A DNA stretch of 64,000 bases from Hymenobacter busanensis (GCF_008727865.1 NZ_VTWU01000003.1:558001-622000); one strand, 5' to 3'; positions 1-64,000 are shown, counted from the first letter of the stretch. Numbers and translations: made by a program. The notes: generated from the letters alone by a model not told the origin.

Positions 1-1
1 G

Positions 2-103
2 GTGAACGTCGCGTTTTTGGTATGCGAAGCTTACTTCAGGCTCAGCCACTACCTGGATCTGCCCATTAGCCACGAGCAGCTCTGGCAAAACTGCCGGACG
101 TAA
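2..103 (+). CDS. C-terminal end of an unidentified protein (partial)
   Basis: An open frame runs from the window edge to a TAA at 101-103 and gives 33 residues ending in HEQLWQNCRT. The composition (mixed hydrophobic and aromatic, LDLPISHEQLW) looks like real protein, but the start lies outside the window and the family is not recognised. It could equally be a chance open frame. Confidence 0.35.
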   Translation: MNVAFLVCEAYFRLSHYLDLPISHEQLWQNCRT

Positions 104-234
104 ACAGCTTGCGAAACAAGGGTGTCTCATTGTCCCCATTTCACCAGTACGGCTTGGCGAAGCGGCTGCTGCCTCGTCTGAGAATGGGCCACTACATGCG
201 GGTCCTGTTGCTACCTTCGCAACCGGTGTTTACT

Positions 235-3207
235 ATGTCGGTGCGCGCGCATTCTTCTCTTCGTTGGCTGCTGGTTGCGTGGCTGCTGGCGTGGGCTACG
301 CAGGCCCAAGCCCAAGCCTGGCAGCCAGACGCAGTGCTGCACCGCTTGCTGATTCACCAAATGGCGCAGGACCGGACCGGCCTGCTGTGGGTGGCGGCCG
401 ACGAGGGCGTATTCCGCTACGACGGCTACGATCTGGTGCCGTTGGCAGCGTTGGCTCCGGCTGCCGGCTCTGGCTTCGACCACGCCCAAGCCTTGGCGTT
501 CGACTCCGAACACCGGCTGTGGCTGGGCTGTGCCCGTGGGCTGTTTCGGCTGCACGGTACCCGTCTGGAGCAGCTAGCCTTGCCCAAAGTAGGGCACCGG
601 CCCACGCAAATCAATGCCTTGCTCCGGCACCCTCGCACCGGCGCCCTGTGGGTATCCTACGGTGACGGGTTGTTGGCCGTTTTTTCCGCTTTGGGCGGAG
701 CCGGCCGCTCGGTTGCGCTGCCATTTTCCGATGCCGCCGCGTGGCTTTCCCCCGCCGCCGACAGCGCCGTATGGGCCGTGTCGGCGATGCACCGGGTTGC
801 CTACTGCACCGCTGCGCAAGGCAGCCGCTTGCAACCGTACCAGCCATTGGGCCAGTTGTTGCCGGTACCCGGTACCCATCCGCAGCTGTTGGTAGGTACC
901 TATGCGCTGCACGAAGAGCAGCCCGACGGCACCCTGCGCGAACGGTTACGCTGGCTACCCGGTGCCGACGAGCCCAACTTCCGGCCCGGCCAACAAGGAA
1001 ATACCTGGCAATGGGTGGCTGCCGGCCAGCTGGTACAGTTACAATGGGAACCGGGCCACCACTTGCCGCAAGTACAGCTGAGCCCGGCCGCTTTCGAGCG
1101 CGCCGGGCAGCTGCCCCGGCAATACGCGGTGTTTACAGATGCCAACGGCTTGCGCTGGAGCACCAGCAGCGGGCAGCGCGGCTGCTACAAGCAGCGCGTC
1201 GGGGCCGAGTCGGTGGAGGCCCTGGCGTCGCGGCCGCTGCGCCGCTATAGCACCCGCGCCATCACGCGCCTACCCGATGGACGCCTGCTGGTGGGGGCCT
1301 ACGGCGCAGCCCTGGTGCAACCCGCCGACAGTCCCCGCGCGGCGCTTCGGCCGTTGCCGCTGTGGGAAGACGGCCGGCCATCCGCCGCCATTTTTCTGGA
1401 TGTGCTGCGCACGCGAAGCGGCCAGGTCGTTTTCGCCGAAGAAAACCACCCCTTTGGGCAACTGGACCCGGCCACGGGACGACTTCGCCGGCTGGCCATG
1501 CCGGGCGCCACTTTCACGAGCAGCCTGTGCCTGCAGCAAGACGCCGCGGGCACCGTATGGGGCGGCACCAATCGCGGATTGTTTCGCTTGGATCTTGCCG
1601 ATGGGCGGGTTCAACTGTACACCCGGCCCGCCGATGCCACCCCGTTGCCTTTTGCGCAGCAGGAAATTCAGGAAATAGTATCGGCACCCGGCGGCTGGCT
1701 CTGGCTGGCTACCAGCAGTGGGCTGTATCGGCTGCATCCTGCCACGGGCCGCCTGGAGCATTACGGCACCTCCGAGCCGGCCTCCCACCGCCTTCCCACC
1801 GATGCCTTGTTGTGCGTGTGGGCTGCGGCCGACGGCGCTGCCTGGGTGGGCACCCGCGACCAGGGCTTGCTGCTGGTGCGGCCGGGGCGGGGCCTGATTC
1901 GCCAGCTCACCACGGCCACGGGCCTGCCCAGCAACACCGTGGCCACCGTGCTGGCCGATGCCAGCGGCGACCTGTGGTGCGGCACCTACGCCGGGCTGGT
2001 GCACTACAATCCGCTGCGTCAGCGCCTGGCGGTGCTCAACGAAACCGATGGATTAACCGACGCAGAACTCAACCGGCAATCGGCGTGGCGGGCGCCCGAC
2101 GGCAGCCTGTATTTTGGGGGCGTGGGCGGGCTGCACCGGGTGCGTCCGGGGCAGTTTGCCGTCAGCACGCTGCGGGCACCGCGCTTGCTGCTGGCTAGCT
2201 ATACCCAGCACCACAGCCGCACCGATACCGTGCGCACACACTTTCTGGCGGGGGCCGCGCCGCTTTTCACGTTGGCTCCGGCCGATGCGTTTCTGGAACT
2301 GAACTTGGCGCTGACCGATTTTCTGGCACCCGAACAGGCCCGCTTCGAATACCGCCTGTTGGGCAGCTCCGATACCCGCTGGAACCCCTTGGGCAGTACC
2401 CATGTGCTGGCATTGCGGGGCCTGCTGGCGGGGCGTTACCAGCTAGAGGTGCGCGGCGTTTCCGGGCGGGGCCTACCGGCCCAGAACCAGCTGCGCCTGC
2501 CCGTGGTGGTAGAGGCGGTGTGGTGGCGGCAGCCGTGGGCTTGGCTGCTGGGAGCCGCGGCAGCGGGGGCTGTGCTGTATGGCCTTCACCGCCGCCGGCT
2601 GGCCCGCGTGCGGCGCGAGGAGCGCCTGCGGAGCCGCATTGCCGCCGACCTCCACGACGAGGTGGGCACCCTGCTCACGCGGGTAAGCCTGCAGGCCGAG
2701 CTGTTGCGTCAGACGCAGCCCGAGGCCAACCCCACGCTGGAACGTCTGCTCAGCAACAGCCGCCAGGCCGCCGGTACCATGCGCGACATCGTATGGGGCA
2801 TTGATGCGGCCGCCGACTCGGTGGGAGCCCTGCTCGACCGCATGCGGGACCACCTCGACCAAACCGCCGCTCCCGCCGGGCTGGCCACCGAGCTGCACGT
2901 GCGCGGCCTGCGCGATGCGCTGCCCCTGCCGCCCGAGCTGCGGCAGCACCTGTACCTCATTTTCAAGGAGGCCGTCAGCAACGCCGCCCGGCACGCCCGC
3001 GGTGCCTCGCGCCTCGACGTGACGCTGGCGCGGGAAAGCGGCTGGCTCACGCTGCTGGTGGCCGACGACGGACAGCCCACTGGCACGGCCACCCGCAGCG
3101 GCATGGGCCGGCGCAACATGCAGCAGCGGGCCGATTTGCTGGGCGGAACGCTCACGGCCGACGCGCAGCCGCAGGGCTTTGTGGTGCGGCTGCGGGTGCC
3201 GTTCTGA
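235..3207 (+). CDS. Two-component sensor histidine kinase with reporter beta-propeller
   Basis: Periplasmic-sensing histidine kinase of about 990 residues. The ATG at 235 is chosen because a clear signal peptide follows (MSVRAHSSLRWLLVAWLLAW, then an AQAQA stretch); longer in-frame starts would bury it. Order: about 600 residues of propeller repeats of the two-component regulator propeller type (DRTGLLWVAADEGVF, AGTVWGGTNRGLF, SGDLWCGTYAGLV), a Y_Y_Y-like sandwich domain, one membrane segment (WAWLLGAAAAGAVLYGL), then a HisKA_3 domain with DLHDEVGT (phospho-acceptor His about residue 807) and a HATPase domain (N box FKEAVSNAARHA, G box GMGRRNMQQRADLLGG). It probably phosphorylates a LuxR-type regulator; the nearest candidate is the convergent gene at 3236-3871. 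The ligand is unknown; polysaccharide breakdown products are common for this class. Confidence 0.92.
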   Translation: MSVRAHSSLRWLLVAWLLAWATQAQAQAWQPDAVLHRLLIHQMAQDRTGLLWVAADEGVFRYDGYDLVPLAALAPAAGSGFDHAQALAFDSEHRLWLGCARGLFRLHGTRLEQLALPKVGHRPTQINALLRHPRTGALWVSYGDGLLAVFSALGGAGRSVALPFSDAAAWLSPAADSAVWAVSAMHRVAYCTAAQGSRLQPYQPLGQLLPVPGTHPQLLVGTYALHEEQPDGTLRERLRWLPGADEPNFRPGQQGNTWQWVAAGQLVQLQWEPGHHLPQVQLSPAAFERAGQLPRQYAVFTDANGLRWSTSSGQRGCYKQRVGAESVEALASRPLRRYSTRAITRLPDGRLLVGAYGAALVQPADSPRAALRPLPLWEDGRPSAAIFLDVLRTRSGQVVFAEENHPFGQLDPATGRLRRLAMPGATFTSSLCLQQDAAGTVWGGTNRGLFRLDLADGRVQLYTRPADATPLPFAQQEIQEIVSAPGGWLWLATSSGLYRLHPATGRLEHYGTSEPASHRLPTDALLCVWAAADGAAWVGTRDQGLLLVRPGRGLIRQLTTATGLPSNTVATVLADASGDLWCGTYAGLVHYNPLRQRLAVLNETDGLTDAELNRQSAWRAPDGSLYFGGVGGLHRVRPGQFAVSTLRAPRLLLASYTQHHSRTDTVRTHFLAGAAPLFTLAPADAFLELNLALTDFLAPEQARFEYRLLGSSDTRWNPLGSTHVLALRGLLAGRYQLEVRGVSGRGLPAQNQLRLPVVVEAVWWRQPWAWLLGAAAAGAVLYGLHRRRLARVRREERLRSRIAADLHDEVGTLLTRVSLQAELLRQTQPEANPTLERLLSNSRQAAGTMRDIVWGIDAAADSVGALLDRMRDHLDQTAAPAGLATELHVRGLRDALPLPPELRQHLYLIFKEAVSNAARHARGASRLDVTLARESGWLTLLVADDGQPTGTATRSGMGRRNMQQRADLLGGTLTADAQPQGFVVRLRVPF

Positions 3208-3235
3208 TGCTTATCGGGAAATGCCACCCGGCGGC

Positions 3236-3871
3236 TCAGAGCTGCCCGCGGGCGTGGCGGCTCACCAGCTCGGTGCGCGAGCTGACCTGGAGCTTCTTGT
3301 AAATGCGCTTGACGTAGGTGCGCACGGTTTCCACCGAGAGGTCGAGGCGGGCGGCTACCTGCTTGTCGCCGAGGCCGTCGACGATGGCCTGCACCACGTC
3401 CCGCTCGCGCTCCGACAGCAGGTCGGTTTGCATGGCGGGGCTGGGCTTGAAGTGGGCCAGCACCTTGCGGGCCACGGCCCGGCTCATGGGCGCGCCGCCG
3501 CTGGCCACCTCCAGCACCGCTGCTTTGATGTCGGCCAAGGGCGTGTTTTTGAGCACGTAGCCCGAGGCCCCGGCGCAGAGGGCGCGGTAAATGCGGTCGG
3601 CGTCGTCGAACACGGTTTGCATGAGCACATCGGCCTCGGGCAGGCGCTGCTTGATGAGGGGCAGCGCGTCGAGGCCGCTCATGCCCGGCAGGTGAATATC
3701 GAGCAGCACTACCTGAGGAGGCTGCGCCAAGTCGGGCAGCTCGGTCAGAAAGGCTTCCACCGAATCGGCCACCAGCACGCAGCTGAGCTCGGGCTGCCGG
3801 CAGAGGTAGCCGCGCAGCAATTCGCGCACTTCGGGGTCGTCTTCGACCAGGGCCAAGCGGATGGGATTCAT
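3236..3871 (-). CDS. LuxR/NarL-family response regulator
   Basis: Protein of 211 residues with an N-terminal receiver domain (LALVEDDPEVRELL, phospho-acceptor Asp58 in VVLLDIHLPGMSG, conserved Lys in YVLKN) and a C-terminal LuxR helix-turn-helix (LLSERERDVVQAI ... SVETVRTYVKRIYKKL). The start is the Met of MNPIRLALVEDD; the longer upstream open frame is non-coding shadow. It is tail-to-tail with the sensor kinase, only 28 bp apart, and is its likely partner. It diverges from the secreted-protein gene at 4043, whose promoter region it might control. Targets are not known from sequence. Confidence 0.92.
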   Translation of the reverse strand: MNPIRLALVEDDPEVRELLRGYLCRQPELSCVLVADSVEAFLTELPDLAQPPQVVLLDIHLPGMSGLDALPLIKQRLPEADVLMQTVFDDADRIYRALCAGASGYVLKNTPLADIKAAVLEVASGGAPMSRAVARKVLAHFKPSPAMQTDLLSERERDVVQAIVDGLGDKQVAARLDLSVETVRTYVKRIYKKLQVSSRTELVSRHARGQL

Positions 3872-3919
3872 GAACGCAAAGGACGGGATACTGGGAGGCG
3901 GGACCAAGCCGGGGCACGT

Positions 3920-3974
3920 CCCCAAATGCGGTACAAGATGCAGTTGCCGGCAGGATTTTGCCTTGGTAGGTTTG
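3920..3974 (+). promoter_or_regulatory. Promoter region sharing a repeated box with 5338-5392
   Basis: Contains the 16-mer ccccaaatgcggtaca (3920-3935), then after 7 nt gttgccg (3943-3949), then TAGGTTTG (3967-3974), which matches the Bacteroidota -7 consensus TAnnTTTG with GTTG as the -33 box. The same 16-mer, the same gttgccg and a TTTG recur at exactly the same spacing upstream of the next secreted-protein gene. The 16-mer lies upstream of the promoter boxes, where an activator site would sit. Confidence 0.55.
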
Positions 3975-4042
3975 CATTGGTAATTCAACGCCAACGGCTG
4001 CCCATCGCGGCGGCGGCTTCTCTTTTCTCTTATCATCAGCTT

Positions 4043-5242
4043 ATGACCCCACGTTTTACCTTGTTGCCTTTGGCATTGCTGGCGCTGCCGGCACTGGCGC
4101 AGTCGCCCATTACCCTCACCCAGGCCACGTTTCCGGCTTCGGCAGCTACTGTAGAGAAGTACCAGGACGCGGCCCTGCCCGCGGGGCTGGGCACCCCCAC
4201 TACCGGCGCCAACCAAAGCTGGGACTACCGCGCGCTGTTTCCCAGCGGCTCGGCCTACCAGCTGCTGAACCTGTCGGTGCCGCCCAGCCCGGCCTTTGCC
4301 GGCGCGCAATGGACGCGGGCCAACACCAACTCCATCGGCAACGTGTCCTATGTCTTGACGACTTACTTCAACCTGACCGCCACGGGCCGCATGGCGTTGG
4401 GGCGTAGCATCATCCGGCAGCCGTTCTCCATTGCCGCGCGCACCGGCGGTGCCAACGACTCGATTGTGGTGAACCGCCAGACCGTGCCCTACGGCGGGCC
4501 CAGCGGCATTGCCGACTTTCCACTGCCGCTGACGGCCGGCAGCCGTTCGCAGCAAACGTTCCGCATTGGCGTGGCCGGCACGCTCACGGTAGCCGCCGCG
4601 GGCCTGAACCGCGCGCCGTTTCGGGTGGTGCAGCGCTACACCTACGTCGACTCGGTGGCGGGCTGGGGCACGCTGCGCATTCCGGTGGCAGGCCGCGCCG
4701 CCGGCTCCGATCCGCTGCCGGTGCTGCTGGTGCGCAGCCGCACCATCCGGCAAGACAGCGTGTACCTGAACGGCACGCCGGCGCCCGCCGCGTTGCTGGC
4801 GGCTTTCGGTCTGTCGCAGGGTGCCGTCACCACCTTCTACCTCGACCACTTCTGGCGCACGGGCTCGGCCCAGCCGCTGCTGGAGCTGTACTACCCCAAC
4901 AGCCGGTACACCACGCCCAGCTTTGCCGATTACTCCACCGAAAGCAACGTGCTGGCCGTGAAAGCGTCTTCGGGCGTAGCGGCGCAGTGGCAGGCCTGGC
5001 CCAACCCGCTGGCCGCTGGGCAGCCCCTGCAACTAGCCCTGCCGGGCGCCCAAGCCGGGCAGCCGGTGCTGCTGACGGTAACCGATGCGCTGGGGCGCGT
5101 GGTGCTGCAACAGCCGCTGCCGCTGGTGAATAGCGCGGCCATGCTGCCTGCCGCGGCTACGGCGGCACTGCGGCCGGGCCTGTACACGCTCACGCTGCGG
5201 CAGGGGACGCATCAGGCCAGCACGAAGCTCATACGCGAATAA
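4043..5242 (+). CDS. Secreted protein with T9SS type A C-terminal sorting domain
   Basis: Protein of 399 residues starting at the ATG of MTPRFTLLPLALLALPALAQ, a typical signal peptide cleaved after ALAQ. The body has no recognised enzyme domain. The last 80 or so residues form a type IX secretion sorting domain: WPNPLAAGQPLQL, VTDALGRVVLQQPL, LRPGLYTLTLRQG and the ending STKLIRE. It is therefore probably exported through the T9SS and either anchored at or released from the cell surface. The function of the N-terminal part is unknown. It is followed at once by a strong terminator. Confidence 0.85.
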   Translation: MTPRFTLLPLALLALPALAQSPITLTQATFPASAATVEKYQDAALPAGLGTPTTGANQSWDYRALFPSGSAYQLLNLSVPPSPAFAGAQWTRANTNSIGNVSYVLTTYFNLTATGRMALGRSIIRQPFSIAARTGGANDSIVVNRQTVPYGGPSGIADFPLPLTAGSRSQQTFRIGVAGTLTVAAAGLNRAPFRVVQRYTYVDSVAGWGTLRIPVAGRAAGSDPLPVLLVRSRTIRQDSVYLNGTPAPAALLAAFGLSQGAVTTFYLDHFWRTGSAQPLLELYYPNSRYTTPSFADYSTESNVLAVKASSGVAAQWQAWPNPLAAGQPLQLALPGAQAGQPVLLTVTDALGRVVLQQPLPLVNSAAMLPAAATAALRPGLYTLTLRQGTHQASTKLIRE

Positions 5243-5266
5243 CCCCGCAACCACCGTTTGCCCCCG

Positions 5267-5296
5267 AGCCCCGCCGGACACCCGGCGGGGCTTTTT
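5267..5296 (+). terminator. Rho-independent terminator
   Basis: Perfect 11-bp stem (agccccgccgg / ccggcggggct) with a 4-nt loop acac, followed by ttttt. It sits 24 bp after the stop of the T9SS secreted-protein gene. Confidence 0.88.
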
Positions 5297-5337
5297 GGTG
5301 AGGGTGCGGCTCGTTCGCACCGGTGCGCTTTCGATAC

Positions 5338-5392
5338 CCCCAAATGCGGTACACGGAAAAGTTGCCGCAAGGCTTTGCGGGGCGGAAGTTTG
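5338..5392 (+). promoter_or_regulatory. Second copy of the shared upstream box / promoter
   Basis: Repeats the 16-mer ccccaaatgcggtaca (5338-5353), gttgccg (5361-5367) and TTTG (5389-5392) with the same gaps as 3920-3974. The -7 box reads GAAGTTTG, so it lacks the TA of the first copy. It lies 59 bp upstream of the start of the fibre-like gene at 5452. Confidence 0.5.
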
Positions 5393-5451
5393 CGCCTTCG
5401 GCGACGGGCAATAGCTGTCCGGCATCAGTCACGCACTACTTCTCCACCGGT

Positions 5452-8400
5452 ATGCAACGATTCTTACGGTTTGCTTTCCCGCTCGCGGCGGCTCTGGGAT
5501 TGAACATGGCCACGGCCCAGGCCCAGACTACCCCCACGGGCTCGGTGGGCATCGGCACCACTACCCCCGACGCCTCGGCCGTGCTGGACCTAAGCTCCGT
5601 AACCAAAGGCCTGCTGGCGCCGCGCATGACGGCCAGCCAGCGCGCCGCTATTCAGGGGCCGGCCCAAGGCCTGCTGGTGTACCAGACCGACGGCATCCAG
5701 CCGGGTTTCTGGTACTACACCGGCACCGCCTGGACCTACCTCAGCCCCACCGCCAGCGGCGACGACCTGGGCAACCACACCGCGACGCAGAACCTGAACC
5801 TGGCCGACAAACTGCTTGTGGGCAACGGCGGCACGCAGGGCCTGCGCCTCAGCAGCAGCGGGCAGGCGGGCCTCGGCGGTGTAGTGCCGACCAATTGGCT
5901 GGACATTCAAGGCGCAAGCCGCTCGAACACGCACCCCAGCGGCCGGACGCTGTACGTGACCGGGGACTTCGACCAGGCCGCGAACGGGGTAGAAATCCGC
6001 CACTCCAATGCTACCCAGGGTGTGGGCATCGGCTACAATTCCATTTATGCCGCCGGCACCAATACCAACCACAACCTGAACCTGATGCCCAAGGGCACGG
6101 GCAGCGTGGGCATCGGTACCACCGACCCGGCCGCCTCGGCGCTGGTGGATATGACCTCCACCACCAAGGGCTTTCTGCCGCCGCGCCTGACTTCGGCCCA
6201 GCGCGACGCCATCAGCAGCCCGGCGGCGGGCCTGACCATCTTCAACCTCGAAACCCAGAAGCTGAACATTTACAACGCCGTGACGAGCCGCTGGACCGAC
6301 GCGGTGCAGAGCGTGGCCCCGGGCACCACGGGCAGCGTGACGTTCAACTACACCGGCGGCACCCAGACCTGGACCGTGCCCGCGGGCGTGACCAGCCTGC
6401 AGGTGGACATGGCCGGGGCACAAGGCCGCTATTTTGTGCCGCGCTGCGGCAACTGCGCCGCCCCCGGCCTCGGCGGGCGGGTGCAAGGCACCCTGGCCGT
6501 GCAGCCCGGCCAGGTGCTTACCATTGAGGTGGGCGGGGCCGTGGTGAACGGCAGCGGCTGGCAGAACGGCGGCTACAACGGCGGCGGCAGCGGCTCCTAC
6601 CCCGGCGGCGGCGCCACCGACATCCGCATCGGCGGTACGGGCCTGAGCAACCGGGTGCTGGTGGCCGGCGGCGGCGGCGGCGGCTTCAGCACCACCGGCC
6701 CCGGCGGGGCGGGCGGCGGCCTGACGGGCGGCAGCGCCGGCAACGCCACCGGCGGCAGCCAATCGGCCGGCGGCCAACGGGCGGGCAACCCTGCTCAGTT
6801 CTGCTACTGCAGCGCCATTCCGGCTGACCAGGGCCAGGGCGGGGGCACCACCAGCTCTTCCTGGGCCACGGCGGGCGGCGGCGGCGGCTACTACGGCGGT
6901 GGGGCCAGCTTCAGCGACTACAGCGGCGGCGGCGGCGGTTCGTCGTACGCCGACCCCACGCTCACCAGCAACGTGACGCACGTGCAGGGCGCCCGCGGCG
7001 GCTCGGGCTTCGTGACGTTCAGCTTCACCGTGGGCCCCGAAGCGCCTTACCTCAGCCTCAGCAACGCCACCACCTCGCAGGCCGCCGGCAGCGTGGTGTA
7101 CAGCGACGGGTCGAAACTGGCTGGCAACGCCGCGCAACTGTACTGGGACGCGGCCGGTTCGCGCCTGGGCATCGGCACGGGCAGCCCGCAAGCCAAGCTG
7201 CACGTGGCCGGCGACGCCCGCATCAGCGGCCTGGGCGGCAGCGGCGCCCGCATGGTCGTGGCCGACAACAACGGCCAGCTCGCGGCCCAGGCCTTGCCAG
7301 CCGACGCGCAGACGCTGACGCTGAGCGGCCAGCAACTGAGCATCAGCGGGGGCAACGCCGTGACGCTGCCCAACGGGGCCGACAACCTGGGCAACCACAC
7401 CGCGACGCAGAACCTGAACCTGGCCAACAAGCAGCTCGTCGGCAACGGCGGCACCCAAGGCCTGAGCGTGACGAGCACAGGTGGGCTGGTGTTGCCGGCC
7501 GGCGTGATTCAGCGCGGCGGCGCAGCCGTTACCGCCACCTCCGACCTGGGCCTGTACTCGCGGCTGAACGGTTCCTATATGCGTCTGGTGACCAATAACG
7601 CCCCCATCCGCTTTTATTCCGACGACGACGCGGGCACCACCGCCAACGTGAGCATCGAAAGCAACGGCAACGTGGGCATCGGCACCGGCAACGGCAACCC
7701 CACCAACCGCCTCGATGTGCAAACCACCGCCGGGCGTTCCGGCACCCACGCCGTGGGCCGGCCGCTGTACGTCACCGGCGACTTCGACGAAGCCGCGGGG
7801 GGCTCGGAGTTCCGGCACTACAACGGTTCGCAGGGCGTGGGCATCGGCTTCAACTCCGTGTACGCGGCCGGCTCCAACACCAACCAGCATCTGAACCTGA
7901 TGCCCAAAGGCTCGGGCGGTGTGGGCATCGGCACCACCGCGCCCGGGGCGTTGCTCGACGTGAACGGCAACCAGGTTGTGCGCGGCAGCGTGAGCTTCGG
8001 GGCCAGCGTCCGGCAGATGATTAACCTGTTCAACGCCGACTACGCCATTGGGGTACAGGGCGGCACGCAGTACTTCCGCACCGGCGAGGCCTTTGCCTGG
8101 TACAACGGCGGCAGCCACAACGACAACCAGTTCAACGCCGGCGGCGGCTCGACGCAGATGGTGCTCAAAGGCAGTTTTCTGGGCCTCGGAGCTGGCTACA
8201 GCACCAGCTCCGGCCCTTACGGCCCGCTGGAAATCCGCCGCGACAACGCCAGCCCGTACATCGTGATGCACGACCCCGGCGACGCCTGGTTCTCGTTCGG
8301 TATGGACTACAACGACGGGCGCAAGATCAAAATCAACGAGGGCAACGGTTTCGGTAGCACCAACTACATGACATTTAGCGGCTCGAACGTGGGCATCGGC

Positions 8401-9234
8401 ACGACCAGCCCGGCTTTCCCGCTGGACGTGCAGAGCACCGTGACGCCGGGCAACTACGCCTACGGCTGGTTCAACGGCAGCGGTGCCACCGGCTACACCG
8501 GCAGCAACACCGGCCCGGTGAGCATCCGCGCCGCCGGCCGCGTTGTCGCCACCGAGTTCAACGCCACCTCCGACCGCCGCCTGAAATCCATCATCGGCCT
8601 TTCCGACAACGCCGCCGATTTGGCCCTGCTCCAGCAGCTGCGCATTACCGACTACACCTTGCGCGACCGGGTGCAGTATGGCAGCCGGCAGTTCAAGAAA
8701 GTCATTGCCCAGGAAGTGGAGCAGGTGTTCCCGCAGGCCGTTACCCAGCACAGCGGCTTTCTACCCGATGTGTACGTGCAGGCTACGGCCACCGAAATGC
8801 AAGCCGATTCGCTGCTGCGCCTGACCCTGCCCGCCGCTCCGGCTACGGCCATCAAGGCCGGGCAACGCGTGAAGCTGCTAACCAAAACCGGTGAGGTCAT
8901 TGGCACGGTGAAGGCGGCCGCGGGCAATACGCTGGTGGTGCGCGGTGCCCGGCAGCTGGTGGGGCAGGAAGTGTTCGTCTTCGGCCTGGAGCACGCCGAC
9001 GTGCGCGCCGTCGACTACGAAGCGCTGAGCATGCTCAACGTGTCGGCTACCCAGGAGCTGGCCCGGCGGGTGCAGGAACTGCAGAAGCAGAACGAAGCCC
9101 TGCGCCGGCAAACGCAGACGCAGCAAACAGCCCTGCAGCAGCTGCAAACCCAGACGGCGGCGGCCAACGCCAGCCTGGCCGAGCGCCTACAAACCCTGGA
9201 AAGCATGATGGGGGCAAAGGCAGAAGCGAAGTAG
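5452..9234 (+). CDS. Secreted tail-fibre-like protein with S74 chaperone domain
   Basis: Protein of 1260 residues beginning with a signal peptide (MQRFLRFAFPLAAALGL ... ATAQAQ). It carries several copies of a motif like GSVGIGTTTPDASAVLDLSS followed by KGLLAPRMTASQRAAI, typical of long Bacteroidota surface proteins. A glycine-rich domain lies around residues 340-530 (runs of GGGGGG, GGNATGG). Near the C terminus is an endosialidase-chaperone (peptidase S74) domain: FNATSDRRLKSII, RITDYTLRD, VIAQEVEQVFP. The end is a coiled coil (ELARRVQELQKQNEALRRQ). In phages the S74 domain trimerises fibres and may cleave itself off; here it follows a signal peptide, so a trimeric surface fibre or adhesin is inferred. 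No T9SS sorting domain is visible. Confidence 0.85.
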   Translation: MQRFLRFAFPLAAALGLNMATAQAQTTPTGSVGIGTTTPDASAVLDLSSVTKGLLAPRMTASQRAAIQGPAQGLLVYQTDGIQPGFWYYTGTAWTYLSPTASGDDLGNHTATQNLNLADKLLVGNGGTQGLRLSSSGQAGLGGVVPTNWLDIQGASRSNTHPSGRTLYVTGDFDQAANGVEIRHSNATQGVGIGYNSIYAAGTNTNHNLNLMPKGTGSVGIGTTDPAASALVDMTSTTKGFLPPRLTSAQRDAISSPAAGLTIFNLETQKLNIYNAVTSRWTDAVQSVAPGTTGSVTFNYTGGTQTWTVPAGVTSLQVDMAGAQGRYFVPRCGNCAAPGLGGRVQGTLAVQPGQVLTIEVGGAVVNGSGWQNGGYNGGGSGSYPGGGATDIRIGGTGLSNRVLVAGGGGGGFSTTGPGGAGGGLTGGSAGNATGGSQSAGGQRAGNPAQFCYCSAIPADQGQGGGTTSSSWATAGGGGGYYGGGASFSDYSGGGGGSSYADPTLTSNVTHVQGARGGSGFVTFSFTVGPEAPYLSLSNATTSQAAGSVVYSDGSKLAGNAAQLYWDAAGSRLGIGTGSPQAKLHVAGDARISGLGGSGARMVVADNNGQLAAQALPADAQTLTLSGQQLSISGGNAVTLPNGADNLGNHTATQNLNLANKQLVGNGGTQGLSVTSTGGLVLPAGVIQRGGAAVTATSDLGLYSRLNGSYMRLVTNNAPIRFYSDDDAGTTANVSIESNGNVGIGTGNGNPTNRLDVQTTAGRSGTHAVGRPLYVTGDFDEAAGGSEFRHYNGSQGVGIGFNSVYAAGSNTNQHLNLMPKGSGGVGIGTTAPGALLDVNGNQVVRGSVSFGASVRQMINLFNADYAIGVQGGTQYFRTGEAFAWYNGGSHNDNQFNAGGGSTQMVLKGSFLGLGAGYSTSSGPYGPLEIRRDNASPYIVMHDPGDAWFSFGMDYNDGRKIKINEGNGFGSTNYMTFSGSNVGIGTTSPAFPLDVQSTVTPGNYAYGWFNGSGATGYTGSNTGPVSIRAAGRVVATEFNATSDRRLKSIIGLSDNAADLALLQQLRITDYTLRDRVQYGSRQFKKVIAQEVEQVFPQAVTQHSGFLPDVYVQATATEMQADSLLRLTLPAAPATAIKAGQRVKLLTKTGEVIGTVKAAAGNTLVVRGARQLVGQEVFVFGLEHADVRAVDYEALSMLNVSATQELARRVQELQKQNEALRRQTQTQQTALQQLQTQTAAANASLAERLQTLESMMGAKAEAK

Positions 9235-9255
9235 AAAACCAAAACCTCGGGCAAC

Positions 9256-9289
9256 AAAAAGCCTCCTCTGCTGGCAGAGGAGGCTTTTT
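9256..9289. terminator. Bidirectional terminator between convergent genes
   Basis: Stem gcctcctctg / cagaggaggc with loop ctgg, flanked by aaaaa on the left and ttttt on the right, so it can end transcription both of the fibre-like gene (plus) and of the GH97 gene (minus). Confidence 0.88.
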
Positions 9290-9343
9290 GTTGGTGCTTG
9301 AGCGGTTGCACTGGCGCTAAGGCAACGCGCCCGCGCCTGGGAC

Positions 9344-12075
<2,732 letters not shown>

Positions 12076-13122
12076 ATGGAGCAAGACATCCAGGCCCAGG
12101 TTCGAAACTACTACGGCACGGCGCTGCAAACCAGCCAGGACCTGCAAACCAACGCCTGCTGCACCGACGACATTCCGGCCGCCCACAAGCGGGTTCTGGC
12201 CGAGCTGGAAGACGAAGTGCTGGCCAAGTACTACGGCTGCGGCGTGTGCATTCCGTCGGCCGTGAACGGCCTGACGGTGCTCGACCTGGGTTCCGGTTCG
12301 GGCCGCGACGCCTACTTGCTCTCGAATCTGGTGGGCGAGGCCGGCCGCGTCATCGGGGTCGACATGACCGAGGAGCAGCTGGCCGTGGCCCGCCGCCACG
12401 TAGAGGCCCACACGGCGCGGTTCGGCTACCAGCGCCCCAACGTGGAGTTTCGCCACGGCTACATCGAAGACCTGGCCGCGGCCGGTCTCGACGACAACTC
12501 CGTGGACCTGGTGGTGAGCAACTGCGTGCTGAACCTGAGCACCGACAAGGCCGCCACCTACCGCGAGATTTTCCGGGTGCTGCGGCCCGGCGGCGAACTG
12601 TTCATCGCCGACGTGTTTGCCGACCGCCGCGTGCCCGAAGCCCTGCGCCACGACCCGGTGCTCTACGGCGAATGCCTGAGCGGCGCACTTTATATCGAAG
12701 ATTTTCGCCGCCTGCTGCGCGAGCTGGGCATCCGCGACTACCGCCTGACGGCCCGGCGGCAGCTTAGCATTGGCAACGCCGAGATGGAGCGCAAGGTGGG
12801 CCACATCAAATTCTACTCGCTCACCGTGCGGGCTTTCAAGCTCGACCTGGAAGACCAGTGCGAGGACTACGGCCAAGTGGCCACTTACCTGGGCACCATG
12901 CCCGACGAACCCCACGGTTTCACCCTCGACGACCACCATTTCTTTGAAACGGGCCGGCCAGTGCTGGTGTGCGGCAACACCGCCGACATGCTCTCCCAAA
13001 CCCGTTTCGGAGCCCATTTTCGCCTCGATGGTGACAAGTCGCGGCACTTTGGGCTGTTTCCCTGCGGGCCGGCCGTGAGCAGCGCAGCTAGTTCCGGCGA
13101 AACCACCGGCCGCTGCTGCTAA
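12076..13122 (+). CDS. arsM: Arsenite S-adenosylmethionine methyltransferase
   Basis: Protein of 348 residues; start chosen at MEQDIQAQVRNYYG. Class I SAM methyltransferase core: motif I VLDLGSGSGRDAYLLS, acidic loop VIGVDMTEE. ArsM-type cysteines are visible: a Cys pair at 28-29 (NACC), Cys150 in VSNCVLNLS and Cys200 in GECLSGALYIEDFRRLL, the latter two in the contexts that bind As(III). The C-terminal extension of about 100 residues is typical of the longer ArsM form that travels with ArsS. It methylates arsenite to mono- and dimethylarsenicals in the cytoplasm. It is the first gene of the arsenosugar cluster, 49 bp before arsS. Confidence 0.9.
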   Translation: MEQDIQAQVRNYYGTALQTSQDLQTNACCTDDIPAAHKRVLAELEDEVLAKYYGCGVCIPSAVNGLTVLDLGSGSGRDAYLLSNLVGEAGRVIGVDMTEEQLAVARRHVEAHTARFGYQRPNVEFRHGYIEDLAAAGLDDNSVDLVVSNCVLNLSTDKAATYREIFRVLRPGGELFIADVFADRRVPEALRHDPVLYGECLSGALYIEDFRRLLRELGIRDYRLTARRQLSIGNAEMERKVGHIKFYSLTVRAFKLDLEDQCEDYGQVATYLGTMPDEPHGFTLDDHHFFETGRPVLVCGNTADMLSQTRFGAHFRLDGDKSRHFGLFPCGPAVSSAASSGETTGRCC

Positions 13123-13171
13123 CTTCTGCCCCTGATCCTGTTTCGCGTTTCGCTAGTCTACTTTCGTGCCC

Positions 13172-14221
13172 ATGATTAAGTCCCTTAAGGCCACCGGCCA
13201 TCAACTGGCCGACCCCGCTTTCCAGCTGACGGTGCTCGGCCGGGACGCCGTGGAAGCCCACCACCTGCCGCGCTTCCACGAAAAGCTGCGCGAAGCAGGG
13301 CTGTTTCCGCTCGCGCCGGTGGCGCCGGCCGTGCTACAAATCAACGTGGGCAAAATGTGCAACCAGGTGTGCCGCCACTGCCACGTCGACGCCGGCCCCG
13401 ACCGCAAGGAAATCATGACGCGCGAGACCATGCAGCTCTGCCTCGAGGCGCTGGCCCAAACCGGCATTCCCACGGTGGACCTAACCGGCGGCGCGCCCGA
13501 GATGAACCCCGACTTCCGCTGGTTCGTGGAGCAGATTCACGCGCTGGGCCGCCACATCATCGTGCGCTGCAACCTCACCATCATCGTGGCCAACAAGAAG
13601 TACCACGACCTGCCCGAGTTCTTCCGGCAGCACGGCGTGGAGGTGGTCAGCTCGCTGCCGTTCTACAACGCGGGCAAAACCGACAGCCAGCGCGGCGAAG
13701 GCGTATTCGACGACTCGGTGCGGGCCCTGAAAATGCTCAACGCCGTGGGCTATGGCCAGGCAGGCTCGGGCCTCGTGCTGAATTTGGTTTACAACCCGGC
13801 CGGCGCGTTCTTGCCTGGCAGCCAGAAAGGCCTGCAGGAGCAGTTCAAGCGCATGCTGCTGAAAGACCACGGCATCGTGTTCAACGAGCTGTTTGCCATT
13901 ACCAACATTCCGGTGAGCCGCTACCTCGATTACCTCCTCGAATCGGGCAACTACGCGGGCTACATGGAAAAGCTCGTCAGCGCCTTCAACCCCGCGGCGG
14001 CGGCCGGCGTGATGTGCCGCAACACCATTTCGGTGGGCTGGGACGGCGGCCTCTACGACTGCGACTTCAACCAGATGCTGGACCTGCCCGTGGCCAGCCT
14101 CGTGCAGCACATCCGCGACTTCGATGCCGTGGTCCTTGGGCGGCGCGCCGTCGTGGTGAACCAGCACTGTTTCGGCTGCACGGCCGGAGCCGGCTCCAGC
14201 TGCGGCGGTACCGTGGCCTAA
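13172..14221 (+). CDS. arsS: Arsenosugar biosynthesis radical SAM protein
   Basis: Radical SAM enzyme of 349 residues with the cluster motif CxxxCxxC at Cys63, Cys67 and Cys70 (MCNQVCRHCHVDAGPDR), the glycine-rich motif DLTGGAPEMN and a Cys-rich C terminus (HCFGCTAGAGSSCGG). This layout is that of ArsS (TIGR04167), which joins a 5'-deoxyadenosyl group to dimethylarsenite to make the arsenosugar precursor. The ATG at 13172 is preferred; an in-frame GTG lies two codons upstream. It sits between arsM and the glycosyltransferase in one operon. Confidence 0.92.
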   Translation: MIKSLKATGHQLADPAFQLTVLGRDAVEAHHLPRFHEKLREAGLFPLAPVAPAVLQINVGKMCNQVCRHCHVDAGPDRKEIMTRETMQLCLEALAQTGIPTVDLTGGAPEMNPDFRWFVEQIHALGRHIIVRCNLTIIVANKKYHDLPEFFRQHGVEVVSSLPFYNAGKTDSQRGEGVFDDSVRALKMLNAVGYGQAGSGLVLNLVYNPAGAFLPGSQKGLQEQFKRMLLKDHGIVFNELFAITNIPVSRYLDYLLESGNYAGYMEKLVSAFNPAAAAGVMCRNTISVGWDGGLYDCDFNQMLDLPVASLVQHIRDFDAVVLGRRAVVVNQHCFGCTAGAGSSCGGTVA

Positions 14222-14263
14222 GCCAGCCGTGTGCTCCGACGCTTACTTCCTTATGCTCTTTCG

Positions 14264-14938
14264 ATGGTCAACCACCTACTTGTCTTTGCCCGCCACCCAG
14301 AGCTGGGCCAGGTGAAAACCCGGCTGGCACACGCCGTTGGGGCCGAAGAGGCCTTACGTGTGTACCGTGCGTTGCTGGCCAGCACCCACTCGGCCGTCGA
14401 TGCCGTGGCGGCGCAGAAAACCCTCTGGCTGGCTGGGCACGCGCCCACCGGTGAATCGGAGTTTGCCCACTGGGCGGGCTTCGAGCAGCACCCCCAGCCG
14501 GCCGGCGACCTGGGCCAGCGGATGTACGCGGCATTTGCGGCGGCGTTTGCGGCCGGTGCCACGGCGGCCGTCATCATCGGCACCGATTGCCCCGACCTCC
14601 GCCCGGCGCACCTCAACGCAGCCTTCTACCAGCTGCAGAACCACGACGTGGTCATTGGCCCGGCGCTGGACGGCGGCTACTACCTGCTGGGCCTGCGCAC
14701 CCTGGTGCCCGACTTCTTCCTTCACAAGCCCTGGAGCACCGACGCTGTGCTGACCGCTACCTTGGCCGACGCCCAGCGGCTGGGCTTGCGTGTGGCCCAA
14801 CTCCCGGCCCTTTCCGACGTGGACACAGCCGCCGACTTGGCTGCTTGGCAGAATTGGAAGTACGCAACCCCTTTGGCGCAAGCCCCCGCACACCAGCATA
14901 AGGATAATGGAGGGAGGAAATCAACGTGGGACCTATAA
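14264..14938 (+). CDS. TIGR04282-family arsenosugar biosynthesis glycosyltransferase
   Basis: Protein of 224 residues starting MVNHLLVFARHPELGQVKTR, the signature opening of the TIGR04282 (DUF2064) family, with the nucleotide/metal-binding stretch VIIGTDCPDLRPAHL and VIGPALDGGYYLLGL. The fold resembles nucleotidyl/glycosyl transferases. It is 42 bp after arsS on the same strand, which supports a role in turning the ArsS product into a finished arsenosugar. The exact sugar donor and reaction are not established from sequence. Confidence 0.85.
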   Translation: MVNHLLVFARHPELGQVKTRLAHAVGAEEALRVYRALLASTHSAVDAVAAQKTLWLAGHAPTGESEFAHWAGFEQHPQPAGDLGQRMYAAFAAAFAAGATAAVIIGTDCPDLRPAHLNAAFYQLQNHDVVIGPALDGGYYLLGLRTLVPDFFLHKPWSTDAVLTATLADAQRLGLRVAQLPALSDVDTAADLAAWQNWKYATPLAQAPAHQHKDNGGRKSTWDL

Positions 14939-15136
14939 AGAGCCGCTGGACCAGCCTAATTGGCCCCACATGTGCCGATAGGCGTAGATGATTAGGTTAA
15001 TAAGAAACGTCTTCCCCATAATATCTAAAACAATTGCAACCAAGAGGCATGTGGCCACTGGTTCACCGGAATAACGGAGAAACAAGACGAGCCTTTATGG
15101 CTGCACTTGTGTGTATTTTTTATATATTATCTATTG

Positions 15137-15685
15137 ATGGATCAATCAACAATCCTTGCGCGGGCTGCTTCACCCTTGTCGCCAATGCCTCTGCTGGCCC
15201 AGCAGGTGCATACCACGCGTGATTCGTTTGGAGCGGTGGTAGCCGAATACACGTTTTTTCCTCGGCCGCAGGTGCTCTACGTGCGCTGGCAGGGCCACGT
15301 AACGAGCGACGAACTGGTGCGAGCGGCGTACACCGGCTTGGAAATCAACCAGCAGTGGCAACCCCGGGGCCTGTTTCATGACTTGCGCGCCTCAAGCGGC
15401 GAGTGGGGCGAGGCCGGACCCTGGCTGGAGCACGAGTGGGTACCAGGTATCCACGCCCAGTGCCCGCAGCTGCGCCGCCTAGCTGTGCTGCTTGATTCGG
15501 CAGTGTCTCTGCCCTATACCAACACCCAAGTGCTAACCCAATTGGACCGGCACTTTGACTTCCAGGTATTCTACTCGCTGCTTGCCGCGTGGCGCTGGAT
15601 AAATCGGTGTACCGGCTCCCACCCCGAGAACCAGCGCGCCGACCCGGGAATCACAGGCAGTTCAGTACCTAGCAATGCGAACTGA
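15137..15685 (+). CDS. SpoIIAA/STAS-like small protein
   Basis: About 182 residues from the ATG at 15137 (MDQSTILARAA); an internal ATG at 15185 (MPLLAQQV) is also possible. The core, VLYVRWQGHVTSDEL followed by LFHDLRASSGEW, resembles SpoIIAA-like/STAS-fold proteins that are common as orphan genes in Hymenobacter. No membrane or catalytic motif. The upstream 40 bp are AT-rich, unlike the region, and may hold its promoter. Function unknown. Confidence 0.6.
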   Translation: MDQSTILARAASPLSPMPLLAQQVHTTRDSFGAVVAEYTFFPRPQVLYVRWQGHVTSDELVRAAYTGLEINQQWQPRGLFHDLRASSGEWGEAGPWLEHEWVPGIHAQCPQLRRLAVLLDSAVSLPYTNTQVLTQLDRHFDFQVFYSLLAAWRWINRCTGSHPENQRADPGITGSSVPSNAN

Positions 15686-15745
15686 CCCCAAAAGGATGGG
15701 GTACCAGCAGTTGTAGTATTTGTTCTAGGTTTATTCTGAAAAAAT

Positions 15746-15779
15746 AAAAACCGCGTTTCTATTTCAGAAACGCGGTTTT
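15746..15779. terminator. Bidirectional terminator hairpin (repeated family)
   Basis: Stem aaaaccgcgtttct / agaaacgcggtttt (14 bp) with loop atttc, A-rich on the left and T-rich on the right. It lies between convergent genes ending at 15685 and 15835. The core ccgcgtttc ... gaaacgcgg recurs at 26765-26795. Confidence 0.85.
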
Positions 15780-15834
15780 GCGTAGCACGGCGGTCAACTC
15801 GCTTAGGCAAGCCAACCGCAAGCATATCACTGCC

Positions 15835-18096
15835 TTATTGCTTGAGCAGTCGACCGGTGCGGAGGTAGCCGGCTTCGTCTTGCATCCGAATCAGGTACAC
15901 GCCGGGTTTCACATCTTGCAGGTCAATGGGCTGGTTGGTGAAGCCGGTTTTTACCAGGCGGCCCGCCACGGTGTAGAGCGAAAACACCTGCTTGCTCTTC
16001 CACGCCACCAGCACTTGGCCTGCCGCCGGGTTCGGGTACACATTCAGGGCCAGTTCGTCTTGCGGCTGGCGCGTGGCCAACGGGGCGTAGGCGGTGCTCA
16101 GGTAGTACAGATTCGCGGTGGTGCCTTTGGCAATCTGGTGCGCGCCGGCCGGCAGCGACATCGTGAACCGACCACCACTTACCGTCTGGTTGGTGCCGTC
16201 GATCCGTACCGTACCGCTGAAGGCGTCATTGAACACCAGCGTGAGCGTAGCGGCCGCAGTGGTTGTGAAGGCAATATTTGTGGAGGACTCCAGCTTCAGG
16301 CACTGCGTCAGGTTCAAGCCGTTGTAGACCACCGTTCCTTGCGACGTAGACAGGTTGCCGGTGATGGTGTAAAACGTGCTGGTGGTGCCGGACGCGGTGA
16401 AGTTGTGCACCATCCCCGACGTGCTGCCACCGCCACCGCCCGTACCACCGCCACCACCGCCCGTGGCCGGTGCATCGCCTTGCACCGATACCAGGCCGGT
16501 TTGGTAATTCACCAGCGCCGTCTGCAGCGGCGTATTGATGGCGGAAGAAGCATCGTCAACCGCGTTGTTGAAGGTCCACTGAAAGTCGCCGCCCTTCACG
16601 CGCCCCGCGTACAGCATCACCTTGGCTTGCGCCGCGGCCGGGCCATCCGCCGTGTAGGTGTACATGACGGCCGGGTTTGTATCGAAGTTGTTGTAGGAGT
16701 TGCGTCCGTAGGCCGAAACGACGGTGCTGGGCACCACCTGCGCCCGGGTGGCAACCACGTAGGCATCGAAGTCAGCCGTTGAATTGGGGTAGCCGGCCGC
16801 GCCATACGGCACAAAACGCTGCTGCCCGTTCATATAGTTGTCGAATGCCTTGATGGTGCCGCCGTCCTCCTTGGAGAAAATCGGCATGTTGGTGTAGTCG
16901 TTGGCCTGCGTGGCGGGGTTGTACACATCGGTGCCCTGCATGGAGGTGAGCATCGGGTACTTGCAATTGCGGAAGTAGTTGCCCTCCATGAACACCGAGG
17001 AGCCCTCCGTAGAACCGGCCCCGTATTTGGCGTTGCCGTCGTAGTAGTTGTTGTAGACGTGCGCCGAATAAAACCGCACGCGCGGGTGACGGGAGTCCGA
17101 GTGGTCGTACCAGTTGTGGTGATAGGTGATGTAAAGTCCCTGCGTGCTCGTTTCGCTCAGGCCCAGCAGGTTCGACTTGCCCGTGTCCCAGAAGTGGTTG
17201 TAGGAAAACGTTACGTAGGTCGAGCGTTTGGCATCCAGCGCCCCGTCGCCCTTCACCTGGTCCGGGTCGCTGCCGGCGTGGCCGTAGAAGAAGTCCGAGT
17301 TGTGCACCCAGATGTAGTCGTTATCCTGCTGCAGGCCAATGTTGTCGCCCTCGTCGCTGTCGCAGTTCATCGTGCCGATGTTGCGGATTTCCACGTTGGA
17401 GGCATTCTTGATCCGAATGCCCCAGCCGTCGGCCACGGCGTCGTTCCCCACGCCTTCCAGCGTAATGGAGCTGGAGGCGAAGTTGTTGTTCTCGATAACT
17501 AGGTCACCGCTGAGCAAGTAGCTCGGGTCGGTAATCTGCCCCACCAGGCGAATGAGCAGCGGGCGCGCATCCCGGCCTTTTTTGAAGCCGTCCAGAATGG
17601 TCTGCAGCCCCACGCACGGGTTGGTGGTGGCCCCGGTTACGTTGAGCGAAACGGTGTTTTTGGAGTTTTGCGTGATGTAGAGAATCACCGCGTTGCTCTT
17701 CACGGTGCCGTTGGTGTTGTAGGCACCCGGCACCCGGCCGTTGCTGAAGGCAAACCCGGTGCGGTCCTGGGCCAGCACCGACAGGGAACTGGTCACCGTA
17801 GCGGTGCCTTCTACCCCCGCCACGACGGGCACAATCTTGAGCGTGTACGTTCCGGGAGCCAGGCCCAGGGCATCGGCCCGGTAGTAGGAGCCGTAGTTGC
17901 GGATCAGTTGGTTGTCGAGCTTCTGGTCGACAACGCCCGCGCCGCTGTAGTACACGTTGTAGCTCTGCGCCGTGGCCACGGGCTGCCACCGCACATACGC
18001 CGATTCCAGCCACCCGGCCGACTCCAAGACGGCCACCGTCTGCGCCCGTAGCGCCAACGGCAACAGCAGCAATAGTAAAGAGAACAAGTGCTTCAT
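15835..18096 (-). CDS. Secreted pectate lyase, PL1 family, with T9SS sorting domain
   Basis: Protein of 753 residues; start at MKHLFSLLLLLLPLALRAQ, a clear signal peptide. Order: a fibronectin-like N-terminal stretch (VRWQPVATAQSYNVYYSG), a PL1 parallel beta-helix core (VIENNNFASSSITLEGVG, IRNIGTMNCDSDEGDN, YITYHHNWYDHSDSRHPRVR with the catalytic-type Arg of RHPRVR), a Gly/Ser linker (TGGGGGGTGGGGG), a carbohydrate-binding-like module (residues about 590-680) and a T9SS type A sorting domain (LNVYPNPAAGQVLV, YTVAGRLVKTGF). It cleaves polygalacturonate by beta-elimination outside the cell. It is a single gene, with a palindrome 122 bp upstream that may control it. Confidence 0.92.
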   Translation of the reverse strand: MKHLFSLLLLLLPLALRAQTVAVLESAGWLESAYVRWQPVATAQSYNVYYSGAGVVDQKLDNQLIRNYGSYYRADALGLAPGTYTLKIVPVVAGVEGTATVTSSLSVLAQDRTGFAFSNGRVPGAYNTNGTVKSNAVILYITQNSKNTVSLNVTGATTNPCVGLQTILDGFKKGRDARPLLIRLVGQITDPSYLLSGDLVIENNNFASSSITLEGVGNDAVADGWGIRIKNASNVEIRNIGTMNCDSDEGDNIGLQQDNDYIWVHNSDFFYGHAGSDPDQVKGDGALDAKRSTYVTFSYNHFWDTGKSNLLGLSETSTQGLYITYHHNWYDHSDSRHPRVRFYSAHVYNNYYDGNAKYGAGSTEGSSVFMEGNYFRNCKYPMLTSMQGTDVYNPATQANDYTNMPIFSKEDGGTIKAFDNYMNGQQRFVPYGAAGYPNSTADFDAYVVATRAQVVPSTVVSAYGRNSYNNFDTNPAVMYTYTADGPAAAQAKVMLYAGRVKGGDFQWTFNNAVDDASSAINTPLQTALVNYQTGLVSVQGDAPATGGGGGGTGGGGGSTSGMVHNFTASGTTSTFYTITGNLSTSQGTVVYNGLNLTQCLKLESSTNIAFTTTAAATLTLVFNDAFSGTVRIDGTNQTVSGGRFTMSLPAGAHQIAKGTTANLYYLSTAYAPLATRQPQDELALNVYPNPAAGQVLVAWKSKQVFSLYTVAGRLVKTGFTNQPIDLQDVKPGVYLIRMQDEAGYLRTGRLLKQ

Positions 18097-18642
18097 CGTC
18101 TGTGGTATTGGGGTGGAGAGTGGCGGACGCCACCAGTGGAAAGGCCCTCCCAAACCTACCCTTTAAGCTTCAGGGAACGAGCATATAAGCGTCCGAATAC
18201 CTGACTAAAACTATGCAAACGTTGCCGGCAACGTTGCCGAGCTGAGGTAATTGGCTAATAATGCCTAGTCCATTTGGCTGATAATGGAGAAACAGCTCGG
18301 TTCCCAGTAGTTCATAAAGTGAACGGTCAGAGTGGTCAAGCCAAATCGATGGCGCGCAGTTATAGACACGGCAAGTATGTACCACGGAGAAGCGGATCAT
18401 CCATAGCAACAGTATTGTGAAAAAGTGGGCAACATATAAGACGATTTCTAATACGAGGACAACACTGTTACCTGCCTGACTTACATACCAGAGCGCGGTG
18501 GCCTAGGCATAGCCCGCATAGGTGAGTTGTATAATTGGGCGGGTATCTTGGTTCTGGGCTGGCCAGTATTCTATAGTCAAGAGGAGCTACTCATCAAAGA
18601 GTGCTATCTGGTTAACTTGCGCTTTGTATTGATTCTGATTTT
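18097..18642. other. Divergent AT-richer intergenic region
   Basis: About 550 bp between the pectate lyase and GT4 starts, lower in GC than its flanks. It holds the 18-bp palindrome at 18218-18235. Short open frames here have no supporting signals. Confidence 0.5.
18218..18235. promoter_or_regulatory. Perfect 18-bp palindrome, LacI-type operator candidate
   Basis: aacgttgccggcaacgtt is self-complementary over all 18 bases and has a central CpG, as LacI/GalR-family operators do. It lies 122 bp upstream of the pectate lyase start and 408 bp from the GT4 start, so the lyase is the more likely target. Confidence 0.5.
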
Positions 18643-19833
18643 ATGGAAAAACCGATACCGCCGCGTTTGCGGGTGGCATTCGTAAGCTCGTGTCCAGAGG
18701 CATGGGGCGGTAGCGAAGAACTTTGGGCTCGGGCCGCACACACACTGGCCACGGCCGGTTACGAAGTGTTAGCACTTAAAACCTTCCTCGACCCGACCCA
18801 CCCCAAGGTGGAGGAGCTACGCGAGAGTGGTTGTACCCTGCGAAACTTGAGTGCGGCCCCGGCATTGCCCCGGCGCTTGCTCAATCGCCTTAAGCCAGCC
18901 ACACAGCAATTCTCGAGCAGTGACCTGGAAAAAAAAATACTGGCGGATAACTTACGTCGCTTCCTGCCGCACCTGACAGTGGTTTCGCAAGGGTCCAATT
19001 TTGATGGTATCCACTTGGCCGAAACGTGTGCCGACCACGGTCACCCCTACATACTCATAGCCCAGAAGGCCGTCGAGTTCTTTTTCCCATGGGGCCCTAA
19101 CCGGGAAATCTCGCAGCGTGTGTACCAGGCTGCCCGTCGCTGCTTCTTTGTGTCGCGCCACAACTTAGCTTGCACCGAAGACCAGTTGGGTATGTCCTTG
19201 CCCCACGGCGTGGTCATGGCCAACCCCTACAACGTACCGTTTGCGGTTTCTGTGCCCTACCCAAACCCGCCGGACGAAACTCCGCTGGAACTGGCCTGCG
19301 TAGCGCGGTTGTTTTTCTTTGATAAAGGCCAGGATGTGCTGCTGCGGGTGCTGGCCCTGCCTCACTGGCAAGCCAGGTCCGTAAGGGTAACGTTTTACGG
19401 CTCTGGCTTCGACCAAGCCGGTATTGCCCAGATGGCAGGCCTACGGGGTGTCACAAACGTCAGTTTTGGCGGGCATGTGGCTGATGTTGCGGGCATTTGG
19501 GCACGGCACCAGGCCCTCATCATGCCTTCGCGCAGTGAGGGCCTGCCGCTGGCTCTGGTCGAGGCCATGCTGTGCGGGCGCCCCGCCATTGCCACCAATG
19601 TGGGGGGCATTGCGGAAGTGCTGGAAGACAACCTGACGGGCTTTCTGGCGGCGGCTCCAACTGTAGCCGCCTTGGACGAAGCCATGGAACGGGCCTGGGC
19701 GCGCCGCCACGAATGGGAGGCCATCGGGGCCGAGGCCGCCCGCCGCATCCGCACCCTGGTGCCCGCCGACCCCGTGGACGCTTTCGTTACCCAGCTTTTG
19801 GCTGCAGTGCCCGAGCAGCTAACAGGCGGGTAG
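18643..19833 (+). CDS. GT4-family glycosyltransferase
   Basis: Protein of 396 residues with a two-Rossmann (GT-B) layout. N-terminal domain begins LRVAFVSSCPEAWGGSEEL (acceptor side); C-terminal domain has LELACVARLFFFDKGQDVLL and the donor-binding signature MPSRSEGLPLALVEAMLCGRP then TNVGGIAEVL, the E-x7-E pattern of GT4. It is a retaining transferase that probably adds a sugar to a lipid-linked surface polysaccharide. It opens the polysaccharide region; the next gene runs towards it. Confidence 0.88.
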   Translation: MEKPIPPRLRVAFVSSCPEAWGGSEELWARAAHTLATAGYEVLALKTFLDPTHPKVEELRESGCTLRNLSAAPALPRRLLNRLKPATQQFSSSDLEKKILADNLRRFLPHLTVVSQGSNFDGIHLAETCADHGHPYILIAQKAVEFFFPWGPNREISQRVYQAARRCFFVSRHNLACTEDQLGMSLPHGVVMANPYNVPFAVSVPYPNPPDETPLELACVARLFFFDKGQDVLLRVLALPHWQARSVRVTFYGSGFDQAGIAQMAGLRGVTNVSFGGHVADVAGIWARHQALIMPSRSEGLPLALVEAMLCGRPAIATNVGGIAEVLEDNLTGFLAAAPTVAALDEAMERAWARRHEWEAIGAEAARRIRTLVPADPVDAFVTQLLAAVPEQLTGG

Positions 19834-19861
19834 CAGCCGGCAGCAACTTCGGCCTTTTTTA

Positions 19862-20938
19862 CTAACTAGGTACGCGAGGTAGCCGGGCGAGGAGGCCGTG
19901 CTTCACGTAATTGGCCGCGTCGCGCATAACGCGGAGCTTTGGCAGCGTCGAATAGCCAAACAGCACGATGTACCCGGCCAGCGCTAGGACGTCGGTAGGG
20001 TAGTAGTAGCAAGCCGTCAGCAGCAGGGCCACCGGGTAGAAAACCTCGTAAAACTCATTGAGCAGAATATGCTGATTAGGGCCCGGCTGCGCAATAACCA
20101 AGGTCATTTTCCAGCCCCGCTTCCGCACCAGCACCAAGCCACCATACAGGCCCAACGCTACGACCGGGGCCACGTGTCCTGCCCAGAACAGCAAGGTAAG
20201 TAAGGCCAGTACTTCGAGAGGAAACAGAAACCATTCGGCCAGCAGGCGTGCCCGCCGGGTTCCATTGCGGGTCACGAAGGTGCTCAGGCCCACTTGCGCA
20301 TCGTTGACCGCGTCGCTCAGCTGATGCCAGATGATGTTGCGCAAGCCGCTGGCCAGGGCCCAGATACCCACCGTGGCCAGCCACAGCGGTGGCCAGGGCT
20401 GCTGCGTCCAGCAAACAACCAAGGCCGTAGCCAGTAGCTGCGGAAAAAAATGCGCCCCGGCCGCGTCGGCCAGTACCCCGGCCAGCCCCCGCCCTTTGAG
20501 GCGGAAAGGCGGTAGCGAGTAGAGCGTGTACACAACCCAGGTGCCCAGGTAGAGCAAACAAACGGCTTGGCCTACGTGCCAGAAATAAACCATAAAACCA
20601 GCACCGGTGGCGATGCACACCCCCAGTAAGGTGGTAAACCGGCCCACGGAGGCTCGCGCTAGGCGGTTGGCTTTGCCAGCGGCTAAGTCATCGGCTCGGT
20701 CGGTCCAGTCGTTGAGCAGACTGACGTAGGTGGCCGCCACGGTCAGCGCCAGAAGCAACAAAAGCAGGCGACCTGAAATTGCCCAGATGGAATGATGTGC
20801 GAGCAATGCGGTGGCAAAGCAAATAGCCAGGATGGGAGCAAACTTATAGATCCACCACTCGGTGATGCGGGCAACGGTTGCCAAGCGCCGTAAAAAATTC
20901 GTAACGAAAACAGCCATACGCAAACAAAAGAGGTACAA
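19862..20938 (-). CDS. UbiA-family prenyltransferase
   Basis: Integral membrane protein of about 358 residues (or 351 from the Met at 20917) with eight to nine hydrophobic segments. Both Mg-binding UbiA motifs are present: NDWTDRADD in loop 2-3 and HQLSDAVND in loop 6-7. UbiA enzymes transfer prenyl or phosphoribosyl groups; within polysaccharide clusters, members often act on polyprenyl phosphate. The substrate cannot be told from sequence. It diverges from the ABC permease gene with 63 bp between them. Confidence 0.85.
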   Translation of the reverse strand: MYLFCLRMAVFVTNFLRRLATVARITEWWIYKFAPILAICFATALLAHHSIWAISGRLLLLLLALTVAATYVSLLNDWTDRADDLAAGKANRLARASVGRFTTLLGVCIATGAGFMVYFWHVGQAVCLLYLGTWVVYTLYSLPPFRLKGRGLAGVLADAAGAHFFPQLLATALVVCWTQQPWPPLWLATVGIWALASGLRNIIWHQLSDAVNDAQVGLSTFVTRNGTRRARLLAEWFLFPLEVLALLTLLFWAGHVAPVVALGLYGGLVLVRKRGWKMTLVIAQPGPNQHILLNEFYEVFYPVALLLTACYYYPTDVLALAGYIVLFGYSTLPKLRVMRDAANYVKHGLLARLPRVPS

Positions 20939-21001
20939 GATGGGGCTTTACGAGCTATCATTCTGGCTTTCCTACCGGGCAGTATCGTTCTTTACTGCCA
21001 G

Positions 21002-21832
21002 ATGACCGAAATAATTTATTCACCGGAGTCGCCCTTGGCTTCGCCTCGCGCCTTCGGGCGGGCCGTGTTGGCCGATATAAAAGCTGTATTTCGCATCGGC
21101 TGGCAGCTTTTTGTGCGCAACCTAGTGGTGCAGTACCGGCAAAGTGTGCTAGGCTACCTGTGGCTGCTGCTGCCCCCACTGGTGCTGGCCTTGGTATGGA
21201 CGGTGCTAGGCCGGGCGCAGGTACTACGGACTCAGGCCTTAGCCGTGCCTTTTCCAGTGTACGTACTTGCAGGCGTGTTTTTGTGGCAGGGCTTCGTAGA
21301 AGCCCTCAACGGGCCATTGCAGCAACTATCGGCCGTGCGGCACACGCTGGCGAAAGTACGGGTGCCGCACGAGGCCTTCGTGGTGGCCGGTATGGGCGTG
21401 GTGGTGTTCAACTTAGCCATTCGGCTAGCGGTTTTGGTCGTAGCTATGTGGTGGTTTGAGGTGCCGTTTCGGGTTACCCTGGCGCTGGTGCCGCTGGGGG
21501 CGGCGGCCCTGCTGGCGCTGGGTTTGGCGCTGGGCTGGGGAGTAGCCGTGTTGGGCATGCTTTATTCCGATATCGGCAACGGGCTGAGCGTGGGCGTGAA
21601 CCTGTGGTTTCTCATTACGCCCGTGGTGTATGTGCTACCTGGGCACTACGCCCGTTATTTCAATCTGAACCCCGTAACGCCGCTGCTTACCACCACGCGC
21701 AACTGGCTGCTGCTGGGGGCATTGCCCCCCGCTCCGGGCTTCTGGACGGTGGCTGCCCTGGCCAGCATGGGGGTGGCGCTGGGCTGGCTAGCGTATCGCC
21801 TAGCCCAGCCTCACCTGGTAGTGCGGCTGTAG
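21002..21832 (+). CDS. ABC-2 type polysaccharide/teichoic-acid exporter permease
   Basis: Protein of 276 residues with six predicted membrane segments (YLWLLLPPLVLALVWTVLG, VYVLAGVFLWQGFVEAL, GVNLWFLITPVVYVLPG and others) and the Wzm/TagG-like motif VVQYRQSVLGYLW near the N terminus. It forms the inner-membrane channel of an ABC exporter together with the ATPase encoded 44 bp downstream, moving a completed lipid-linked glycan to the periplasm. Confidence 0.88.
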   Translation: MTEIIYSPESPLASPRAFGRAVLADIKAVFRIGWQLFVRNLVVQYRQSVLGYLWLLLPPLVLALVWTVLGRAQVLRTQALAVPFPVYVLAGVFLWQGFVEALNGPLQQLSAVRHTLAKVRVPHEAFVVAGMGVVVFNLAIRLAVLVVAMWWFEVPFRVTLALVPLGAAALLALGLALGWGVAVLGMLYSDIGNGLSVGVNLWFLITPVVYVLPGHYARYFNLNPVTPLLTTTRNWLLLGALPPAPGFWTVAALASMGVALGWLAYRLAQPHLVVRL

Positions 21833-21875
21833 TCTCGGCTGGCTTTTCCTGTGCTTTCACGCCGTAGTTCCCGCT

Positions 21876-23123
21876 TTGTTTTCTGATTCCGCCCCTTTGC
21901 CGCTGATTACGGTCAGCCAACTTTCCAAAAAGTTCTGCGCCAGGTTGCGCACCTCGCTCTGGTACGGGCTGCGCGACATGGCGGCCGAGGTGCTGCCCTG
22001 GCGCCCCCGGCGCCAGGCGCGGCTGCGGCCGCACGAGTTCTGGGGTCTGCAAGACGTGTCATTTGAATTGCGACCGGGCGAGGCGCTGGCCATCGTGGGC
22101 GCCAATGGTGCCGGCAAAAGCACCTTGCTCAAGCTCCTCAACGGCCTCATCAAGCCCGACGGCGGCCGAATTCACATCCGGGGCCAGGTGGGGGCGCTCA
22201 TCGAGTTGGGCGTGGGTCTCGACCCCGTTCTGAGCGGCCGCGAAAACGTGTTTGTGCGCGCGGCATTGCTGGGGTTTTCCCGGGCGCAGGTAGGCCCCCT
22301 GCTGGCCGACATCGAGGCCTTCGCGGGTCTGGGCGAGGCCATGGAGATGCCGGTCCAGTTTTACAGCTCCGGCATGGTGTCGCGGCTGGCTTACGCCGTA
22401 ACGGTGCACCTGCGCCCCGAAGTGCTGCTGGTGGACGAAGTGCTGGCCGTGGGCGACATGGACTTTCAGCGCAAGTGCATCAATCACATGCTGGCTTACC
22501 TAGCCGGCGGCGGCGCTATCGTGCTGGTCTCGCACAATCCTTACCACATTCAGGCTGTGTGCCAGCGCGGGCTGCTGCTGGAGCACGGGCAGGTTACGTT
22601 TGCTGGCACCGGCCTCGAAACCCTGGACCGCTACTTTGCCACGCAGCTTCAGGCCCCCGGCCAGGTCGGCAGCGCAGTGCCTACTGCCTCGGCCAGCCGG
22701 CCGGTAGTCATCCGTGGCTTGCAGTTTGAAGCACAGGGCGCGCCCGCCATTACCAATGGCTGCCCGCTGCGCGTGAGCTTGGCATACGAAGCGCACCATG
22801 CCATTGAAAATGTGGGCTGGGCCTTCTACATGTGGACCAACGACGGCCTGACCTGCGTCACCGGCGGCCTTCGCCTGGAGCCCGTGACCCTGCAGGCCGG
22901 CCACCACCAGCTAGCCTGCACCGTGGTTGACTTGCCGCTCACGGCGGGCGAATACGTCGTTAAGGCGGCCATTTTCGAGTTGCATTCGCAGCAGCCCCTG
23001 GCCCTGGTAGGCTGGGAAGATGCGCCTGTGTCGTTGCGGGTGGAGGGGAGCATTGATCTGGAAAAGAACTTCCAGTCCATGCTGCGGCAGCTGGTCACGC
23101 TAAACCTGAGTTGGCACAACTAA
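21876..23123 (+). CDS. ABC exporter ATPase with C-terminal Wzt-like glycan-binding domain
   Basis: About 415 residues. ATPase domain with Walker A GANGAGKSTLL, signature YSSGMVSRLAYA, Walker B EVLLVDEVLAVGD and switch His in VLVSHN. Residues about 255-400 form an extra beta-rich domain of the Wzt-C type that recognises the capped end of the O-polysaccharide. The reading frame has no suitable ATG; TTG at 21876 gives a complete N terminus (LITVSQLSKKF), while the first ATG would remove the first strands. It partners with the permease upstream. Confidence 0.88.
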   Translation: MFSDSAPLPLITVSQLSKKFCARLRTSLWYGLRDMAAEVLPWRPRRQARLRPHEFWGLQDVSFELRPGEALAIVGANGAGKSTLLKLLNGLIKPDGGRIHIRGQVGALIELGVGLDPVLSGRENVFVRAALLGFSRAQVGPLLADIEAFAGLGEAMEMPVQFYSSGMVSRLAYAVTVHLRPEVLLVDEVLAVGDMDFQRKCINHMLAYLAGGGAIVLVSHNPYHIQAVCQRGLLLEHGQVTFAGTGLETLDRYFATQLQAPGQVGSAVPTASASRPVVIRGLQFEAQGAPAITNGCPLRVSLAYEAHHAIENVGWAFYMWTNDGLTCVTGGLRLEPVTLQAGHHQLACTVVDLPLTAGEYVVKAAIFELHSQQPLALVGWEDAPVSLRVEGSIDLEKNFQSMLRQLVTLNLSWHN

Positions 23124-23168
23124 AGAGTCTGCCGTGCCATCTCCAGAGGCTCGTTGACCGGCGTGGCG

Positions 23169-24050
23169 TTACGCAAACAGCCGGCGTTGCAGCGCGCGCA
23201 GCAGTCGGCCGGGCCGCAGGCGGTTGCCTACTTCGGCCAGCAGCTCTTGGTGCGAAAGCGAGGCTGCCGACGGTAGCCCACCGGCGGCGCGCGGCAAGGG
23301 GGCGGGCCACGTTACGTGGGCGGGTTCCACGGCGTTGGCCACGGCGCGGCGGCCAGTGGCTAGTACCGCCTTACGCGGACTCCAGCCTGGCTTGGTTTCG
23401 GGGTAGCGCACCACGGTAATGCTATCGAAATGCGGGGCTAGTAGGTGCACGAAATGCCCCACTTGCGGCGATACTAGGTTCTCGTGGGTTTTGCCGGTGT
23501 CGCGCTCGGTCCAGGTCCAGCTGCTGCCCGTTATCAGCAGACTGCCGTTAAACAAGTCGTCGTCCTCGTAATACGTAACCGTAGTGTTGCGCAGGTCCTC
23601 AAGGTCGAGCACCGGAATGAAGATGGCGCCGCCGGGGCGTGTCCATTCCACCATGTTGGCCACCACCTGTTCTACCTCCTTCACCGACTCGACGTAGGCG
23701 TAGGCGGCCCACATGCACGACACCAATGACCAGGCGCTGTGCCACTCCGGCACCACCTGCCGAAAATCACCCTGCCGAAAAAACAGCGCGTCGGGGCTGG
23801 TAGCGGCGGCCCGCTCCAGCATGGCCGGCGAGAGGTCGAAGCCTGCCCGCGCCACTCCCGGAAACTGGCTCAGGAAATAGCCGGTGCCGCAGCCAATGTC
23901 CAGCCACCGGCTGTCGGGGCCAAGTTGCGCGCGCATCAGGTTCAGCTCAAAATCGACGTTAATTTTCGTGTGGGGTAGCAGCAGGAAACGGTTGTCGTAG
24001 GCTTCGGCGTAGCTGCTGTCGTAGATGTGGTGTACGTCGTTGGTTTTCAT
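23169..24050 (-). CDS. SAM-dependent methyltransferase of the polysaccharide cluster
   Basis: Protein of 293 residues with class I motifs: WLDIGCGTGYFLSQF (motif I), ARAGFDLSPAMLERA (acidic strand 2) and a post-motif region PGGAIFIPVLD. The target is unknown. Its place beside an ABC exporter with a Wzt-like tail fits either glycan end-capping or sugar modification. It is on the same strand as, and 115 bp downstream of, the acyltransferase gene; the gap holds GC-rich hairpins (around 24067-24096). Confidence 0.78.
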   Translation of the reverse strand: MKTNDVHHIYDSSYAEAYDNRFLLLPHTKINVDFELNLMRAQLGPDSRWLDIGCGTGYFLSQFPGVARAGFDLSPAMLERAAATSPDALFFRQGDFRQVVPEWHSAWSLVSCMWAAYAYVESVKEVEQVVANMVEWTRPGGAIFIPVLDLEDLRNTTVTYYEDDDLFNGSLLITGSSWTWTERDTGKTHENLVSPQVGHFVHLLAPHFDSITVVRYPETKPGWSPRKAVLATGRRAVANAVEPAHVTWPAPLPRAAGGLPSAASLSHQELLAEVGNRLRPGRLLRALQRRLFA

Positions 24051-24165
24051 ACTGAAATATTGATCAGCGGGCGGGAATACGCCCGCCTGCGGGCGGCAAT
24101 ACAGCCGAAGAAATTAACGGGAAAGCCCGGCTGTATGACAGCCAGTGTCGGGGAATTTCCCGCCA

Positions 24166-25326
24166 TCAGGCGGGCACGGCTATGAGCGTAGGCTTGGCCT
24201 GTTTGGCCCTGAAGAACTGGTTAAGCGGGTGCTCTACCCATTTGTACAGAGCCAGGGAAACCGCAATACCCACCGCCAGCCGTACCCAAGTATTGTCCGT
24301 GACGTAGGTAGTAAAGGCGTTTTTGTACGGTCCCCCGTGAATCAGGTAAAACACGTAGGAGGCTTTACCCAGCCAGTGTGCCGTTTTGGTTTCGAGTACC
24401 CGGCGCAACAGGCTCTGCTCCCCGGTCAGTCCGGCCAGCAGTACGGCAATGAAAAACGGCAGGGCCAACAGCTGCAATAGGCCCGCCGGTACGTACCAGA
24501 TGGCTTGGGTCGGGTGGCTGTTCATGCCCCCGATCAAATACTGGGAACACGCCATAATACCGATAATAGCCAGACTACCGATAAGCGTACAGCGCCGCAC
24601 AGAACGCCCTGCTGGCTGCCGCCGCAGCCACACGGCCAAGGCAACACCCATAATAAAGTCCGTGGCCCGCCCAAAATAGGTGAAGCCAATCATGAATCGG
24701 GTAGATTCCATGAACCGGTATATCTGCACGTGCATACCGACCAGCACCAGGCCCACTACCAAAGCTACCACGGGCCAGATAACGAGGAAAATGGCGCGCC
24801 GCCGCACGAGCAACAGCAGCAGGGGCGCCGACAGGTAGAACGTCTCTTCCACCGTCAGCGTCCAGGCAGTAGGCAGTTCGCCCAGGATCAGCTGGCCGAA
24901 AAAAGCGCGGGTAAGGGTAAGGTTGGCCAGTACGACGAACAGCCGGTCTTTCCAAGTGTACGTATCTACCCACGCAGAACTGACATAGGGTAGTCGAAGC
25001 GCATACTGGACGAATACGCCAGCCGTCAGCAGGAAGAAAATCGGGTAAATGCGGGCAAATCGATTGCGCAGGTACACCCGCCACCAACCCGGCGTGAGCG
25101 TCACCCAGTCCATGTAGCGGTGGGCAATCAAAAAGCCGCTCAAGACGAAGAATATGGTCACGCCAATAAACCATTGCTTGACAAAGCCTTGCAAATAGCT
25201 CGGAGGCGTTAGCTCAGCTACGTGGAAAAAGAAGACCATGCCCGCCGCTACCGCCCGCAAACCCGTTAGGGCAGGAAAGTAGCGTTGCGTCGAAGCAGCT
25301 TGGGGTAGGGAATACGAGTGGGGCAC
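24166..25326 (-). CDS. Membrane acyltransferase, acyltransferase-3 (OafA/YrhL-like) family
   Basis: Protein of 386 residues with about ten membrane segments. N-terminal motif RYFPALTGLRAVAAGMVFFFHV holds the conserved R and catalytic-type His of the family; IFFVLSGFLIAHRY, FARIYPIF and WTLTVEETFYL are also family hallmarks. It probably O-acetylates (or acylates) a surface polysaccharide using cytoplasmic acyl-CoA. It is followed by the methyltransferase gene. Confidence 0.88.
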   Translation of the reverse strand: MPHSYSLPQAASTQRYFPALTGLRAVAAGMVFFFHVAELTPPSYLQGFVKQWFIGVTIFFVLSGFLIAHRYMDWVTLTPGWWRVYLRNRFARIYPIFFLLTAGVFVQYALRLPYVSSAWVDTYTWKDRLFVVLANLTLTRAFFGQLILGELPTAWTLTVEETFYLSAPLLLLLVRRRAIFLVIWPVVALVVGLVLVGMHVQIYRFMESTRFMIGFTYFGRATDFIMGVALAVWLRRQPAGRSVRRCTLIGSLAIIGIMACSQYLIGGMNSHPTQAIWYVPAGLLQLLALPFFIAVLLAGLTGEQSLLRRVLETKTAHWLGKASYVFYLIHGGPYKNAFTTYVTDNTWVRLAVGIAVSLALYKWVEHPLNQFFRAKQAKPTLIAVPA

Positions 25327-25449
25327 GCGGCAACTGGTTATTGGGAGCTGACAAGTAACCTGATGGGTTGAAAAACCGATGGCAGGGCCGCTTTTACCGT
25401 CACTGCCCCTGCTTAGGCTAGCACCCTTGTGCCCACCTGTGCAGTTCTG

Positions 25450-26400
25450 TCAGGCAAGAGGAGCGCGTCTTCTTGCAAAGCGGTAAGCTCCGCTAATCAA
25501 GCGGTGGCTGATCGTTAACGGGGCTAGGTACAAGGCAATCGACAGGTGCCGAAGCAGGTTAAGACTCTCTCGATGCTTGTAGCTATGATAGGCATAGCGG
25601 AAGTGACTGGAAGCTTGCCGCTGTTGAAAGACCCGCCGTTCTGACCAGGTTAGCTGCTGCTGATAATGCAAAAGCAAATGAGGACCGTCATGAAAGCTCA
25701 GCTCGTGTACTACGGCGGCATAGTCGCGCCCGTCGTAGATGTTTTGATCGTGTATGCGCTTTTGCCAGTGGGGCGTCAACGTAAAAGCCGCGGTTATGGG
25801 CCGTTGTAGCACGAGGTCCAGCAACAGGCTCCAATCGTCGGCAATCAGCATCTGCTCGTTCCAGCCGTTAGTCAGCGCATTGCGCCGCATGAGTAATGCC
25901 GACGACGGAGCCGGGCATGTTTCGATCATCAGACGCCTTGTTTGGGCGGCATTCAGCAGCCACCAGTTGCCAACAGACTTGGTTAAATAACGCTGTTGAG
26001 TAGAAACGTAGTGACAGAAAATTTCAAGAGAATTGGGCCCCCTGTTGGGCTGCCAGTTCATAAATACGAGGTCGGCTTGGTGCTTCTGCAACTGGTTAAC
26101 GCCCGCGCTCAAAAAATCTGGATTCCAGATATCATCCGAATCCAACGAGGCGAGGAATTCCCCGTGGCACTGCCGCAGGCCCAAATTGCGAGCAGCGGCT
26201 TGCCCTTTGTTGGACTGGTGGTAGTACTCGACTTCCGGAAAGGCACTTACGACTTGGCGTGTGGTGTCCGTTGACCCATCGTCTACTACGATAATCTGTT
26301 TGAAGGGGTAGTCCTGTGCTAAAACGCTTTTGATAGCATCAGCTACTAAATGCGCCCGATTATAGGTTGGAATAATGATAGAAACAAGTTTGGATTGCAT
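25450..26400 (-). CDS. GT2-family glycosyltransferase
   Basis: Protein of 316 residues, GT-A fold: SIIIPTYNRAHLVADAI at the N terminus, VVDDGSTDTT, GQAAARNLGL and the metal-binding LASLDSDDIW (DxD-like). The C-terminal third has no membrane segment, suggesting a soluble or peripheral enzyme. It is the last chromosomal gene before the prophage and the first of a three-gene minus-strand run with the acyltransferase and methyltransferase. Confidence 0.87.
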   Translation of the reverse strand: MQSKLVSIIIPTYNRAHLVADAIKSVLAQDYPFKQIIVVDDGSTDTTRQVVSAFPEVEYYHQSNKGQAAARNLGLRQCHGEFLASLDSDDIWNPDFLSAGVNQLQKHQADLVFMNWQPNRGPNSLEIFCHYVSTQQRYLTKSVGNWWLLNAAQTRRLMIETCPAPSSALLMRRNALTNGWNEQMLIADDWSLLLDLVLQRPITAAFTLTPHWQKRIHDQNIYDGRDYAAVVHELSFHDGPHLLLHYQQQLTWSERRVFQQRQASSHFRYAYHSYKHRESLNLLRHLSIALYLAPLTISHRLISGAYRFARRRAPLA

Positions 26401-26764
26401 ACGAAGTATCCTTACAAATCAGATAGGAGTTGGTTAGGAGGTACAAAAACCCACAGGCATCTCACGCAGCAAGCCAGTGTCAAATCCGCCTGAGGGCAGT
26501 ATAGAGCTATCAGTTGCTAGGTATACACACCCAAAATGATGTGGGTAGAGTATTGGTCAAAGTTAATGGTATTTTCGGCTACTGAGCTTAGACGAACTCA
26601 AGCGCGTGAGGCCCCGTAAGGATTCGGGCCGTTTGGCTACGCCATTAGTGCTTTAAACCTGACCAGTCGCAAGAATCTCCATTGAAATAAATAGAGTTCC
26701 TGGTGTCGAGTCCAAGCCTTCAATGACAAGGTTGTATTGCCTGAATTGTCTTTTGAGAAATGAA
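26401..26764. other. Chromosome-prophage intergenic stretch
   Basis: About 360 bp upstream of the GT2 gene without a supported gene. It presumably holds the GT2 promoter; nothing else is recognised. Confidence 0.45.
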
Positions 26765-26795
26765 GAACCGCGTTTCCGAAGCAGAAACGCGGTTC
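26765..26795 (-). terminator. Hairpin of the 15746 family, likely old tRNA terminator
   Basis: Perfect 12-bp arms gaaccgcgtttc / gaaacgcggttc with a 7-nt loop. Read on the minus strand it follows the candidate tRNA 3' end and is followed by a T-rich run (ttcatttctc), as a terminator for a minus-strand tRNA would be. Confidence 0.55.
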
Positions 26796-26799
26796 CAAG

Positions 26800-26816
26800 T
26801 AGCCGCGACGGGAATC
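26800..26816 (-). other. Candidate attL: 3' end of a tRNA gene
   Basis: On the minus strand this reads gattcccgtcgcggcta, which fits the end of a tRNA: T-loop GATT, T-stem CCCGT, acceptor strand CGCGGCT and discriminator A. No tRNA body lies to its right, where the prophage begins. This is the pattern left by integration into a tRNA 3' end. Prediction: the full tRNA is at the far prophage end, outside the window. Confidence 0.45.
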
Positions 26817-26893
26817 TGAGGGGGCTAGGTAATGTCTTTCGTTTCAGCAAGTTGCGGCCGGAGCCCAACCGTGAGTGACCGATGCGGTGACCG

Positions 26894-27418
26894 TTACGCC
26901 GTTTTCCGCTGCGGCTCGTCGGCTTGCTCCCCCCGCCCGCTCACCCACATGTGGGCTTGGGGTTCGGGCGTGGTGCAGGCCGTGGGACGCATGGAAATCG
27001 GGGTAGCCGGGCCGGCTGTTTCATCGACCACTAGAGGCTTTCGGAGATACTCCTTGTCCTCGCGCAAGTCCTGAATGACGGCGTTCTGCAACACGATGGT
27101 TTCCTCCAGCTGCTTGATGTACTTGCCCGTCAGGCTGGCTTCTTCCGCCGTGAAGGCGTGGGGCTCGGCTTCCGGGGTGGGGTAGGGGGCCGCGGGGGCC
27201 GAGCCCCGCAACATGGCGCCGTTGCCGGTCAGCAACCAGTCGGGGTTCAGGGTGGGGTAGGAGCCCAGCATGGCCGCAATGACGCCGGCCTTGGGTTCTG
27301 TTCCGCTCTCGATGCTCGATAGAGTGGTTTGCTTAATGCCCGTCCGCTTGAACAAGTCGGTTTGGGTTAGGCCCATCTCTTCTCTGAACCTCTTGATGCG
27401 ACTGCCTATGTGTTCCAT
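26894..27418 (-). CDS. Phage repressor, XRE-type HTH protein
   Basis: Protein of 174 residues. An N-terminal helix-turn-helix (IGSRIKRFREEMGLTQTDLF, TGIKQTTLSSIESG) is followed by TLNPDWLLTGNGAML, a stretch seen in Bacteroidota phage regulators. A coiled region (SLTGKYIKQLEETIVLQNAV) probably makes it dimerise. Unlike LexA/CI repressors it has no S24 peptidase domain; a separate S24 protein is encoded at 29155. It is divergent from the early operon, and the region between holds repeated 16-bp operator-like sites. Confidence 0.85.
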   Translation of the reverse strand: MEHIGSRIKRFREEMGLTQTDLFKRTGIKQTTLSSIESGTEPKAGVIAAMLGSYPTLNPDWLLTGNGAMLRGSAPAAPYPTPEAEPHAFTAEEASLTGKYIKQLEETIVLQNAVIQDLREDKEYLRKPLVVDETAGPATPISMRPTACTTPEPQAHMWVSGRGEQADEPQRKTA

Positions 27419-27440
27419 AGCAAGTTGTCGTTAAGATTGT

Positions 27441-27528
27441 GTCCAAAACTTTGGTATTACCGTACAGCTTTGGTATGTTTACTGCCGAAGCATCGGTAAT
27501 ACGATGCAACAATACCGAAGTTTTGGCG
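27441..27528. promoter_or_regulatory. Operator cluster of the immunity region
   Basis: Four 16-bp sites related to TACCGAA-NN-TTCGGTA: gtccaaaactttggta (27441-27456), a half-matching site ending gctttggta (27460-27475), tgccgaagcatcggta (27483-27498) and taccgaagttttggcg (27513-27528). They fill the gap between the repressor and the first early gene, as CI/Cro operators do. A perfect site of the same kind lies at 28540-28555. Confidence 0.65.
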
Positions 27529-27554
27529 AAGTACAAACGAAAAGGCGATAATTC

Positions 27555-27779
27555 ATGCCCAAAGCCCTCAAAACCCCCGAAGAGAAAGCGGTATTTCGGT
27601 ATCGCGTGGAGCAGGTAAAACCGCGCCTGAAACGCTACGCGGCCCTGTTGGTGACCTCGCAGCACCCCGAAATCAGTGCCGAGCGCGTCTACAATGTATT
27701 GCGGACTCCGGTGCGCTGCTACGACGACGAAGTGCTGAACGCCCTGGAAGAACTTGCCAACCTCAAAGTAGCCGCGTAA
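27555..27779 (+). CDS. Small early phage protein, position of Cro
   Basis: Protein of 74 residues (MPKALKTPEEKAVFRYRVEQ ...), strongly basic at its N-terminal half. It is the first gene divergent from the repressor, across the operator cluster, which is the place of Cro. No helix-turn-helix is obvious. Its stop overlaps the start of the next gene (TAATG), so the two are translationally coupled. Confidence 0.7.
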   Translation: MPKALKTPEEKAVFRYRVEQVKPRLKRYAALLVTSQHPEISAERVYNVLRTPVRCYDDEVLNALEELANLKVAA

Positions 27780-28489
27780 TGGAACAGCTCGTGTATCCCA
27801 CCCGCAAAGGCAACGCCGCCACCGATACGCTGCGCGTCGCCAAAGCCTTCGGCAAATCCCACAAAGCCGTGCTCAAAGCCTTTGACAGCCTGGGCTGTGA
27901 CGCCGAATTCAATCGGCTCAATTTTGCGCCGATTGAATACAAGGATAGCCGCAACCGCAACCAGCGGGCCGTGATGATGACCAAAGACGGGTTTGCCTTC
28001 TTGGTGATGGGCTTCACCGGCAAAAAGGCCGCGAAGTTCAAGCAGGACTACATCGAACGGTTCAACTTGATGGAGTCGGAGCTTCGGCAGGTATCGACGG
28101 ATGCGCCGGTAATTAACCTGCTGGAGCACACCCAGCGCGAAGTACAGGTGGCCAACTCCAAGAGCATCAACAACCACCAATACCTGATTGGCGGCGTGGG
28201 CTCGGTCATCGACTACAACCGCAAGAACTGCCAGCTGCACACCGGCAAACGCCCGAATGAGATTGTAAAGGCCGCCAAGGAGGCCGGGCTGCCCGCCAAG
28301 CTACGGGTATCAGCGAAGGAAGTATTGCGGCATACGCAGCCCGAAACCGCTTGCGCCATGTCGTTGGCGGATCAGATGGTGCGCTGCGGAGCGGACATTG
28401 AACAAGCCGCAGCCGTCACCAACCAAGCCAAGCAGGTATTTGCCGGCATGATGCGGCTCGGCTTCAAGCCGTCGCAGTTGGCGGCCTGA
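27779..28489 (+). CDS. Rha-family phage regulatory protein
   Basis: Protein of 236 residues. Residues about 15-105 match the Rha domain: DTLRVAKAFGKSHKAVLKAF, NRNQRAVMMTKDGFAFLVMG, FTGKKAAKFKQDYIERFNLM. Rha proteins affect lysogeny or host-factor dependence in temperate phages. The C-terminal half (LIGGVGSVIDYNRKNCQLHT onward) is of unknown role. It is second in the early operon, overlapping the previous gene by 1 nt. Confidence 0.8.
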   Translation: MEQLVYPTRKGNAATDTLRVAKAFGKSHKAVLKAFDSLGCDAEFNRLNFAPIEYKDSRNRNQRAVMMTKDGFAFLVMGFTGKKAAKFKQDYIERFNLMESELRQVSTDAPVINLLEHTQREVQVANSKSINNHQYLIGGVGSVIDYNRKNCQLHTGKRPNEIVKAAKEAGLPAKLRVSAKEVLRHTQPETACAMSLADQMVRCGADIEQAAAVTNQAKQVFAGMMRLGFKPSQLAA

Positions 28490-28530
28490 TATTTTTTTGC
28501 CCGCTCCTAACGAAATATTGTTAGCACCGT

Positions 28531-28561
28531 ATTGCATGTTACCGAAACTTCGGTATACTTG
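28531..28561 (+). promoter_or_regulatory. Promoter with a perfect repressor operator between its boxes
   Basis: ATTG (28531-28534) and TATACTTG (28554-28561) form a Bacteroidota-type promoter (TTTG / TAnnTTTG) with usual spacing. Between and overlapping the boxes is taccgaaacttcggta (28540-28555), a perfect 16-bp palindrome. It drives the gene at 28605 and probably the following early genes. Confidence 0.6.
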
Positions 28562-28604
28562 CATCATCAACAGCAACACACCCCACCTCTCTTCCCTACC
28601 CGCC

Positions 28605-28823
28605 ATGAGCGACCAGACCGCCGCCCCGATTACGCACCGCATGAAACTGCTACTGGCGGAGCGGGCTGGCGAAGCCTTGGGGTTGCCGGGCGACTTCAAG
28701 CCGGCTGAGGTGCGTGCCTTTCTGGCCATCGACCGCAGCGCCGCCATTCAGGAAGAGCAGTTGCGGGCCGCTGGTTGGCCGCTTCCGACGGACGGACTGC
28801 TGCTCGACGACCTCCCCTTTTAA
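28605..28823 (+). CDS. Small early phage protein
   Basis: Protein of 72 residues (MSDQTAAPITHRMKLLLAER ...), acidic C terminus ending LLLDDLPF. The start at 28605 follows the promoter and operator by about 45 bp; the longer open frame would run through the operator. No family recognised. It heads the second repressor-controlled unit. Confidence 0.6.
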   Translation: MSDQTAAPITHRMKLLLAERAGEALGLPGDFKPAEVRAFLAIDRSAAIQEEQLRAAGWPLPTDGLLLDDLPF

Positions 28824-28889
28824 ACACACCGCGGCCCCGCTGCTGGACACAACGGGGCCGCTACACAAAAACCTTTCACTCCCACAAAG

Positions 28890-29141
28890 ATGCTACACAT
28901 CAACCACACTCCCGACACCAACCGCGTCAACCCGGCGGAATACCGCTACCTGCGCACCACGGCCCACCAGCTGCACCAGCCCGGCACCTGCTTTTGGGGT
29001 ACGGTGCGCGCCGTGGTCGTCTCGGCATCGGTGGCGCTGGGCCTGGACCTGACGCAAGAAGAAAAAGCGCTGCGCACCCAGGCGGCTCAGCCCACTATGA
29101 CGCTCTCCCACTACTACGACGAGGGGCAGAAGGCCCTGTAA
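28890..29141 (+). CDS. Hypothetical phage protein
   Basis: Protein of 83 residues with a short hydrophobic stretch (CFWGTVRAVVVSASVALGL) that may be one membrane segment. It lies 66 bp after the previous gene on the same strand. No family recognised. Confidence 0.55.
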   Translation: MLHINHTPDTNRVNPAEYRYLRTTAHQLHQPGTCFWGTVRAVVVSASVALGLDLTQEEKALRTQAAQPTMTLSHYYDEGQKAL

Positions 29142-29154
29142 CGCTGCTACGATC

Positions 29155-29607
29155 ATGGGATACCTCAACGGTTACGCCGACAACGAACACATCGAAGACC
29201 TGCCCAAGTTCAGGCTTCCGATGCTGGGACAAACGGGCACCTTCAAGGCCTTTGAAATCAGCGGCGACTCGATGCTGCCGATTGCCTCCGGAACGGTGAT
29301 TGTTGGCAAGTACATAGCTGACTGGAACGAAGTGCAGGACGGCACGCCCTGCATCGTGGTGACCAAGAAAGAAGGTCATGTATTCAAGCGCGTGGTCAAC
29401 CGCTTGAGCAAGGCCGGCCGCCTGCTGCTGCGCTCCGATAATCCGGTGTACGACCCCTACGAGGTCGAAATAGAAGACGTGCTCGAAATCTGGGAAGCCA
29501 AGAGCTACATCAGCAGCACCTTCCCGATTGCCGACCTGAGTTTGAACCGCCTTGCCAGCATCGTGCTCGACTTGCAGAAGCAGGTGACGACGATGAAGCG
29601 CGCCTAA
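29155..29607 (+). CDS. Stand-alone S24 (LexA/UmuD-type) peptidase domain protein
   Basis: Protein of 150 residues made only of the C-terminal half of a LexA-like repressor: MGYLNGYADNEHIEDLP, then FEISGDSMLP with catalytic-type Ser39, GHVFKRVVN with catalytic-type Lys78, and LLLRSDNPVYDPYEV. There is no DNA-binding domain and none in frame upstream. In full-length Bacteroidota relatives the matching stretch follows the Ala-Gly self-cleavage site; here the gene starts with Met-Gly at that point. It may act with the HTH-only repressor at 26894, or be UmuD-like; no umuC is nearby. Confidence 0.82.
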   Translation: MGYLNGYADNEHIEDLPKFRLPMLGQTGTFKAFEISGDSMLPIASGTVIVGKYIADWNEVQDGTPCIVVTKKEGHVFKRVVNRLSKAGRLLLRSDNPVYDPYEVEIEDVLEIWEAKSYISSTFPIADLSLNRLASIVLDLQKQVTTMKRA

Positions 29608-29620
29608 CCCACCCGCTGCC

Positions 29621-30109
29621 ATGTCGCTGCTCTCCCTTGCCTGCCTCGACCCGCGTTTTTGCGTCAACCCCAACCACCTGCCGCCCACCGAGCGGTTGGC
29701 CTACTGGTTGGCCAATCCGCTGCTGGCCTATCACCAGCCCCGCAAGATGGACGCCACGCGCCGCACGGCGGCCGGCTACACCACCGACGGGGAGCGGGAG
29801 GCCCTCATCACCCGCCTGCAGGCCGCCCGTGCCGCGGCGTTGGGCGCGGTCGGCCGCTTCGCCGCGGAGCCCGAGGTGAGTTGGGGCGCGTTGACGGGCC
29901 TCTTCAAAGACGACGCCTTCCCCGAGCTGCACGACGAAAAGCGGCAGCGCACCCCCTTGCTGGCCTACGCCAAGACGCTGCACCCGCTGGAGTACGCGTG
30001 GCTAGCCGCCCACCTGCGCCGCGTGATTGAACACCGCGCGGCGGCGCTGGAAGAACAGCGCGAAGCCGACCGCATTCAACTGGATTTGGACTACGACACC
30101 GCTGCCTAA
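29621..30109 (+). CDS. Hypothetical phage protein
   Basis: Protein of 162 residues, 13 bp after the S24 gene. It has an amphipathic, charged C-terminal helix (VIEHRAAALEEQREADRIQL) and a GRFAAEPEVSWGALTGLF stretch. No known family. Tight spacing with its neighbours supports it as a real early-operon gene. Confidence 0.65.
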   Translation: MSLLSLACLDPRFCVNPNHLPPTERLAYWLANPLLAYHQPRKMDATRRTAAGYTTDGEREALITRLQAARAAALGAVGRFAAEPEVSWGALTGLFKDDAFPELHDEKRQRTPLLAYAKTLHPLEYAWLAAHLRRVIEHRAAALEEQREADRIQLDLDYDTAA

Positions 30110-30113
30110 CGCC

Positions 30114-30320
30114 ATGAACTACGCCCTCGAATGCCAAGAAGCTGCCGGCCAGCGCCTGCTGACCCGCATTTGGTGCCACCTGACGCCGCTTTGTTCCTAC
30201 GCCTCCCCCGAGGGCGTGGCCGCCTTCGAAGCGCGCCGGCAAGTCAACAACCTTCAAAAATTCGGCTACCCCTCGCTTGCGGCCCTGCAGCAGGCGTTGG
30301 CCGCCACCGCCTCTGCCTAA
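30114..30320 (+). CDS. Hypothetical phage protein
   Basis: Protein of 68 residues (MNYALECQEAAGQRLLTRIW ...), starting 4 bp after the previous stop. No recognised domain; the spacing supports coding. Confidence 0.55.
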   Translation: MNYALECQEAAGQRLLTRIWCHLTPLCSYASPEGVAAFEARRQVNNLQKFGYPSLAALQQALAATASA

Positions 30321-30388
30321 GTGAAACCCCGCAAACGCAAACAAAGCCCCGGCTTTCCGCCGCCGGTCACACTCAACGACTTGCACCG

Positions 30389-31207
30389 ATGAACCCCGAA
30401 GACCTGAACACCCCGACCCCGCCGGCCGCTTCCGCTATAGGAGGGGGAGGCGCGCCCGACTTGAATTTGGACCACATGCAGGCGTTGGCTGATAAGGCTA
30501 CGCCGGGGCCGTGGTTGTCTAAGAAAGGCTTTATCGGCGCCAAACACGCCGCCTTTTTGGTGAATGACTACCACGACGGCATTCACATCCATTGGGGCGA
30601 CAAAGGCCACGGCAACGGCACCGAACAATCATTCGACAACGCGGCTTTCGTCGCCGCCGCCCGCTCTTTCGTTCCCGCCGCCATTGCCCGCATCAAAGAA
30701 CTGCAAGCCGCCACCCCCGCTGCTTCTTCCGGTGTAGGCACGACGCAGGATGAGGCCAAGGCATTGCGCAAAGCCCTGCAAAAGGCTTGTGTTAAAGCCG
30801 ATAATGGGAGTTCGCATATTCCTGTGCCTGTTGATGTTGTGGATAGAATATGGGGGTTCCTATCAGCGGATACCACCCTTCGGTCGGCGGCCTCCCCTGT
30901 AGTAGCGCCGCAGCCGTGGGTGCCGATTGGCGAAGCATTGACTTGGCTTGAGAACGGCGAAGAATACGTGGTGCTGACCCGCTACAAAGGCAAACTGCAC
31001 CGCTACATATTCCCTTACTACAACGACGGTTTCCACGGCCCAGCAGGCTTCTACCACCCTGGCGACGAAGAAGGTGGGCCCTTCTTGATTACCACCGAGG
31101 CGCAGTACGGAGAGGTAGTATATGTGCTGCCGTATCCCGAATTGCCCGAAGCACCCGCCGCCGCCCCCACCGGGCAAGCCACAGAGAAGGGAGGTGCTTC
31201 GCTATGA
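30389..31207 (+). CDS. Phage protein with Ead/Ea22-like and DUF551-like parts
   Basis: Protein of 272 residues. The N-terminal part (LDHMQALADKATPGPW, AAFVAAARSFVPAAIARIKEL) resembles the Ead/Ea22 proteins of lambdoid phages. The C-terminal part (WVPIGEALTWLENGEEYVVL ... YVLPYPELPEAP) resembles DUF551. Such proteins are accessory and of unknown function. A CTTTC box at 30353 upstream resembles the late-promoter family but with altered spacing. It overlaps the next gene by 4 nt. Confidence 0.7.
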   Translation: MNPEDLNTPTPPAASAIGGGGAPDLNLDHMQALADKATPGPWLSKKGFIGAKHAAFLVNDYHDGIHIHWGDKGHGNGTEQSFDNAAFVAAARSFVPAAIARIKELQAATPAASSGVGTTQDEAKALRKALQKACVKADNGSSHIPVPVDVVDRIWGFLSADTTLRSAASPVVAPQPWVPIGEALTWLENGEEYVVLTRYKGKLHRYIFPYYNDGFHGPAGFYHPGDEEGGPFLITTEAQYGEVVYVLPYPELPEAPAAAPTGQATEKGGASL

Positions 31208-31425
31208 GCCAGCACAACGACTTCGAACACGGCTTCCACGAATGGGAGACGGAAGAGCGGCCGGGCACCAGCTGGAAAGCAGCCGCCGGGGCCCTGGTTG
31301 GGTTGGGCCTGACCATCGGCCTGTTTGCCTGCCTGTACGCGGTGCGCCATCGCAACCGGGTGGCGGGGCTGGCCTTGGCCGGGCTGCTGGGTTGGGCGCT
31401 GCACCTCAAGTGGACGCTGCTATGA
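31204..31425 (+). CDS. Small two-helix membrane protein
   Basis: Protein of 73 residues with two hydrophobic segments (AAAGALVGLGLTIGLFACLY and VAGLALAGLLGWAL) after a charged N terminus. ATGA overlaps couple it to both neighbours. Its place in the early region argues against a holin, but that cannot be excluded. Confidence 0.6.
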   Translation: MSQHNDFEHGFHEWETEERPGTSWKAAAGALVGLGLTIGLFACLYAVRHRNRVAGLALAGLLGWALHLKWTLL

Positions 31426-31616
31426 ACCAGCCCTCCAAACCCACCGGCGAACAAGCCGACGCCCTGCTGGCCGAATTAAACCACCCGTTGCTGGACTGCG
31501 ACGACAAAAGTCGCCTGCTGGCCTTAATGGCTCCCAACACGGCCGATGCCTGGGACGACGCCCTGGCTGCCACAAAAGCCCTCATTGCCAAACGCGAACA
31601 AGCTACTTCGGTATGA
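31422..31616 (+). CDS. Hypothetical phage protein
   Basis: Protein of 64 residues (MNQPSKPTGEQADALLAELN ...), helical and acidic. Start and stop overlap both neighbours (ATGA type), good evidence of translation in series. Function unknown. Confidence 0.6.
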   Translation: MNQPSKPTGEQADALLAELNHPLLDCDDKSRLLALMAPNTADAWDDALAATKALIAKREQATSV

Positions 31617-32014
31617 CAACTTCCCGCCAACGCGGCGCGGCGGCTTCGGCTGCCGCGCGCAAACCCGACCACTTGCCCGAACCGGTTCGGCGCACCCTCG
31701 CCCGCTGGCACGGCAAGTCGCTGGCCTTGGCCACGCTGCCCGAACTGCAGAACGCGCTCAAGTGCTTGAGTGCGCATTCCGATGCCGTGGGACAAGACGT
31801 GCGCGCCCGCCAGCTGTGTGCGGCCTTGAACCAGGAATTGACGCTGCGGCCCGGCGACGCGCCCACGCCGCCGCCGGCCTTGTACGAGACGCCCGAACAA
31901 CGCCGGGCGCTCTACCTGCAATACTTGGCATCCGGACGCTCGACGCCCACCGCCCCGCACGTTCCCGCCCACAACCCCAAGCCCGCCCCCGGTGGTGGGA
32001 TGATGAGCCTGTAG
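31613..32014 (+). CDS. Hypothetical phage protein
   Basis: Protein of 133 residues, basic at the N terminus (TTSRQRGAAASAAARKP) and with a helical middle (LATLPELQNALKCLSAH). Overlaps the previous gene by 4 nt and ends 3 bp before the Dam gene. No recognised family. Confidence 0.6.
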   Translation: MTTSRQRGAAASAAARKPDHLPEPVRRTLARWHGKSLALATLPELQNALKCLSAHSDAVGQDVRARQLCAALNQELTLRPGDAPTPPPALYETPEQRRALYLQYLASGRSTPTAPHVPAHNPKPAPGGGMMSL

Positions 32015-32017
32015 ACG

Positions 32018-32860
32018 ATGAAAACGCCCATTTCCTACTACGGCGGCAAGCAGCGCCTCGTGCCTGAAATCCTGCCGCTCATTCCCAAGCACACGCAGTA
32101 CGTCGAGCCGTTTTGCGGCGGGGCGGCCGTGTTCTGGGCCAAGAACCCCAGTGCGCACGAAGTCATTAACGACATCGACGGGCGGGTGGTGAACTTTTAC
32201 CGCGTGCTGCAAACCCGGTTTCCGGAATTGCAGCAGATGATTCGCGGCACCTTGCACAGCGAAGCGGATCATCGGCGGGCCAAAACCATAATGGACTTGG
32301 AAGAAGCCGACTCAGTAGAAAGGGCGTGGGCCTTCTGGGTGCAAACAGCACAAAGCTTTAGCAATAAACTGTACAGCGGCTTTGGTCACGGACACAACCG
32401 CAGCGATGGTGGCAAGTTCACCAACACTGTCAACAGCAAGCGCCTGCAGATTGCAGCCGACAACGGGCTCTACACTTCGCGCTTGGAAGGGGTTGAGGTA
32501 TTCAGTCGTGATGCTATCGGCTTGATAAAAGCCAAAGACCGCGCTGATGTATTCATGTACCTCGACCCGCCTTATAAGGGTTCCAACTGCGGGCATTACA
32601 CCGACAAAGTAGAGGTGTTCGACCGGCTTCTGGAAATACTGCCAACCCTGCAGTGCAAGTGGCTGATGAGCAGCTACCCCGATGAGCGCTTGGATGAACT
32701 GCGAAAGCAGCACGGCTGGCACACGCAAGACATCGACGCCAACCTCTCGGTATCGGGCAAGCACAATGCGGGCAAGCGCAAGACCGAATGCCTGACCTGG
32801 AACTACTCGCTGGCCGAGGAACCCATTGGCCTCTTCGCAAAAGAACACCTCGCCGCCTGA
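32018..32860 (+). CDS. dam: Phage DNA adenine methylase (D12 class)
   Basis: Protein of 280 residues with the D12/Dam layout: ISYYGGKQRLVPEILPLIP, SAM-binding YVEPFCGGAAVFW, and catalytic motif DPPY in FMYLDPPYKGSN. It transfers methyl groups to N6 of adenine; the target site is not readable from sequence. No restriction partner is nearby, so it is an orphan methylase, most likely protecting phage DNA or tuning expression. Confidence 0.92.
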   Translation: MKTPISYYGGKQRLVPEILPLIPKHTQYVEPFCGGAAVFWAKNPSAHEVINDIDGRVVNFYRVLQTRFPELQQMIRGTLHSEADHRRAKTIMDLEEADSVERAWAFWVQTAQSFSNKLYSGFGHGHNRSDGGKFTNTVNSKRLQIAADNGLYTSRLEGVEVFSRDAIGLIKAKDRADVFMYLDPPYKGSNCGHYTDKVEVFDRLLEILPTLQCKWLMSSYPDERLDELRKQHGWHTQDIDANLSVSGKHNAGKRKTECLTWNYSLAEEPIGLFAKEHLAA

Positions 32861-32875
32861 CGCGCCGCCGCTCCC

Positions 32876-33094
32876 CTAGTGGGAGGAGGCCGGCGGGGGG
32901 AGGGTGATGGGGCCGTGCTTGGCTTCTGATTCCTGCACCAACCGCTCCATGAATTTGCGCACCTCTTTGGAGAGGTCGGAATGGTCCCGCTGGGCTGCAA
33001 TCATGGCTTTGTCCCGCAGCTCGGCGGAGACCTTCATGTTAAAAAGCACGGCGTCAGCCATGTGTTTCGGGCGGGCCACTACGGTCTGGTGCAT
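32876..33094 (-). CDS. Ribbon-helix-helix DNA-binding protein
   Basis: Protein of 72 residues. VLFNMKVSAELRDKAMIAA then SDLSKEVRKFMERLV is a ribbon-helix-helix pattern (strand, two helices). It is the only minus-strand gene in the early prophage region and diverges from the ASCH gene. The gap between the two holds paired AAAGATA / TCTTT repeats, one of which overlaps its own likely -7 box (TATCTTTG on the minus strand, 33124-33117), so it probably represses itself. Confidence 0.75.
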   Translation of the reverse strand: MHQTVVARPKHMADAVLFNMKVSAELRDKAMIAAQRDHSDLSKEVRKFMERLVQESEAKHGPITLPPPASSH

Positions 33095-33117
33095 GGTTCA
33101 GCGGGCTAATGTATACC

Positions 33118-33173
33118 AAAGATACAGATAATATCTTTACGTATTTACTTGATAAAGATAACGTCTTTACCTA
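33118..33173. promoter_or_regulatory. Paired operator repeats of the ribbon-helix-helix unit
   Basis: Two inverted-repeat units: AAAGATA (33118) with TATCTTTAC (33132-33140), and AAAGATA (33154) with TCTTTAC (33164-33170); each is followed by a [GC]TA triplet. The stretch is sharply AT-rich in a GC-rich prophage. The first unit covers the -7 box of the minus-strand gene. Confidence 0.6.
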
Positions 33174-33201
33174 ACTTCGTTTCAATCTCAGCGCCTCCGA
33201 C

Positions 33202-33900
33202 ATGGAAACCCAACAAGCAATCAAAGAACGCCCCATCTTGTTCAGCGCCCCGATGGTGCGCGCTATCCTCAGCGGCGCTAAGACCCAGACGCGGCGCATT
33301 GTGAAGCCGCAGCCCTCCCTCAGTATTGAGGCGGTCAAGCCCGAGTGGGCCGCCGAATGGATTGAAAGCATAGGCAAGCAGTTTGTTGTCAACAGAGGTC
33401 TTTGGAAGCACGATTTCCCCAAAGCTTCCTTATTGGCGCATGAGTTTGTTGCGTGCCCCTACGGCCAACCCGGCGACCGGCTGTATGTACGGGAAACGTG
33501 GGCTTGCCCGAAGCAGTTGGGCGGCTCGTTTGTGCGGGAAAAGGCAAAGTACCGCGCCGATTACGAAGACTTTGCCACCGTAGCTGTTGGTGCGATGGGT
33601 GGCTGGAAGCCTTCTATTCACATGCCCCGCACACTCAGCCGCCTCCTGCTCGAAATCGTGTCGGTACGAGTGGAGCGGCTGATGGACATTAGCGAAGAAG
33701 ATGCGAAGGCTGAGGGCGTGAACCTCGTGCACGTAAACAAGAAGGGCGGCCAAGAATGGGAGAACTACTTGGATGATTGGGCCTTTGAATACTTCGCAAA
33801 GGATTCCTACGCTACCCTTTGGGAGAAGATAAACGGGCTCGGCAGTTGGGCTACCAACCCCTGGGTGTGGGTGGTGGAATTTAAGCGAGTGGAAGCATGA
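33202..33900 (+). CDS. ASCH-domain phage protein
   Basis: Protein of 232 residues: ILFSAPMVRAILSGAKTQTR followed by RIVKPQP, PGDRLYVRETWA and SRLLLEIVSVRVERLMDISE are the hallmarks of phage ASCH-domain proteins. ASCH domains have an RNA-binding-like fold; the role in phages is unknown. A likely promoter (CTTG at 33148, TAACTTCG at 33172) starts this unit. Overlaps the next gene by 4 nt. Confidence 0.8.
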   Translation: METQQAIKERPILFSAPMVRAILSGAKTQTRRIVKPQPSLSIEAVKPEWAAEWIESIGKQFVVNRGLWKHDFPKASLLAHEFVACPYGQPGDRLYVRETWACPKQLGGSFVREKAKYRADYEDFATVAVGAMGGWKPSIHMPRTLSRLLLEIVSVRVERLMDISEEDAKAEGVNLVHVNKKGGQEWENYLDDWAFEYFAKDSYATLWEKINGLGSWATNPWVWVVEFKRVEA

Positions 33901-34310
33901 ACCGCCGCACCCCTCTCCACCGCACCACCCCCTTGCGCCCCGCCGGCGGCTTGCCCCGCGTGAGCCCGAAGCAGGGCCAAGTGAACCGGGCCAAGCGCCG
34001 GGTGTACGACGCCACCAAGGCCGCCACCTGCTTTAGCTGCGGGGAAGCCTGCCAGGCGCCGGCGCTGACGCCCAGCCACATTCTGACCCAGGGACGCCAC
34101 CAGCGGCAGCGTCTGAATACGCTCAACCTGGTATGGGAATGTTGGCCCGTGCACTGCCTCTGGGAGAACAACAAGGCCGACTACGCCCGGCGGTTTCCCG
34201 AAGCCTTTGCCAAGAAGATGGAGCGCATGCAGCAACTCGATCCGCAAGCCTACGCCTTCTTCCGCATGAAGAACGGCGGGCTGTTCACCGCTAACGGGGT
34301 GGAGCAATGA
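33897..34310 (+). CDS. HNH-like zinc protein
   Basis: Protein of 137 residues, basic. ATCFSCGEACQAP gives a CxxC-type zinc knuckle, followed by SHILTQGRHQ, NLVWECWPVHCLWEN and a helical end, a pattern like phage HNH or recombination (NinG-like) nucleases. The catalytic His set is incomplete by eye, so nuclease activity is only inferred. Overlaps both neighbours by 4 nt. Confidence 0.6.
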   Translation: MNRRTPLHRTTPLRPAGGLPRVSPKQGQVNRAKRRVYDATKAATCFSCGEACQAPALTPSHILTQGRHQRQRLNTLNLVWECWPVHCLWENNKADYARRFPEAFAKKMERMQQLDPQAYAFFRMKNGGLFTANGVEQ

Positions 34311-35233
34311 AAGCGCCGTGGTTTCCCCTGTACACCGGCGACTTCCTGGCATCCTCGGATGTGCAGCTGATGAGTGCCGCCGAAGTGGGTGCCTACCTGC
34401 TGCTGCTAATGCATTCCTGGCAGTCGGACACGCCCGGTTATTTGCCCAACGACGAAGGCCGGTTGCGGCGCCTGTGCCGCATGACGCCCGACCAATGGGA
34501 CGACTGCAAAGACCTGTTGCTGGGCAAGTGGCCCGTAGCCGAAAACGGCTTGCGCTTCAACACCCGGCTTTTGCTCGAGGCGGCCAAACAACAGGACCGA
34601 CGCGAACGGTTGGCGGCCAACGGCCAAAAGGGCGGTCGGCCGACGAAAAACCAAAAGGTTACGAATGAAAACCTACAGGTTTCTGAGGAAAACCAAAAGG
34701 TTATTAAATCAAAACCATCTGGTTTGCTTTCACAACCACAGTCACAGTCTTCTAACGAAGACGAAAAGGCGCCGCCTCCGGACAAAGCCAAGCAGGTAGC
34801 CCAAGCCCTTACCAACCCAGCCGACGAACAACACTGGCGCGACGGGCCGCTGACCAAGCCCCGCCCGTTCGCCGTCATCTGCGACCGGCTCGGCTACGAG
34901 GGCATCGACTACGAGTACTACCGCAAAGCCATGCTGGTCGCCGCCGAAGACTCCGACGTGAGCCGCACGATAGCCCAGTGGAACAGCTGGATTCGCAAGT
35001 GGCTGGAGCACCAGACCAAAGACGGCCCGCTGCGCCGCCTGACCGACACCATGCCCACGGAGCCGACGCCGAAAACGGAATGGCCCCAACCCGGCAAGGA
35101 ACGCCCCGGCCAAGTGATTGCCATTGACTGCCGGCCCTACGACGACGTGGCCACCCGCATGAAAGTGGCCTCCTACCAGCAGCACTGGCCCACCGCCATC
35201 ATTCATCCCATCCAAAACCGCCGCTACCCATGA
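34307..35233 (+). CDS. DUF1376-type phage replication protein
   Basis: Protein of 308 residues. The first 90 residues (WFPLYTGDFLASSDVQLMSA, VGAYLLLLMHSW, LRRLCRMTPDQWDD) match DUF1376, a winged-helix-like domain at the N terminus of phage replication initiators. A low-complexity linker follows (KNQKVTNENLQVSEENQKV). It lies two genes before a DnaB-like ATPase, as an initiator or helicase loader would. Confidence 0.78.
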   Translation: MKAPWFPLYTGDFLASSDVQLMSAAEVGAYLLLLMHSWQSDTPGYLPNDEGRLRRLCRMTPDQWDDCKDLLLGKWPVAENGLRFNTRLLLEAAKQQDRRERLAANGQKGGRPTKNQKVTNENLQVSEENQKVIKSKPSGLLSQPQSQSSNEDEKAPPPDKAKQVAQALTNPADEQHWRDGPLTKPRPFAVICDRLGYEGIDYEYYRKAMLVAAEDSDVSRTIAQWNSWIRKWLEHQTKDGPLRRLTDTMPTEPTPKTEWPQPGKERPGQVIAIDCRPYDDVATRMKVASYQQHWPTAIIHPIQNRRYP

Positions 35234-35655
35234 ACCTGCTGACCGCCGCCGCCCGCGTAAAGGCCCGCCTTGCATCGGATTGGGAGTGGCTGCAACGCCA
35301 ATTCGACCGGCTCGACACCACGGCCCCGAACGCCGCCGCCCGCCTCGTTTCGCTTGAGACCCGCCGCGAAGGCATGACCGAGCAGCTGGACTTGGTGGAA
35401 GCCGCCGAAGCCGCTGCCGACGCCCTGGCCACGGCCCAACACGAAGCCGCCCGCAACCTGCGCCTGCTTGACCGGGTGCTGGACACGTTCGAGTTTCAGT
35501 TGCCGCCCTTGCCGGCCGAGGTGCAGCAGGTCCACGACCGCCGCAGCGCCCTTATCGCCACCCTGCAGGCCCGCTACCCCAACGGCGTGCCGCACTTCGC
35601 CCCTGGGTGGGATGCCCACCTACTCGCCCAACAACCCCGCACCAAAGCCGCATGA
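35230..35655 (+). CDS. Hypothetical helical phage protein
   Basis: Protein of 141 residues, nearly all helical with heptad-like spacing (MTEQLDLVEAAEAAADALAT). It sits, with 4-nt overlaps, between the DUF1376 protein and the DnaB-like ATPase, so a role in replication such as helicase loading is possible but unproven. Confidence 0.6.
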   Translation: MNLLTAAARVKARLASDWEWLQRQFDRLDTTAPNAAARLVSLETRREGMTEQLDLVEAAEAAADALATAQHEAARNLRLLDRVLDTFEFQLPPLPAEVQQVHDRRSALIATLQARYPNGVPHFAPGWDAHLLAQQPRTKAA

Positions 35656-36680
35656 CCGCCTCCCTCCACGACCTGCGCAAACCCTTGGCAGTACAACCCG
35701 CCGCGGCAGCCGCCAAGCTGCTGGTGCTGCCCAAAGACAAGGTAAAAGCCGACGCGCTGAACTTCTACAAGTTCGGCCACGGCAACGGCGAAACGACCCA
35801 CTGGCCTGCCCTTGACCCGTTTTGGAAGTGGCTCAAGAAGGAAATCACCATCTGCACCGGCTACCCCAACCACGGCAAAAGCCGCTTCGTGCACCACCTG
35901 ATGCTCATCAAGGCCGCCCGCAAGCAGTGGCGGTTCCTGCTCTACGTGGCCGAAAACGAGGACGACTTCTACGTGGACATGGCCCAAATGCTCGTGGGTC
36001 GCACCGCCAACTACGCCGCCGGGCACGACCGCATGACGATGGACGAGCTGACCCAGGCCCTCGATTGGATTCTGGAGCACTTCGTCGTCGTTACCGCACC
36101 GGAAGGGGCCACCCCCAAAGCCTTGATTGACGAGTTCGTGCGCCTCGACAAAACCGACCGCGCCGCCGGCGGCAAGGGTTTCGACGGCATCCTGATTGAC
36201 CCCTGGAACCAGCTCAGCCACGAGTTTGCCACCCGCGAAGACCTGTACCTGTCGGAGCAGCTGAGCATGCTGCGCCGGGTGGCGAAGGAACGCGACTGGT
36301 CGGTGTGGGTAACGGCCCACCCGGCGGGCAACGTGAAGGACAAAAACGGCAAGCTGGCGTGCCCCGATGCCTACTCCATTTCGGGCGGCAAGATGTGGAA
36401 CAACAAAGCCGACAACGTGCTGGCCGTCTACCGCCCGGCCTTTCCCGACCCGATGACGGAGCTGCTGGTGCACAAAATCAAGAAGCAGGGGCGCGTCGGC
36501 AAGCCCGGCACGCTCACGCTGACCTACAACGTGCCGCAAAGCCGCTACTACCCCGAAGTAGGCGACGACAGCCACCCGCTCGATTCGGTCAGCTTCAACG
36601 CGCCGGGTGTGCCGCGCAAGCTGACCGACCTGCCGCCGTCCTCTTTCGACACCGCGGCCCAAGAAATGCCCTGGAATTAA
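35652..36680 (+). CDS. DnaB-like (SF4) replicative helicase / RecA-fold ATPase
   Basis: Protein of 342 residues with a RecA-fold core: Walker A GYPNHGKS (residues 70-77), YVAENED, Walker B FDGILIDPWNQL and VWVTAHPAGN, then SGGKMWNNKADNVLAVYR. This resembles the DnaB/Twinkle C-terminal domain without a primase or DnaB N-terminal domain. It likely unwinds the phage origin. Closing gene of the coupled DUF1376 group. Confidence 0.8.
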   Translation: MTASLHDLRKPLAVQPAAAAAKLLVLPKDKVKADALNFYKFGHGNGETTHWPALDPFWKWLKKEITICTGYPNHGKSRFVHHLMLIKAARKQWRFLLYVAENEDDFYVDMAQMLVGRTANYAAGHDRMTMDELTQALDWILEHFVVVTAPEGATPKALIDEFVRLDKTDRAAGGKGFDGILIDPWNQLSHEFATREDLYLSEQLSMLRRVAKERDWSVWVTAHPAGNVKDKNGKLACPDAYSISGGKMWNNKADNVLAVYRPAFPDPMTELLVHKIKKQGRVGKPGTLTLTYNVPQSRYYPEVGDDSHPLDSVSFNAPGVPRKLTDLPPSSFDTAAQEMPWN

Positions 36681-36721
36681 CGGCCCCGCCGCCTCCCTCC
36701 TTACCCAGTAGCCCCGAGACC

Positions 36722-36931
36722 ATGAAAGCCTTCCTCCGCTGCCTGTTCGATAATCCCGCTAAGCGCTTTCACCGGCTTACGCACCCGATTGCCGTGGTGG
36801 CGCACTCGCCGGATTCCATCATCCTACAGGACCACTTTAAGCACACAGAGGTCTTTGTCAAAAGCGAGCCTGTTGGTTGTGCGCTGCTCTTCGCCTACAA
36901 AACCGGTGACATCCTGACCATTCCACGCTAG
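36722..36931 (+). CDS. Hypothetical small phage protein
   Basis: Protein of 69 residues (MKAFLRCLFDNPAKRFHRLT ...). Beta-rich after a basic N terminus. No recognised family. Confidence 0.5.
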   Translation: MKAFLRCLFDNPAKRFHRLTHPIAVVAHSPDSIILQDHFKHTEVFVKSEPVGCALLFAYKTGDILTIPR

Positions 36932-37005
36932 CCCTCGTGCCCTCCCATGAACGACACCCCCACGCCCCAGCTTCTTTCCTAACAAGAGCCACACGACCTA
37001 CTGCC

Positions 37006-37209
37006 ATGCCCCGCATCCAACACAAGGACTTAATAAACGGCTGCCATCTGGTGGCTAAGGACAACCCGACGCACACCGCCCTCGTCGTCGGCAAATTCCA
37101 ATCACCGCGCGGCGAAGTGCTGTATGAACTGCGGGAAGAGTGGGTGCCGAGGGATTTCCCCGTTCGGTATGACCTGTCCACCATCCGCCGCTACTTCACA
37201 CTCACCTAG
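37006..37209 (+). CDS. Hypothetical small phage protein
   Basis: Protein of 67 residues (MPRIQHKDLINGCHLVAKDN ...), a small beta-rich protein ending TIRRYFTLT. No recognised family; it ends 7 bp before the next gene. Confidence 0.5.
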   Translation: MPRIQHKDLINGCHLVAKDNPTHTALVVGKFQSPRGEVLYELREEWVPRDFPVRYDLSTIRRYFTLT

Positions 37210-37216
37210 CCCCACC

Positions 37217-37651
37217 ATGAACGACACCCCCACACACCACGCCCCCGCACCGGGCGGGCCGCCGGACTTGTTGACCGATGAAGCGGCGCTGATGAATGCC
37301 TTGATGGTCGCCGCCTTGGCAAAAGGAGGCGTCAAAGGCCGGGTTACTGCCCTGATGAACGTCGCGCTTAACTACCAAACACAAGCCCAAACCGCCCTCG
37401 CGGCCCTCACCCTAGAGCGAAACGCCTTGGAAGAAGCCCTGACGCTGCAGCGGGTGCAGACCGCCGACGCGCTGCGGGAGGCGACCCGGCCCCTGGTGCT
37501 GCCGCAAGACGCGCCGCTGGGCATGAAGGACTACACGGACCTCGCTGAGAGGCTGAATGCGAGGCTGCAGCGCCGATTGGAAGAGGCCGCCCGCCACCTC
37601 GGCATCGACCTAGACAACGATTCTCCCACGCCTGAACCTGTACAGCAATGA
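37217..37651 (+). CDS. Hypothetical helical phage protein
   Basis: Protein of 144 residues with a long coiled-coil-like middle (LNYQTQAQTALAALTLERNA). Its first codons and leader (catgaacgacacccccac) recur at 36946, where the frame stops after 11 codons. Overlaps the next gene by 4 nt. Confidence 0.55.
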   Translation: MNDTPTHHAPAPGGPPDLLTDEAALMNALMVAALAKGGVKGRVTALMNVALNYQTQAQTALAALTLERNALEEALTLQRVQTADALREATRPLVLPQDAPLGMKDYTDLAERLNARLQRRLEEAARHLGIDLDNDSPTPEPVQQ

Positions 37652-37830
37652 GCTACCTCAAGAAGATTCTCCCGTTGGCGCTGATGAGCGCCGCTCTGGG
37701 TGGGGGGTTAATGCCTGGGCTCCGGTTCCCCGAGCGCATCAACCACGAAGAGACAAACGAAGGCGCTGCCGAGCGCAACCGCAAGGCTGCTGCAAAACGA
37801 GCCCGCAAAGCCGCCAAGCGGAATGGCTAG
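37648..37830 (+). CDS. Hypothetical small basic phage protein
   Basis: Protein of 60 residues: a hydrophobic N-terminal segment (ILPLALMSAALGGGLMPGL) and a very basic tail (RNRKAAAKRARKAAKRNG). It could be a small membrane protein with a cytoplasmic basic tail. Overlaps both neighbours. Confidence 0.5.
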   Translation: MSYLKKILPLALMSAALGGGLMPGLRFPERINHEETNEGAAERNRKAAAKRARKAAKRNG

Positions 37831-38161
37831 CGCCCGCTTCAAGACCCTGCCGCCCAACTGCCGCATCGTCTCAGAGACGCCACGCCCCGCCACGCGCCCA
37901 CAGGTGCCGCCTGCTGCGACTTCGGCCGCCCAGACAGACAAGTTAGTGCCGGAACCGGCCGATGCTCCTGACGCGCCTAAAAAGCCCCGAATCGTCGCCA
38001 CTCCCGACCAAACCAAAGACGCCGCGCTGCGCCCCCGGTTCGCCCTGGCCAAATGGCCCGACTACGAGGGCCTGCGCTTCACCGCCCACGGCCTCACCAC
38101 CGCCCAAGCCGACACCCTGTGCCGCGCCGCCGAAGCCGCCGGTATTCTTCCCCAGTCCTAA
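37823..38161 (+). CDS. Hypothetical phage protein
   Basis: Protein of 112 residues, proline- and alanine-rich in the first two thirds, with an ordered end (WPDYEGLRFTAHGLTTAQAD). Overlaps the previous gene by 8 nt. No recognised family. Confidence 0.5.
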   Translation: MASARFKTLPPNCRIVSETPRPATRPQVPPAATSAAQTDKLVPEPADAPDAPKKPRIVATPDQTKDAALRPRFALAKWPDYEGLRFTAHGLTTAQADTLCRAAEAAGILPQS

Positions 38162-38171
38162 CCCCGAAGCC

Positions 38172-38468
38172 ATGAAACTGATGAAATTGACGCTTGAGTT
38201 TACCAGCGAGATTGAACTTGCCTACGACGAAGAGTCGCCCGAATTTCAAGAAGCCTTGGCCTCCTACCGCGAGTTGGCAACCGGCGACCCGGACACCACC
38301 GCACGGGAGATGGTGCAGCACGTGGCCCACCAACTGCGCGAATGGGGCGACCACCACCGCATCATTGAATGCGTCGGGTACGTCGGCTTGCTTGGCAGCC
38401 CGACCCCCGCAGAGAACTACAGCGGCATTCAGGTTGGCCCCGATTACGCTGAAAGATGGGCCCTGTAG
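38172..38468 (+). CDS. Hypothetical phage protein
   Basis: Protein of 98 residues (MKLMKLTLEFTSEIELAYDE ...), acidic, likely alpha/beta. It starts 10 bp after the previous stop. No recognised family. Confidence 0.5.
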   Translation: MKLMKLTLEFTSEIELAYDEESPEFQEALASYRELATGDPDTTAREMVQHVAHQLREWGDHHRIIECVGYVGLLGSPTPAENYSGIQVGPDYAERWAL

Positions 38469-38524
38469 CTCTAAAAACCAACCTTTTGCCCCTCCGCCGC
38501 GCCCGGTAGGCGCGAACCCCTGCG

Positions 38525-38785
38525 ATGAGCCAAGACATTCACATCAACCAAGTCATCGACCACATCCTGAAAGAGGCGGACCTGAGAACCTTGCAGGCCG
38601 GGCAATCAGGCGAATACGGCGACCGAGGCGCGACCGATTTGCGCACGGCGGTGGAGTACTACCGCTACGGATTTCAGGGTGTGTTGCCGCCGGCTTGGCG
38701 TAAGTATGCCGACCAAGTGGCGGCTGAAAACGACCCCGAACACGCCGAGTACCTGCGTCTAAAAGCCAAGTTTGAGCGCAAATGA
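38525..38785 (+). CDS. Hypothetical phage protein
   Basis: Protein of 86 residues, helical and charged (HILKEADLRTLQAGQSGEYG, LRLKAKFERK). Overlaps the next gene by 4 nt. No recognised family. Confidence 0.5.
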   Translation: MSQDIHINQVIDHILKEADLRTLQAGQSGEYGDRGATDLRTAVEYYRYGFQGVLPPAWRKYADQVAAENDPEHAEYLRLKAKFERK

Positions 38786-39210
38786 CCTCTAAACCGCCCT
38801 TCTCCACCCCCTCTGCCTTCCTGGGCACCCCCAATCTGGCCTCTTCCCCTGCTGTTCCGGCACCGACCCCGGCACGGGTGGTGGAGGGAGGGGGGCGGGT
38901 GGCGTTGCCTCGAAATGTGCCAACGCTCACCGTTTACCCTGATGGACGGGTAACACCCAGCAGCGAAGCCGTGGCCTTGTTTGGGCGCGACGCGGAAGGC
39001 ATTTGCTTCTACGAGCCGCCCAAGGTTCGCCCCGGGTGCACCCCGCAACTGTGGCAGGTCGGCGCCGGCGAATGCCACCTGTACCGCACGGCAGGCCACG
39101 GCGGGCACATTCAACTACGTGCCGCCGGCCAGTGCCCGCCCGCGGGCCGCTACCTCTTTACGCCGGTGCGCGACAACGCCGCCCGGTACGCCCTGGTGCC
39201 CATCGGATAA
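38782..39210 (+). CDS. Hypothetical phage protein
   Basis: Protein of 142 residues with a proline-rich, unordered first third and a beta-rich remainder (LYRTAGHGGHIQLRAAGQCP). No recognised family. Confidence 0.5.
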   Translation: MTSKPPFSTPSAFLGTPNLASSPAVPAPTPARVVEGGGRVALPRNVPTLTVYPDGRVTPSSEAVALFGRDAEGICFYEPPKVRPGCTPQLWQVGAGECHLYRTAGHGGHIQLRAAGQCPPAGRYLFTPVRDNAARYALVPIG

Positions 39211-39290
39211 GTTTTGCGGGGCCGTAGCACTATTTCCGCTTTCCGCCCGGCGTTCCTTCGTGTAGCCCCGTTCCCGCTACCCGAAAGCCC

Positions 39291-39830
39291 ATGCTCCGCC
39301 TCTACGCCAGCGCCACGCCGAGCGCCCAACCCTTCTACACCGGCCGCGAAACGCCCGCCTCGGCCTACGCCCTGGAACAGCGCCTGCAACGCGCCTACCG
39401 CCAGGCCCTCTTCGCCGCCGACCTCGACACGCTGCTGGTCGCCTGTTTTGGGGAAGGACTCCGGCGCAAGCAGGTACACGCCGCCGAAGAGCGCCTGCAG
39501 TACGAGGTACCCGAACTCATTGCCCGCATGGACGCCGACGAGCTGCCCGAAGCCGCCGCCGCCCTCGATGCGCTGCCGCTGGCTGACTTCGTGGGACACG
39601 TCCTGAAGCTGGAGCGCCACCTGCTGCAGCGCGAAGCCGAGCTGGCCACCGACCGCCCCGACGACAAAGGCCACTGCCGCGCCGCCGGCCTGGGCAAAGG
39701 GCAGCCCCGGCGGGTGAAGCTCACGCCCGCCAAGCCCGAGCCGGTGCACGAGTTGCCCAAGCCCATCCTGCGCACCCAGCGCCGGAAGGCCCGCTACACC
39801 GACCCCGCCCAGCTGGCGTTGTGGCCCTAG
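39291..39830 (+). CDS. Hypothetical phage protein before terminase
   Basis: Protein of 179 residues, mostly helical (LEQRLQRAYRQALFAADLDT), with a basic C terminus (LRTQRRKARYTD). Upstream is a CTTTCCGCC box (39239) without the matching TTTG, possibly a decayed late promoter. No recognised family. Confidence 0.55.
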   Translation: MLRLYASATPSAQPFYTGRETPASAYALEQRLQRAYRQALFAADLDTLLVACFGEGLRRKQVHAAEERLQYEVPELIARMDADELPEAAAALDALPLADFVGHVLKLERHLLQREAELATDRPDDKGHCRAAGLGKGQPRRVKLTPAKPEPVHELPKPILRTQRRKARYTDPAQLALWP

Positions 39831-39831
39831 G

Positions 39832-39863
39832 CTTTCGGCCGACGCATGCCCCTCAGACCTTTG
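39832..39863 (+). promoter_or_regulatory. Late promoter-like element P1
   Basis: CTTTC (39832-39836) and CTTTG (39859-39863), starts 27 nt apart; extended left box gctttcggcc. Lies 8 nt before the terminase small subunit start. First of seven elements with the same spacing. Confidence 0.7.
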
Positions 39864-39871
39864 ATAGCGCC

Positions 39872-40633
39872 ATGAGTATTGAAGCGGACGACGCAGTAGA
39901 CGAGCAAGGGTTTACCACCAAGCAGCAACGGTTTGTGGAAGAGTACTGCGTGGACGGCAACGCCACCCAAGCGGCAAAACGCGCCGGCTACTCCCCATCG
40001 ACGGCGTATTCTATCGGGTCGGAGAACCTGAAGAAACCTGAGATTAAGGCTGCCATTGCCGAGCGGCTTGCCTCGCTCGCGCTGGGCCCGGCGGAGGTAA
40101 CCAAAATGACTTCCGAAATAGCGCAGTCGCGGCTCAATGACTACATGGTTATTCGGGAGGTGCAAGGCTATGAGCAAGTAGAACAGTATGTCACGGTACT
40201 CATCAGCCACGCCCGCAACGAGATCAAGCACCTAGAGGCCTTCATTGGGCGCAACAAGCTCACCAAGGAAAGTCGCAAGCCCTTTGATGAGAAGATAGCG
40301 GCGCTATACGAGAAGATAGCCGAATACGAATTTGAGGTAGACAAGTGGGGGGATGATGTTACCCGGCTGGTGCCCGGCCGCCCTGTTGTGCGCCGGGTTG
40401 CCGAACTGGACTTGGTTGCCCTGGCAGAAGCCAAAGATGGCGGCCGTATCAAATCCTTCAAGCACACGAAAGAGGGCGTTGTTGTCGAGACCTACGCCGC
40501 CGATGCCGCGCTGGATAAGCTGGCCCGCATGCACGGCCTCTACGAGAAGGACAACAAGCAACTGCAGCCGCAGCGCGTCGTGCGTCGCATCGGCGGCAAA
40601 TCGCCCGTAGCACCGGATGGAACGGGAGCTTGA
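39872..40633 (+). CDS. terS: Terminase small subunit
   Basis: Protein of 253 residues. The N terminus (FTTKQQRFVEEYCVDGNATQ, AAKRAGYSPSTAYSIGSENL, KPEIKAAIAERLA) is the DNA-binding helix-turn-helix of Terminase_2 small subunits. A helical middle supports ring formation. It recognises the packaging site and recruits the large subunit, whose gene it overlaps by 17 nt. Confidence 0.88.
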   Translation: MSIEADDAVDEQGFTTKQQRFVEEYCVDGNATQAAKRAGYSPSTAYSIGSENLKKPEIKAAIAERLASLALGPAEVTKMTSEIAQSRLNDYMVIREVQGYEQVEQYVTVLISHARNEIKHLEAFIGRNKLTKESRKPFDEKIAALYEKIAEYEFEVDKWGDDVTRLVPGRPVVRRVAELDLVALAEAKDGGRIKSFKHTKEGVVVETYAADAALDKLARMHGLYEKDNKQLQPQRVVRRIGGKSPVAPDGTGA

Positions 40634-42089
40634 GTTGGAAATACTGCCGGACGCGGTAAACGAGCGGTTCTTTCCCCTGTTCGATAACTACGACCGGTAC
40701 CTGCTGCTGTGGGGCGGTCGTGACAGCAGCAAAAGCGACTTCGTGGCCCTGAAGCTGTTGCTCGACTGCCTGACGCTGCCCTACTTCAAGTGCATTATGG
40801 CCCGCAAGATTGGCGACACGGTAGCCGATAGCCAATGGGCCACGCTCAAGGCCGTAGCCGAACGGGAAGGCATAGACGATCTGTTTACGTGGGGCATCAG
40901 TCCCTGCGTGATTCGCTGCAAGGGCAGCAAAAACCTCTTCGTGGCCCGCGGGCTCGACAACCCCAAGAAGGTGAAGTCGACCAAGGACCCGACGCATGCG
41001 TGGTACGAAGAGGCCAACGAAATCAGCGAAGACGACCACGACATTGTGGGCACCACCTTGCGCACCTCGCACGCCGGGGCAGTGATCCAGGAGGTGTTCA
41101 CCTTCAACCCTGACCACCAAGAAGACTACAAGAGCTTCTGGATCTGGAAGAAGTTCTTCGACGCGACGGGCCACGCCAACGACACCAGCTTTGCGGGCAG
41201 CATCGACGTGGAAGTGGACGACGAGGTGGTGCGCCGCCCGTTTACGGTGCTGCATTCCAGCATCCGCGACAACCGATGGGCGCCCAAGGAGCGGGTGGCC
41301 CAATACAAGGGCTACGAATTCACCAATCCGTACCGGTACCGCGTCTGGTACTTGGGCCTGTGGGCCAAGAAGGAAACCGGCAACGAGTTCTACCCGCGCT
41401 TCAGCCGGGCCACCCACGTAAAACCCACGGACTACGTACCGGGCGTCAACATCCTGCAATCGTGGGACGCCAACAGCCTGCCGTACTGCGCCATGCTCTG
41501 CGCCCAAGCCCTCGACACGCGCAGCCAGGGCGGGAAGCTGCAGCTGCGCGTGTTTCGGGAATACGCGCTGCGCAGCCCCAACAGCGGCATTCGCAACACG
41601 GGCCGGCAGTTCCTGTTGGACCGGCAGGCGCAGGGGTGGCAGCAGAGCAGCGTGTACTTGACGGGCGATGCTTCGCTGCGCAACCGCAAGGTGGGGGAGG
41701 AACGCGAAAGCAACTTTCAGGACGTGCAATCGGCCCTGATGGGCTTCGAAACCGTCGATGGCAACCGCATCCCGGGGGCCTTGCACGGCGATTCGGCCGA
41801 CCTCTGGCTACGGCGCAACCCCAACGTGGACCGCCGCCGCGACTTCATCAACTACTTGCTCGCAGGAGGCTTGCACAACGTAGAGGTGCAGATTGATCCG
41901 GCGTGCACCGAACTCATTGCCGATTTGGAGCTGACCCAGAAGGGCATCGACGGCAAGCTGAAGGAGAAGTACCACGACAAGGTGCTGGGCGCGACCTACG
42001 AGATACGCGGCCACTTCAGCGACGTGTTCGACTACTGGCTGTGCACGGTGTTGGCCGGCCAGTACGAAGCGTTCAAAGACGGGCGGTAG
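40617..42089 (+). CDS. terL: Terminase large subunit (PBSX/Terminase_3-like)
   Basis: Protein of 490 residues. ATPase domain: Walker A-type GGRDSSKS (residues 33-40), ARKIGDTVADSQW, Walker B HAWYEEANEI, and coupling motif FTFNPDHQEDY. Nuclease domain acidic residues are seen in LQSWDANSLPY, YLTGDASLRN and FDYWLCTV. It powers DNA packaging and cuts the concatemer. It starts within the end of terS. Confidence 0.92.
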   Translation: MERELELEILPDAVNERFFPLFDNYDRYLLLWGGRDSSKSDFVALKLLLDCLTLPYFKCIMARKIGDTVADSQWATLKAVAEREGIDDLFTWGISPCVIRCKGSKNLFVARGLDNPKKVKSTKDPTHAWYEEANEISEDDHDIVGTTLRTSHAGAVIQEVFTFNPDHQEDYKSFWIWKKFFDATGHANDTSFAGSIDVEVDDEVVRRPFTVLHSSIRDNRWAPKERVAQYKGYEFTNPYRYRVWYLGLWAKKETGNEFYPRFSRATHVKPTDYVPGVNILQSWDANSLPYCAMLCAQALDTRSQGGKLQLRVFREYALRSPNSGIRNTGRQFLLDRQAQGWQQSSVYLTGDASLRNRKVGEERESNFQDVQSALMGFETVDGNRIPGALHGDSADLWLRRNPNVDRRRDFINYLLAGGLHNVEVQIDPACTELIADLELTQKGIDGKLKEKYHDKVLGATYEIRGHFSDVFDYWLCTVLAGQYEAFKDGR

Positions 42090-42109
42090 CCCCGGGGTAT
42101 ATTGGCCCC

Positions 42110-42277
42110 ATGAACCTGCATTACCTGATTACCTATTGCTACCGGTGGCAACGAGCCACAGAAGAAGATCTATTGATTCCGGCCCCAGACCGCGCCACGG
42201 CTCTTCGGGCTTTTCGAAGCAGGTTTCCGCGTGGTTCGGGCGTGCTGGTTAAACGCGTGGAAGCGGTCTACAAATAA
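42110..42277 (+). CDS. Small hypothetical protein between terL and portal
   Basis: Protein of 55 residues (MNLHYLITYCYRWQRATEED ...), basic at its end. It starts 20 bp after terL. No recognised family. Confidence 0.5.
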   Translation: MNLHYLITYCYRWQRATEEDLLIPAPDRATALRAFRSRFPRGSGVLVKRVEAVYK

Positions 42278-42284
42278 GCACAGC

Positions 42285-42316
42285 CTTTCCGCCGAACCCC
42301 GCCCGCGGTTGCTTTG
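42285..42316 (+). promoter_or_regulatory. Late promoter-like element P2
   Basis: CTTTC (42285-42289), extended cctttccgcc, and CTTTG (42312-42316), 27 nt start to start. Lies 33 nt before the portal gene. Confidence 0.7.
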
Positions 42317-42349
42317 TCGTGCGGCCTTGCCACGCGGCCGCGCCTGCTT

Positions 42350-44191
42350 ATGAACGTAGAACAAGCCCGCGCCCGCGTCGAACCGCTGATTCTGACCGGC
42401 GGCACCCATCCCGACTACGCCCACTGCGTAGCGCACGCCGCGCGCAACCGCAAGTTCGCCACGGGCAACATCGCCTCGCTGCTCCGCCGCTACGTCAGCC
42501 GCGAGTCCGAAGCCGAGTTTGCCGTGCGCCAGGCGCTGACCATCAGCACCGCCCCGGCCGTGTGGAAGGAGCTGAGCACCCCGTTTCAGCAGGTCAGCCG
42601 CCTGAAGGGCAGCAACGTGGAACGCCGGTTCGACTACCCGGCCGACCTCTCCGACGACGAGCGCACCCGCCGCACGGCCATCCTGCTCTCGGCGGTCGAT
42701 CAGTACTACGCCAACCGGCCCATTGAGGACTATTTGGCCGAGCACGTCGTGCAGTCGGAAGCCATGACGGACCCGAACGCGTGGCTGCTCACGGAGTTTC
42801 TGCCTTTCGACTTCCGCACCGAGCGCGCCCGGCCCTACCCGGTGCTCATGCCCTGCGAGGCCGCCGTGGACTTCGCCCGCGTGGCCGGGGTGGTGGAGTA
42901 CGTCACGTTCCGCCTCGACGTGAGCGTGGACGGCATTACCGGCTCGCGCTACACCTGCTACCTCGACAACGAAAGCATCGACTACTGGCCCGTGCTCACC
43001 GTGGGCGGCGCCCAAGTATCCACGCTGCCCGCCGGCCGGCCCGCCGATGGGGTCTTGCGCAGCGAGCAGGGCACGCAGGTATGGGAGTACCGGGTGTTGC
43101 GCCACAATGCCGGCCGGGTGCCCGCGGCCCCCATCGGCTACGTGCCCGACCCCGAAACCCAGCGCCGCACCTTCGTGAGCCCCTTGCACCCGGCCCTGTG
43201 CTTCCTGGAAAAGGAACTCAAGACCGGCTCGGAGTTCGACGTGGTCATGGCCAAGGTCATGCACCCGCACAAAACCCAGTACGTGCCTGCCTGCCCGGGC
43301 GACGTGGCCCACCAGCAGGCCTGCATCAACGGCCGCAACCCCACGACCCAGGACACCTGCACCGTCTGCCACGGCTCCGGCCAAAGCCCCATTGCCACTT
43401 CGGCACTCGACGTGAACACGTTCCCGCTGCCCAAGGACATGGCCGACCTGAAGTTCAAGCTCTCGGAGATGGTGCACTTCAGCTCGCCCGACATCGGCAT
43501 TCCCAAGTTCCAGATGGAATACGCCGAGTACCTGGTGAAGCGGGCGCAGCGGACCTTGTTCAACACCGAAACGCTCTCGCAGGTCACCGTCGCCCGCACC
43601 GCCACCGAGCGGCTGGCCGAAGCCGACCAGAAGAACACGGCGCTCATGCCCTTGGCCGAATGCCTCTCGCGCCTCTACGTGCACGCGGCCACCGTCTCGG
43701 CGGCCTACGTCGACGTGGCGCAAGGCTTGTCGGTGGTGTACGAGTACCCCAAGGACCTGATTCCCCCGAGCCTGCAGGACCTCGAAGCCGCGTTTGGCGA
43801 GGCCCAGAAAGCCGGGCTCGACACCATGTACCTGGAGCAGAAGTACCGCGACATCATCCGCCGCAAGTTTGCCGACAACCCCGAAGAGCGGCGCAAGATG
43901 GAGGTCAAGCTACGGTTCGTACCATTCGTGGGTGGGTCGGATGCCTACGTGCTCCAACTGGCCGCCTTGGGCTACATCACAGCCGAAGAACGCGTACTAC
44001 GCACCCACCAGGACAGCATTTTCTACCGACTCGAAACCACCAACCCCAACTTCTACGACCTGGCCCCCGCCGCGCAGCAGCAGTTGGTCGACGCCGAAGT
44101 GGCCGCGCTGCTGGCGAAGCTGCCCAGCGCTACGGGGTCGGGCACGTTCCCCCGCGTAACCTTTAACCCGCCCGCCGCGGCAACCGCCTAA
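42350..44191 (+). CDS. Portal protein with inserted zinc-ribbon-like motif
   Basis: Protein of 613 residues in the position of the portal, between terminase and the MuF-like protein. Middle and end are portal-like: LKFKLSEMVHFSSPDIGIPK, YLVKRAQRTLFNTETLSQVT, RLAEADQKNTALMPLAECLS. Cys315, Cys325, Cys337 and Cys340 (C-x9-C-x11-C-x2-C, ending TCTVCHGSG like DnaJ zinc centres) suggest a small metal-binding insert. The portal forms the dodecameric ring through which DNA enters the head. The call rests on position, size and motifs rather than on a strict signature. Confidence 0.75.
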   Translation: MNVEQARARVEPLILTGGTHPDYAHCVAHAARNRKFATGNIASLLRRYVSRESEAEFAVRQALTISTAPAVWKELSTPFQQVSRLKGSNVERRFDYPADLSDDERTRRTAILLSAVDQYYANRPIEDYLAEHVVQSEAMTDPNAWLLTEFLPFDFRTERARPYPVLMPCEAAVDFARVAGVVEYVTFRLDVSVDGITGSRYTCYLDNESIDYWPVLTVGGAQVSTLPAGRPADGVLRSEQGTQVWEYRVLRHNAGRVPAAPIGYVPDPETQRRTFVSPLHPALCFLEKELKTGSEFDVVMAKVMHPHKTQYVPACPGDVAHQQACINGRNPTTQDTCTVCHGSGQSPIATSALDVNTFPLPKDMADLKFKLSEMVHFSSPDIGIPKFQMEYAEYLVKRAQRTLFNTETLSQVTVARTATERLAEADQKNTALMPLAECLSRLYVHAATVSAAYVDVAQGLSVVYEYPKDLIPPSLQDLEAAFGEAQKAGLDTMYLEQKYRDIIRRKFADNPEERRKMEVKLRFVPFVGGSDAYVLQLAALGYITAEERVLRTHQDSIFYRLETTNPNFYDLAPAAQQQLVDAEVAALLAKLPSATGSGTFPRVTFNPPAAATA

Positions 44192-44397
44192 TGACCACAC
44201 CCCGACGCAAGCCCGAGCAATGGCTGGGCACGAGTGCCCAATACAAGCGCCTGCAACGCCGCGGCGTCTTGGTCCCCGGCTCGCTCAATGCCGCCGATGG
44301 GTCGGTGGGCGTTGCCACGGCCGCCGGCCCGGTTGTCTGCCGCCTCAACGAGTTCATCGTAGCCGAAGCCACCGGCTACAGCGTAGCGCCCGCGTAA
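44191..44397 (+). CDS. Small hypothetical protein after portal
   Basis: Protein of 68 residues (MTTPRRKPEQWLGTSAQYKR ...), basic. It overlaps the portal stop by 1 nt and abuts the MuF-like gene. Likely a small head or connector factor; no recognised family. Confidence 0.6.
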   Translation: MTTPRRKPEQWLGTSAQYKRLQRRGVLVPGSLNAADGSVGVATAAGPVVCRLNEFIVAEATGYSVAPA

Positions 44398-45300
44398 ATG
44401 AGCCCCGAAGAAGCCGCCCGCCAACGCCTCGCCGCCATTCAGTCGTTGGAAGACGAGCTGGCCGGGCATTTGTCGGCTATCCAACGGCGCCTGTACGAAG
44501 GGCTGCTGCTGCGCCTGCAAGACACGCTCGACAAGCCCGAGCTGCTACCGGGCCTGCTGGCGGAGTTCACCCAGTCGGTGTACCTGCCCTTCGTGGCCTA
44601 CTACGGGCAAAGCGTGCTCACGCTCGCCGGGCTGCAAATCCGCTACTTCTCCGCCGTCGACGGCTCGACCAACTACGCCGCCCTCCGCCGCCCGTTAGAA
44701 GCCTACCTGCGGCAGTCGTTCGGCATCGATGCCGCTGGCAACCTGACGCCGGCCGGCTACTTGGCCACGTTCGTGGGCGACACCTCCGCCCAACGCGCGC
44801 TGCTCCAGTACGCCTACCGCTCCCAAGCCGCCGGGGTAGGGCTGCGGGAGTACCAGCAGGGCTTGAGCGACCTGGTGCAGGGTTCCAGCGACAAACCCAC
44901 CCAGGGCCTCTACCACCAGTTGCACCGCGACGCGCCCGACACCTACCAGCGCGCCGACCGGGCCCTGCAAGGACTCGCGGCCGAGGAACTGCAGTTGCAG
45001 GCGGCCTTGTACCAGGGCGGGCTCATCGACAGCAGCCGCCCGTTCTGCGTGGCGCGCAACGGCAAGGTGTTTCTGCGGGAGGAAATAGCGCGTTTCGGCA
45101 CGGCGAAGGATACCTACGGGGGCTACAGCAACAAGAAAGCGGGGGAGTTCCACGGCAAGAACGCCGACTACAACCCGCTCACCGATGCCGGCGGCCACAA
45201 CTGCCGCCACGGGTACCACTTCATTCCCAACAGCGTGGCCATGCGCCTGCGGCCGGAATTGAAAGAAGACGGGAAAGGAGTACTCTATATCGGGGAATAG
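44398..45300 (+). CDS. MuF/SPP1 gp7-like head morphogenesis protein
   Basis: Protein of 300 residues. Helical N-terminal two thirds; C-terminal part RPFCVARNGKVFLREEI and GGHNCRHGYHFIP carry the Cys/His pattern of phage Mu gpF-like minor head proteins. These associate with the portal and enter the procapsid in a few copies. Position right after the portal agrees. Confidence 0.78.
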   Translation: MSPEEAARQRLAAIQSLEDELAGHLSAIQRRLYEGLLLRLQDTLDKPELLPGLLAEFTQSVYLPFVAYYGQSVLTLAGLQIRYFSAVDGSTNYAALRRPLEAYLRQSFGIDAAGNLTPAGYLATFVGDTSAQRALLQYAYRSQAAGVGLREYQQGLSDLVQGSSDKPTQGLYHQLHRDAPDTYQRADRALQGLAAEELQLQAALYQGGLIDSSRPFCVARNGKVFLREEIARFGTAKDTYGGYSNKKAGEFHGKNADYNPLTDAGGHNCRHGYHFIPNSVAMRLRPELKEDGKGVLYIGE

Positions 45301-45335
45301 TGGTAGGTTGGGGCTTCACTTAACCGCTGCTATCA

Positions 45336-45629
45336 ATGGCAAACGAACAAACTCCATTACCAGAAAACGAAGTGGTTGCTATCAGCATGTCACAGGCTGA
45401 ACACATGCTTGCCTCCATGCTTGTGCTTGATCGAATCGAACAGCGCGTCAAGCAGCAGCACGAAATGTTGTTGCTGATTCTCTCTAAGGTCGCCCCGGGC
45501 GAGTACAAAGAGGAGGATTACGACTTAAAGGGCGGTGGTGATGGCGCCCTAGTGGCCTTGAAAGGAATTGAAGCTGACATTCAGTTCACCAAGCAACTCC
45601 TTGGCATGGGCAAAGCCACCGGCAAGTAG
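45336..45629 (+). CDS. Hypothetical phage protein
   Basis: Protein of 97 residues, helical and acidic (SMSQAEHMLASMLVLDRIEQ). Followed 21 bp later by a strong terminator, so it closes the portal unit. No recognised family. Confidence 0.55.
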   Translation: MANEQTPLPENEVVAISMSQAEHMLASMLVLDRIEQRVKQQHEMLLLILSKVAPGEYKEEDYDLKGGGDGALVALKGIEADIQFTKQLLGMGKATGK

Positions 45630-45650
45630 GCTCAAGCACATCCACACCGA

Positions 45651-45680
45651 AGCCCCGCCCGAACACGGCGGGGCTTTTTG
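45651..45680 (+). terminator. Rho-independent terminator
   Basis: Stem agccccgcc / ggcggggct followed by ttttt. It ends the portal unit, 175 bp before late element P3. Confidence 0.85.
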
Positions 45681-45681
45681 T

Positions 45682-45840
45682 TTACATCCGGCTCACCGTG
45701 CGCAGCCGCCGGTTGAAGCCGCTGACCACATACGGGCCCACCGTGGCTACCACGAAGCCGCTCGGCGCCAGCTGCAACAGGTGTCGCCGCAGCCACAGGC
45801 GAATCAGGCGGGAGCCGTAGGGGTGCTTGGGAGTGGGCAT
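45682..45840 (-). CDS. Possible small minus-strand gene in the late region
   Basis: Frame of 52 codons (MPTPKHPYGSRLIRLWLRRH ...), very basic, with a hydrophobic middle (LAPSGFVVATVGPYVVSGF). Just before its ATG, on the minus strand, is TACCTTTG (plus 45851-45844), a perfect TAnnTTTG match, which would make a nearly leaderless message; no good -33 box is seen. It fills a gap that otherwise holds no gene. It could be a chance frame. Confidence 0.35.
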   Translation of the reverse strand: MPTPKHPYGSRLIRLWLRRHLLQLAPSGFVVATVGPYVVSGFNRRLRTVSRM

Positions 45841-45854
45841 GCCCAAAGGTAGGG

Positions 45855-45886
45855 CTTTCGGGTAGCGCATCGGGCGGCGTGGTTTG
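45855..45886 (+). promoter_or_regulatory. Late promoter-like element P3
   Basis: CTTTC (45855-45859), extended gctttcgggt, and GTTTG (45882-45886), 27 nt start to start, within ggcgtggtttg. Lies 40 nt before the gene at 45927, after the terminator at 45651. Confidence 0.7.
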
Positions 45887-45926
45887 AGTCCACAAGCAAG
45901 TGGTTCTCACCCAACGCCTCCCTGTT

Positions 45927-46256
45927 ATGTCCAAAACCCCATCCCGCCCGGGCCTCTCCAACAAGAGTGAGGCCGAGCTGCGCGCCATCCACCTCGAAGA
46001 GGTCGGCTCTGAAGCCGCGCCCGAACTCGACACCCGCGAGAAGCTAACGGAAGCCATCAAGGCCCACCGCGACGCCAACCCGGTTGGCACCGAAGAAACC
46101 GCCGCCCCTGCTGCCAAAGGCCGCGAGGCCCTGGTGAGCAAACGCCACAAGGAAACCGGCCTGGTGCAAGAGTTGCCCCAAGCAACCTGGGACCTGATCG
46201 GCAAGGAGGTGGAGCAATACGAGTCGGTGGTAAGCAAACCCTCTGACCTCAAGTAG
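45927..46256 (+). CDS. Hypothetical phage protein of the capsid unit
   Basis: Protein of 109 residues (MSKTPSRPGLSNKSEAELRA ...), acidic and helical. First gene of the unit that leads to scaffold and capsid. No recognised family. Confidence 0.6.
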   Translation: MSKTPSRPGLSNKSEAELRAIHLEEVGSEAAPELDTREKLTEAIKAHRDANPVGTEETAAPAAKGREALVSKRHKETGLVQELPQATWDLIGKEVEQYESVVSKPSDLK

Positions 46257-46257
46257 C

Positions 46258-46470
46258 ATGGCAACGAAACGCTACAAGCTCCAACTGGGCCAAGCCCCGG
46301 CGGAAACGGTCGGGCAAGAAGTAATCGACGCCCTCAAGCAAAACCGCACCCTACACAAGTACGACGTGACGGAGTTGCCCGCTGAGAAAGAGGCCGCCAA
46401 GCCCTCGGACTTGCGCCCCGAATCGGGCGAAGGGGAAAAATCAGCCAAGAAAAACACACCCGCGGCTTAA
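46258..46470 (+). CDS. Small hypothetical phage protein
   Basis: Protein of 70 residues (MATKRYKLQLGQAPAETVGQ ...), charged, with an unordered, Lys/Glu-rich end. It starts 1 bp after the previous stop. Possibly a head accessory protein. Confidence 0.6.
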   Translation: MATKRYKLQLGQAPAETVGQEVIDALKQNRTLHKYDVTELPAEKEAAKPSDLRPESGEGEKSAKKNTPAA

Positions 46471-46493
46471 CGCCGCACAACACCTATCCAGCA

Positions 46494-47381
46494 ATGGACG
46501 AGAAAGTAATTGGGATTCTGGTAGCCGCCGCAGGTGTTACCGCCACTGAAGCTGCCGAGCTTTTAACCACGGATGAAGGCATTGCCGAACTGCAGTCGAA
46601 GGTCACGGCTAAGCTGGCCGAAATCAAAGACAACGCAGACAAGCGCGCCACGAAGAAAACCCGCGAAGCCGTAGAGGCCGCCCTGAAGGCAAAAGGCATT
46701 GAAAAGCCATCGTTTGCTTCCCTTTCCGACCACTTGGACGAATTGGAGAGCAAAACAGTGGCCTCAGCCAGCGCCGGTTCGCTCACCGACGATCAGGTGC
46801 TCAAGCACCCGGCCGTGGTGCGCTACAAGAACCAGTTGACCCTCGAAGCCGATCAGAAGGTGCAAGCTGCCAAGCAGGAAGCCGCCGAGGCCTTGAAAAA
46901 GGACCGCGAGGCTTTCACGCAGCAGCAGACCGATGCCAAGGTGCGCGCCTTTGCCGAACAGCAAGTAGATGCCTTGAAGCCGGTCTTCAGCAGCAACCCC
47001 GCCATTGCAGCCAACCAGCGCAAGGACTTGGTGGAAAAGTTGGTGAAGGCGGCGAAATGGCAAGCAGAAGGGAATGAATTGCGCCTGTTGGACGAAGACG
47101 ATGAACTGCTCAAGGATGCCGCACAAAACGTGGTGAAACCGGAAGCAAAAGCGCGCGAAATCATCACCAGCTACTACGAGTTGCCCGTGTCACAGCCCCG
47201 CGAAAGCGCCGGTGTGTCGCAGGAACAAGTAGGCCGCTCGACGGCCACGACCTACGCGGGCCCCAAAAACCAGGAAGAGTACGACGCACAACTGCTGCTC
47301 ACGGCGCCGGGCGCTGATCGACAGAAGTTCATTGCCGACTACAAAGCCTACCAAGAAACCCAAACGAAAACCGCAGTCTAA
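46494..47381 (+). CDS. Putative scaffold protein
   Basis: Protein of 295 residues, highly charged and helical with long coiled-coil stretches (ADQKVQAAKQEAAEALKKDR), and Glu/Lys/Ala-rich throughout. Placed directly before the capsid gene, as scaffolding proteins are. Scaffolds guide shell assembly and then leave. The call is by composition and position. Confidence 0.65.
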   Translation: MDEKVIGILVAAAGVTATEAAELLTTDEGIAELQSKVTAKLAEIKDNADKRATKKTREAVEAALKAKGIEKPSFASLSDHLDELESKTVASASAGSLTDDQVLKHPAVVRYKNQLTLEADQKVQAAKQEAAEALKKDREAFTQQQTDAKVRAFAEQQVDALKPVFSSNPAIAANQRKDLVEKLVKAAKWQAEGNELRLLDEDDELLKDAAQNVVKPEAKAREIITSYYELPVSQPRESAGVSQEQVGRSTATTYAGPKNQEEYDAQLLLTAPGADRQKFIADYKAYQETQTKTAV

Positions 47382-47417
47382 GGCCCTTCGCGCCGGGCTG
47401 CTCATCCCCTCTGTATC

Positions 47418-48449
47418 ATGGCTGCTGGCGACTTCTCTGCCTCTACCTTGTCCACTGTTATCGAAAAACAGGAGGACCTTTTCAAAGACCCCCGCAATTC
47501 CCGGCTGTACGCCCCCAAGGCAGAAGCCCTGCTGGAAATCATCCGCATGCAGACGGCCAACGTCTCGCTGTTGAACACGTCGGCCCAGAACAAGGTCAAG
47601 ATTGCCTTCGTCAACACGTCGGCCATCACGACCCAGGACTGCACCAACGAATGCGCCCCGGACGGCACGCTGCTGCAAACGGCCGCCCAGGAGTTTACCC
47701 TGAGCCAGTGCGTAGAGGCTACCCCGTTCCGCGTGGAAGTGCCGTTGGGCGCCGAGCCGGATAGCGTGTACGCCAACGGCGTGTACGGCCTGCCCGACGC
47801 GGTTGCCGCCGGCATGCTCAAGCAGGAGAAGGAAATCGTGGAGAAAATGGCGGCTGTGTCGCTGGGCTTGGTGGCCGCCAAAGCCGGCACCAACCAAGAC
47901 CCCGCCCCCGAGTACGGCGCGGTCATTGCCGGCACCAACACCACGATTCCCGCCGCCAACTGGACGGCCAATATCTTTCCGTTCTTCCAGCTGGAAGCCG
48001 AGTTGAACCGCTTCGGCATGCCCTACATGCTGCACGGCCGCAACCTGTACCTGGAGAAGCTCAACGCTGTTCCCAACGCGCAGAACGACGACCAGCGCGA
48101 CGAGCAGGCCAAGTACGACCTGATCGAAAGCGCCTGGGACCCCTTCAGCTTCCAGCGTGCGGCCCTGACCAACATTTCGCTGATGGTCGACGCCGGTGCT
48201 ATTGCCTTCGGTGCCCGCAACGAGTACGGCGCCGCTGTGGTGGAGGCCGAAGCCAACGTGCGCGTGTTCAGCATTGCTTCGCGCTTCGTGCCCGGCGTGC
48301 GCTTCGACGTGAAGAAGATCCGCAAGTGCGTGAACGGGGTGTACTTCGACGTGTACACGATGAAGGCCCCGTACTTCGACATCATCAACAACCCCGCGAA
48401 CGGCATCACCGGCGACACCGGCGTGCTCAAGTTCACCAAGGGGGCGTAA
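47418..48449 (+). CDS. Major capsid protein
   Basis: Protein of 343 residues, a usual size for an HK97-like or related major capsid protein. It follows the scaffold and is followed by a hairpin, suiting high expression. Features: helical N terminus (STVIEKQEDLFKDPRNSRLY), beta-rich body, and ending FDVYTMKAPYFDIINNPANG. No signature motif was recognised, so the call rests on size, position and composition. Confidence 0.72.
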   Translation: MAAGDFSASTLSTVIEKQEDLFKDPRNSRLYAPKAEALLEIIRMQTANVSLLNTSAQNKVKIAFVNTSAITTQDCTNECAPDGTLLQTAAQEFTLSQCVEATPFRVEVPLGAEPDSVYANGVYGLPDAVAAGMLKQEKEIVEKMAAVSLGLVAAKAGTNQDPAPEYGAVIAGTNTTIPAANWTANIFPFFQLEAELNRFGMPYMLHGRNLYLEKLNAVPNAQNDDQRDEQAKYDLIESAWDPFSFQRAALTNISLMVDAGAIAFGARNEYGAAVVEAEANVRVFSIASRFVPGVRFDVKKIRKCVNGVYFDVYTMKAPYFDIINNPANGITGDTGVLKFTKGA

Positions 48450-48475
48450 GGCTCTGCAGTAGCTGATGTAGGTGC

Positions 48476-48503
48476 AGAAGCCCGGCCGCTTGGTCGGGCT
48501 TCT
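48476..48503 (+). terminator. Terminator-like hairpin after capsid gene
   Basis: Stem agaagcccg / cgggcttct, extendable by three pairs, with a weak T tail (tctc). It lies 26 bp after the capsid stop and just before late element P4, so partial read-through is likely. Confidence 0.6.
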
Positions 48504-48514
48504 CTCGTTGGTGG

Positions 48515-48546
48515 CTTTCGGCCGCACGGCCCGGCGGCGTCTTTTG
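48515..48546 (+). promoter_or_regulatory. Late promoter-like element P4
   Basis: CTTTC (48515-48519), extended gctttcggcc, and TTTTG (48542-48546), 27 nt start to start. Lies 21 nt before the gene at 48568. Confidence 0.7.
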
Positions 48547-48567
48547 GGTACCGCTACTGCTCCGACC

Positions 48568-49560
48568 ATGCCCAACCCCTCCGACTGCCTGCACGGCCTG
48601 CTGGGCCTCTCCCAATCCGGCATTGCCTGCTTTCCGCTGCCGGCCGACGCCGCGTTCATCACCGCGTCGACCACGGGCCTCTACCTCGACACGGTGGAAG
48701 GCCTCTCGTTCAAACCCGGCCTGAGCCAAACACCCGGCGCCGACTTGTACGACCGGCTCCGCCGTGCCCGGCAGCAAGCCATTGAGGTGATCTACACCAA
48801 CCTCGCCACCCGCGCCAAGAGCCAGGCGGGCAAGCTGCGCTACAGTGAGGCGGGCACCTTGGGCGGGCCGGGCAACGGCCAATTCGCGACCGAAGGAACG
48901 GCCAAGCTCACGCTGCCCACCGTCTACCGCCCCAACGGCCGCTACCAGCTGCAGAGCCTGCAACTGCTCACCGACCAAACCGTGAGCGGGGTGCCGGTGT
49001 ACTTGAACGGCGAGCTGCTGGCCACCGTCACGACCAACGCCGCGCCGGTGGCCCTGGTCGACAAATACATTCCCTTCAGCGGCGAAGCCTACGTGCTCGA
49101 AGCCGCGCTGCCCGCCGGGGTGCGGCCGCGGCTCAACACGCTGACGTGCGGGTGCGGCAACCCGTTTGTGAATGCCGTGCGCGCGGCCCTGGTGCCCGGC
49201 GCCAACGTGAAAGCCCCGGCCGGTGGGTTTGTGGTGAGCGTAGCCGAGCAGTGCACCGTCGACGCCTCGCCCGTCTGCTACGCCCTGAGCCAGAGCGACG
49301 AACTCGCCCGCTACGTGGGCATTGCCTTGATGTACAAAACGGCCGAGCACGTCGTGGTGGGGTTCATGGCAGAAGCGGGTTACAACCGCTACACCAGCCT
49401 CGAACCCAAGACGCTGCAGGCGCTGGCGGAACTCTACCACACCAAGACCGACGAGTACCTAAGCTGGCTGCTGAGCGCCGAGGGCATCGGCTCGGTTGCG
49501 AATCCTTGCTACCAGTGTGCCGCCCCGGCTTGGCACCCCACCATGCAGCGCGTGAACTAA
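48568..49560 (+). CDS. Hypothetical head-tail region protein, Cys-rich
   Basis: Protein of 330 residues. Contains several Cys (LTCGCGNPF, EQCTVDASPVC, NPCYQCAAPAW) and a beta-rich middle (YQLQSLQLLTDQTVSGVPVY). Located directly after the capsid unit, so a connector or head-tail joining role is likely. No recognised family. Confidence 0.6.
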   Translation: MPNPSDCLHGLLGLSQSGIACFPLPADAAFITASTTGLYLDTVEGLSFKPGLSQTPGADLYDRLRRARQQAIEVIYTNLATRAKSQAGKLRYSEAGTLGGPGNGQFATEGTAKLTLPTVYRPNGRYQLQSLQLLTDQTVSGVPVYLNGELLATVTTNAAPVALVDKYIPFSGEAYVLEAALPAGVRPRLNTLTCGCGNPFVNAVRAALVPGANVKAPAGGFVVSVAEQCTVDASPVCYALSQSDELARYVGIALMYKTAEHVVVGFMAEAGYNRYTSLEPKTLQALAELYHTKTDEYLSWLLSAEGIGSVANPCYQCAAPAWHPTMQRVN

Positions 49561-49565
49561 GCACC

Positions 49566-49853
49566 ATGAAAAAAGCCCTTGGACAATTCGCCGGCGTCGT
49601 CGGCTTGGCTGCCGCCCTGTTGGCCGGTGCTCCGCAACAGCAACGCCCCGTGGAAACCACCACCGCCGATGTGCGCACAGTAGGGGAAGCGGGTGCGCCC
49701 GCCGCCGCACCAACGCAACAGCAGGCACCTTTGCAAAACCGCGCATCGGGTGTGCTGGACCAAATCCTGATGCATGTTGGCTACGACCGAGTGCGTCACA
49801 GGAGCCACCGGCCCACCCGCCGCTACCGCCGCCGCTTTCACCGGGGCTACTAA
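49566..49853 (+). CDS. Hypothetical small protein with N-terminal hydrophobic segment
   Basis: Protein of 95 residues: MKKALGQFAGVVGLAAALLA looks like a signal peptide or membrane anchor, followed by a Gln/Pro/Ala-rich linker and a very basic tail (HRSHRPTRRYRRRFHRGY). No recognised family; closely spaced with both neighbours. Confidence 0.5.
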   Translation: MKKALGQFAGVVGLAAALLAGAPQQQRPVETTTADVRTVGEAGAPAAAPTQQQAPLQNRASGVLDQILMHVGYDRVRHRSHRPTRRYRRRFHRGY

Positions 49854-49855
49854 CC

Positions 49856-50365
49856 GTGGACACGCTGGAACACGCCATCGAACGGGCCAAGGCGCAACTG
49901 CAGTTGCAGGCGCCGCGCGTGGTGCTGACAATGGCGCAGACGGGGCTTGCCCTGGTGGTGAACCGGCTGCAGACCGAAGGCTTAAAAGGGCGGCGCTACA
50001 GCACCAGCCCGCTGCCCAAGTTCTTCTTCCGGCCCACCAACGCGGCGGGCCGCGACTACGTGAAGCGCAGCAAAAAGCCCACGTATGCGGGCCTGCGGGA
50101 AGCGCAGGGCATGGAAACGCGCTTTGTCAACCTGACCTACACCGGCCGCATGCTGCGCAGCTTGGCACCCGTGCCGGCCGGCGTGGTGGCCAGCATTTTT
50201 CAGGCGCGCATCGTGGCGTCCGATGCCGAAAACGCGGCCAAACTGGAGCACAACCGCCGGCGCGAGGGGGATTTTCTGGCCCCCAACGCCGCCGAACAGC
50301 GCGAGGTCGACACCTACGCCCAGCGCGAGCTAGACCGCATCATCCAAACCGAGTTGAACGCATGA
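49856..50365 (+). CDS. Putative head-tail joining / tail completion protein
   Basis: Protein of 169 residues from a GTG at 49856; no ATG gives a complete N terminus. Contains TGRMLRSLAP and an acidic helical end (QRELDRIIQTELNA), features like phage neck or tail-completion proteins (gp10/HK97-like). Overlaps the next gene by 4 nt. Confidence 0.55.
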   Translation: MDTLEHAIERAKAQLQLQAPRVVLTMAQTGLALVVNRLQTEGLKGRRYSTSPLPKFFFRPTNAAGRDYVKRSKKPTYAGLREAQGMETRFVNLTYTGRMLRSLAPVPAGVVASIFQARIVASDAENAAKLEHNRRREGDFLAPNAAEQREVDTYAQRELDRIIQTELNA

Positions 50366-50769
50366 GGCGCGGCCACTACAAATGCCACCATGTTCCCGTG
50401 CCGATGTACTTCGGGCACCTGTACGTGCTCATCGGGCATGACCTATCTGCGACCTATGCCGCCGCTGGGTTTACCGACAGCGCCACCCCGGCCGGAGACA
50501 ACCCCGAGGACTTCGAGGCCATTGTGTGGCATGCCTCGACCGGCAATAAGGAAGGCTTCTTTGCCATTCTTCGGCCCACGGCTACGCCCGAAACGGTTGC
50601 CCACGAGGCGCTGCACCTCTCGCACTACATCATGCGCAGTCGCGGCATTAAGCCCGACCTGAACAACGACGAGCCGCATGCCTATTTGCTGGGCTGGCTG
50701 GTCCGGCAAATGCACTACGCCCTGACCAGCAAAGAACTTGTTCCCGCTGCCACCATTAGCCTCCCCTGA
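50362..50769 (+). CDS. Zincin-like phage protein (HExxH)
   Basis: Protein of 135 residues with TVAHEALHLSHYIMRSRG (His81, Glu82, His85) and, 18 residues on, NNDEPHAYLLGWL (Glu104), together a gluzincin-like HExxH...E metal site. Small zincin-like proteins of this type occur in phage head-tail regions; whether they cut anything is unknown. Overlaps the previous gene by 4 nt. Confidence 0.65.
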   Translation: MRRGHYKCHHVPVPMYFGHLYVLIGHDLSATYAAAGFTDSATPAGDNPEDFEAIVWHASTGNKEGFFAILRPTATPETVAHEALHLSHYIMRSRGIKPDLNNDEPHAYLLGWLVRQMHYALTSKELVPAATISLP

Positions 50770-50770
50770 T

Positions 50771-51067
50771 ATGAGCGACTACCGAAAGGCCCACGCCGTG
50801 CGGATTTGGCAAGACAAGCTAACCCGTGAATTCGAAGAGCAGCGCAGCTTCTTGTGGGAGGAAGTCATTGGGTTTGAAGGCCCGCTGGGCATCACCGGCG
50901 AGGAAGGCGAACCCATCGAATGGCAAAACCGCGCCCCCAAGTGCGTGGCGTACCTGGCTGACGGCTCGGTCCTGTGCCTGCTCGGCAGCCTGGAGCGGTG
51001 GAACAAACGGTGGGATAAGTATTTCAAAGCCCGCGACACGGCCGCCCTGCTGCCTTTCCTGAACTGA
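50771..51067 (+). CDS. Hypothetical phage protein
   Basis: Protein of 98 residues, rich in Trp and charged residues (WQDKLTREFEEQRSFLWEEV). It starts 1 bp after the zincin stop. No recognised family. Confidence 0.55.
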   Translation: MSDYRKAHAVRIWQDKLTREFEEQRSFLWEEVIGFEGPLGITGEEGEPIEWQNRAPKCVAYLADGSVLCLLGSLERWNKRWDKYFKARDTAALLPFLN

Positions 51068-51069
51068 CC

Positions 51070-51708
51070 ATGAACGAAGCCCTAGCCGACTACCTCGCCG
51101 CCCGCGTCTATTCGCTGCCCTTCGTGGAGCGCAGCGTGGGGCTGGCGCGCACCTACGAACACCAGCTGCAGAACGGCGACGACTGGCGCACCGTGCGCCT
51201 GCCCGTGCCCGTCTCGTTCACGGCCGCCGAGTGCGAGCAGAACCCGCGCTACCTGGTGCCCGATGCCTCGACGGCTTCCATCTTCTTCCTGGAAGACTAC
51301 GGGGCCACCCCGGCAGTCATTGCCCCGGGCATCAAGGGCTGGGAAAGCCGCCTGCGCCTGATTGGCCTCATCAACCCGGCCGGCCTGGTCGGGGAGTTGC
51401 ACGAAACCGACCTGCTGGCCTCGCTGCTGGCCGTGCTGGGCGACGGCAAGACCGTGCGCTACCTGGGGCCGTTCCTCGACGTGCGCCTGCGCGCCACCGT
51501 GCTGCCCGCCGACGCCTCGCTGGTGAGCCGCTACACCTACGACACGCCCATGCTCTACCCACCCTACCGGTTGGTGGGGCTGGAGCTGACGGTGCGCTAC
51601 CGCCTGGCCCGCGCCTGCACCCCGGCCGATCTGCCCACCCTCATCAACCCCAAGCCCGCGCCCGAGCCGGCGGGCTTTACCGGGGTGCTGGAATTTGCCT
51701 TGTCCTGA
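51070..51708 (+). CDS. Hypothetical tail-region protein (neck or tail tube candidate)
   Basis: Protein of 212 residues, beta-rich (TVRLPVPVSFTAAECEQN, RLVGLELTVRYRLARACTPA). Placed between connectors and tail chaperones, where the tail terminator or tail tube is usually found. No signature seen; role uncertain. Confidence 0.55.
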   Translation: MNEALADYLAARVYSLPFVERSVGLARTYEHQLQNGDDWRTVRLPVPVSFTAAECEQNPRYLVPDASTASIFFLEDYGATPAVIAPGIKGWESRLRLIGLINPAGLVGELHETDLLASLLAVLGDGKTVRYLGPFLDVRLRATVLPADASLVSRYTYDTPMLYPPYRLVGLELTVRYRLARACTPADLPTLINPKPAPEPAGFTGVLEFALS

Positions 51709-51709
51709 T

Positions 51710-52117
51710 ATGCTGACCCTGCATGCGTTTTACGTGGCCGCTTGTGCGGTCGTCTTTGCCGTGGTCCTGGTCGACACCGGCATGCTGTTGGAGCCCCTGC
51801 AGCGGGCGGTGCGCGAGTGGCACATGCGCTGGTACAACACCCGCTGGCAATCCGCGGATGAAGACGGCACCCCTCGCCAAGCCCTGAACACGGAGCACTT
51901 CTACTGGCAAGGCAACGACCTGGATAGCCGGTGGTGGTGGAAGCCGCTGTGGGGCTGCGTAAAGTGCGTGGCCGGCCAATGGGCCCTGTGGGGCTACCTC
52001 GTGCGCTGCTGCGTGCTGCACGACGCCTATTCGCCCTGGCAGCACGCCGCCTTCGTGAGCCTGACCATTCTTTTTGCCTGCATCCTGACCAAAGCCTACC
52101 AATGGAGCCAACAGTAA
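51710..52117 (+). CDS. Phage membrane protein with Cys pair
   Basis: Protein of 135 residues with an N-terminal hydrophobic segment (ALYVAACAVV-like region near residues 5-27) and a C-terminal one (HAAFVSLTILFACILT), around a conserved-looking WGCVKCVAGQWALWGY. Start at MLTLHAFY, 1 bp after the previous stop. It overlaps the tail chaperone gene by 16 nt. Function unknown. Confidence 0.55.
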   Translation: MLTLHAFYVAACAVVFAVVLVDTGMLLEPLQRAVREWHMRWYNTRWQSADEDGTPRQALNTEHFYWQGNDLDSRWWWKPLWGCVKCVAGQWALWGYLVRCCVLHDAYSPWQHAAFVSLTILFACILTKAYQWSQQ

Positions 52118-52608
52118 CTGTTCCTCAAATCATCCAGCCTCCCCTTAATTGCCTCTCTTTTGAGGCAGACGGCAGGGTATATACCCGCACGGAAACGCTT
52201 TGCTTAGGTCGACACCGCATCTTGCAACGCTTTCAAACAGAGTTGTTGTTCGACACGACATTGCCCGGATTGATCGAAACCGTGACCGCGGCAGACAAAG
52301 AATTCAATAGCGGCAAGTTGGCAGACGGCTTCTTTAATTTTGGGCATCTCAAACAAAAGATCAACCTCATAGGGGGCAATACCGTCCGCGCCGCTGAAAT
52401 CGTAGGGCTCTTCTATAACACGGCCGAAGAAGACCCTTCGGTGTATGACCACGCTGCCATGCAGCAAAAGGTGTATCAGGCGTGGAGGGCTGTAGACCGG
52501 GATTTTTTCAGCGCGCAAGCATGGCGCTTGCTGTTGCTTACCTCCACAGCTTACCCGCCTCTGCCCGTGGAGGAGAACGAGGCAAGCACCCCGACAGACG
52601 CACGTTAG
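52102..52608 (+). CDS. Tail assembly chaperone (G-like), upstream frame
   Basis: Protein of 168 residues directly before the tape measure, mostly helical. By analogy with lambda gpG it is the short chaperone product. At codons 134-136 the frame carries the heptamer T TTT TTC, where ribosomes can slip to -1 and continue into the frame ending at 52760, giving a fusion of about 219 residues. The call comes from position and the frameshift layout, since these proteins are not conserved in sequence. Confidence 0.72.
   Translation: MEPTVTVPQIIQPPLNCLSFEADGRVYTRTETLCLGRHRILQRFQTELLFDTTLPGLIETVTAADKEFNSGKLADGFFNFGHLKQKINLIGGNTVRAAEIVGLFYNTAEEDPSVYDHAAMQQKVYQAWRAVDRDFFSAQAWRLLLLTSTAYPPLPVEENEASTPTDAR
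52503..52509 (+). other. -1 ribosomal frameshift slippery heptamer
   Basis: TTTTTTC set as T TTT TTC in the frame of the 52102 gene, the X XXY YYZ form. The -1 frame is open through to 52760, while the 0 frame stops at 52608. It lies just before the tape measure gene, where siphoviruses make the G and GT chaperones. Confidence 0.75.
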
Positions 52609-52760
52609 CCCAGCGCCTTTCCGCACTAGATGATTATTGGGCGGACCTCTTTCTGTGCATCTCTTCCGGGCGACCTGAGGCCTATCCGGCCTTGAATGCT
52701 ATGAGCGCGCACGAGTTCTACCAGTTGCTTGATGCCAAGAAGCGCCACCCCGACCTGTAA
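52509..52760 (+). CDS. Tail assembly chaperone T extension (-1 frame)
   Basis: Coding stretch of 83 residues (QRASMALAVAYLHSLPASAR ... FYQLLDAKKRHPDL) read after the slip. It overlaps the upstream frame by 100 nt and has only an internal ATG at 52521 and no good start signal of its own, which supports translation as a fusion. In lambda the T part binds the tape measure. Confidence 0.68.
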   Translation, partial: QRASMALAVAYLHSLPASARGGERGKHPDRRTLAQRLSALDDYWADLFLCISSGRPEAYPALNAMSAHEFYQLLDAKKRHPDL

Positions 52761-52765
52761 CGCCC

Positions 52766-52797
52766 CTTTCGGCTGGCCCGGTTTCGGGCGTGGTTTG
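52766..52797 (+). promoter_or_regulatory. Late promoter-like element P5
   Basis: CTTTC (52766-52770), extended cctttcggct, and GTTTG (52793-52797), 27 nt start to start. It shares the stretch tttcgggcgtggtttg with P6. Only 4 nt separate it from the tape measure ATG, which implies a leaderless or nearly leaderless message. Confidence 0.75.
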
Positions 52798-52801
52798 AGG
52801 C

Positions 52802-55800
52802 ATGGACGTAGGGACCGTATACAAGCTCGATATTTCCGAGGCGCTGGCTGGATTCGACAAAATCAGCCAAGCCGATGCGCAGTTTCGCGCCACCGTGCAG
52901 CAAACCGGCGCCCAGGCCAAGAAGTCGTTTAGCGACGCCGCCCAAGCCGCCATCGACCTGCAGAACAAGCAGGCCGCCGCCACCGCCGAAGTGGCCAACG
53001 CCGCCGTGGTGCACCGCGAATTGCGCGGGGTGCTCAACGACTTGCGCGCCGCCGAGAAGGATCTGGAAAAGGAACGCCGCACCAGCAAAGCCGGCGAGCA
53101 GGCCGCCAAGCTCACCGGCGAGTTGCGCCGCAACCGCGAGGAACAGGCGCGGGTGCGGGCCGAAATCAAGCTCACCGAGCAGGCCATCAACGAAGAAAGG
53201 GAGGCCGCCAGCCGAATCAAGGAGGAGCTGCGCGCCCAACAGCAGGCACAGAAGCTTACCACTGCCGCCGGCCGTGATGCCGCCGCGGTGGCAAAGCAGC
53301 GCGCCAAAGAGGAAAAGGAAGCAGCGGCAGCAGCTGAGAAATCCGTTCGCTCCGCCGGCATATTGACCCAACTGGAGCAGAAGCTTACAGACCTGACCGA
53401 ACGCCGGGCCAAGGCCTCCACCCGCACGGAAGTGCGCGGGTATAACAAGCAGATCCAGGACACCCAAAAGGAGATTGCAGACCTCAAAGGAGAGGCCGAC
53501 AAAACCGGGGGCGCTGTAGGCGGTATGTTCGGTCGATTCGCGGGGGCGGCTGGCGCGGCGGCCGCTGTAGGTATCGTTGTCGGCTTCGTAAAGAACCTGG
53601 CTGACCAAGTCATTGAGGCTGGCAAGAAAGCCGACGCAACACTGGGCAAGTTGCAGTTTGCCCGCGGCGGCGACCTGGAAAAAGCGGCGGCAGATGGGCG
53701 GCAACTCGCATTCGAGGCCGAACGGTTGGGCCTCAACCTGAACTCGGCCGGCGCCTCTTACGGTAGCTTTACCGCCGCAGCCGCAGCGGGCAACTTGCCG
53801 CTGGCTGAAGCCCGCCGCCTGTACTTGGCCGTGGGCGGGGCTGCTGCTGTGCTTAAGGTCAGCTCTGAAAACACGGAAGGCGCGCTGCTTGCTCTGCAAC
53901 AAATGGTGAGCAAGGGCACTGTATCGGCTGAAGAACTCAGGGGGCAGCTCGGGGAACGGCTGCCCGGCGCATTCGCCATTGCTGCCCGCGCCATTGGGGT
54001 AACCGAAAAAGAACTGGGCAAGATGCTGCAGCGCGGCGAAATTGCTGCCTCAGACTTCCTCCCCAAGTTTGCCCGGGAGCTGGAGAAGACCTTTGGCGAC
54101 GGCACCGCGCAGGCTGCCAATTCATTGCAGGCCAACACCAACCGCATTGACAACGAATGGCAACGCTTTCTGCTGCGCTTCACCAGCGCAACGGGCCGCG
54201 CCGTGTCGTCCATTGCCAAATTCAGCAAGCAGGCCAACGATTTTCTGGATGGGCTGACCCCAGAAGGCCAAGCGGACCTAGCAGCGACCAGGGCCGCGGC
54301 AGGCGTTAAGCGTTATCAAACCCGGCTGGAAAAGGCACTCGACCAGACGGCGACAAGCGCCAAACAACGGGGTGGCAACGTGGCGGAGGCGGTTGAGCGC
54401 GGGCTCGACGTGAACCAAGCGCGCCTGCAAAAGAGCCTGGCGGAAGCAGAGGCCGTGATGAAGAAGTACAGCAGCCCGGGCTACATTAATGAGTTCAACG
54501 CAGCGGGTGGCGGGGGGTACAACGAATTGCGTCCACTCATTGAAGCTAACCAGCGGCGGGTAGCCTTGCTTCGGGGCGAATTACAGGCATTGCAGGATGT
54601 GCGCGTGGCCCGGAAGAAGGCCACCGAAGACGAAGACAAGAACCTGCAGGGCCTAATTGAAAAGCAGCAGTTGCTTATCAAGAACCTGCAAGACCGCCAA
54701 AAAGCTGCCCGCAATGAAAACGCCGGGGATGGGGCAGACTTTCTGTTCGGTAAAGGCGGACTGAACCAGCAGTTGGCCGCCGCCCAAAAGGAACTCGACC
54801 GGCTGCTGGGCAAGGTGGAGAAAGGCGCCAAGCAGCGCGCTAACGCCCTGGCAGCTGCCTTGCGGGCCCTGTACGCCGAAGAGGAGCGGCTGCGCAAGGA
54901 CGCGGCGCGCATGGAGCTAGCCCAACTCAAAGACGAGGGGCAGGCCCGCGCTGCCGAACAACTGCGCCAGTCGTTGGCCGAAATCAACCGCACCGAGCAG
55001 CTGCTCAAAGACAAGGAAGCTGCCGTGCGCAAAGCCGGTGGCCGTGGAGGCAATGCCGATGGAGTCATTGACGGCGTGCAGGCCAAGCAGTTGACCGCGT
55101 TGCGCCTGGCGGCCCTCGATGCGTATTACACCGACCTGCTGCGCATCAGCGAAGCCCGCGAGCAGCGCCTGTTCGACCTGCGCGCCGATAGCGACGCCAA
55201 AGAAGTAGAGGCTGTCAACCGCAAGTACGACAAGCTCGTAGCGGCTGCCCGGGGCAACGCGACCGAGTTATTCGCCATTGAACAGGCCCGCGAGCGAGAC
55301 CTGTTGGCGCTGCGGTTTCAGCAGCAGCAGAAAGCGATTGACGAAACGGCCCAGATAGGCCGCGACACCGTGGCGGCAACCATTGGCGAGGTGTACGGTA
55401 CCGGCACCGGCATCAGCGAGATTGAGGCAAAGCGCGCCGAGAAGAAAGCGTTGCTCGAAATCGACCGCAAGCACGCCCAGGACACGCTCAACAACACGCT
55501 GCTGCTCACCGGCAAGCAAGGGGAGATAAGCCGTCAGGCGGCTGAAGCCGAGCTGGCCCGCATCAAGAACGCCCTGAACGCACTGGAACAGGAGAAGCGG
55601 CGCCACGCCCCCGAAGACTTCCTGTACAAACTCATTCTGGGGGAAGACGACAACGAGGAAAACCGACGCGACTTAGACGAAACGGTTGCCATAGCCGAGC
55701 AGACCTACCGGAAGGTGTTGGAGGCACAACTTCAGTCCGCGCAAGCCTCCATCGATGCCAAAACGCGGCAGGTGGATGAGGTGCAACGCGAGCTGGACCG

Positions 55801-56536
55801 CGAGCTGGAGTACCAAAAGGCCGGCAGTGCCAGCAGCGTCAACGCCAAGCGGGAAGAAATTGCCCAGCTCAAAGCCGAACGCCGCCGTGCCATCGAAGAC
55901 CAAAAGCAGGCCCAGCGGATTCAGTTGGTACTCGACAGCGCCGAACAATCCTCCAGCCTCTTCACCGCGTCGGCCAACATCTACAAGGGCACCTCCAAAC
56001 TCGACGCGGTTTTGCCGGGCTTGGGGGTGGCAGCTGGCACCGCCATTACGGCGCTGCTTGTTGGGGCTTTCGTGGGCAGCAAGCTGAAAGCGTTGCAGGC
56101 CATTAACAACCAAGGATCTGGTTATTTCAAAGGGGGATATACGGGGGGCGACTCCATTCGAGAAGAGCGGGGCCCGGTACACGGCAAGGAGTTTGTTTTC
56201 GACAACGAGAAAACCAGCAAGTACCGCTTTAGCCTGTTCGAGCCCCTGCACACCGGCAAGCCCATTGATTGGGGCCATCCGACCCTGGCGCCGCTGTTGC
56301 CCGACCTCGACGCCCCGAAGCAACTGCGGGAAGCACGCCAAGCAGCCTTGCAGGTGCAGCACCACCACACCTTCGCGCCGTTGCAGGCTGGCATTGACCG
56401 CATGGAAGCGCGTATGAAGGCCGTGGAAAGCCACGTTTCCCGCTTGCCCTACACCCAAACCACGATTATGCCGGACGGGACCGTGGTGGAAACCAACCTG
56501 GAGAACGGCGGCACGGCGAAGACACGGATTGTATAA
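52802..56536 (+). CDS. Tape measure protein
   Basis: Protein of 1244 residues, the longest in the prophage. Long coiled-coil N terminus; a hydrophobic patch (FGRFAGAAGAAAAVGIVVGF) near residue 240; the tape-measure N-terminal domain around residues 280-450 (LALQQMVSKGTVSAEELRGQ, LGERLPGAFAIAARAIGVTE, EIAASDFLPKFARELEKTFG); more coiled coils to about residue 1050; and a second hydrophobic stretch (LPGLGVAAGTAITALLVGAF). It sets tail length and is ejected with the DNA. At roughly 0.15 nm per residue, a tail of about 185 nm would be expected. It is driven by P5. Confidence 0.93.
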   Translation: MDVGTVYKLDISEALAGFDKISQADAQFRATVQQTGAQAKKSFSDAAQAAIDLQNKQAAATAEVANAAVVHRELRGVLNDLRAAEKDLEKERRTSKAGEQAAKLTGELRRNREEQARVRAEIKLTEQAINEEREAASRIKEELRAQQQAQKLTTAAGRDAAAVAKQRAKEEKEAAAAAEKSVRSAGILTQLEQKLTDLTERRAKASTRTEVRGYNKQIQDTQKEIADLKGEADKTGGAVGGMFGRFAGAAGAAAAVGIVVGFVKNLADQVIEAGKKADATLGKLQFARGGDLEKAAADGRQLAFEAERLGLNLNSAGASYGSFTAAAAAGNLPLAEARRLYLAVGGAAAVLKVSSENTEGALLALQQMVSKGTVSAEELRGQLGERLPGAFAIAARAIGVTEKELGKMLQRGEIAASDFLPKFARELEKTFGDGTAQAANSLQANTNRIDNEWQRFLLRFTSATGRAVSSIAKFSKQANDFLDGLTPEGQADLAATRAAAGVKRYQTRLEKALDQTATSAKQRGGNVAEAVERGLDVNQARLQKSLAEAEAVMKKYSSPGYINEFNAAGGGGYNELRPLIEANQRRVALLRGELQALQDVRVARKKATEDEDKNLQGLIEKQQLLIKNLQDRQKAARNENAGDGADFLFGKGGLNQQLAAAQKELDRLLGKVEKGAKQRANALAAALRALYAEEERLRKDAARMELAQLKDEGQARAAEQLRQSLAEINRTEQLLKDKEAAVRKAGGRGGNADGVIDGVQAKQLTALRLAALDAYYTDLLRISEAREQRLFDLRADSDAKEVEAVNRKYDKLVAAARGNATELFAIEQARERDLLALRFQQQQKAIDETAQIGRDTVAATIGEVYGTGTGISEIEAKRAEKKALLEIDRKHAQDTLNNTLLLTGKQGEISRQAAEAELARIKNALNALEQEKRRHAPEDFLYKLILGEDDNEENRRDLDETVAIAEQTYRKVLEAQLQSAQASIDAKTRQVDEVQRELDRELEYQKAGSASSVNAKREEIAQLKAERRRAIEDQKQAQRIQLVLDSAEQSSSLFTASANIYKGTSKLDAVLPGLGVAAGTAITALLVGAFVGSKLKALQAINNQGSGYFKGGYTGGDSIREERGPVHGKEFVFDNEKTSKYRFSLFEPLHTGKPIDWGHPTLAPLLPDLDAPKQLREARQAALQVQHHHTFAPLQAGIDRMEARMKAVESHVSRLPYTQTTIMPDGTVVETNLENGGTAKTRIV

Positions 56537-56555
56537 AATCCGTATCATAGCAGCC

Positions 56556-57119
56556 ATGATTCGTTGCGTTATCCTCCTGATCCTGTGTTGTGCTTACCTG
56601 CCGAGCCTTGCGCAACTGCCCGATGATTATTTTCAAAAGCTGCCCCTGTCACAGCCAGACACCATCCACCTAGGCTTTTCCGAAGAAATAGACAAGCGTT
56701 ATGGGTTTAGGGGCCTGCGTTTTGAAACGCCCTTCCAACAAATAAAAGGGCTGCAGTACACCGGCAGCAGCGGCCCGCACAAACTGTATCGGAAGGTGCC
56801 GGAGAACAAAACCCTCGGCAACTGCAAGCTCGACGCTGTTTTGTACGCCTTTTACAAAGGACGACTGGCCAGCATCTTGGTAACGACCAGCGGCGACGAC
56901 AACTCCGTGGAACTCATTCGCATGTTGACGCTTGCATACGGCGAGCCGTTTCACGAAGAAGAAAGCGATAAATGGTTGTGGGAGGGCAAGAAGGCCGTCG
57001 CGCTCTTCGGCGTGAACGATGACGGCTCCACCTCGGTCTACATCAGCAGCAAAATCATGTCGACCCAACTAGAGCGAGACGAGAACACGAGGCGGCAGCG
57101 CGCCGCCTCCGGCTTATAA
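56556..57119 (+). CDS. Prophage-borne exported protein of unknown function
   Basis: Protein of 187 residues with a clear signal peptide (MIRCVILLILCCAYLPSLAQ) chosen at the ATG at 56556. The mature part (LRFETPFQQIKGLQYTGSSG, WLWEGKKAVALFGVNDDGST) looks like a small periplasmic domain, not a virion part. A 6-bp inverted repeat (cggatt ... aatccg, 56525-56542) lies over the tape measure stop. It is a cargo (moron-like) gene with the lipoprotein gene next to it. Confidence 0.72.
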   Translation: MIRCVILLILCCAYLPSLAQLPDDYFQKLPLSQPDTIHLGFSEEIDKRYGFRGLRFETPFQQIKGLQYTGSSGPHKLYRKVPENKTLGNCKLDAVLYAFYKGRLASILVTTSGDDNSVELIRMLTLAYGEPFHEEESDKWLWEGKKAVALFGVNDDGSTSVYISSKIMSTQLERDENTRRQRAASGL

Positions 57120-57128
57120 CCCACTCCT

Positions 57129-57596
57129 ATGAAAACACTGCTTGCCCTTGCTTCAGCGCTCATCCTGCTCGCCGGCTGTGATTCCGACAGCAAAAAAGAG
57201 GATGCCAAACCATCGGGCACCCCCAAGACGCTGACATGCACGATTGAAGGCCGCTCGTTTAGCCGCACCGCCAAGGCGCGGTTCCAAGCAGCTTCGGCTT
57301 CCACCGCCAACCGCGACGTGCTGAGCATTTCCACCGACGCGCCGCCCGCAGGCTCGCCCAACGAATACGTTACGGTCTTTTTCAACAAGGCTCCAGGCGC
57401 CCCCAACAGCGACTACAAGCTGACTTCGGTGTACTACGATGCCACGACCAACGCCACCATATACGAGGATGAGGGCCCGGCTACGCTAAGCAAAACCGCC
57501 AGCGGGTGGTCGGGTACTTTTTCGGCCTCGATTACGCGCCCTTCCGGCGTGGTGTTGAAGGTGGAAAACGGCGTATTCACGGACATACCCGAGTAA
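57129..57596 (+). CDS. Prophage-borne lipoprotein
   Basis: Protein of 155 residues with a lipoprotein signal (MKTLLALASALILLAGC; lipobox LLAGC) and a charged spacer (DSDSKKEDAKP). The mature domain is beta-rich. It starts 9 bp after the exported-protein gene. Phage-encoded lipoproteins often block entry of related phages; that role is inferred only from class and position. Confidence 0.78.
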   Translation: MKTLLALASALILLAGCDSDSKKEDAKPSGTPKTLTCTIEGRSFSRTAKARFQAASASTANRDVLSISTDAPPAGSPNEYVTVFFNKAPGAPNSDYKLTSVYYDATTNATIYEDEGPATLSKTASGWSGTFSASITRPSGVVLKVENGVFTDIPE

Positions 57597-57602
57597 GGCT
57601 GC

Positions 57603-57634
57603 CTTTCCGCCGCTCGGCTTTCGGGCGTGGTTTG
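57603..57634 (+). promoter_or_regulatory. Late promoter-like element P6
   Basis: CTTTC (57603-57607), extended cctttccgcc, and GTTTG (57630-57634), 27 nt start to start. Only 4 nt before the tail hub ATG, as with P5. Confidence 0.75.
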
Positions 57635-57638
57635 TCCC

Positions 57639-59747
57639 ATGCCCGTCTTCGACCTCGACGCCCCCCGGCGGTTCTTCCTTACCGTGCGCGGCCGCACCGT
57701 GCCGGCTGCTCCCGTGCTGGAGCAAGTACTGACGCGGGAGCCGGGAAGTGACGATGCCGCCTATTTCCGCGACAAGCTCGGCAGCGAGTGGTCCTTTACT
57801 GGCGACGACTTCGCGCTGCTCTACGCGCTGGAAAACAGCAAAGACCGGTGCGAAGAAATTGGCATCCGCATGGAGGTGCCCTTGGTTGCGTCCGGTTTTG
57901 CCACGGTGTACCGGGGTGTCTTCACCTGCACCGAGGTAAGTTGGGACCTGGACCGGTGTACCGCCACGGTGTCGCCCACCGCCGACGACGGGTACCGGTT
58001 GCTGCTCGAAGCATGGGAAAAGGAAGTTAACCTGCTCAGCGCGCCGGGCTTTAACGGCACGGGCGCGGCGCTGCAGACCATCACGGCCAATATCCGCAAC
58101 CTGGTGGGCAGCAGCGACCCGTTGCAGCAAACGGGCTTCAAGGTAGCCTTCAAGCGCACCGACGACACGGCCGTAAACGACGAATTGGGCGTTGACGGCT
58201 GGGCGGAGTTTCTGCGCAACAAGAGCTACATCAGCGCCCCGCTAACCGGCGGGCCCGTGACCGCCTCGGGAACCCGGGACCATACCGTTATTCTGTTTCG
58301 GTACGAGCTGCACAACGTTGCGCTGACACTCGAACCGTTGAGCGGCGAGTACATCGTGCCCGACAAAAGCGCGGCCGGGTGGCAGTTCTTCAACCGCGAC
58401 GACTCGGTTTCGCCGCCCGTTGCCTCCTATGTCAAGACGCCCGAAATCAGCGGCTTCAAGCCCTACCTGATCGGCACCTACAACGACTGGAAGCACTTCG
58501 GCAACGGCTCGCGCCCCAAGTACGGCAACGACCTGCTGCTGCTGCCGTGCGGCCAGAAGCCCAGCGACTACCAGTTCAGCAACAGCGACTATTTGGAGGT
58601 AACCGGACCCGAAGGCGCCCACAACGGGAGCCAACTAGGGGATAGTTGCTGGCCCTGCCTCAACACGCGCCGCGTCACCACGCAACCCAACTGCACGAGC
58701 TTGTGGTGGCGCTTCGGGGCGTTCCGCTTCACCCGCTGCTTGCCCTTGGTCGACGCGCTGCACCACGTGCTGCAGCAAACCGCCCCCCAGCTCACGCCGC
58801 CCAGCCCGGCCCAGCTGTCCACGTTCCTGGTGAGCGCCCTGAACCCGGCCACCGGGGCGAGCGGCATCTACAACGAAGTGCCCCGCCTGTGCGTGGCCGC
58901 CGGCTCCGACGTGAAGCGCTACGGCGCCTCCGAGCCGGCCACCCGGCTGCTGATCAGCGCCAAGACCTTCGTGCAAGACCTGTGCACGCTCTACGACCTG
59001 CGCTGGGACCTCGACCCGGGCACGGGCTGGTTTCGCCTGGAGCACCGCAGCTTCTTCGAGGCCCGCAGCGCCAACACGCTGGACTTAACGGCTTACCCGA
59101 ATGCCACCCTGCCCGGGCGCTACAAGGGCCGCACCCAGGTGCTGCCCGCCCGCGAGCAACTGGCCATCAGCGCTGCACTGAGCGAAGAACCCGCCACGGG
59201 CCTTTCGTTTGCCGCGGCCGAGTGGGTCTACGACGGGGCGTGCGTCAACCAGCGCGAGGGCCAAAACCGCAGCGTGCGCAGCGTCTCGCGTCTGACGGGG
59301 GATGTAGCGGGCATGGTCTTGTCGGGCAACGCGTTGCCCGACGAAGCGGTGGTGCTGCTGGCCAGCCTGCCGTCGGGCGAGTTGTACGAGGGCAACCGCA
59401 AGGTGTCGGCGTCGGAACTGTTGCGCCGCTACCACCGCCACGGCCGCGCCCGGCCCCAGGCCGTGTTTGGCCCCACGGGTGCCCTCTTCGACATGGCCTC
59501 GGTGCGCCCGGGCCGCGAGCAGGACGCCTGCACCGTGCCCCGCCGGGAAGGGCTGAGCGGGCTTGATGCCACCGCCCGGCTGGTTACCAACCTCTCGGCG
59601 CAGGCCGAGTTGGGCAAAGCCACCTGGGACCTGTCGACGGGCAAGGTGACGGTGGTGCCCTTGCTGCCCGCCCTTGCCAGCACCGCCGAGGGGCCCTTGC
59701 CCGCCGAGCGCCAGTTCAACGATTCCTTTTCCGATCAGTTCGCCTGA
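57639..59747 (+). CDS. Large tail protein (hub/baseplate candidate)
   Basis: Protein of 702 residues starting MPVFDLDAPRRFFLTVRG. Beta-rich, with DFALLYALENSKDRCEEIGI early and a C-terminal part with HTVILFRYELHN, ISAKTFVQDLCTLYDLRWDL and a Tyr/Arg-rich end. Size and place after the tape measure fit a distal tail or hub protein. No catalytic motif recognised. Overlaps the next start by 1 nt. Confidence 0.65.
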   Translation: MPVFDLDAPRRFFLTVRGRTVPAAPVLEQVLTREPGSDDAAYFRDKLGSEWSFTGDDFALLYALENSKDRCEEIGIRMEVPLVASGFATVYRGVFTCTEVSWDLDRCTATVSPTADDGYRLLLEAWEKEVNLLSAPGFNGTGAALQTITANIRNLVGSSDPLQQTGFKVAFKRTDDTAVNDELGVDGWAEFLRNKSYISAPLTGGPVTASGTRDHTVILFRYELHNVALTLEPLSGEYIVPDKSAAGWQFFNRDDSVSPPVASYVKTPEISGFKPYLIGTYNDWKHFGNGSRPKYGNDLLLLPCGQKPSDYQFSNSDYLEVTGPEGAHNGSQLGDSCWPCLNTRRVTTQPNCTSLWWRFGAFRFTRCLPLVDALHHVLQQTAPQLTPPSPAQLSTFLVSALNPATGASGIYNEVPRLCVAAGSDVKRYGASEPATRLLISAKTFVQDLCTLYDLRWDLDPGTGWFRLEHRSFFEARSANTLDLTAYPNATLPGRYKGRTQVLPAREQLAISAALSEEPATGLSFAAAEWVYDGACVNQREGQNRSVRSVSRLTGDVAGMVLSGNALPDEAVVLLASLPSGELYEGNRKVSASELLRRYHRHGRARPQAVFGPTGALFDMASVRPGREQDACTVPRREGLSGLDATARLVTNLSAQAELGKATWDLSTGKVTVVPLLPALASTAEGPLPAERQFNDSFSDQFA

Positions 59748-60703
59748 TGCTCAACCCGCACACGTTCCCCTTCGCGGCCGCGGGACGGCCCTTGCCCGAC
59801 GCCGAGCTGCCGGCCTGCGCCGAGCAGCCCTACAGCCTGCCGGCCCCGGCCGACCGGTTCCTGCCCTTCTGCCTCACGCGCCCCGCCAACCCGGCCAGGC
59901 GCCTCGACTGCGCCCGGGTGGTGCGAGCCGACACCGGCGCCGTGCTCGTGACGCTGAGCCTGACCGGCGGCACGTACCCGCTCGACGTGGAGAAGCGCAC
60001 CGATGGGCAGACGGATTACTTTCTCTACTACGGGGCCATCGTGCCGGGCCTGAGCCTGCCCTGCGGCATTCCGCTGCGGTTGGTGGTCGATGAGTTTACC
60101 AGCGTGCGGTTTTCGGCCATTGCCGACCTCTCGGGCTATTTGCTGCTCGAATGGTACCACGACGGGCCGCTGGCCGGCATTCCCTACGGGGCTGGGATGC
60201 GGCAGCGCCTGTACGTGGAAGCCGGGGCGCTGCGCTTCGGGCCGCCGCGGCAGGACATCGAAGAAACCCAAGACAAGGCCACGGGCACCAAGCGCACGGA
60301 TTTTCTGGCCCTTACGCGCACGGCTACGTTTACGGTGCCGCCCGCGGCCTCGTACCTCGTGCAAGCCGTGCACGCGGCGCGGGCCCACCGCTACTTCGAA
60401 GCCGGCGGGTTGCCGCTCGCCGTCACCGACACCAAGCAGAGCGACTTCGGCACCGACGTGTGCCGCTGGACGCTTGACGTGACGGTGGAAGACGTGGACG
60501 TGTTGGTGGCCCGCGGCTGCCCGGCCCCGCTGCCGGTGCTCGACGTGGCCCCCTATACGCCCCGGCCCTACGTGTGCGGCGACACGAGCGACGTGGCCCC
60601 CGACTGGCAGCGCAAGCACCCGGTCGAAACCGAATGCGAGCAGGACGCGGCCCCGGAGTGGCGCCGCAAGGTCCCGTTCGAAACCCAGTGCGAACCCCTC
60701 TGA
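59747..60703 (+). CDS. Tail protein with repeated Cys-containing tail
   Basis: Protein of 318 residues, beta-rich. The end holds two copies of a 19-residue unit (SDVAPDWQRKHPVETECEQ and then DAAPEWRRKVPFETQCEP). Similar W...ET.C patterns open the next gene product. Likely a distal tail component. Confidence 0.6.
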   Translation: MLNPHTFPFAAAGRPLPDAELPACAEQPYSLPAPADRFLPFCLTRPANPARRLDCARVVRADTGAVLVTLSLTGGTYPLDVEKRTDGQTDYFLYYGAIVPGLSLPCGIPLRLVVDEFTSVRFSAIADLSGYLLLEWYHDGPLAGIPYGAGMRQRLYVEAGALRFGPPRQDIEETQDKATGTKRTDFLALTRTATFTVPPAASYLVQAVHAARAHRYFEAGGLPLAVTDTKQSDFGTDVCRWTLDVTVEDVDVLVARGCPAPLPVLDVAPYTPRPYVCGDTSDVAPDWQRKHPVETECEQDAAPEWRRKVPFETQCEPL

Positions 60704-60706
60704 CCT

Positions 60707-61186
60707 ATGGCCAACACCGGCCGCATCCGCTACCGCGAAATCGACCAGAACCCCAACAGCCCCACCTTCAACACGGAGCGGTGGAGCGACTGGGTGACGG
60801 ACGAAACCGCGTGCCCGCCGCCGACGCGCTACAACTCCGCCACGATCAGCGAGCTGGTGCAGCGCAACGACTGCACGGGCGGGCTGACGGGCACGTTTGT
60901 GCGCTACACGGTGGAGGCGGGGGCGTTCTTCAGCTACATCAGCCAGGCCGATGCCGACGCGCAGGCCCAGGCGCATTTTGACGACACCTACCAGGCCTAC
61001 GCCAACGCCAACGCCACCTGCCAGAGCGGCAGCAGCGGCATTACGTGGCTGCCGGTCTACACCGGCACCTGCTTTGCCTGCCTGATGGAAAACAGCCAGG
61101 ACCCCACGGACCGCCGCCCCTCGACGGCCGCCGAAAACACGCAGTACTACACCGGGTTGCCGTGCGTTGCCTGCGAATCCGAATAA
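60707..61186 (+). CDS. Cys-rich tail protein with DUF5977-like segment
   Basis: Protein of 159 residues. RNDCTGGLTGTFVRYTVEAG then ADADAQAQAHFDDTYQAYAN ending NATC resembles DUF5977, found in Bacteroidota surface and phage tail proteins. Further Cys in TCFACLMEN and PCVACESE. Probably structural. Confidence 0.65.
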   Translation: MANTGRIRYREIDQNPNSPTFNTERWSDWVTDETACPPPTRYNSATISELVQRNDCTGGLTGTFVRYTVEAGAFFSYISQADADAQAQAHFDDTYQAYANANATCQSGSSGITWLPVYTGTCFACLMENSQDPTDRRPSTAAENTQYYTGLPCVACESE

Positions 61187-61216
61187 TCTTTTCTCACCCC
61201 AAACCCCAACCCCGTC

Positions 61217-61801
61217 ATGGCTGTAAACCCCGACGACCCGACCATCCCGGTCAACTGCGAAGACGCCGTACTGCCCACCGGGCTGGCGGCGGCCGATTGC
61301 TACACGCCCGAACTCAACTACGGGCCCATTGTCAACCTCTACCTGACCAAGACGCCGTTTGCCGCCCCGCCGACGCTCGTGGAAGTCACGCGCCGCTTGG
61401 CGCTGGCCAGCACCGACGACGAGCAGCTGGTGGGCCCCATCGTGGTGCAGCTGAGCCGCGCCGCCGCCACGGGCAACACCATCCGCGTCAACGGCGTGGA
61501 CTACGACGCGGCCACGGTCTCGTCCTACGACGTGACCATGCAGGACACGAGCGACGCCAACTACGACCTGGCGCGCGCCACCCAGGGCGGGGGCATCAAG
61601 CGCTACGTGTACGGTGTGGATCAGAACAACAACTGGTTCGGCGGCCAGAACGGCATCACCGGCGGGCAGAGCACCATCAAGCTGCGCGTGGTGCTGCCCA
61701 CGGGCGAAACCGACCTGCAGACCCTGACGGGTACCGTGTCGGGCCTCGGCAAGTTCGACCCGAAACGCATTGCCTCGCCGGTGGCGGCCGTCTTCGGCTA
61801 A
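61217..61801 (+). CDS. Tail structural protein (possible tail tube)
   Basis: Protein of 194 residues, beta-rich (YVYGVDQNNNWFGGQNGITG, TLTGTVSGLGKFDPKRIASP). Size, strand-rich make-up and the strong terminator right after it suit an abundant tail protein such as the tube, though its place after the tape measure is not the usual one. Call uncertain. Confidence 0.5.
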   Translation: MAVNPDDPTIPVNCEDAVLPTGLAAADCYTPELNYGPIVNLYLTKTPFAAPPTLVEVTRRLALASTDDEQLVGPIVVQLSRAAATGNTIRVNGVDYDAATVSSYDVTMQDTSDANYDLARATQGGGIKRYVYGVDQNNNWFGGQNGITGGQSTIKLRVVLPTGETDLQTLTGTVSGLGKFDPKRIASPVAAVFG

Positions 61802-61820
61802 GCCGCGCAGCCTGTGCCGC

Positions 61821-61861
61821 AAGCGCCTGCCTTTCCGCCGGGAAGGGCAGGCGCTTTTTTT
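61821..61861 (+). terminator. Strong terminator overlapping element P7
   Basis: 11-bp stem AAGCGCCTGCC / GGCAGGCGCTT with part-paired inner bases and a run of seven T. It follows the stop at 61801 by 19 bp. Confidence 0.88.
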
Positions 61862-61862
61862 G
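61831..61862 (+). promoter_or_regulatory. Late promoter-like element P7, inside terminator
   Basis: CTTTC (61831-61835), extended cctttccgcc, and TTTTG (61858-61862), 27 nt start to start. The left box is in the hairpin and the right box is the T run of the terminator. It lies 23 nt before the fibre gene. Confidence 0.6.
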
Positions 61863-61885
61863 GTGCAGTACCCAGCCCCGAATCG

Positions 61886-63415
61886 ATGCCCGCCAACCTG
61901 CCCAAGACCCGCCCGCAACTGGATGATGAGTTGGTGGCCTTGATTACCGACCTGCTCAACAAGCAGAACACGGCGGCGCGGGTACGGGCCATCATCCGCA
62001 GCATCCACGCCTCGTTCTACAACAAGGCCGACGACGTGTTTTCGGTCGACAAGATCAGCGGGCTCAGCGAGTACCTAGCTTCACGCATCATCACCAGCAC
62101 CAACAAGCTGCGCGGGGCGCCCAAGATTGTCGACTACTTGGAGCCGTTCGCCGGCATGCCCGCCCGCTGCATCACCCGCGCGCAGTTGGCGGCCGATTGG
62201 CTCACGCTCGAAAACGTGTGCTACGTGCGCAACACGGCCACGGCCGCCGAGTTGGAAGACGACCCCAACGCGGTGCAGCCGGGCAGGTTTTACGTGCTCT
62301 CCGCCTCGCGCTTTGGGGAACTGTCGGTGTTTCGCAACGGCGGCGGCGGCAACGACGCAGCGCCGGGCGCCCGGGCACGTGCCTCGTGGGTGGAGCAGAA
62401 CACCGAAGCCGCCCAAGGGGCCGGCATCGAAGAGTACGATCCCAACTACAACGCCACCGGCACGCCCACGGGCTACCCGGCCGGTGTGACGCTGAAATAC
62501 CTCTCCGAAGGCAAGCTGTACTTCGTGCAGACCCTGCAGGCGCTGCCGGTGCCCGTGCCCGCGCCCACGCTCGAAGACGACGACCCCAACTACGTCAGCA
62601 CGCCGGCCCCTTCGCCGCTGCAGCACCAGCAGAACACCGACTCGGGCACCACCTCGCCCGTGTGGTCGTGGGGCCCAACCTCCTCCGACAACCAGGACAG
62701 CGGCCCGCAGGTCTCCCCGGTGCAAGTGGCCCAGATGACCAAGGGCGGCCCGCGCATCGCCACGCGGTTTGTGGATTACAACGAAGCCGACCCCGCCCGC
62801 GTGGCCGGGTGGGAGGTGTGCCCGCGCTACGATGCCCGGTTTCCCGAAGCCGCCCCCGGCGCGCCCGTGGGCACGCTGAACCGGTGGGTGAAGGTGGCGA
62901 ATTTGGATGATGTGGGCGGCGGCGGGGCGTACCTGCCTTTGGCCGGTGGCACCGTAACTGGGCAAACCACTTTTGAAGACGGTCTCGTGCTGCCGGACAA
63001 CACCACCGGCAAGCTGCTTCGCATCTGGGCGGACGACGACCTGCATTTCAGCTACTACGACGAAGGGCTTACCAACGAAAACCAGATCGTCAGCATCAGC
63101 CAGAACGGGATTTACGTGGGCTATGGCGGCTTGGTGGTAATCGGCGCTCCCGGCGGCACCACAAGCGCCGCCCTCTCGGCCTCCAACGAAGGCTTGCTGA
63201 CAGTGGGCGGCGCCCCCGTCGCCGCGCAAGCCTACTACGTGGACAGCAGCATGAAAGCCGCCGTGAGCGGCGGCACTTTCACCAACGGCGAACTGCAAGG
63301 CGCGCAGCCGGTGGGCTCGCTCGCGGGCATGCGCTTCACCACCGCCACCTACGGCTACGAGTACATGCCCGGCGCGTCCGGTGCCTTGGTGTGGAACCGC
63401 TTTATGAAACTCTAA
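61886..63415 (+). CDS. Tail fibre protein
   Basis: Protein of 509 residues starting MPANLPKTRPQLDDELVALI. Helical N terminus, then beta-rich repeats with fibre-type motifs (YLPLAGGTVTGQTTFEDGLV, GTTSAALSASNEGLLTVGGA). C terminus TYGYEYMPGASGALVWNRFM. Probably the receptor-binding or fibre shaft protein. It is driven by P7 after the strong terminator. Confidence 0.75.
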   Translation: MPANLPKTRPQLDDELVALITDLLNKQNTAARVRAIIRSIHASFYNKADDVFSVDKISGLSEYLASRIITSTNKLRGAPKIVDYLEPFAGMPARCITRAQLAADWLTLENVCYVRNTATAAELEDDPNAVQPGRFYVLSASRFGELSVFRNGGGGNDAAPGARARASWVEQNTEAAQGAGIEEYDPNYNATGTPTGYPAGVTLKYLSEGKLYFVQTLQALPVPVPAPTLEDDDPNYVSTPAPSPLQHQQNTDSGTTSPVWSWGPTSSDNQDSGPQVSPVQVAQMTKGGPRIATRFVDYNEADPARVAGWEVCPRYDARFPEAAPGAPVGTLNRWVKVANLDDVGGGGAYLPLAGGTVTGQTTFEDGLVLPDNTTGKLLRIWADDDLHFSYYDEGLTNENQIVSISQNGIYVGYGGLVVIGAPGGTTSAALSASNEGLLTVGGAPVAAQAYYVDSSMKAAVSGGTFTNGELQGAQPVGSLAGMRFTTATYGYEYMPGASGALVWNRFMKL

Positions 63416-63418
63416 GCC

Positions 63419-64000
63419 ATGCAACAGCCAACGCATCCGGCCTTAGAGGCCACGAAAGCCGCCGCCGTAGCCGAAGTCAAAGGCCCCGACAAAGTGGTGG
63501 TGAAAGCCGGCGACCCGCCCGTGGCCGTGCCCAAGGTGGACGACCTGTTCAAGGCCTTTGAGCAGTACCGCACCGTCACCGTGCCGCAGCTCATCGCCGC
63601 CGCCGTGGCCACCGCCACGCAGGCCACGCTCGAGAGCGTGCAACTGGTGCTCAACCAGCAAGCCACGGCCAACGCCAACGCGCTAACGGCGCAAGCCCAA
63701 GCCTTTGCCGCCTCCTTGGGCGGGTATGCCACCACGGCCGCGCTCGACGGCAAGGCCAACGCCTCGACCGTGCAGGGCCTGAGCCAAACCCTCAACACCT
63801 TGACCGGCACCACGCTGCCGGGCCTGCAGCAAACCGTCACGCAGCACACCGCCGATTTGGGCAACCGCCTGCGCAAGGACCAAGCCGACGCCACCGCGTT
63901 TCCGCTCGGCGTGCCGGCCTCGCAGGACATGGGCAAGGCGGTGCAGAAGTCGGAGTTGGCCGGGGGCATCCAGCGGCCCTACCGGGTCTTCCAGAACGTG
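63419..64000 (+). CDS. Coiled-coil tail fibre-associated protein (partial)
   Basis: Open frame of 194 codons from the ATG at 63419 to the window edge without a stop. Ala/Thr/Gln-rich with heptad-like helices (ATLESVQLVLNQQATANANA, GLSQTLNTLTGTTLPGLQQT), as in trimeric fibre stalks. It starts 3 bp after the fibre stop. The C-terminal part lies outside the window. Confidence 0.65.
   Translation, partial: MQQPTHPALEATKAAAVAEVKGPDKVVVKAGDPPVAVPKVDDLFKAFEQYRTVTVPQLIAAAVATATQATLESVQLVLNQQATANANALTAQAQAFAASLGGYATTAALDGKANASTVQGLSQTLNTLTGTTLPGLQQTVTQHTADLGNRLRKDQADATAFPLGVPASQDMGKAVQKSELAGGIQRPYRVFQNV

Follow-up and report, generated by a model that had tools for sequence, protein, structure and literature searches.

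The late genes of a prophage of Hymenobacter busanensis are headed by seven copies of a two-box sequence element. These are probably activator-dependent late promoters that use a degraded sigma-A -7 box in combination with an exchangeable left box. The prophage (G000) spans the window, the whole analysed stretch of 64,000 nucleotides, from about 26.9 kb onwards; a repressor, a Rha-like regulator, replication genes, terminase, portal and tape measure were recognised. Relatives were found by a TerL search of 204 Hymenobacteraceae genomes. G006 (TerL identity to G000 51-54 %) and G052 (61-63 %) form group A together with G000. The seven elements are listed with predicted transcription starts (+1) and counterparts in related prophages.

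39832..39863, + strand: late promoter-like element before terS (ATG 39872), predicted +1 at 39868; counterparts in G006 (right box TTTC) and G052
42285..42316, + strand: late promoter-like element before portal (ATG 42350), predicted +1 at 42321; counterparts in G006, G052, G074, G051 and G126
45855..45886, + strand: late promoter-like element ahead of gene 45927 ('scaffold unit'), with +1 predicted at 45891; counterparts in G006, G052, G051 and G074
48515..48546, + strand: late promoter-like element ahead of gene 48568 ('connector unit'), with +1 predicted at 48551; preceded by a terminator-like hairpin in 5/5 phages
52766..52797, + strand: late promoter-like element ahead of the tape measure gene, leaderless start predicted with +1 at the A of ATG 52802; G006 counterpart with right box TTCG at the same 4-nt distance
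57603..57634, + strand: late promoter-like element ahead of gene 57639 ('tail hub'), leaderless start predicted with +1 at the A of ATG 57639; 4-nt distance kept in 5/5 phages
61831..61862, + strand: late promoter-like element ahead of gene 61886 ('fibre'), with +1 predicted at 61867; it overlaps a terminator

PHROGs supported terS, terL, the tape measure and, weakly, the portal, and to this extent the gene names of the initial annotation stood; 'scaffold', 'connector', 'hub' and 'fibre' had no family match and are kept here as its labels.

A pattern search with CTTTCSG-N21-TTTG returned seven matches in the window, every one on the + strand and preceding late genes. The sites and the distance of 27 nt from the start of CTTTC to the start of NTTTG had been proposed in the initial annotation, and all seven were exact to the nucleotide. 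The elements are intergenic in a late region of which called genes leave about 8 % uncovered. Gaps between TTTG and start codon, in the order of the sites 8, 33, 40, 21, 4, 4 and 23 nt, agree with the 4 to 40 nt before the first gene of a block given earlier. Dinucleotide shuffles of the window contained on average 0.05 matches and at most one. In the genome of 4.89 Mb there were 13, seven in the prophage and six further copies; the rate elsewhere gave an expectation of 0.014 matches for the late stretch of 22 kb (Poisson P ~2e-17). At least four of the six chromosomal copies fall within long ORFs, and the element is absent from all 229 host upstream regions, which led us to reject the regulon of a host alternative sigma factor (ECF). 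The family consists of several copies on one strand, upstream of late operons only. The expected enrichment at late phage genes was borne out by the genome scan, the pattern being rare in chromosomal as well as in shuffled sequence, and it also recurred in related prophages. An exact-pattern scan of viral contigs gave single scattered matches consistent with chance.

Seven elements in G006 and six in G052 share the left box and the orthologous gene starts with G000, and in all 20 group A elements of the three phages the box spacing is identical at 27 nt. Two G006 elements were located via the left box alone; their right boxes have one mismatch (TTTC, TTCG) and lie at exactly 27 nt, a distance for which these sites were not selected. 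The prophages account for five of nine pattern matches in G006 and six of eight in G052, and elsewhere in the 204 genomes scanned the pattern occurred at background level. In G051 and G074, most structural proteins are 30-60 % identical to those of G000, and elements occupy the corresponding places with an unchanged right box and another left box. The left box of G051 is CGTAGGG; it precedes TTTG by exactly 20 nt at four sites, and two more sites have near matches. That of G074, TTTCCGGCC, precedes TTTG or TTTC by 28-29 nt at four sites. The elements of both phages were picked by eye after G000, and the genome-wide test covered CGTAGGG of G051, for which four of five matches of this type in the genome fall in the prophage. 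G000 and G006 are of the same genus; a second genus comprises G052, G051 and G074, which have three different left boxes. As judged from this comparison, the left-box type goes with the phage and not with the host genus, since G052 shares the box of G000 and G006 and yet differs from G051 and G074 of its own genus. Among phage isolates no close relative was found, and scans of viral contigs with the portal and the 38782 family (see below) returned this prophage and one other contig only.

The Bacteroidota sigma-A promoter consists of -33 TTTG and -7 TAnnTTTG (PMC7366714, PMC9723704), the latter occupying -12 to -5 in Flavobacterium psychrophilum (PMC9723704). Dyad enrichment in the host upstream regions recovered de novo a -7 box of about [GC]TA[TC]CTTTG, with TTG enriched 22-24 nt before the TA, and the spacing of the late elements fits this arrangement. 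Applied to them, the F. psychrophilum frame places TTTC at -35 to -32, the place of the -33 box, within a left box extending from -36 to -28 relative to the predicted start. The initial annotation had read the elements in this way, with the spacing of a -33/-7 promoter, TTTC as -33 box and an absent TA, and position and spacing indeed match. Seven of nine left-box bases are invariant or nearly so across the 20 sites, and CC follows CTTTCGG in 17 of them, at a position that was unselected. The -7 box is degenerate and not intact. Right boxes are mostly GTNCTTTG or GTGGTTTG: each base of TTTG is present at 19-20 of 20 group A sites, whereas TA is replaced by G at -4 (16/20) and T at -3 (15/20) relative to TTTG, likewise at unselected positions, so that the right box departs from TAnnTTTG. 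At the distance of a -33 TTTG/TTG box, 19-21 nt before TA, all 20 have TTTC. In G051, three of six sites have TTTG as -33-type box and five of six retain the A of TA. Spacing, the TTTG of the -7 box and the predicted distance to the start are those of sigma-A promoters, but GT mostly stands for TA and CTTTCGGCC, TTTCCGGCC or CGTAGGG for the -33 box.

The elements are very likely promoters, and by analogy to the T4 middle and P2 late promoters they are likely read by host sigma-A together with a phage activator. Each would start its own late transcription unit of a temperate tailed phage. The right box, as a degraded TAnnTTTG, would be read by sigma region 2; CTTTCGGCC would replace the -33 box and have as its reader a late-acting phage activator or a sigma region 4 remodelled by the activator, so that, as the initial annotation suggested, an activator or an altered polymerase would be required. 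If the left box is read by a late-acting factor, the promoters would be expected to stay off in the lysogen and to be switched on jointly upon induction. Sequence, spacing, position, recurrence and terminators were observed; promoter activity, start points, activator and silence in the lysogen are inferred from them. Relatives would have kept promoter places and right box and exchanged the left box, presumably along with the activator. Put forward tentatively, an as yet undescribed activator family would redirect host sigma-A to a crippled -7 box via a phage-specific -33 box, the late mRNAs would be mostly leaderless, and activator and left box would form an exchanged specificity cassette.

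In T4 middle promoters, sigma appropriation by MotA/AsiA brings a phage box into the place of the host -35 element (PMC2988021). Common to both systems would be a phage-specific box in place of the -35-type element, at a fixed distance from a -10-type box, and many scattered promoters responding together. T4, however, needs an excellent -10, whereas the host-type box is degenerate here, and the genes served are the late genes of a temperate Bacteroidota phage, in which no MotA/AsiA relatives were seen. P2 late operons are headed by TGT-N12-ACA sites read by the small activator Ogr (PMC3931495). P2 likewise is a temperate phage with several late operons, each with a copy of a consensus site, but its site is a dyad and CTTTCGGCC is asymmetric and located at -33; the alignment of the 20 sites from -75 contained no conserved TGT-N12-ACA dyad. 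Assignment to the T4 middle or the P2 late class is not supported. Our searches of the open-access literature turned up no class of late promoters for those tailed Bacteroidota phages that rely on the host polymerase, and the elements would represent a variant of phage-controlled late promoters in a phylum for which none was found described. They supply seven precise predicted starts, a consensus sequence and three naturally occurring specificity variants as a basis for finding the activator. Such promoters would offer orthogonal, induction-controlled tools for Bacteroidota and would test the extent of leaderless translation in their phages.

A divergent phage sigma or sigma-like protein contacting both boxes would explain that both deviate from the sigma-A consensus (GT for TA, TTTC for TTG), and several small phage proteins of no known function are present. 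We consider this unlikely: Pfam models for sigma region 4 detected no such domain in the prophage, by which a phage sigma factor was rejected, and the right box retains the host TTTG, in G051 with the A of TA in five of six sites, while the left boxes are entirely different, which points to a reader of its own for each box. It is quite improbable that the elements are sigma-A promoters of the ordinary kind whose -33 region is unusual, working with no phage factor and timed by the repressor or by read-through. Position and spacing equal those of sigma-A promoters, and the sigma-A motifs of F. psychrophilum vary around TAnnTTTG (PMC9723704), but the element occurs in 0/229 host upstream regions, host sigma-A alone hardly accounts for a left box that is nearly invariant in 20 sites and yet not shared by sister phages from one host genus, and constitutively promoted late genes would harm the lysogen. 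Activator-dependent promoters are preferred over both.

Of 32 elements, 11 have a hairpin with a T-rich tail directly upstream or overlapping them; for random late positions the number was 37 of 600. Terminator-like hairpins occurred at both the connector and the fibre junction in 5/5 phages.

48476..48503, + strand: intrinsic terminator-like hairpin directly upstream of the 48515 element, stem of 12 with 1 mismatch
61823..61854, + strand: intrinsic terminator hairpin (z -3.35) containing the left box of the 61831 element, whose right box is the T-run

The copy at 61831 doubles as a strong intrinsic terminator, and element and terminator overlap at the fibre junction of G000, G006, G052 and G074, so the end of one unit and the beginning of the following one may be set by a single sequence. 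This copy and the position at module borders would also suit elements that are not promoters and act as terminators, translation signals, operators or recombination linkers, and start-associated sequences of mycobacteriophages are another case of repeated elements near gene starts (PMC3203893). Such readings are highly improbable. RNA structure was rejected as the common feature, as only 61831 folds clearly better than shuffles and six of seven copies show nothing unusual; a translation signal is at odds with start-codon distances of 4 to 48 nt at a fixed box spacing; and linkers would be alike throughout, whereas only two short boxes are kept and the left one is exchanged. The cluster K mycobacteriophage sequences (PMC3203893) are likewise short repeats beside gene starts; the present elements differ from them in consisting of two boxes at fixed spacing, in their promoter geometry and in their restriction to late-block starts.

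For the activator-dependent promoters, transcription would start 5 nt past TTTG, at about half of the sites on or beside the A of the start codon, which would yield leaderless mRNAs. If TTTG is taken to occupy -8 to -5, +1 falls on the A of ATG when the gap to the start codon is 4 nt, and the gap was never below 4 nt in 32 late elements or in 50 host TAnnTTTG sites. It measured 4-8 nt in 18 of the 32 late elements, with a full range of 4 to 48 nt. Gaps of at most 9 nt occurred in 18/32 late elements versus 5/50 host sites (P 9e-6; P 7e-4 when only host gaps up to 60 nt were counted). Before the hub gene the gap was 4 nt in 5/5 phages, before the tape measure in two. Start codons were taken from the gene caller, so single distances may shift; the fibre-site ATGs of G052 and G074 were read straight from the sequence. 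These short distances predict leaderless mRNAs. Leaderless starts are not general, since leaders of 17-40 nt are predicted at three group A junctions (portal, scaffold, connector). In F. psychrophilum the measured leaderless fraction is 5.5 % (PMC9723704); in B. thetaiotaomicron, 5' UTRs shorter than 10 nt account for about 3.7 % (PMC7366714).

No relatives of MotA, AsiA or Ogr were found among the prophage proteins searched. Few non-structural genes are common to G000 and G006: Rha, 33202, HNH, helicase, 38782 and 39291. The last two lie just before the late region, with a further left-box copy between them.

38782..39210, + strand: 142-aa protein, weak late-activator candidate; family only in five phages with elements, broken in G051
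39239..39270, + strand: related element before the 39291 gene, left box and no TTTG at 27 nt; kept in G006 and G052 with CTTCG at +17
39291..39830, + strand: 179-aa helical protein just before terS, second activator candidate; also in four phages where no such elements were found

The limitation of the 38782 family to the five phages with elements and its location just before the late region make it a candidate, if a weak one, for the late activator. ORF 38782-39210 matched no family and no fold. The 39291-39830 protein is a second candidate, weakened by the occurrence of its family in four phages in which no such elements were found. AlphaFold models reached a pLDDT of 66 (poor) for 38782-39210 and 74 for 39291-39830; Foldseek and VIA-align returned nothing convincing for either. 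Identity within the 38782 family was highest within left-box groups, but the contrast of 11 points was hardly better than the 10 each of the portal and the 52482 gene, and an assignment of the activator by covariation was rejected. In G051 (L061 6890-7215) the 38782-family gene is split between two frames; the late elements there are seemingly intact.

The copy at 39239, together with one at 30353, had been suggested as a possible weak or decayed member of the family. It is probably not decay, because it is conserved in G006 and G052, and it may be a regulatory site in its own right, serving the gene that precedes terS. An inverted or nearly inverted copy, CCGAAAG or GCAAAG, was observed just ahead of the start codon in the G006 and G052 counterparts. 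For the 30353 copy no conserved counterpart was found, leaving the earlier interpretation unsupported.

Early phage genes have canonical promoters, one of them around a palindromic operator, and no canonical promoters were found between the late genes.

27507..27536, - strand: canonical-like promoter TTG-N19-TATTGTTG upstream of the repressor gene 26894-27418
28532..28561, + strand: canonical sigma-A-like early promoter TTG-N19-TATACTTG around the palindromic operator ACCGAAACTTCGGT
33149..33179, + strand: canonical-like promoter upstream of the 33202 early gene

The divergent canonical promoters and palindromic ACCGAAACTTCGGT-type operators at 27418-28580 constitute an early control region, and G006 has a similar ACCGAAACTTCGGT-type operator ahead of its gene at 809. 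The early region also encodes a stand-alone Peptidase_S24 domain protein (PF00717; 29155-29607), separate from the repressor gene 26894-27418, and a D12-class adenine DNA methyltransferase (32018-32860). Among the late genes, the orthologues of 47418-48449 in G006 and G051 are 78 % identical, while neighbouring genes reach 30-45 %; by this identity pattern it is a recent single-gene exchange between phages of different left-box class.
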